Notes under the pieces: generated by a model
What the model was told of the DNA's origin: nothing
The model's database searches: none
What the model saw: only the letters and a program-made list of their open reading frames with translations
DNA from: Opitutaceae bacterium
Lineage (GTDB): Bacteria > Verrucomicrobiota > Verrucomicrobiia > Opitutales > Opitutaceae
Direction of reading: 5' to 3'
DNA length: 19,121 nucleotides
NCBI GenBank assembly: GCA_031272375.1
Contig: JAISTY010000101.1
Location: 1 to 19,121 of the forward strand
Part shown: in pieces, positions 1-19,121 of the stretch
Layout: each line of letters starts with the position of its first letter
How positions within the stretch are numbered: the stretch's first letter is position 1
Translations under genes and position numbers: made by a program

Positions 1-839
1 TTTTGAAGGACGACAAAGCGCGCGCGCTTCAACCCCCGGTCGGCGGCGCCAAGGTTGTCCACAAGCCGCCGCTGGATGCGGTGCGCCAGGAGGATGTTCC
101 AGTCGTCGTTCAGATTGCCGGGATGCGCGAAGGCGTCGCCCTTCTGCGGCTTGTCGTAGCGCGTCGAACGCTGGTTGCGCGGCGTCATCGAGTAGGTTTC
201 GACGCCGCTGACACCCGCGGAGGCGGTGGCGTTGAAATGGAGGCTGACAAAGAGGTCGGCGCGGACGCGGGACGCCAGCTCCGCGCGGCGTTCGAGGGCG
301 ACGGTGTCGTCGGCGGAGCGCGTGAGGCGGACGCGGTAGCCGAGGGCGGAGAGTTTTTTGGCGACGACGCGGGCGAGGGCGAGGGTCTGCGCCTTCTCCT
401 GGATTTTGAGGGCGGCGTTCAGCGCGCCGGGGTCGGAGCCGCCGTGTCCAGGGTCTATGACGATGAGGCGCGGGCGGACGCCGGGGCGCGGGCTGAGCAG
501 GGGCGCGACGCGCTTTCCGACCTCGCCGCGGCTGACATAGACGGCGCCGTTGCGGAGGAGAACGGGTTCGCCGAGGAAGACGGAAAGCCCGTCGAGTTTG
601 CCCTCGCGCTTGTCCACAACGAGGTCGAAGCGGCGCCCGTTGCCCGCGAGCCGGAGGGTTTTGTTCACGGCGAGCCAGCCGGGTTTCAGACCGAAGCGTT
701 CGACGGCGGCGCCGGCCTCGATGTAGTCAACGCCGTTGAAGCGGACGCCGACGGGGACCGTTTTGACGGCGCCCTTGGGCGGAGGCGTGGCGGCGGGACA
801 AGCCGCCGCCAGCGCGAGAAGGAGGACAAGCCGCCGCAT
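1..839 (-). CDS. N-acetylmuramoyl-L-alanine amidase (Amidase_3), partial at left edge
   Basis: Periplasmic zinc amidase that cleaves the bond between N-acetylmuramic acid and the stem peptide during cell separation and wall turnover. The first 279 codons are present; the 3' end lies outside the window. The ATG at 837-839 starts a signal peptide (MRRLVLLLALAAACPAA); a lipoprotein reading at the Cys is possible but the lipobox is poor. A linker domain of about 120 residues precedes the catalytic domain. The motif IDPGHGGSDPGA carries zinc ligand His132, Glu148 follows in KIQEKAQT, and SLHFNA carries His201. The second catalytic Glu expected near the C-terminus is off the window. The gene starts 24 bases after infC, so the two are probably co-transcribed, and a GGAG nine bases before the ATG is a plausible ribosome binding site. 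Two copies of the dispersed GACAAGCCGC repeat lie inside the signal-peptide codons. Family assignment is firm; the AmiA/B/C subtype is not determined. Confidence 0.9.
   Translation of the reverse strand, partial: MRRLVLLLALAAACPAATPPPKGAVKTVPVGVRFNGVDYIEAGAAVERFGLKPGWLAVNKTLRLAGNGRRFDLVVDKREGKLDGLSVFLGEPVLLRNGAVYVSRGEVGKRVAPLLSPRPGVRPRLIVIDPGHGGSDPGALNAALKIQEKAQTLALARVVAKKLSALGYRVRLTRSADDTVALERRAELASRVRADLFVSLHFNATASAGVSGVETYSMTPRNQRSTRYDKPQKGDAFAHPGNLNDDWNILLAHRIQRRLVDNLGAADRGLKRARFVVLQ
797..837 (+). repeat. Two copies of dispersed motif GACAAGCCGCCGCC
   Basis: A perfect copy at 797-810 and a copy with one final mismatch at 825-837/838. Both lie inside the amidase signal-peptide codons, the second overlapping its start codon. 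On the minus strand they encode AAACP and RRLV. Confidence 0.9.
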
Positions 840-863
840 TTTCGGGACTCCGGCGCGGGGGCG

Positions 864-1538
864 TCACTCGCCGGCGTCGGAGGACGCGGCGGGTTCCGCG
901 GGGTGTCCGTCGGGAGGCGGCGGCTTGTCGCCGGGGGCGGGGGCGAGTCGGCGTTTGCGTTTTCCGGCGGGCAGCGGGGTGAGCATGACGTTGATCTGCT
1001 TGCCCATCAGACGCGGCTGGTTGTCGGGGGCGCCCATGCCGGCCAGCTCCGCGAGCGCCTTGGTCATGATTTCAAAGCCGATTTCGGTGTGCGCCATCTC
1101 GCGGCCGCGGAATTTGACGCGCAATTTCACCTTGCTGCCCTCGTCGAGGAACTCCTCCGCGTGGCGGATTTTGGTGGCGAAGTCGCCGTCGGCGATGCGC
1201 GGGGTGAACTCGATTTCCTTGATGCGCGTGGCGGTGGCCTTGGCGTGGGAGGTGCGTTTCTGCTCCTCGTAGATGTATTTGCCGAAGTCCATGATGCGGC
1301 AGACGGGCGGGGTGGCGTTCGCGGAGATTTCGACGAGGTCGAGGTTGAACTGCCGCGCGAGGGCGAGGGCGCGGCCCGTCGGCAGGATGCCGATCTGCTT
1401 GCCCTCTGGGCTGATGACGCGGATTTCCGGGCAGCGGATGCGGTCGTTGCGGCGGATGTGCGCGTAAGGGTCGGCGTTGCGACGGTGGAAGGGGCGTTTG
1501 CCGGCGTTGCCGGGTCTGGGAGGATAAGGACTGGCCAT
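864..1538 (-). CDS. infC: Translation initiation factor IF-3
   Basis: IF-3 binds the 30S subunit, keeps it apart from 50S and checks start-codon/initiator-tRNA pairing. The protein is 224 aa. The N-domain shows RRNDRIRCPEIRVISPEGKQ, then the family signature DLVEISANATPPVCRIMDFG followed by KYIYEEQKR. The C-domain has KIRHAEEFLDEGSKVKLRVKF, RGREMAHTEIG and the closing LMGKQINVMLTP. I chose the ATG at 1536-1538 (MASPYPPRPG); an ATG further upstream at 1601 would add 21 unconserved residues. No Shine-Dalgarno is seen before the chosen start, and I see no AUU start of the kind known from enterobacterial infC. After the conserved end there is an extra, low-complexity tail of about 35 residues containing GDKPPPPDG, encoded by a perfect copy of the dispersed 14-base repeat at 916-929. 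It probably forms an operon with the amidase downstream; rpmI and rplT, the common partners, are not beside it. Confidence 0.96.
   Translation of the reverse strand: MASPYPPRPGNAGKRPFHRRNADPYAHIRRNDRIRCPEIRVISPEGKQIGILPTGRALALARQFNLDLVEISANATPPVCRIMDFGKYIYEEQKRTSHAKATATRIKEIEFTPRIADGDFATKIRHAEEFLDEGSKVKLRVKFRGREMAHTEIGFEIMTKALAELAGMGAPDNQPRLMGKQINVMLTPLPAGKRKRRLAPAPGDKPPPPDGHPAEPAASSDAGE
916..929 (-). repeat. Dispersed motif GGCGGCGGCTTGTC, perfect copy
   Basis: Reverse-complement perfect copy inside infC, encoding DKPPP in the extra C-terminal tail of IF-3. Confidence 0.9.
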
Positions 1539-1619
1539 CAATAAGGTGGTTTTGCGTGAAACGTCCGCGAATTCCGCGAAGCGCGCGTGGGAAGACAACA
1601 ACGAAGTGCGGCGGGCGGC

Positions 1620-1898
1620 TCACGCCAACGCAAGCGGGGCCACTTGGGCGACGGGGATGTGCGCGATGGTGAGTTCGCGCAGGTCCGGATCCTCGGCAAA
1701 ATGTTCCTCGACGGCGCGGGGTTCCGGTAATGGTTCCCCATCGGCGACAAGGGCGGCCAGATGTTCATGCAAGGCGTCCCGCATCGTTGAAAGTGCCTCG
1801 TCAATCGTCCCGCCGGTCGCAATGCATCCGGGAACATCGGGCGAAAACGCCGAGTAGTTCCGCTTCCCTTGCTCAATTACAATTGTGTAGCTGCTCAT
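1620..1898 (-). CDS. hicB: HicB-family antitoxin
   Basis: Small 92-aa protein of the HicB_lk_antitox family, which neutralises HicA mRNA-interferase toxins. The N-terminal half is typical: YTIVIEQGKRNYSAFSPDVPG, then CIATGGTIDEALSTMRDALH, a partially degraded RNase-H-like fold. The C-terminal region (about residues 55-92) has no clear helix-turn-helix or ribbon-helix-helix DNA-binding module, so autoregulation cannot be inferred from it. AGGTG four bases before the ATG is one of the few convincing ribosome binding sites in the window. Immediately upstream on the same strand, 27 bases away, lies a hicA-like reading frame without a start codon, so this looks like an antitoxin that has lost its working toxin. 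The local DNA is more AT-rich than its neighbours, which fits acquisition by transfer. Confidence 0.85.
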   Translation of the reverse strand: MSSYTIVIEQGKRNYSAFSPDVPGCIATGGTIDEALSTMRDALHEHLAALVADGEPLPEPRAVEEHFAEDPDLRELTIAHIPVAQVAPLALA

Positions 1899-1925
1899 GT
1901 TTCACCTGTTATTCACTGTTAATCA

Positions 1926-2147
1926 TTAGGATAATCCGGCAATTTGTTTTATGCTTTTCCAAGTTTTCGGAGCCAGTTCGGTGTTCTTTCCGTGAAATGC
2001 AATCGTCACCTTGCCCGGTCTGTTTGGATGGATGAATTGTCTGTGGCTTCCGCCTTTCCCCTTGAGAGGCACCCAGCCGATTTCGGGAATCGGATGGCTT
2101 CGCGGGTGTTCCTGCGCGAGCTTTCTGGATGCTTGTTCCGGCTGCTG
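1926..2147 (-). pseudogene. hicA: hicA-like mRNA interferase toxin, apparently decayed (no start, probable frameshift)
   Basis: On the minus strand an open frame of 73 codons runs from just after an in-frame TGA (2148-2150) to TAA at 1926-1928, ending 27 bases before hicB. Its last 50 residues read like HicA: GWVPLKGKGGSHRQFIHP, then RPGKVTIAFHGKNTELAP, then KTWKSIKQIAGLS. This is the usual GSH(R)QF catalytic-His motif, the VTI strand and the final SI.KQAGL helix. The frame has no ATG or TTG and its only GTG is inside the core fold. The expected N-terminal helix of HicA is instead visible in another frame just upstream (TREAIRFPKSAG, about 2075-2112). Joining the two would need restoring four bases at about 2071-2080; loss of one CTGG unit from a tandem CTGGCTGG would give exactly the observed sequence. 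That mechanism is inference. A start codon for the repaired gene is also not evident, so decay may be more extensive. Confidence 0.72.
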
Positions 2148-2244
2148 TCAATTGCATCCCTTCCCCCTTTTTGCCCGCGTGGGCGACATTTCCTTTGAAC
2201 CTCCGGCGGGGTTTGTGTCCCTTGCGCGGTTTCCTTCCCCTCCG

Positions 2245-3576
2245 ATGCGCCGCCTCGCCACAGCCTTTTTTCTGATTTTCACCGTCGCGCTGGCGGCGCA
2301 GGTCATCCCGCCCGCGCAGCCCATCCGCGGCGCCGTCCCCGTTTCGCGCGACAAGCCGCCGCCGCGTCCGCCGTCCGTTGCCCCCGCGCCCGCCGCGTTC
2401 GCGCTGGGCGTGGACGTTCTCCAGGGAAACGGCTTCCGGCAGCTTGCCGGCAAACGCGTCGGGCTGCTCACCCATCCCGCCGGGGTCAACTCCGCCGGGG
2501 TCTCCACGCTCGACCTGCTGCGGCGCGCGCCCGGCGTGACGCTTGTCCGCCTTTTCGCCCCGGAGCACGGCCTCAACAACGAGCATCCGGCCTCCAAAAA
2601 CTTTGGCGACCACACCGACCCGCGCACCGGTCTGCGCGTCCATTCATTGCACGGCAAAAACCGCCGCCCGACCGGGGAGCAGCTCGCCGGCCTGGACGCC
2701 CTCGTCGTTGATCTGCAGGACATCGGCGTCCGCTCCTACACTTACAGCGTGACGCTCCGCAACGCGCTCGAGGCGTGTTTCGCGCACGGCGTCGCGGTGG
2801 TGGTTCTCGACCGCCCCAACCCGCTCGGCGGCCTCAAGGTCTCCGGGCCGCTGCTCGACCGCGAGCTGCGCTCGGGCGTCGGCGCCTTTCGCGTCCCCTA
2901 CGTCCACGGTCTCACGCTGGGCGAGCTGGCGCGCATGGCGCTCGGCGAGCCGGGCTTTCTTGAGATTTCGGAGGCAGCGCGCCGCGCCGCCCGCCTCACG
3001 GTCGTCCCCATGCGGGGTTGGAGGCGTTCGCTGACGTGGCCGGAGCTGCCGCTGACCTACACGCCGACCTCGCCGATGATACGGACGCCCAACGACGCCC
3101 TCGCCTACGCCATGCTCGGGCTGGGGTGCATGGACACCGGCTTCCGCTATGGCGTCCGCGGGGAGCGCCCGTTTTTCAGCCTCACGCACACCAGGGCCGC
3201 GCCCGCGCGCGTCGTCGCCGACCTCAACGCCCTTGGCATCGCGGGGCTGCGTTTCGCGAAGGTCACCGAGCGCAATCCGCGCACGGGCAAAACCCGCGAG
3301 GCCGCCGGCATGGAGATCACGGATTGGGACGCGCTCGATTTGACGGAGGTCGGCTTCCAATTGATGCGGCTCGCCTGCCGCTACAATCCGCCGAACCCCT
3401 TCGCGAAACTCGCGCCGGAAAAGATCCGCTCCTTCAACATCCACGCCGGCAGCGCGGAGTGGTGGGCCGCGCTCGCCCGCGACGGCGCCGCCGCGGATCT
3501 GCCGGCGTTCCTCCGCCAGTGGCGCCGCGACGCCGGGGACTTCCAGTCCCGCTCCCGCGCCTACTGGCTTTACTGA
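2245..3576 (+). CDS. Secreted exo-beta-N-acetylmuramidase, NamZ/DUF1343 family (GH171-like)
   Basis: The family (DUF1343; NamZ/YbbC of Bacillus) removes terminal N-acetylmuramic acid from peptidoglycan fragments, a step in wall recycling. The 443-aa protein starts at the ATG at 2245, chosen because it begins a clean signal peptide (MRRLATAFFLIFTVALAAQ); the longer open frame upstream overlaps the hicA remnant and is not conserved-looking. A proline-rich linker with DKPPPRPP follows. The Rossmann-like N-domain shows GKRVGLLTHPAGVNSAG, LFAPEHGLNNE with the family PEHG (Glu107-His108), VDLQDIGVRSYTYS, VVLDRPNPLGG and PYVHGLTLGELA. The C-terminal domain is divergent: where relatives usually carry an EGTN..S.GRGT..PFE block this one reads MDTGFRYGVRGERPFF. 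No Shine-Dalgarno is seen. It converges with the GH127 gene, 16 bases apart. Export and family are clear; exact substrate is inferred. Confidence 0.9.
   Translation: MRRLATAFFLIFTVALAAQVIPPAQPIRGAVPVSRDKPPPRPPSVAPAPAAFALGVDVLQGNGFRQLAGKRVGLLTHPAGVNSAGVSTLDLLRRAPGVTLVRLFAPEHGLNNEHPASKNFGDHTDPRTGLRVHSLHGKNRRPTGEQLAGLDALVVDLQDIGVRSYTYSVTLRNALEACFAHGVAVVVLDRPNPLGGLKVSGPLLDRELRSGVGAFRVPYVHGLTLGELARMALGEPGFLEISEAARRAARLTVVPMRGWRRSLTWPELPLTYTPTSPMIRTPNDALAYAMLGLGCMDTGFRYGVRGERPFFSLTHTRAAPARVVADLNALGIAGLRFAKVTERNPRTGKTREAAGMEITDWDALDLTEVGFQLMRLACRYNPPNPFAKLAPEKIRSFNIHAGSAEWWAALARDGAAADLPAFLRQWRRDAGDFQSRSRAYWLY
2350..2363 (+). repeat. Dispersed motif GACAAGCCGCCGCC, perfect copy
   Basis: Perfect copy encoding DKPPP in the linker between the NamZ signal peptide and its enzymatic domain. 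Confidence 0.9.
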
Positions 3577-3588
3577 CAAGCCGCCGCC
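3575..3588 (+). repeat. Dispersed motif GACAAGCCGCCGCC, perfect copy at convergent gene ends
   Basis: Perfect copy that overlaps the last two bases of the NamZ stop codon and fills most of the 16-base gap to the GH127 stop. Confidence 0.9.
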
Positions 3589-3592
3589 GCCG

Positions 3593-5629
3593 TCATTTCA
3601 CCTCCGGAAACTGGGAGATGCGGAGGGTCGTGCAGCCGTAGGGAATCAGCGTGATTTCGCGCTCGGGCGGCTTTTTCGCGTAAAGCGGCTGGTTGTGGCG
3701 GGCGGTCCACGGAAGCGGACCGGCGCTTTCGTTGTAGAGTTTCCAGTGCGGGACCTCCCGGGCGCGCGTCCTGATGCGGACGGGCGCGTTCTCCGGGTTC
3801 CAGAAAAAGGGCGCGCGCGCCTTCTCCGCGTCCACCTCGACGGTGAAGCGTCCGGCGGCGGCTTGTTTGCCGCCCTTGACGAGGGCGAAGTTCCACGGGT
3901 CGGGCGAGGTGACCTCGTAATAGGCGTCCCCGAAGCGGGCGCGCTCGTTTTCGGGGAACTCGCGGCGCGTCCATTCCTCGCGCATTTCGAGCGCGTAGAC
4001 GAGCGGGCCGCGCTCCACGGCGACCGAGTTTTCGCGCCAGGTGGAAAGGGTGACGCCCATGGGGAGCGTGAGATGGACAACGTCGCCGTCGCGCCATTCG
4101 CGGCGGATGACGGCGACGCCGCCGGCGGGGGCGGCGGTGACGGGGGAGCCGTTGACGGAGAGGGTGGCGTCCGGGCACCAGCCGGGGACGCGCAGGCGCA
4201 GCGGGAAGGTTGCCGGGGCGGGGTTGTCCGCGAGGGAGACGGCAAAACGGAGGGTGTCTTCCATCGGGTAGCAGGTGTCGGTGGTGATTTTGACGCGGCG
4301 TCCGCCGGCGACGTCGGCGGCGACCTCGGAGGGCGCGTAAAGGAGGGCGGCGAGGCCGCCGTCGGGCGTGGCGTGCCAGAGGCTTTGGGCGAGCTTGGGC
4401 CAGCCCTGGTGCATATTGGAGGCGCAGCAGGGGTAGCCGGAGAGGAGGCCGAAAACGAGGCTGGTGCCGGAGTTGCTGACGTCGAAGTTGCGGACGGCGC
4501 GGGTGACGCGGACCTGGTTGGCCTGCTGGAAGTATTGCTTGAGCGTGAAGTCGTCGGAGATCTGCGCGGGGAGGGCGTTGAAGGCGACGCGCTCGATGTG
4601 GTCGGCGAGGGCGGTGTCGCCGGTGATGGCGAGGAGGGTTTCGAGGGAGAACAGCAGCTCGACGGCGGAGCAGAGTTCGGAGCCTTGCGCGGGGTCGTTG
4701 CCGTGGAGGGCCTCGTCGCCGCCGAACATGCCCTGCGCCTGACCGTTGAAGCGGCGGAGGTCGGCGAGGCCGCGGCGGAGCGCGTCGAGGTATTCGGGCC
4801 GCGGGTCGCGCTGCCAATAGACGCCGGGTTCCTTGAGGCCCTGGGCGAGGTTGACGCAGTGGATCGAGCCGGGGCGCGCGAGGGCGTCGCCGTCGAGGAA
4901 CATCCGGGTGAAGTCGTGGCCCTGCTTGTGGAGGAGGTCGGCGAGTTCGAGGAGGAAGGGTTCGCCGGTGAGGTTGTAGAGCCAGAGGACGGCGGCGAGG
5001 TTGTCGCAGGCGCGGTAGGTCGCCCAGAAGGTCCAGTGGCCGAGCGGCTTTTGGGGCAGGGTGTCCAGTTGATAACGGAAATATTTCGACATGAACGCGG
5101 GGACGCGCGGGTCGCCGGTGGCGGAGTGGTGCTGCATGAGGATTTTCAGGACGACCATGCGGGGCCACCAGTCCTCCGCGTTGTCGCGCTGGAGGCCGGG
5201 TTCGCGCGGGTAATTTTTCCGCGGGCCGAAGGAGCCGTCGTCGCGCTGGCTGGCGAGCGCCCACTCGATCCAGGGGCGGGCCTTGGCGAGGAGCGCCTCG
5301 TCGCCGAGCAGGTGGGCGAGCGGGAGGAGACCGTCTATCCAGTAAGGCCCGCGCTCCCACTGGTCGCCGTCGCCGCCGAGCCAGCCGTTGCGCGGCCCCA
5401 TGACCTGCGGGTAGAGGGCGTCCATGCGGCCCGTGGCGCCGTCGCGCTGGCGCCGGAGCATTTCGAGCAGCCAGCCGCGGGGCTTTATGGCGCCGAGCGG
5501 CAGCTCGACATAGGCCTTGGGCGCGAGCGGGGCGCGGTTGTTGGCCGGCGGCTCGGCGGCAAAACCGCAAAGGGTCATCGCACAGAGGACGCAGAGGGGA
5601 AGGGCGGGCGTGGAGGGTTTCATTCTCAT
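3593..5629 (-). CDS. Exported GH127-family glycosidase (beta-L-arabinofuranosidase-like)
   Basis: Predicted glycoside hydrolase of family 127 (formerly DUF1680), an (alpha/alpha)6 barrel enzyme with a cysteine nucleophile held by zinc. The 678-aa protein begins [18 protein letters not shown], a signal peptide ending near [26 protein letters not shown] is the usual N-terminal block. The key residues are present: [12 protein letters not shown] gives Glu318 and Cys320, and [15 protein letters not shown] gives Cys401-Cys402. This matches the Glu, Cys and CysCys zinc/nucleophile set described for Bifidobacterium HypBA1, with similar spacing. A beta-rich C-terminal half includes [20 protein letters not shown] and [11 protein letters not shown]. 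The ATG at 5627-5629 is chosen; an ATG two codons later is equally possible and no ribosome binding site decides. The substrate is probably a plant or algal glycan, but some relatives (GH146 and others) act on different linkages. The signal-peptide DNA resembles an interspersed repeat. Confidence 0.9.
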
Positions 5630-5658
5630 CAACGACTGAACACGAACGGGCGCGAAGG
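5581..5658. repeat. CACAGAGG / CACGAACGGGCGCGAAGG interspersed-type repeat across the GH127 start
   Basis: CACAGAGGACGCAGAGGGGA at 5581-5600 and CACGAACGGGCGCGAAGG at 5641-5658 have the quasi-periodic character of interspersed repeats that recur between genes in many environmental bacterial genomes, and they resemble the elements at 17014-17110 and 18209-18386 of this window. Here the first block lies inside the GH127 signal-peptide codons and the second in its 5' untranslated region. Resemblance was judged by eye. Confidence 0.5.
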
Positions 5659-5772
5659 GCAGGATTTTTTGACACCGGCGGCCGTCCCTCCCGCGCCGGA
5701 AATCCCCCGCGAAGCAAAACTTGTCATTCCCCCGCCGCCGTCCCCACCCTCGCCGTCTCCATTCCAAAGCCT

Positions 5773-6756
5773 ATGAAAACACCCATCCGTGTCGCAGTCA
5801 CCGGAGCCGCCGGCCAAATCGGCTACTCCCTCCTCTTCCGCATCGCCTCCGGCGCCATGTTCGGCCCCGACCAGCCCGTCATCCTCCAGCTCATCGAGGT
5901 CCCCTTTGAAAAGGCCCTCAAGGCCCTCGAGGGCGTCGCCATGGAACTCGACGACTGCGCCTTCCCCCTGCTCAAGGGCATGGTGCTCACCAGCGACCCG
6001 AAGGTCGGCTTCAAGGACGCCAACTGGGCCTTGCTCGTCGGCGCCAAGCCCCGCGGCCCCGGCATGGAGCGCGCGGATCTGTTGAAGGATAACGGCAAAA
6101 TCTTCACCGCGATGGGCGAGATCATTGACACCGTCGCGGCGGACGACGCCCGCGTCGCCGTCGTCGGCAACCCCGCCAACACCAATTGCATGATCGCCGC
6201 GTCGAAGGCGAAACGCCTGCCGCCCGAACGCTTCACCGCCATGGTGCGCCTCGACCAGAACCGCGCCCAGGCCCAGCTCGCGAAAAAGGCCGGGACGGAC
6301 CTCACCGCCGTCAAGGACATCTACATTTACGGCAACCACAGCCCCTCGATGTTCCCCGCGTTCGCGCACGCCACGATCGGCGGCAGGCCGGCGGCGGAGG
6401 TCATCGGCGACGACGCCTGGCTGCGGGACGGCTTTCTCTCGACGGTGGGCAAGCGCGGCGCGGCGATCATCGCGGCGCGCGGCCTGTCCAGCGCGGCCTC
6501 GGCCGCCAACGCCCTCGTGGACCACGTCCGCTCGCTCGTCACCCCCGGCGCGGTGCACTCGGTCGCCGTCAAAAGCAACGGCGCCTACGGCTTCGACCCC
6601 GCGGTCTGGGCCGGCTTGCCCGTCCGCACAACCACTCCGGGCAGCTACGAAATCCTCACCGGCTACGCGATGGACGACTTCGCGAAATCCAAGCTCGCCG
6701 CGACAAACCGGGAGCTTGTCGAGGAACGCTCCTTCGTCGCCGAACTGATCGGATAA
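5773..6756 (+). CDS. mdh: Malate dehydrogenase (NAD-dependent)
   Basis: Cytoplasmic TCA-cycle enzyme that interconverts malate and oxaloacetate. At 327 aa it matches the dimeric, cytosolic-type (type 2) bacterial MDH. The dinucleotide-binding loop is [12 protein letters not shown] (residues 10-21). The substrate loop [15 protein letters not shown] gives Arg94 and Arg100. GNPANTN follows, then the [11 protein letters not shown] block with Asp161 and Arg164. The catalytic His189 lies in [27 protein letters not shown] and a C-terminal [13 protein letters not shown] complete the fold. The ATG at 5773 is the natural start; no Shine-Dalgarno precedes it. It is divergent from the GH127 gene, with 143 bases between them, and ends at a strong hairpin terminator, so it is probably transcribed alone. 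No oddities are seen. Confidence 0.96.
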
Positions 6757-6794
6757 GACCACCGGCGCGAACACCCGCCCCCGCCTCCTCTTCC

Positions 6795-6826
6795 AACGGC
6801 GCCCGCGAAACCGGGCGCCGTTTTTT
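6795..6826 (+). terminator. Rho-independent terminator after mdh
   Basis: An 11-base-pair perfect stem, 6795-6805 paired with 6812-6822 (core ACGGCGCCCG / CGGGCGCCGT), closes a six-base loop CGAAAC and runs into six T residues at 6821-6826. It lies 39 bases after the mdh stop codon and 53 bases before the rarA start. Confidence 0.93.
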
Positions 6827-6878
6827 GCCGGGCGCGAAACGCCTTCACTCCAACCCCGTTTTTCGCCGGACTGCCCCC

Positions 6879-8210
6879 GTGGATCACGTCTTCCAGGACA
6901 GCCTCTTCGACGACCCCGCCGGCGCCCCCGCGCCCGCGGACAAGCTGCCGCTGGCCGCCCGCATGCGCCCCCGCTCCCTCGCCGAAATCGCCGGCCAGGA
7001 CCACCTCGCCAGCCCCGGCGGCCTCCTCGCCCGCCTCATCCGCGCCAACACCTTCGGCAGCCTGATTTTTTACGGCCCCCCCGGCTGCGGCAAAACCAGC
7101 TTCGCCGAGGTCATCGCCCGCGAGACCCAAAGCCGCTTCGTCCGCCTCAACGCCGTCCTCTCCAACGTCGCCGAACTCCGCGAAATCCTCGCCGCCGCCA
7201 GACGCCGCCCCGAACGCCGCACCATCCTCTTCATAGACGAGCTCCACCGCTTCAACAAAGCCCAGCAGGACCTCCTCCTCCCCGACGTCGAAAACGGCGC
7301 CGTCCGCCTCGTCGGCGCCACCACCCACAACCCCGGCTTCTACGTCAACCCGCCCCTCCTCTCCCGCAGCCACCTCTTCCGCCTCGAACCCCTCTCGACG
7401 GACGCCGTCGCCGCCGTCCTCCGCCGCGCCTTGGAGGATCCGGAGCGCGGCCTCGGCCAACGCCGGCATTCCGCGGAGGACAACGTCCTCGCCTCCCTCG
7501 CCGCCCTCTGCGACGGCGACCTCCGCCGCGCCCTCAACGCCCTCGAGGTCATCGCCCTCTCCCTCCCCGAAAACGCCCCCCTCACCGAACGCGAGCTTGC
7601 CGGCTTCGCCCGCGAGCGCCGCATCCGCTACGACGCCGACGAGGACGAGCACTACGACACCATCTCCGCCTTCATCAAAAGCTGCCGCGGCGGCGACCCC
7701 GACGCCGCCCTCTACTGGCTCGCCAAGATGCTCGCCGGCGGCGAGGACCCCCGCTTCATCGCCCGCCGCCTCGTCATCCTCGCCAGCGAGGACATCGGCC
7801 TCGCCGACCCCTTCGCGCTCCCCCTCGCCGTCGCCGCCCACCACGCCGTTGACTTCGTCGGCCTGCCCGAGGCCGAGCTGACGCTCGCGCACGCCACCCT
7901 GCACATCGCCTGCGCCCCCAAGAGCAACTCCGCCACGCTCGCCCTCCACGAGGCCAAACGCCTCCTGCGCGACGAACCCGTCCAGGCGGTCCCGCTCTGG
8001 CTGCGCGACGCCCACACGAAGACGAACAAGGCCCTCGGCCACGGGAAGGACTACAAGTATTCGCACGAGTTTCCCGAGGGGATCTCCGGCCAGGCCTACC
8101 TCGAAAAGCCGCTCAAAATCTACACGCCCAAAACCAACGGCCTCGAAACCCGCGTCGCCGAGCGCCTCGCCCGCTGGGAGGCCCTGCGCCAAAAACAAAA
8201 GACCCCATGA
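6879..8210 (+). CDS. rarA: Replication-associated recombination protein A (RarA/MgsA AAA+ ATPase)
   Basis: RarA is a clamp-loader-like AAA+ ATPase that acts at stalled replication forks with SSB and the recombination machinery. From the GTG at 6879 the protein is 443 aa, the normal family length. It begins DHVFQDSLFDD, then PLAARMRPRSLAEIAGQDHL, the usual family opening. Walker A is GPPGCGKT (residues 66-73), Walker B ILFIDELHRF (116-125) and sensor 1 LVGATTHNP. The C-terminal part has RFIARRLVILASEDIGLADP, the PEAELTLAHATLHIACAPKSN block and YKYSHEFPEGISGQAYL, all characteristic. The open frame extends upstream through the mdh terminator, so those codons are not used. GTG is the first start after the terminator that gives the family N-terminus; no Shine-Dalgarno is seen. 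The N-terminal PADKLPLAARM includes a variant of the dispersed repeat (6939-6951). It converges with the DUF2937 gene 15 bases away. Confidence 0.95.
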   Translation: MDHVFQDSLFDDPAGAPAPADKLPLAARMRPRSLAEIAGQDHLASPGGLLARLIRANTFGSLIFYGPPGCGKTSFAEVIARETQSRFVRLNAVLSNVAELREILAAARRRPERRTILFIDELHRFNKAQQDLLLPDVENGAVRLVGATTHNPGFYVNPPLLSRSHLFRLEPLSTDAVAAVLRRALEDPERGLGQRRHSAEDNVLASLAALCDGDLRRALNALEVIALSLPENAPLTERELAGFARERRIRYDADEDEHYDTISAFIKSCRGGDPDAALYWLAKMLAGGEDPRFIARRLVILASEDIGLADPFALPLAVAAHHAVDFVGLPEAELTLAHATLHIACAPKSNSATLALHEAKRLLRDEPVQAVPLWLRDAHTKTNKALGHGKDYKYSHEFPEGISGQAYLEKPLKIYTPKTNGLETRVAERLARWEALRQKQKTP

Positions 8211-8225
8211 CCGCCCCGCCGCCGC

Positions 8226-8912
8226 TCACACCGGCGGCAACTTGTCCGGCGGCGGCAACTTGTCCGCGGGCGCGGCGGGCGCCGGCAACTTGTCGGACGG
8301 CAGCTTGTCCGCGGGCGTTCCGGGAACGGACGGCGGCGGCTTGCCGCCCCCCACGCGCGCGAAGGGGTTCCGCGCGGCCTCCTTTTTCGCGCGGCGCCGG
8401 CGGAGCAGGGCCTTCAGCGGCCACCGGAAAAACAGATGGTAGGCGGCGTAGGCGGCGCACAGGCCGAGCGCGGCATAGACGGCGCCCTCCACCGTCGCGG
8501 GCACCGCCGGACGGTAGGCCTTGAGCGCGCCCCAGGCGATTTCCACGTCGAGGTTGGCGATGAAAACGAAGGGCCGCTTGAAAAGGGAGGCCGTCCGCAA
8601 CGCCTCCTCGGAGCCGGCGAGGGCGTCGGCGCGCGCGGCGACGCCGGCGAGCTTCCCGCCGAGGGCGGCGATGAGGCTGTCGTCGCTCCCGCTCAATTTG
8701 GCCGTGTAATCCGGGAGGGACGCGCCGGCTTCGGCCGCGGCCTGCTTGAACTGGGCGAGGATGCGGCGCGCCTCGTCAAGATGCCCGCCAAGGCGCTGGA
8801 GGTATTGCCGCATGAACTCCGGCGCCTGCGAGAACACGATGGCTCCGAGGACGCAAAAGGCGCGGTCGGCGAGGGTCTCGAGCTTGGTGGCGGCGGCGCG
8901 GGCGAGTTTCAT
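8226..8912 (-). CDS. DUF2937-like membrane protein with repeat-built DKLPP tail
   Basis: Protein of 228 aa whose N-terminal part fits DUF2937: a hydrophobic start (ADRAFCVLGAIVFSQAPEF) followed by MRQYLQRLGGHLDEARRIL and a predicted helical region that lies between two membrane segments. The second membrane segment is near residues 140-165 (VEGAVYAALGLCAAYAAYHL), followed by the basic LKALLRRRRAKKEAA, which should stay cytoplasmic. The function of DUF2937 is unknown. The last 45 or so residues are proline-rich and made of units PADKLPS, DKLPAPAAP, ADKLPPP and DKLPPV, encoded by tandem variants of the dispersed repeat (8233-8345). This tail is not part of DUF2937 as I know it. Another repeat variant, GACAGGCTGCCGCC, sits directly before the ATG. 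It is divergent from argJ, with 111 bases between. I am confident of the gene and moderately sure of the family. Confidence 0.83.
   Translation of the reverse strand: MKLARAAATKLETLADRAFCVLGAIVFSQAPEFMRQYLQRLGGHLDEARRILAQFKQAAAEAGASLPDYTAKLSGSDDSLIAALGGKLAGVAARADALAGSEEALRTASLFKRPFVFIANLDVEIAWGALKAYRPAVPATVEGAVYAALGLCAAYAAYHLFFRWPLKALLRRRRAKKEAARNPFARVGGGKPPPSVPGTPADKLPSDKLPAPAAPADKLPPPDKLPPV
8233..8345. repeat. Cluster of variant GGCGGC(A/G)(A/G)CTTGTC repeats
   Basis: Five close relatives of the dispersed motif sit within about 110 bases: GGCGGCAACTTGTC at 8233-8246 and 8251-8264, GCCGGCAACTTGTC at 8281-8294, ACGGCAGCTTGTC at 8297-8309 and GGCGGCGGCTTGCC at 8332-8345. On the minus strand they encode the DKLPP-type tail of the DUF2937 protein. 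Confidence 0.85.
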
Positions 8913-9023
8913 CGGCGGCAGCCTGTCCCGCGAAACCGCCGGAACGCGAAGTTATTTTAAGCCCGCGCGCCGCGGCGTGTTTTGACTTTTGCATTCCCCG
9001 GAGGCGCGGCAGGGTGCGCGGGC

Positions 9024-10346
9024 ATGGGCAGCACTTCCCTTTCCTTCGCGTCGAGAAACGAGCACCGCGCCTGGCTGGCGGCGAACGCCGCGCTGCCGGA
9101 GGGCTTCCGCGTCGCCACAACCCGCGTGGAGTTCACCCCGGTCGAGGCGCCGAAACCGTCGGCGATGACCCTCTCCCTGATCGCGCTGGACGAACCGACG
9201 GACAAATTCGCGGCGGTTTTCACCAAGAACGCCTTCCCCGGCGCGCCGGTGGTGGTGGGGCGGCGGCGGCTTGCCGCGGAGACACTCGGCGCGGTTCTGG
9301 TGAACACAAAGGTCTCCAATGTGTGCGCGCCGGGCGGCGTGGAGGCCTCGGAACGCCTGTGCGCGGAGACGGCGCGGCTGATCGGGCTGCCGTCGGGGGA
9401 GTCCGTGCTGCCAAGCTCCACGGGCGTCATCGGCTGGCGCCTGCCTGTTGACGCGATGGCGGCGGCGCTGCCGCGGCTCGCCGGCGGCTTGTCGCGCGGC
9501 TCCGCCCTGCCGCTCGCCGAGGGCATCGTCACCACCGACCTCTATCCGAAACTGCGGAGCGCGCCGGCCTGCGGCGGACGCGTCCTCGGCGTCGCCAAGG
9601 GCGCGGGCATGATCGAGCCGAACCTGGCGACCATGCTGGTTTTCATCCTGACGGACGTGGCGGTCCCGCGCGCGCTCCTGCGCGACCTGCTGCCGCGCGC
9701 CGTCAACGCGACCTTCAACCGCATCAGCATAGACAGCGACACGAGCACGTCGGACACGGTCGCGCTGCTGTCGTCGGGCAAAGCACCGTTTTCGGAGGGG
9801 AAAAACGCCGGCGAATTCGAGGCGGCGCTGCGGCGGGTGTGCGGCGACCTGGCGGAGGACGTTGTCCGCAACGGCGAGGGCGTCCGCCACGTCATCCGCG
9901 TCAGCGTGACGGGCGCGACGGACGACGCGGCGGCGGTCGCCCTGGGAAAGGCCGTCGTGAACGCGCCGCTGTTCAAATGCGCGGTCGCGGGGAACGACGC
10001 CAACGTCGGGCGGCTCGTGCAGGCCATCGGCAAATGCGCGGGCGCGGCGGGGCTGGACGTGTCGGGGCTGCGGGCGTCGCTGGGGGGCGTGGAGATTTTC
10101 GCGGACGGCGAGTTCCGGCTGGACCGCGCGAAGGAGGAGGCGCTGGCGGCGCACCTGCGCGGGGCGGAGCTGTATGCGAGCGCGCCGGGGGCGGACGGCG
10201 TCTTCAGGCCGCCGGTGGACTTCCCGCGCCACGAGCGCCGTGTGGAGGCGGAGGTGTCGCTGGGCGCGGGGCCGGGCCGCGCCGTCGTGCTCGGCGGCGA
10301 CCTGACGCACGAATACGTGAGCGAGAACGCCGACTCCCGGAGCTGA
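9024..10346 (+). CDS. argJ: Bifunctional ornithine acetyltransferase / N-acetylglutamate synthase ArgJ
   Basis: Arginine biosynthesis enzyme that moves the acetyl group from N-acetylornithine to glutamate (acetyl cycle). It is made as a precursor that cleaves itself. The 440-aa protein carries the self-cleavage site in GAGMIEPNLATMLVFILTD, with Thr203 as the new N-terminal nucleophile, and the SSTGVIGWRLP oxyanion-hole motif. The beta chain shows NATFNRISIDSDTSTSDTV and AVAGNDANVGRLVQAIGK, and the end GGDLTHEYVSENADSRS is typical. The N-terminal chain is unusual: the common NSGNANA-type block is NTKVSNVCAPGGVEASERL. I chose the ATG at 9024 because AGGG lies about eight bases before it; an ATG at 8982 would add 14 unconserved residues. 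Whether it also makes N-acetylglutamate from acetyl-CoA cannot be told from sequence. A repeat copy at 9480-9493 encodes part of RLAGGLSRGS. Confidence 0.94.
   Translation: MGSTSLSFASRNEHRAWLAANAALPEGFRVATTRVEFTPVEAPKPSAMTLSLIALDEPTDKFAAVFTKNAFPGAPVVVGRRRLAAETLGAVLVNTKVSNVCAPGGVEASERLCAETARLIGLPSGESVLPSSTGVIGWRLPVDAMAAALPRLAGGLSRGSALPLAEGIVTTDLYPKLRSAPACGGRVLGVAKGAGMIEPNLATMLVFILTDVAVPRALLRDLLPRAVNATFNRISIDSDTSTSDTVALLSSGKAPFSEGKNAGEFEAALRRVCGDLAEDVVRNGEGVRHVIRVSVTGATDDAAAVALGKAVVNAPLFKCAVAGNDANVGRLVQAIGKCAGAAGLDVSGLRASLGGVEIFADGEFRLDRAKEEALAAHLRGAELYASAPGADGVFRPPVDFPRHERRVEAEVSLGAGPGRAVVLGGDLTHEYVSENADSRS
9480..9493 (-). repeat. Dispersed motif, 13 of 14 match, in argJ
   Basis: GCCGGCGGCTTGTC inside argJ, with an exact 10-base core at 9484-9493; it encodes AGGLS. 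Confidence 0.85.
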
Positions 10347-10360
10347 CGCGGCGGCTTGTC
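10347..10360 (-). repeat. Dispersed motif, 13 of 14 match, directly after argJ stop
   Basis: CGCGGCGGCTTGTC starts at the base after the argJ stop codon, with an exact 10-base core at 10351-10360. It is intergenic, before the HAD gene. Confidence 0.85.
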
Positions 10361-10424
10361 CGCGCGCGCGGGGATTTTTGGGGTTGTTGCCGGCGCGGGC
10401 GGCGGGTGTGGTGGCGCGCGTTTT

Positions 10425-11024
10425 ATGAAAATTGACATACCGCAGGGAGCCTATCGCGGCTTCGTTTTCGACTTGGACGGCACCTTGATTGACTCGATGC
10501 CCGTCCATTACCGGGCGTGGAACGAGGTCGTCCGCGCGGCGGGCGCGCCCGCGGATGTTGACGAGGACTATTTCTACTCGCTGGGCGGGATGCCGACGCC
10601 GCGGGTGGCGGAGTTGCTCGGCGAACGCTGCGGGGTGCGGCTGGACGCGGAGCGCGTCACGCGGGACAAGGAGGCGGCCTACCTGAAAAACCTGGCCGGC
10701 GTGCGGCTCGTCGAGCCGGTGGCGGCGTTCGCGCGGAAGGTCGCGGAAACGCACCCGGTCTCCATCGCGACCGGCGGTGGCCCGGACATCGCGCGCCAGG
10801 CCCTGAAGGCGACGGGGCTGGACGGAATTTTCAAAATCGTGGTGACACCCCTTGACGTGCCGCCCGGACGCGGGAAGCCGGCGCCGGACGTGTTCCTGCT
10901 GGCGGCGGAGCGGATGGGTGTGCGGCCGGAGACGTGCCTGGTCTTCGAGGACGCCGAGCCGGGGATGCGCGGCGCGCTCGCGGCCGGCATGCGCGTCGCC
11001 CGCGTGGACAGCCGCGGCCTGTAA
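10425..11024 (+). CDS. HAD-superfamily hydrolase, YqaB / beta-phosphoglucomutase-like
   Basis: Small cytoplasmic sugar-phosphate phosphatase or mutase of HAD subfamily IA, 199 aa. Motif I is FVFDLDGTLIDSMPVHYRAW with two catalytic aspartates. Motif II is SIATGGG, motif III the Lys in GRGKPAPDVFLLAAERMGV, and motif IV CLVFEDAEPGMRGALAAGM. The layout and the phrases MPVHYRAWNEVV and KPAPDVFLLAAERMGV recall E. coli YqaB, a fructose-1-phosphate/6-phosphogluconate phosphatase, more than true beta-phosphoglucomutase. The start at 10425 (MKIDIPQGAYRG) is where family similarity begins; an upstream ATG at 10356 would add 23 glycine/alanine-rich residues. No ribosome binding site is seen. It follows argJ by 78 bases, so co-transcription is possible but no functional link is evident. 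The substrate is not assignable from sequence. Confidence 0.9.
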   Translation: MKIDIPQGAYRGFVFDLDGTLIDSMPVHYRAWNEVVRAAGAPADVDEDYFYSLGGMPTPRVAELLGERCGVRLDAERVTRDKEAAYLKNLAGVRLVEPVAAFARKVAETHPVSIATGGGPDIARQALKATGLDGIFKIVVTPLDVPPGRGKPAPDVFLLAAERMGVRPETCLVFEDAEPGMRGALAAGMRVARVDSRGL

Positions 11025-11132
11025 GCGGCGACGCCAGCGGGCTTCCCAAACCCGCCGCGGCTTTCGCGCCCGGCGGATTTTCCGCACGCCGGCGTTGCCC
11101 TCCGCCCGCCCGCGCGCACAGTCCCCGGCGCA

Positions 11133-11474
11133 ATGGTCAAAGGTCAAAAAGTCGTCTGCGTGAACGATGCCTTCTCCCAATTCGTTCAGGCCATCTACAA
11201 GGAACTCCCCGTCAAGGGACGCACCTACACCATCCGCGAGGTCTTTGTCGGACGCGAAAAAATCATCAAAGGCAACGACCACGCCACCGTCGGCCTCCTG
11301 CTTGAGGAGCTTCACAACCCGGAGGATCCGTTCCACGCCGGCGGCCAGGAGCTGGGTTTCTCCTCCGAACGCTTCGCCCCGCTTGAGGAACTCCCGCCGG
11401 AGGCGGTCCGCGACGAGTCCGAACTCACCCTCGCCGGCGCCGTCCCCGCCCACTCCGGCGGCTGGATGAATTGA
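11133..11474 (+). CDS. Small conserved-type hypothetical protein (SH3-like beta protein?)
   Basis: A 113-aa soluble protein with no signal peptide or membrane segment. The N-terminal half, MVKGQKVVCVNDAFSQF, then KELPVKGRTYTIREVFVG and TVGLLLEELHNPEDPF, followed by LGFSSERFAPLEEL, resembles small hypothetical proteins found in phage and proteobacterial genomes that start G.KVVCVDDSF and continue with a KG..Y.V block and FR.DRF.PL. I read it as a small beta-barrel domain of unknown function. The C-terminal 30 residues are low in complexity. It ends just before a hairpin and converges with prmC. No Shine-Dalgarno is seen. The codon pattern and the fit between its two neighbours support it as a real gene; the function is unknown. 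Confidence 0.75.
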   Translation: MVKGQKVVCVNDAFSQFVQAIYKELPVKGRTYTIREVFVGREKIIKGNDHATVGLLLEELHNPEDPFHAGGQELGFSSERFAPLEELPPEAVRDESELTLAGAVPAHSGGWMN

Positions 11475-11475
11475 A

Positions 11476-11509
11476 CCGCGCCCCGGAAATCCGGGCGGCG
11501 CGGGCTTTT
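11476..11509 (+). terminator. Probable terminator between convergent genes
   Basis: CCGCGCC (11476-11482) pairs with GGCGCGG (11497-11503), and inside it CCGG pairs with CCGG around an AAAT loop, with a two-base GC bulge. A short T run (GCTTTT) follows on the plus strand. The weak T run lowers confidence. It lies between the ends of the small hypothetical gene and prmC and could serve both. Confidence 0.6.
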
Positions 11510-11517
11510 GAGGGAAA

Positions 11518-12366
11518 CTACCGCCGCGCGAACACAAACCGCGGGCGCCCCGCGAGGTCCTCGCGGCACTCCACCCTTGAAAATCCCGCCGCCTTCGCCG
11601 CCGCCTCCAGGGTGGCGTGCTGCGCGACGCCCGTCTCCAGCGCCAGCAGCCCGCCCTCCGTTAAAAACCCCCCCGCGCCGGCGATGATTTTTTTCAAGTC
11701 CGCGCACCCTCCGTCCCCCGACACCAGCGCCGCCGCCGGCTCGAACTCCCGCACCTCCGGCTCCGCCTCCGCCAGCTCCCGCTCCGTCAGGTAGGGCGGA
11801 TTCGCCGCGATCAGGTCGAACCGCCCCCAGTCCGCCCCCTCCGAAAACCAGTCCGACTTCGCGAAACGCACCCGCTCCGCCAGCCCCAGCGCCGCCGCGT
11901 TCTCCGCCGCCAGAGCCAGCGCCCCGTCGCTCGCGTCCGCCGCCACCACCTCCGCGTTTGGAAACGCCGCCGCCAGCGCCAGCGCCACGCAGCCCGTCCC
12001 CGTTCCCAGATCCAGAATCCGCGACGGCGCCTTGTCGCCCAGCCGCTCCCGCGTCAGCTCGACCAGGTATTCGGTCTCCGGCCTCGGCGCCAGCGCGCGC
12101 CGGTCCGTTTTCAGCCGCAACCCGCACCACTCCGTCCACCCCGTCACATATTGCAGCGGCTCCCGCTGTCCGCGCCGCCGCAGCAACGGCCGCATCCGCG
12201 CCAGCTCCGCCTCCGTCAGCTCCCGCTCGAACTGCAGATACAACTGCATCCGCCCCAGCCCGAGCGCGTGCCCCGCCAGCAGCTCCGCGTTCAACCGCGC
12301 CGGCTCCACGCCCCGCGCCGCCAGAAAATCCGCGCTCTTCCGCAATATCTCCAAAAGCGAAGCCAT
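11518..12366 (-). CDS. prmC: Peptide chain release factor N5-glutamine methyltransferase
   Basis: SAM-dependent enzyme that methylates the Gln of the GGQ motif in release factors RF1 and RF2, increasing termination efficiency. At 282 aa it has normal family length. The N-terminal helical domain reads SLLEILRKSADFLAARGVEP with ARLNAELLAGHALGLGRMQLYL, then REPLQYVTGWTEWCGL and APRPETEYLVEL, all typical of PrmC/HemK. The SAM loop is ILDLGTGTGCVALALA, and the catalytic NPPY motif is at residues 189-192 (DLIAANPPYLTERE), followed by FEPAAALVSGDGG. I chose the ATG at 12364-12366 (MASLLEI); an upstream in-frame ATG would add 13 residues. prfA, its usual neighbour, is not beside it. It is divergent from nuoI with a 111-base intergenic region holding short repeats. 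Confidence 0.95.
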   Translation of the reverse strand: MASLLEILRKSADFLAARGVEPARLNAELLAGHALGLGRMQLYLQFERELTEAELARMRPLLRRRGQREPLQYVTGWTEWCGLRLKTDRRALAPRPETEYLVELTRERLGDKAPSRILDLGTGTGCVALALAAAFPNAEVVAADASDGALALAAENAAALGLAERVRFAKSDWFSEGADWGRFDLIAANPPYLTERELAEAEPEVREFEPAAALVSGDGGCADLKKIIAGAGGFLTEGGLLALETGVAQHATLEAAAKAAGFSRVECREDLAGRPRFVFARR

Positions 12367-12477
12367 GCCGCGCAAAACAGACGCCCCCGCCGCAAAACTC
12401 AACACCGCATTCCCCCGCCGCCCCCGCCAAGTTTTGCGTTCCTAATCCCCGAAAAAACATCCCTAATCCCGCCTCCC
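12367..12477. promoter_or_regulatory. Divergent prmC/nuoI intergenic region with short repeated boxes
   Basis: This gap should carry promoters in both directions. I see CGCAAAAC at 12371-12378 and 12391-12398 in direct orientation, and its reverse complement at 12431-12438. CCTAATCCC occurs twice, at 12441-12449 and 12462-12470, exactly 21 bases apart, or two helix turns. I could not find a clear -35/-10 pair. The boxes are candidates for regulator binding or structured leader RNA; this is inference. Confidence 0.45.
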
Positions 12478-13095
12478 ATGCTCGGCTCCGGAATACTCAA
12501 AGGCCTCCTCGTCACCGCCCGCAACTTTGTCGGCAGCTTCCACGATCGCGAACGCCTCCCCACCGTCCAATACCCGGAGGAACGCGCGCCCGTCGGCGAG
12601 GCCTTCCGCACATTCCCCTTCCTTGTCAGCGACTGCCCCGCCGACGCCGACGCCTCCGCCCGCCTCGCCGGCCTCCGTGGCGTCGCCTGCCAGATTTGCG
12701 AGCGCAACTGCCCCCCGCGCTGCATCCACATTGAAAAATCCAAGGACAAGAAACCCGACGCCGCCGGCAAACCCCAGCTCTACCCCGCGGTCTTCGAGAT
12801 AGACATCTCCGTCTGCATGGGTTGCCAGATCTGCGTCGAGGTCTGCCCCTTTGACTCCATCAAAATGGACAAAGTCTTCGAGATCGCCGTCCCCCGCCGC
12901 TCCCCCGAACTCCTCCTCGACCGCGACCGCCTCTCCAAGCCCAACGCCTACTACCGCCGCATCCGCCCCTCCGAGGCCGCCGCCGTTGACGCCGCCCGCG
13001 CCGCCGAGCAGGCCGCCGCCAAAGCCAGGGCCGATGCCGCCGCCAAAGCCGCCGCCGCCCGGCAAGCCGCCGCCGCGACGCCCCCCGCCGCCTGA
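12478..13095 (+). CDS. nuoI: NADH-quinone oxidoreductase subunit I (first cluster-1 Cys replaced by Gly)
   Basis: Peripheral complex I subunit that carries clusters N6a and N6b and passes electrons to NuoB. From the ATG at 12478 the protein is 205 aa. It begins LGSGILKGLLVTARNFVG, then TVQYPEERAPVG. The second ferredoxin motif is complete: CMGCQICVEVCPFDSIKMD, with Cys113, 116, 119 and 123. The first reads RGVACQICERNCPPRCIHI: Cys71, 74 and 78 are present, but the position of the first Cys, residue 68, is Gly (GGC at 12679-12681), one base from TGC. An extra Cys82 follows. The C-terminus is an Ala-rich tail (about 30 residues) with GGCAAGCCGCCGCC, a variant repeat, at 13061-13074. It is the first gene of the nuoI-H-J-K run. 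The upstream open frame overlaps prmC and is not coding. No Shine-Dalgarno is seen. Confidence 0.93.
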   Translation: MLGSGILKGLLVTARNFVGSFHDRERLPTVQYPEERAPVGEAFRTFPFLVSDCPADADASARLAGLRGVACQICERNCPPRCIHIEKSKDKKPDAAGKPQLYPAVFEIDISVCMGCQICVEVCPFDSIKMDKVFEIAVPRRSPELLLDRDRLSKPNAYYRRIRPSEAAAVDAARAAEQAAAKARADAAAKAAAARQAAAATPPAA

Positions 13096-13124
13096 CCACC
13101 CGCGCGCAAACCCGTTTTCCCGCC

Positions 13125-14330
13125 ATGCCCGTCACACTCGAAACCTTCCCGCTCGCCCTCCGCGACTGGCTCTGCGCCTTCCTCCCGCAGGAGTTCCACT
13201 GGCTCCTCTCCGGCCTCCTCGTCATCATCGCCATCCTCACCGTCTTCGGCCTCGGCTTCGCCTTCATCACCGTCGCCGAGCGCAAGTTCCTCGGGCGTTT
13301 CCAAAACCGCATCGGCCCCAACCGCGTCGGCCCCTTCGGCCTCCTCCAGCCCTTCGCCGACGCCGTCAAGGCCCTCACCAAGGAGGACATTGTCCCCGCC
13401 ACCGCCGACAAGCTGCCGCACTTTCTCGCCCCCTGCGTCATCGTCTCCGGCGCGCTTCTCTGCTTCGCCGTCCTGCCCTACGGGCGGCACCTTGTCCCCG
13501 CCGACCTCGACGCGGGCCTGCTGTATTTCTTCGCCGCCGGCGCCTTCACCGAGCTGGCGGTTTTCATGGCCGGCTGGTCCAGCCACAACAAGTTCTCCCT
13601 CCTCGCCGGCATCCGCGCGCTCGCCCAGCTCGTCAGCTACGAGCTGCCCCTGCTCCTCGCCACCCTGCCCGCGGTCATGGCCGCCCGCTCCCTCAACCTC
13701 CAGACCATCGTCGGGTCCCAGTCCCCCGCCGCCGGACTCAAGGCCGGCTTCCTCCCCAACTGGCACCTTTTCTCCCCTTGGGGCGCCGCCGGATTCCTCA
13801 TTTTCCTCATCGCCGCCATCGCCGAGTCCAACCGCTCCCCCTTCGACCTGCCGGAGGGCGAGAGCGAAATCATCGCCGGGCACCTCACCGAGTATTCCGG
13901 CTTCAAATACGCCCTCTTTTTCATGGGCGAATACTTCGGTCTCATCGCCCTTTCCGGCTTCTGCGCGACCCTTTTTCTCGGCGGCTGGCAGGCGCCCTAC
14001 GCCGCCCTCGAGGTCATTCCCAGCTGGGTCTGGTTCGGTCTGAAGGTCGCCGCGCTCATCTTCACCTTCATCTGGATCCGCGCCACCTTCCTGCGCCTGC
14101 GCATGGACCAACTCATGCGCTTCTCCTGGAAATTCCTCCTGCCCCTCGCCCTCATCAACCTTGGCACCGCCGCCTTCTGGCTCCTCACCGCCCACTGGCA
14201 GGGCGCGTGGTGGATCGCCCTGCGCTGGTTCGCCGCCGCCGCCCTTGTCATCGCCCCCTATTCCATCCTTGGCCGCCGCCTTTTCCGCGGCCTTGGCGCC
14301 AGAACCTACGAATACGCGCCGAACAACTGA
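13125..14330 (+). CDS. nuoH: NADH-quinone oxidoreductase subunit H
   Basis: Membrane subunit that forms much of the quinone pocket at the junction of the two complex I arms. The protein is 401 aa with about eight or nine hydrophobic helices. Diagnostic blocks are TVAERKFLGRFQNRIGPNRV with GPFGLLQPFADAVKALTKED, then RALAQLVSYELPLLLA. AESNRSPFDLPEGESEI is the conserved loop with acidic residues near the quinone site, followed by AGHLTEYSGFKYALFFMGEY. The C-terminus has the usual LRLRMDQLMRFSWKFLLPL. It follows nuoI by 29 bases. Its ATG is preceded by CCCGCC rather than a ribosome binding site. Somewhat longer than E. coli NuoH (325 aa), mostly through an extended N-terminus and a loop around residues 190-215. 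Confidence 0.96.
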   Translation: MPVTLETFPLALRDWLCAFLPQEFHWLLSGLLVIIAILTVFGLGFAFITVAERKFLGRFQNRIGPNRVGPFGLLQPFADAVKALTKEDIVPATADKLPHFLAPCVIVSGALLCFAVLPYGRHLVPADLDAGLLYFFAAGAFTELAVFMAGWSSHNKFSLLAGIRALAQLVSYELPLLLATLPAVMAARSLNLQTIVGSQSPAAGLKAGFLPNWHLFSPWGAAGFLIFLIAAIAESNRSPFDLPEGESEIIAGHLTEYSGFKYALFFMGEYFGLIALSGFCATLFLGGWQAPYAALEVIPSWVWFGLKVAALIFTFIWIRATFLRLRMDQLMRFSWKFLLPLALINLGTAAFWLLTAHWQGAWWIALRWFAAAALVIAPYSILGRRLFRGLGARTYEYAPNN

Positions 14331-14352
14331 TTCCACAACGCCACCCGCCGCC

Positions 14353-14874
14353 ATGATACCACCGCCGCTCCCCGTCCTCGCCGCCATCGCCGCCGCCGCG
14401 CTCCTCACCGCCGCGCTCGCGATGATGCTCCGCAACCTCATCCACAGCGCCCTTCTCCTCGTCCTCACCTGGGTTTTCGTCGCCTTTTTCTACCTCTGGG
14501 CCGGCGCCCCCTTCCTCGCCTTCGCCCAGGTCGTCGTCTATGTCGGCGCCATCTCGATGGTCGTTCTGTTCGCCGTCCTTCTCACCCGCCGGCACGACCC
14601 CGCGAAACCCACCCGCCCCGCCTCGCTTGCCCGCGCCTGCTCCGCCCTCGCCGTCTCCGGCGGCGCCTTCGCCGTCCTCGCCTGGGCCGTCCTCCAATGG
14701 CGCCCAGTTCCCGGCAACCCGCCGCCCGCCGAACCCTCCGTCGCGACCCTTGGCGCGGCCCTTGCCGGCCCGCAGCTTCACGCGCTCCTCATCACTGGCG
14801 TCATCCTGACCGCCACGCTCATCGGCGCCGCCCTCATCGCCTCCCCCGTCGAAAAACCGGACTCCTCCCAATGA
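14353..14874 (+). CDS. nuoJ: NADH-quinone oxidoreductase subunit J
   Basis: Membrane-arm subunit that links the quinone module to the antiporter-like subunits. The 173-aa protein has five predicted hydrophobic helices. The family core is NLIHSALLLVLTWVFVAFFY, then APFLAFAQVVVYVGAISMVV and LFAVLLTRR, including the conserved VVYVGAI helix with its pi-bulge region. The last helix is LLITGVILTATLIGAALI. The ATG at 14353 is chosen since family similarity begins there; the upstream in-frame codons overlap nuoH. It follows nuoH by 22 bases, and its stop overlaps the start of nuoK (ATGA), so translation is probably coupled. Confidence 0.93.
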   Translation: MIPPPLPVLAAIAAAALLTAALAMMLRNLIHSALLLVLTWVFVAFFYLWAGAPFLAFAQVVVYVGAISMVVLFAVLLTRRHDPAKPTRPASLARACSALAVSGGAFAVLAWAVLQWRPVPGNPPPAEPSVATLGAALAGPQLHALLITGVILTATLIGAALIASPVEKPDSSQ

Positions 14875-15185
14875 ACCTCGACCCGCTCCACCTCTGCCTC
14901 CTCCTGTCCGCCGCCCTCTTCTGCGCCGGACTTGCCGGCGTCCTCTCCCGTTCCGGCGCCATCTTCGCCCTCCTCGGCATCGAGCTCATGCTCAACGCCG
15001 CCAACCTCAACTTCGCCGCCTTCTGGCGCCACGGGCAGGCCGCCGCGCCGGACCCGATTCTCTTCGTCCTCTTCTCCATCGCCGTCGCCGCGGCCGAGGC
15101 CGCCGTCGGCCTCGCCCTTGTCATCGCCTTCTACCGCCACCGCCGCACCAGCCGCCTCCCCGCCGCCAGCCGGCTCAAGGGCTGA
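14871..15185 (+). CDS. nuoK: NADH-quinone oxidoreductase subunit K
   Basis: Small membrane-arm subunit of complex I with three helices, part of the proton path. At 104 aa it has normal length. It reads HLCLLLSAALFCAGLAGVLS, then AIFALLGIELMLNAANLNF with the conserved Glu in GIELMLN, then LFSIAVAAAEAAVGLALVIA with the second conserved Glu in AAAEAAVGLA. The start overlaps the nuoJ stop (ATGA at 14871-14874). The next gene is not nuoL, so the operon ends here or continues only into the unrelated surface protein; nuoL, nuoM, nuoN and the peripheral-arm genes must lie elsewhere. Confidence 0.95.
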   Translation: MNLDPLHLCLLLSAALFCAGLAGVLSRSGAIFALLGIELMLNAANLNFAAFWRHGQAAAPDPILFVLFSIAVAAAEAAVGLALVIAFYRHRRTSRLPAASRLKG

Positions 15186-15248
15186 CGTCCGCATTACCCG
15201 TTGAAAACATTTGAAAACCGCCGTGTCCGCGCAATCCTGCCGCCCGCT

Positions 15249-15782
15249 ATGAAATCTCCATCGAAACTCCTCGCGGCGCTCAGCGCCCTCGTTCTCGCCG
15301 GCTCCTCCCTCCAAGCGGACGAGCCGTTTTTCCAAATCGGCGTCTGGGCCCCCGACCTCCAGCTCGAAAGCGCCGCCTCCAACATCAAGGGCATCCGCCT
15401 CAACTTCGTTTATGTTGAAAACAAAAACGTCACCGGCGCGGATCTCTTCTTTGTCGGCGTCACCCGCGGCGACTTCAAGGGCTTCGCCTGGAACCTCGGC
15501 GAATGGGTGGACGGCTCCGCCAAGGGCGTCCTCTGGTCCGGCTTCAACCGTGTCGGCGGCGACTTCCTCGGCTGGCAGGGCGCGTTCGTCGGCCTCAACG
15601 AGGGCAACGCCACCGGTCTCCAGACGGGCTTCGCGAACATTTCCCGCGGCTCGTTCAAGGGCCTCCAGCTCGGCTTCGTGAACTACGCCGAGAAGCTCAA
15701 CGGCGTCCAGGTCGGCCTCCTCAACGTCGCCAGGAACTCCGATCTCTTCTGGATCTTCCCGTTTGTGAACTTCGCGTTCTGA
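15249..15782 (+). CDS. Exported surface-repeat protein (LA_2272-type)
   Basis: A 177-aa exported protein with signal peptide MKSPSKLLAALSALVLAGSS (cleavage near LQA-DEP). The mature part consists of short repeats with period around 15-20 and the pattern G-x-Q-x-G-(F/L)-x-N: GLQTGFANISRGSFKG, LQLGFVNYAEKLNG and VQVGLLNVARNSD, ending IFPFVNFAF. This is the style of the LA_2272 surface-repeat family, first noted in Leptospira, probably a beta-rich surface or outer-membrane structure; the terminal Phe also fits an outer-membrane protein. The ATG at 15249 gives the signal peptide; an upstream ATG at 15201 adds 16 unconserved residues. It follows nuoK by 63 bases and ends before a strong terminator. 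Molecular function is unknown. Confidence 0.85.
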   Translation: MKSPSKLLAALSALVLAGSSLQADEPFFQIGVWAPDLQLESAASNIKGIRLNFVYVENKNVTGADLFFVGVTRGDFKGFAWNLGEWVDGSAKGVLWSGFNRVGGDFLGWQGAFVGLNEGNATGLQTGFANISRGSFKGLQLGFVNYAEKLNGVQVGLLNVARNSDLFWIFPFVNFAF

Positions 15783-15809
15783 ACCGACGCGCGGCTCCCG
15801 CTCCTTCTC

Positions 15810-15839
15810 AACACGCGCCACGCGGCGCGTGTTTTTTTT
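15810..15839 (+). terminator. Rho-independent terminator after the surface-repeat gene
   Basis: AACACGCGCC (15810-15819) pairs with GGCGCGTGTT (15824-15833) around an ACGC loop and runs into eight T residues (15832-15839). The last T touches the stop codon of the convergent lpxB gene (15839-15841). Confidence 0.93.
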
Positions 15840-16999
15840 CACCCCATCCGCCGGAGGAGCCAGGCGGCCGGGGTGGAGCCGGTCGGGTGGCTTAAAATCC
15901 GCCGCAGGCGCGCGGCCTGCCCGCGGGTCTTTTCAAGGCGGGCGGGGTTGCGGAGGCAGTCGTCCAGCTCGCGCGCGAGCGCCTCCGGCGTTGCGGCGCC
16001 CTGCAGGTATTCGGGATACATCGGCTCGCCGAGGAGGATGTTGGTGATGCCGAGCCAGGGGATTTTCACGAGGCGGCGCCCCAGCTGGTAGGTGAGCGGG
16101 TTGGCGCGGTAGGCGATGGCTCCGGGAATGCCCGCAAGCGCGCAATGCAGTTGCATTGTGCCGCTGGAGGTCAGCACCGCGGAGGCCGCGACGGGTTCGC
16201 CGGCGGCTTGTCCGGCGGCGGCTTGTCGCAGACGGACGGTTTCCGGGAGGTCGCGGGCTTGGAGGATGCTTTTGATTTCGTCGGAGGGGTGGAGGACGAC
16301 TGCGTCGCGGGGGTTGGTTTTGACGGCCGCCTGGTAGCCGGCGAGGAGCGCGGGGAAAATGCGGGCGACGGCCTGCTTGCGGCTGCCGGGGAGGAGCAGG
16401 ACGGGGGCGTCGGGCGCGTGGCGGACAATGGGGCGGTGGGCGGGATCGAGAAAGGGGTGGCCGACAAATTCGACGGGGAGGGTGGTGTCGGCATAGCATT
16501 TCGGCTCGAACGGGAAAATGGTCGCGAGGGCGTCGAGGTCGCGCGCCATGGTGAAACGGCGCCGGGCCTTCCACGCCCAGATTTGCGGGGAGATGTAATA
16601 GAGGACGGCGATTTTGCCGCCGCCCTTGCGGGAGAGGCCGCGTTTGCGGAGTTCGGCGGCGAGGCGGAGGTTGAAGCCGGGGTAGTCCACAAGGCAGACG
16701 GCGCGCGGCCGGTGCGTCGTTATCCAGTCGAGGGTCGCGTTGAAAACCGCGCGGAAGTGGCGGATGTTTTTGAGGACTTCAACGAGGCCGACGACCGAGG
16801 TCGCGGTCATGTCGTGGAGCACCTGGACGCCCGCGCCGGCGAGGGCGGGGCCGCCGAGCGCGGCGATGGCGAGGCCGGGGGCGAGGGGTTTGAGCTGGCG
16901 GACGAGCGCGGCGGCCTGCTGGTCGCCGGAGTGCTCGCCGGCGACGAGGAGCAGGTCAACGGAGGCGTTTTGCGGAGGCGGAAGGCGGAACGGAGGCAT
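15839..16999 (-). CDS. lpxB: Lipid-A-disaccharide synthase
   Basis: GT19 glycosyltransferase that joins UDP-2,3-diacylglucosamine to lipid X, forming the lipid A disaccharide at the inner membrane. At 386 aa it is of normal length. Motifs in order: LLLVAGEHSGDQQAAALV, GLVEVLKNI, CLVDYPGFNLRLAAEL, LYYISPQIWAWKARR, FPFEPKCY, PVEFVGHPFLDPAHRP and LLLPGSRKQAVARIFPALL, then LTSSGTMQLHCALAGIPG. Before the last motif is an Ala-rich segment RQAAAGQAAGEPVAAS, encoded by two tandem repeat copies (16199-16227); relatives normally have a shorter stretch there. Start ATG at 16997-16999 follows CCCGCCGCC. It shows the organism makes lipid A. The oxidoreductase gene 122 bases upstream on the same strand may be functionally linked. 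The stop codon abuts the terminator of the convergent gene. Confidence 0.95.
   Translation of the reverse strand: MPPFRLPPPQNASVDLLLVAGEHSGDQQAAALVRQLKPLAPGLAIAALGGPALAGAGVQVLHDMTATSVVGLVEVLKNIRHFRAVFNATLDWITTHRPRAVCLVDYPGFNLRLAAELRKRGLSRKGGGKIAVLYYISPQIWAWKARRRFTMARDLDALATIFPFEPKCYADTTLPVEFVGHPFLDPAHRPIVRHAPDAPVLLLPGSRKQAVARIFPALLAGYQAAVKTNPRDAVVLHPSDEIKSILQARDLPETVRLRQAAAGQAAGEPVAASAVLTSSGTMQLHCALAGIPGAIAYRANPLTYQLGRRLVKIPWLGITNILLGEPMYPEYLQGAATPEALARELDDCLRNPARLEKTRGQAARLRRILSHPTGSTPAAWLLRRMG
16199..16227 (-). repeat. Tandem pair of dispersed motif inside lpxB
   Basis: GCCGGCGGCTTGTC at 16199-16212 is followed, after one base, by the perfect GGCGGCGGCTTGTC at 16214-16227. The in-frame pair encodes QAAAGQAAG before the donor-binding region of LpxB. 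Confidence 0.9.
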
Positions 17000-17013
17000 G
17001 GCGGCGGGTTTTT

Positions 17014-17115
17014 ATTACACGGAGATCACAGGGAGGGGAGGGAGCTCACGGAGACTGGAAGAATATGGGCCTGTTTTGCCCCACGCCCTCCGTGGTCTCT
17101 GTGAGGAACTGTTCC
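17014..17115. repeat. Imperfect inverted repeat of CACGGAGATCACAGGGAGG type between lpxB and the oxidoreductase
   Basis: The left arm starts CACGGAGATCACAGGGAGG (about 17018-17036) and repeats CTCACGGAGACTGG (about 17045-17058). The right arm CCCTCCGTGGTCTCTGTGAG (17086-17105) is nearly its reverse complement. Between them lies a spacer with TGTTTTGCCCC. It fills most of the 122-base gap between the lpxB start and the upstream gene's stop. It belongs by eye to the same class of interspersed repeats as 5581-5658 and 18209-18386. Confidence 0.65.
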
Positions 17116-17121
17116 GGGCGG

Positions 17122-18123
17122 TCATAGTTTGCCCGCTCTTTCGCGGATTTGGGTGGTGATGGCCATGGCGAGTTCGAGGGCGCTTTTGCCGAGGGCGGGA
17201 CCGACCTTGGGCTGGGTGGCGTCGCGGACGGCGGCGGTGAAGGAGGCCAGCTCCAGCGCGAGCGGCTCGCCTTTCTCAAGGGGGATGTCCTTGACGGGGA
17301 TTTTCGTGAGGTCGCCGGGCTGGACGAGCCCCATCTTGAGCTTGAGACCGTAGCCGAGCATGTCGGTTTTTTTGATGAGGTGGCCGGCCTGGTTCATGAA
17401 GTCGAGGGAGAGGTAGGCGTCGTCCTGGAAAAGGCGGATTTCGCGGGACTTTTTCGTTGAGAGGCGGCTCGTGGAAAGGCTGGCGACGCAGCCGTTTTCA
17501 AAGGTCAGGCGGGCGTTGGCGATGTCCTCCGTCTTGGAAAGAATGGGGATGCCGACGGCGTCAATCCGGGCGACGGGCGAGCGGACGAGCGCGAGGACGA
17601 TGCCGATGTCGTGGATCATGAGGTCGAGGACGACGCCGACCTCGGTGCCGCGGGTGGTGAAGGGGGCGAGGCGCTCGGCGGTGATGTAGCGGGGGCGCGT
17701 GAGGTTTTTTTCAAGGTAGGCCATGACGGGGTTGAAGTGCTCGATGTGGCCGACCTGGACGAGGCACTTGGCGGCGTTGGCGGCGGCAAGGACGCGTTCG
17801 GCCTCCTCAAGCGTGGCGCAAAGGGGCTTTTCGATGAGGAGATGGACGCCTTTTTCGAGAAGCGGGACGGCGACCTCGGCGTGGCGGTCGGTGGGGACGA
17901 CAACGGAGGCGGCGTCGCAGTTGGCGGCGAGTTCGTCGAGGGAGGCGAAGCGGCGGCAGTTGTGGCGGGCGCAGATTTCGGCGGCGCGGGCGTCGTTGGC
18001 CTCGAGGATGCCGGCGAGGGTGACGCCCGGAAGGGAGGCGTAGATGCGGGCGTGGTGCTGGCCGAGGGAGCCGGTGCCCACGACGCCGCAGCGGAGTTTG
18101 GGCTTGGAGGAGAAGAGGGACAT
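17122..18123 (-). CDS. Gfo/Idh/MocA-family NAD(P)-dependent oxidoreductase, possibly GnnA-like
   Basis: A 333-aa sugar dehydrogenase of the Gfo/Idh/MocA family. The Rossmann motif is GVVGTGSLGQHHARIYASLP (residues 13-32), EKPLCATLEEAE carries the conserved Lys, and VVLDLMIHDIGIVLALV the catalytic-site His. TRGTEVGVVLDL matches the family's GG-x-D.G.H region. A relative, GnnA, oxidises UDP-GlcNAc at C3 so that GnnB can aminate it, giving amide-linked acyl chains in lipid A; in Acidithiobacillus the gnnA/gnnB pair lies between lpxA and lpxB. This gene sits directly upstream of lpxB on the same strand, so a lipid A role is reasonable, but no gnnB-like aminotransferase or lpxA is in the window. 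Family is firm; substrate is inference. Start ATG at 18121-18123 follows CCGCC. The gap to lpxB carries an inverted repeat. Confidence 0.9.
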   Translation of the reverse strand: MSLFSSKPKLRCGVVGTGSLGQHHARIYASLPGVTLAGILEANDARAAEICARHNCRRFASLDELAANCDAASVVVPTDRHAEVAVPLLEKGVHLLIEKPLCATLEEAERVLAAANAAKCLVQVGHIEHFNPVMAYLEKNLTRPRYITAERLAPFTTRGTEVGVVLDLMIHDIGIVLALVRSPVARIDAVGIPILSKTEDIANARLTFENGCVASLSTSRLSTKKSREIRLFQDDAYLSLDFMNQAGHLIKKTDMLGYGLKLKMGLVQPGDLTKIPVKDIPLEKGEPLALELASFTAAVRDATQPKVGPALGKSALELAMAITTQIRERAGKL

Positions 18124-18208
18124 GGCGGAAGAAGAGTTTGGAAGCGGAAATTAAGCCACTTCCAAAATCACCCGCGCGAATCCCGTTTTTCTGTGTCTTT
18201 TGTTTCAG

Positions 18209-18386
18209 CACAAAGGGCGCAAAGGGTTTCCCGAAGGTCGCGAAGTCCCCAAACCGTTGAACAGAAGTTAAGGAGAACAAACCTGAAGGCTCTATTCGTC
18301 CGCGGCGCTCCGCGGCAGGACACGCCCCTCTTCATCCCTCTTCTTGTCTTCTGTTAAAAAAAACTTCGCGTCTTCGCGCCTTCGCA
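18209..18386. repeat. Large imperfect inverted repeat of CGAAGGCGCGAAG type
   Basis: The 300-base gap between the divergent oxidoreductase and GT9 genes holds no gene that I can support and is mostly this element. The left arm (about 18209-18287) contains CACAAAGGGCGCAAAGGG, CGAAGGTCGCGAAG, TTGAACAGAAG and CCTGAAG. The right arm (18330-18386), read on the minus strand, gives GCGAAGGCGCGAAGACGCG, then a T run, TTAACAGAAG and GATGAAG in the same order. At the centre CCGCGG-CGCT-CCGCGG (18300-18315) is a perfect small hairpin. The arms are diverged, so this looks like an old pair of interspersed repeats in opposite orientation. The promoters for both neighbours must lie in or beside it; I cannot place them. 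Confidence 0.65.
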
Positions 18387-18423
18387 TTGGAATAAATCTC
18401 TTATCTCTAATTCCACTCCCGCC

Positions 18424-19121
18424 GTGAGCGCCTCCCAAAACACCCTGCCAACCGCCGCCAAAACCCTCGTCATCTTCCAGGCGACGGGCATCGGCGACTT
18501 GCTCTGGCTGACCCCTTACCTGCACCGAATCGCCGCCGGAAGCCGTGACGGGAAAGTCTCCCTCCTCGCCAACCCGACAACCCGCGCCCGCGACCTGTTC
18601 GCCGCCGACGCCACTGTTGCCGAGGTGATTGATTTCACCGGACGCCGCCGCCGCGACGACCCGAAACAACTCCACAACACCCTCCGCGGCCTCCTGCGAC
18701 TCGCGGGCGAATTGAAACAACGCCGCTTTGACCGCGTGTTCGTTTTCGGCGGACGCGCCAATCTCGCGTTCCTCACCTTTGCCGCCGGGATAAAACAACG
18801 CCACGGCTACGGGTTCCATTGGGTGCAACGGCTTTTTCTCAACCGGAGACCGTTCATAAAAAACCGCCGCGGCGTGAGTTATGAGAACGCAACCGCCTTC
18901 GCCATCGCCCTCGGTTTGTGCGACGCTCCGCAAATTCCGAAGCTCTCCATCCCCGCTTCCCTTGTCGAGAAAATGAGGGCGCGCTTCGCCGCCGCGCGCC
19001 GCCCGCTCTACGCGCTCGGCATCGGCGCCTCGGCTCCGGAAAAACAATGGGCGCCAGCCAATTTCCGCCTTCTTACCGAAAGGCTCCTGCAACGCAATTG
19101 CGGCATCCTGCTCGCCGGCGG
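18424..19121 (+). CDS. Glycosyltransferase family 9 (heptosyltransferase-like), partial at right edge
   Basis: The first 232 codons of a GT9 enzyme. Known members transfer heptose from ADP-heptose onto the LPS inner core. From the GTG at 18424 the protein opens KTLVIFQATGIGDLLWLTPY, the family's nucleotide-sugar transferase opening (F...GIGD.L..TP). KVSLLANPTTRARDLFAADA, RVFVFGGRANLAFLTFAAGI and KQRHGYGF follow. YALGIGASAPEKQWAPANFR is the characteristic GA....K.WP..F block, and GILLAGG opens the donor-binding half. The rest is outside the window. No in-frame ATG lies upstream, and the GTG is preceded by CCCGCC with no Shine-Dalgarno. Its codons are less GC-extreme than its neighbours (more AAA, CAA and TTT), which could hint at transfer. 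Several GT9 groups exist, so heptose as donor is not certain. Confidence 0.85.
   Translation, partial: MSASQNTLPTAAKTLVIFQATGIGDLLWLTPYLHRIAAGSRDGKVSLLANPTTRARDLFAADATVAEVIDFTGRRRRDDPKQLHNTLRGLLRLAGELKQRRFDRVFVFGGRANLAFLTFAAGIKQRHGYGFHWVQRLFLNRRPFIKNRRGVSYENATAFAIALGLCDAPQIPKLSIPASLVEKMRARFAAARRPLYALGIGASAPEKQWAPANFRLLTERLLQRNCGILLAG

Follow-up and report, generated by a model that had tools for sequence, protein, structure and literature searches.

A non-palindromic word of 12 letters, RRCAASBYGCCG, with the core GACAAGCYGCCG, is dispersed in extreme excess through the draft genome of an Opitutaceae bacterium and, with a probability that we put at about 0.6, serves as the DNA uptake sequence of this genome. 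Judging from the sequence, the best reading appears to be that the word is maintained by biased transformation. Under this scenario, a putative cell-surface receptor of a type IV pilus/ComEC uptake machine, perhaps a minor pilin, would bind the word, and this binding would lead the cell to favor DNA of its own kind. Copies newly arisen by mutation would be passed on as the fragments bearing them are imported in preference to others and recombined (molecular drive or uptake selection), and purifying selection would clear the word from conserved codons. Several hallmarks of uptake sequences are observed: the extreme excess, the presence on both strands without strong replichore polarity, the independence from protein and codon selection, and the permissive and intergenic placement.

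To our knowledge, words that label DNA as self for uptake have been reported so far in two bacterial families only; a literature search for uptake sequences in connection with Verrucomicrobia, with subscription papers and preprints outside its scope, matched only a metagenome gene-transfer review. The odds seem even that naturally transforming bacteria have evolved recognition of self DNA a third time and independently, here within Verrucomicrobiota, using a distinct word (RRCAASBYGCCG) and a distinct putative receptor borne on the pilus. If true, this would be the third family with an uptake sequence and the first outside Proteobacteria, self-labeled transformation would have evolved independently once more, in another phylum, and the origin, spread, and change of uptake words would become comparable across unrelated receptors. 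Such a case would also suggest that word statistics alone may reveal further such systems in draft genomes.

Abundance and tolerance of the word

In the window, that is, the whole analyzed stretch of 19,121 nt, the 10-mer GACAAGCCGC occurs 10 times, compared to 0.16 copies expected by shuffling (sd 0.38), and at least 10 copies were reached in none of the 200 shuffles. The original prediction, which put the expectation at about 0.1 by hand and described the motif as far above chance, is thus borne out: the nine 10-mer sites that it listed are all real, a tenth is added here (Table 1), a recount returned the five exact 14-mers it had claimed, and the sequence variants that it named exist. With up to two mismatches allowed, the 14-mer has 24 matches in the window against 0.99 expected; the degenerate form RRCAASBYGCCG also has 24 matches, including 12 to the strict form GACAAGCYGCCG.

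Table 1. Copies of the word in the window and their genic context
Feature	Position	Strand	Context
10-mer GACAAGCCGC, overlooked in the original prediction	146..155	-	outside the 12-letter word matches
Strict copy GACAAGCCGCCG	797..808	+	antisense in amidase gene 3-839(-) (Amidase_3); signal-peptide-like region by eye
Strict copy	825..836	+	antisense, start of amidase gene 3-839(-) (MRRLV)
Strict copy	918..929	-	sense, C-terminal tail of IF-3 gene 864-1538(-) (IF3 domain)
Strict copy	2350..2361	+	sense (DKPPP), ahead of NamZ domain, gene 2245-3576(+)
Degenerate copy GGCAAGCTGCCG	2437..2448	-	antisense in NamZ gene 2245-3576(+)
Strict copy	3575..3586	+	begins in stop codon of gene 2245-3576, extends into intergenic gap
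Degenerate copy AACAAGCCGCCG	3856..3867	-	in GH127-like gene 3593-5623(-)
Strict copy GACAAGCTGCCG	6939..6950	+	close to start of MgsA-type AAA gene 6879-8210(+)
Cluster of five copies (8235, 8253, 8283, 8298, 8334), one strict	8235..8345	-	C-terminal tail (DKLP runs) of DUF2937 gene 8226-8912(-)
Degenerate copy GGCAAGCCGCCG	9264..9275	-	antisense in argJ 9024-10346(+) (ArgJ domain)
Strict copy	9482..9493	-	antisense in argJ 9024-10346(+)
Strict copy	10349..10360	-	intergenic, directly past argJ stop
Degenerate copy GACAAGGCGCCG	12025..12036	-	in PrmC-type methyltransferase gene 11518-12366(-)
Degenerate copy GGCAAGCCGCCG	13061..13072	+	close to end of 4Fe-4S protein gene 12478-13095(+)
Strict copy GACAAGCTGCCG	13407..13418	+	in NADH dehydrogenase subunit gene 13125-14330(+)
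Degenerate copy GACAAGGTGCCG	13485..13496	-	antisense in NADH dehydrogenase subunit gene 13125-14330(+)
Degenerate copy GGCAACCCGCCG	14713..14724	+	in gene 14353-14874(+)
Two strict copies 15 bp apart (16201-16212, 16216-16227)	16201..16227	-	length-variable part of lpxB 15839-16999(-) (LpxB)
Degenerate copy AGCAAGTCGCCG	18492..18503	-	antisense in gene 18424-19119(+)

Across the 1.46 Mb draft genome (67.6% complete), the strict 12-mer is present in 525 copies (271 and 254 on the two strands) versus 6 for the reversed word, the degenerate form in 1,353 copies versus 56 (27 + 29), and the 10-mer in 202 + 206 copies versus 9 + 6; these whole-genome counts are free of sample-choice bias. Other analyses drew on a sample of 103 readable pieces (102 contig stretches and the window; 707,540 of 1,461,740 bp, with 18 masked contigs excluded), in which the first 20 contigs were picked for the 10-mer and eight for uptake genes, so that densities may run slightly high; a smaller set of 67 readable pieces was used for the motif profile and the gene-end counts. 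The sample holds 723 degenerate copies, about 1 per kb. Comparison with a Markov model, suggested as a check in the original prediction, gave 74 times the order-4 expectation for the strict word in the sample, 7 times for words with one mismatch, and 0.9 times for those with two; for known uptake sequences, a fall in excess with mismatch load is likewise described (PMC1939737). The tolerance pattern is sharp, with near-invariant CAA and GCCG blocks flanking a tolerant center: five changes at positions 1, 2, 6, and 7 make up 358 of the 438 single mismatches, and only 50 hit CAA (positions 3-5) or GCCG (positions 9-12). The profile carries little information past about 14 bp, and less than 0.4 bit in the flanks. 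An argument from tandem copies that vary at tolerated positions alone was set aside: as the pattern permits no others, it is circular.

In the 870 other genomes of the phylum, the strict 12-mer reaches a maximum of 21 copies (G377, 6.5 Mb), and a comparable density of the word is confined to one genome among the 871 searched. No dialect was evident in relatives in a 10-mer scan which, with one locus per relative, is a weak test (loci of at least 8 kb among those of 80 relatives; best 60 sources). None of the relatives among these best 60 showed the combination of count and excess seen in the window (11 vs 0.33); scores slightly above that of the window came from a C homopolymer (L082) and from a 10-mer found five times (L097); the highest count, 12, was accompanied by expectations of 1.73 (L103) and 2.12 (L134).

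The main rival of the uptake reading is a highly iterated oligomer akin to cyanobacterial HIP1 (GCGATCGC), whereby the word would be made and kept by an intracellular process linked to methylation, repair, or recombination, without uptake; we consider this rather unlikely. Extremely abundant oligomers without an established uptake role do exist, HIP1, a short word with an extreme genome-wide excess, being a case in point, and in one model, mismatch repair creates and maintains its copies (PMC4390886). Moreover, the CAA and GCCG blocks with the tolerant center resemble a two-part protein contact, not necessarily that of an uptake receptor, and a non-polar recombination hotspot would be expected to lack strand bias too. 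However, HIP1 is a palindrome, is tied to palindrome-specific methyltransferases, and is common in cyanobacteria (PMC4390886), whereas the word described here is asymmetric and enriched in a single genome of those searched.

Overwriting, insertion, and local duplication

The alignable coding copies appear to have arisen mostly by overwriting at constant length and less often by insertion. An ungapped relative is available for 48 of the 59 aligned coding copies, and for 24 of the 25 strict ones; the remaining 11 of 59 compare to 26 of 301 control places. At the copies, insertions in this genome occur with a frequency of 0.147, about twice the 0.075 of the control places, and insertion relative to all aligned relatives is seen at 7 of the 59 sites (17 of 301 controls) and at 1 of the 25 strict ones. 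Insertion as the main origin of the copies is not supported by these alignments.

There are 86 neighbor pairs under 60 bp apart, 68 on the same strand and 18 on opposite strands, compared to 42 in total and about 21 opposite under random placement; hence, close inverted pairs show no enrichment in the sample. Such pairs, as terminators, are a common but non-defining companion of the neisserial DUS; here, terminators of this type are not enriched, and a few hairpin-like pairs do occur (e.g., L018 420-458). Close same-strand pairs, by contrast, are enriched, with a same:opposite ratio of 83:23 in the orientation analysis of pairs under 60 bp, and a spacing of exactly 15 bp accounts for 18 of 72 such close same-strand pairs. 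Same-strand clusters with a 15-bp peak fit local duplication, and tandem duplication of this kind apparently adds some of the copies.

The same-strand pairs also count in favor of a mini-repeat of about 15 bp (GACAASYYGCCGCCG) that proliferated through an unspecified copying mechanism or slippage, one of the three roles envisaged originally, which we nevertheless regard as improbable. The two clusters in the window, one of them in a length-variable part of lpxB, the doubled frequency of insertion, and an IS200-like Y1 transposase encoded elsewhere in the genome all speak for such an element. However, 563 of the 723 copies have no neighbor within 75 bp, the profile fades at about the length of the 14-mer, and the word lacks the hairpin form that Y1 enzymes mobilize. 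Given that most alignable coding copies overwrite codons without a change in length, a mini-repeat is disfavored as the main source.

Orientation and coding context

Chi and KOPS are short, asymmetric, genome-wide words, as is the one described here, and their orientation follows that of replication. A polar signal of this type for chromosome architecture or recombination, also among the roles first proposed, seems very improbable. Chi is a known over-represented short word (PMC4390886), and the strict copies lean with the gene strand (128:90), although an orientation preference is reported for uptake sequences as well (PMC2346458). Pairs more than 200 bp apart are, however, co-oriented about half the time, in successive distance bins extending to more than 8 kb: the same:opposite ratios are 16:20, 25:29, 51:41, 74:73, 61:54, and 26:31 for the strict form and 133:110, 161:156, 310:266, 407:405, 419:415, and 190:216 for the degenerate form. 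For the latter, the parallel fraction is 0.55 at 200-500 bp and 0.54 at 1-2 kb, and the majority strand of the contigs carries slightly more copies than expected (483 of 723; 463.5 expected, sd 7.8). A strong replichore skew is unlikely because it would clearly raise the same-strand share in every one of these bins. Past 200 bp, where a weak skew would need a closed genome to be seen, the copies show little coherence in orientation, and accordingly, a KOPS-like or strongly skewed Chi-like signal is disfavored.

A bias in codons or amino acids (runs of Ala or Asp-Lys-Pro) and an assembly artifact are already refuted as explanations: some copies do lie in Pro/Ala-rich stretches (DKPPP, DKLP, RQAAA), but there are 217 strict coding copies compared to 11.2 after synonymous-codon permutation (maximum 20 in 100 permutations), which confirms the earlier contention that protein selection does not explain them, the degenerate copies use all six frames (antisense 77/20/119, sense 141/179/22), the two commonest of which encode unrelated peptides (67-piece sample), the density is 1.7-1.8 times greater in noncoding than in coding DNA, and 102 of the 103 pieces carry at least one copy.

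With regard to placement, the original prediction emphasized gene ends and signal peptides, as well as places tolerant of insertion. The emphasis on gene ends and signal peptides finds no support in the sample: among the 145 strict coding copies of the 67 pieces, 10 are no more than 60 nt from a gene start, against 8.6 expected, and 6 are no more than 90 nt from a gene end, against 12.8 expected, so that no enrichment is seen (genes were called with our own script, not a standard gene finder; 613 genes, 86% coding). It does hold, though, that the copies are denser between genes and occupy less conserved protein spots, with residue identity over the 59 aligned sites of 0.38 in the motif, 0.50 in the flanks, and 0.55 at control places. 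In their low identity, these sites resemble the "permissive regions" reported to harbor DUS and USS (PMC2397512).

Uptake machinery and known uptake sequences

A search for com/pil genes, also called for originally, recovered ComEC-like, DprA, PilT, secretin, and pilin-like genes. In profile searches, a ComEC domain, DprA, PilT, and secretin (two proteins) scored above the cut-off, and the genome additionally encodes PilB/GspE-like and PilC/GspF-like proteins and four prepilin-type N-termini; ComEA (PF12836) had no match in the 67.6% complete draft. Because ComEC/Rec2, PilB, GspE, GspF, and PilC fall below the equivalog cut-offs and the single full-length pilin scanned is GspG, part of this pilus-like set may belong to type II secretion. 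Such machinery is widespread in control genomes (ComEC domain in 10 of 14, DprA family in 11 of 14), and therefore, its presence does not discriminate.

Among the observations that count against an uptake sequence are the lack of an inverted-pair excess, the tandem clusters, the lack of a dialect in relatives, and the lack of depletion in atypical genes. As to the last of these, when the sampled genes were divided into fifths by typicality, no depletion was found: copy density is lowest, 0.68 per kb, in the most typical fifth and 0.99 in the least typical. Rarity of the word in foreign DNA is likewise not evident, given that 102 of the 103 pieces carry it; the only piece without copies is a Y1-transposase contig (L037; 0 vs 5.7 expected, p = 0.003, uncorrected for the 103 pieces). 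In viral contigs, word pairs were found in 8 stretches, with just two copies apiece.

The Pasteurellaceae USS (AAGTGCGGT) has flanking AT tracts, whereas the flanks of the word described here carry little information. The two differ also in sequence and phylum, which are unrelated, and in that the uptake role is here a prediction; they share the many above-chance copies, the occurrence on both strands, and the permissive sites (for the sites, PMC2397512). From the Neisseriaceae DUS (GCCGTCTGAA), which has dialects (PMC3630211), the word is distinguished by its unrelated sequence, its occurrence in another phylum, a middle section that tolerates changes, a receptor that is here only putative, the lack of close inverted-pair enrichment and of dialects seen in relatives, and the presence of tandem clusters. 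Features shared with the DUS are as follows: both are words of 10-12 nt, non-palindromic, far above chance, on both strands, and lineage-specific, with permissive placement and a higher intergenic density, and their genomes encode type IV pilus-like and ComEC-like proteins.

Abundance and lineage of the word

The 10-mer core, GACAAGCCGC, occurs 10 times in the window against 0.16 expected, so the excess claimed in the original prediction is real, although its count of nine was one short; the 14-mer was found five times, as stated there. In the whole draft genome, of which the window is contig C20 (1,461,740 bp in 242 contigs, completeness 67.6%, contamination 0.23%), GACAAGCCGC is present in 408 copies against 15 of the reversed word, the strict 12-mer word, GACAAGCYGCCG, in 525 against 6, and the degenerate form, RRCAASBYGCCG, in 1,353 against 56, a density of about 1 per kb. 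A single piece among the 103 sampled (707,540 bp) carries no copy (0 against 5.7 expected; L037).

Among the genomes searched, the word is confined to its own lineage. GACAAGCYGCCG was counted in 870 other genomes of the phylum, none congeneric (251 of the family, the remainder from the order and phylum), and none exceeded 21 copies, the figure for the 6.5 Mb genome G377; 84 stretches from relatives (1.71 Mb) yielded 0 strict and 39 degenerate copies. The nearest matches listed for the window's LpxB come from drafts named Opitutus, Opitutaceae, and Rariglobus, at 68% identity, which places the genome in the Opitutaceae. In G377, a member of the same family, the 21 copies of GACAAGCYGCCG against 6 of the reversed word in the whole genome amount to a mild excess, far under that seen here.

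Tolerance and overwriting

Refinement of the word with an expectation-maximisation profile (478,887 bp) converged on about 490 sites, and no flank position carried more than 0.36 bit. The excess also withstands an order-4 Markov model (707,540 bp): exact GACAAGCYGCCG is found 279 times against 3.8 expected, one-mismatch copies 438 times against 61, and two-mismatch copies 497 times against 564. Most single mismatches (358 of 438) are one of five changes: G>A at position 1 (58), A>G at position 2 (52), G>C at position 6 (135), and C>T (69) or C>G (44) at position 7. Just 50 hit CAA (positions 3-5) or GCCG (9-12), and the eight commonest variants are each 9 to 100 times above expectation. This tolerance pattern would be expected if the word were bound by a protein that contacts DNA rigidly at two places and tolerates change in the centre.

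Protein and codon effects are ruled out as the cause of the excess, as originally predicted for protein selection: permuting synonymous codons within each of the 613 predicted genes (100 permutations) left 11.2 strict coding copies (maximum 20) against 217 observed, and 64.7 degenerate ones against 558, and the word is read in all six frames, the two rare ones giving Thr-Ser-Arg-like or Ala-Ala-Ala-Cys peptides. Densities within and outside genes are 0.36 and 0.61 per kb for strict copies, and 0.92 and 1.63 for degenerate copies. The word can shape a protein, as in the tail of the DUF2937 protein.

The word mostly overwrites rather than inserts. A relative in the fetched DNA was available for the proteins that hold 97 of the 558 coding copies, and alignments cover 59 copies; at least one ungapped relative exists at 48 of these 59 (strict, 24 of 25; control places, 275 of 301), and residue identity drops from 0.55 at control places to 0.50 in the flanks and 0.38 inside the word. 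This genome carries an insertion in 0.147 of the alignments at copies and in 0.075 at controls, a twofold difference that fits permissive spots of variable length and some duplication; the window's two lpxB copies lie in such a spot, with an insertion in 60 of 80 and 64 of 80 alignments.

Arrangement of copies

The word shows hardly any polarity. Strict copies are oriented with the gene more often than against it (128:90), but beyond 200 bp the two members of a strict pair point the same way in about half of cases, whatever the distance bin, and the parallel fraction of degenerate pairs is 0.55 at 200-500 bp, 0.54 at 1-2 kb, and at most 0.50 from 2 kb up; the per-contig strand majority is small (483 of 723 degenerate copies against 463.5 expected, sd 7.8). 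No neighbour lies within 75 bp of 563 of the 723. Pairs under 60 bp are mostly parallel (83:23), and 18 of 72 close same-strand pairs peak at an exact 15-bp spacing, which suggests that local duplication contributes copies. In one of two dense four-copy arrays, an inverted pair flanks an A-run and resembles a hairpin terminator.

Coordinates of features in the window and in fetched DNA stretches (L-numbers)
Stretch	Position	Strand	Feature
Window	1620-1898	-	HicB-like antitoxin ORF (PF15919) upstream of IF-3 gene, missed by gene finder
Window	8226-8912	-	DUF2937 protein, C-terminal tail with DKLP runs from word copies
L018	420-503		Dense four-copy array, between genes or at gene edge
L015	1036-1095		Dense four-copy array, between genes or at gene edge
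L037 (contig C38)	965-2008		IS200-like Y1 transposase gene (PF01797)

Probable uptake sequence versus iterated oligomer, and other repeats

Judged from sequence, RRCAASBYGCCG is probably a DNA uptake-type sequence (probability roughly 0.6). The features of the word match those of uptake sequences. The uptake sequences of Neisseriaceae (DUS) and Pasteurellaceae (USS) are reported to occupy permissive core-genome regions and to be strictly conserved (PMC2397512), and their excess to drop as mismatch load rises (PMC1939737). The Neisseria paper also argues that DUS arise via recombination, not point mutation alone (PMC2397512). The genome encodes a ComEC domain protein, DprA, PilT above the family cut-off, PilB/GspE-like and PilC/GspF-like proteins scoring under equivalog cut-offs, two secretins, and four prepilin-type N-termini; the one full-length pilin scanned is GspG, and some of these components could be parts of a type II secretion system. 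ComEA was not found in the 67.6% complete draft. Of 14 control genomes, 10 have the ComEC family and 11 the DprA family, so neither discriminates.

The leading alternative is an iterated oligomer that serves a function inside the cell, as with HIP1 of cyanobacteria. Several observations count against uptake: inverted close pairs are not enriched, the word forms tandem clusters, no depletion in foreign or atypical DNA was found, and no dialects were found in relatives, a weak test. No report of such uptake was found in the literature searched.

Other interspersed, more A+T-rich repeats occur in 479 kb of this genome, AGGGACAGGTTA in 20 copies, TTAACCACTAAT in 12, and words around TTGAACAGAAGATAAGAAG in 17-31; some exceed the word in observed/expected ratio, with far fewer copies (12 to 31).
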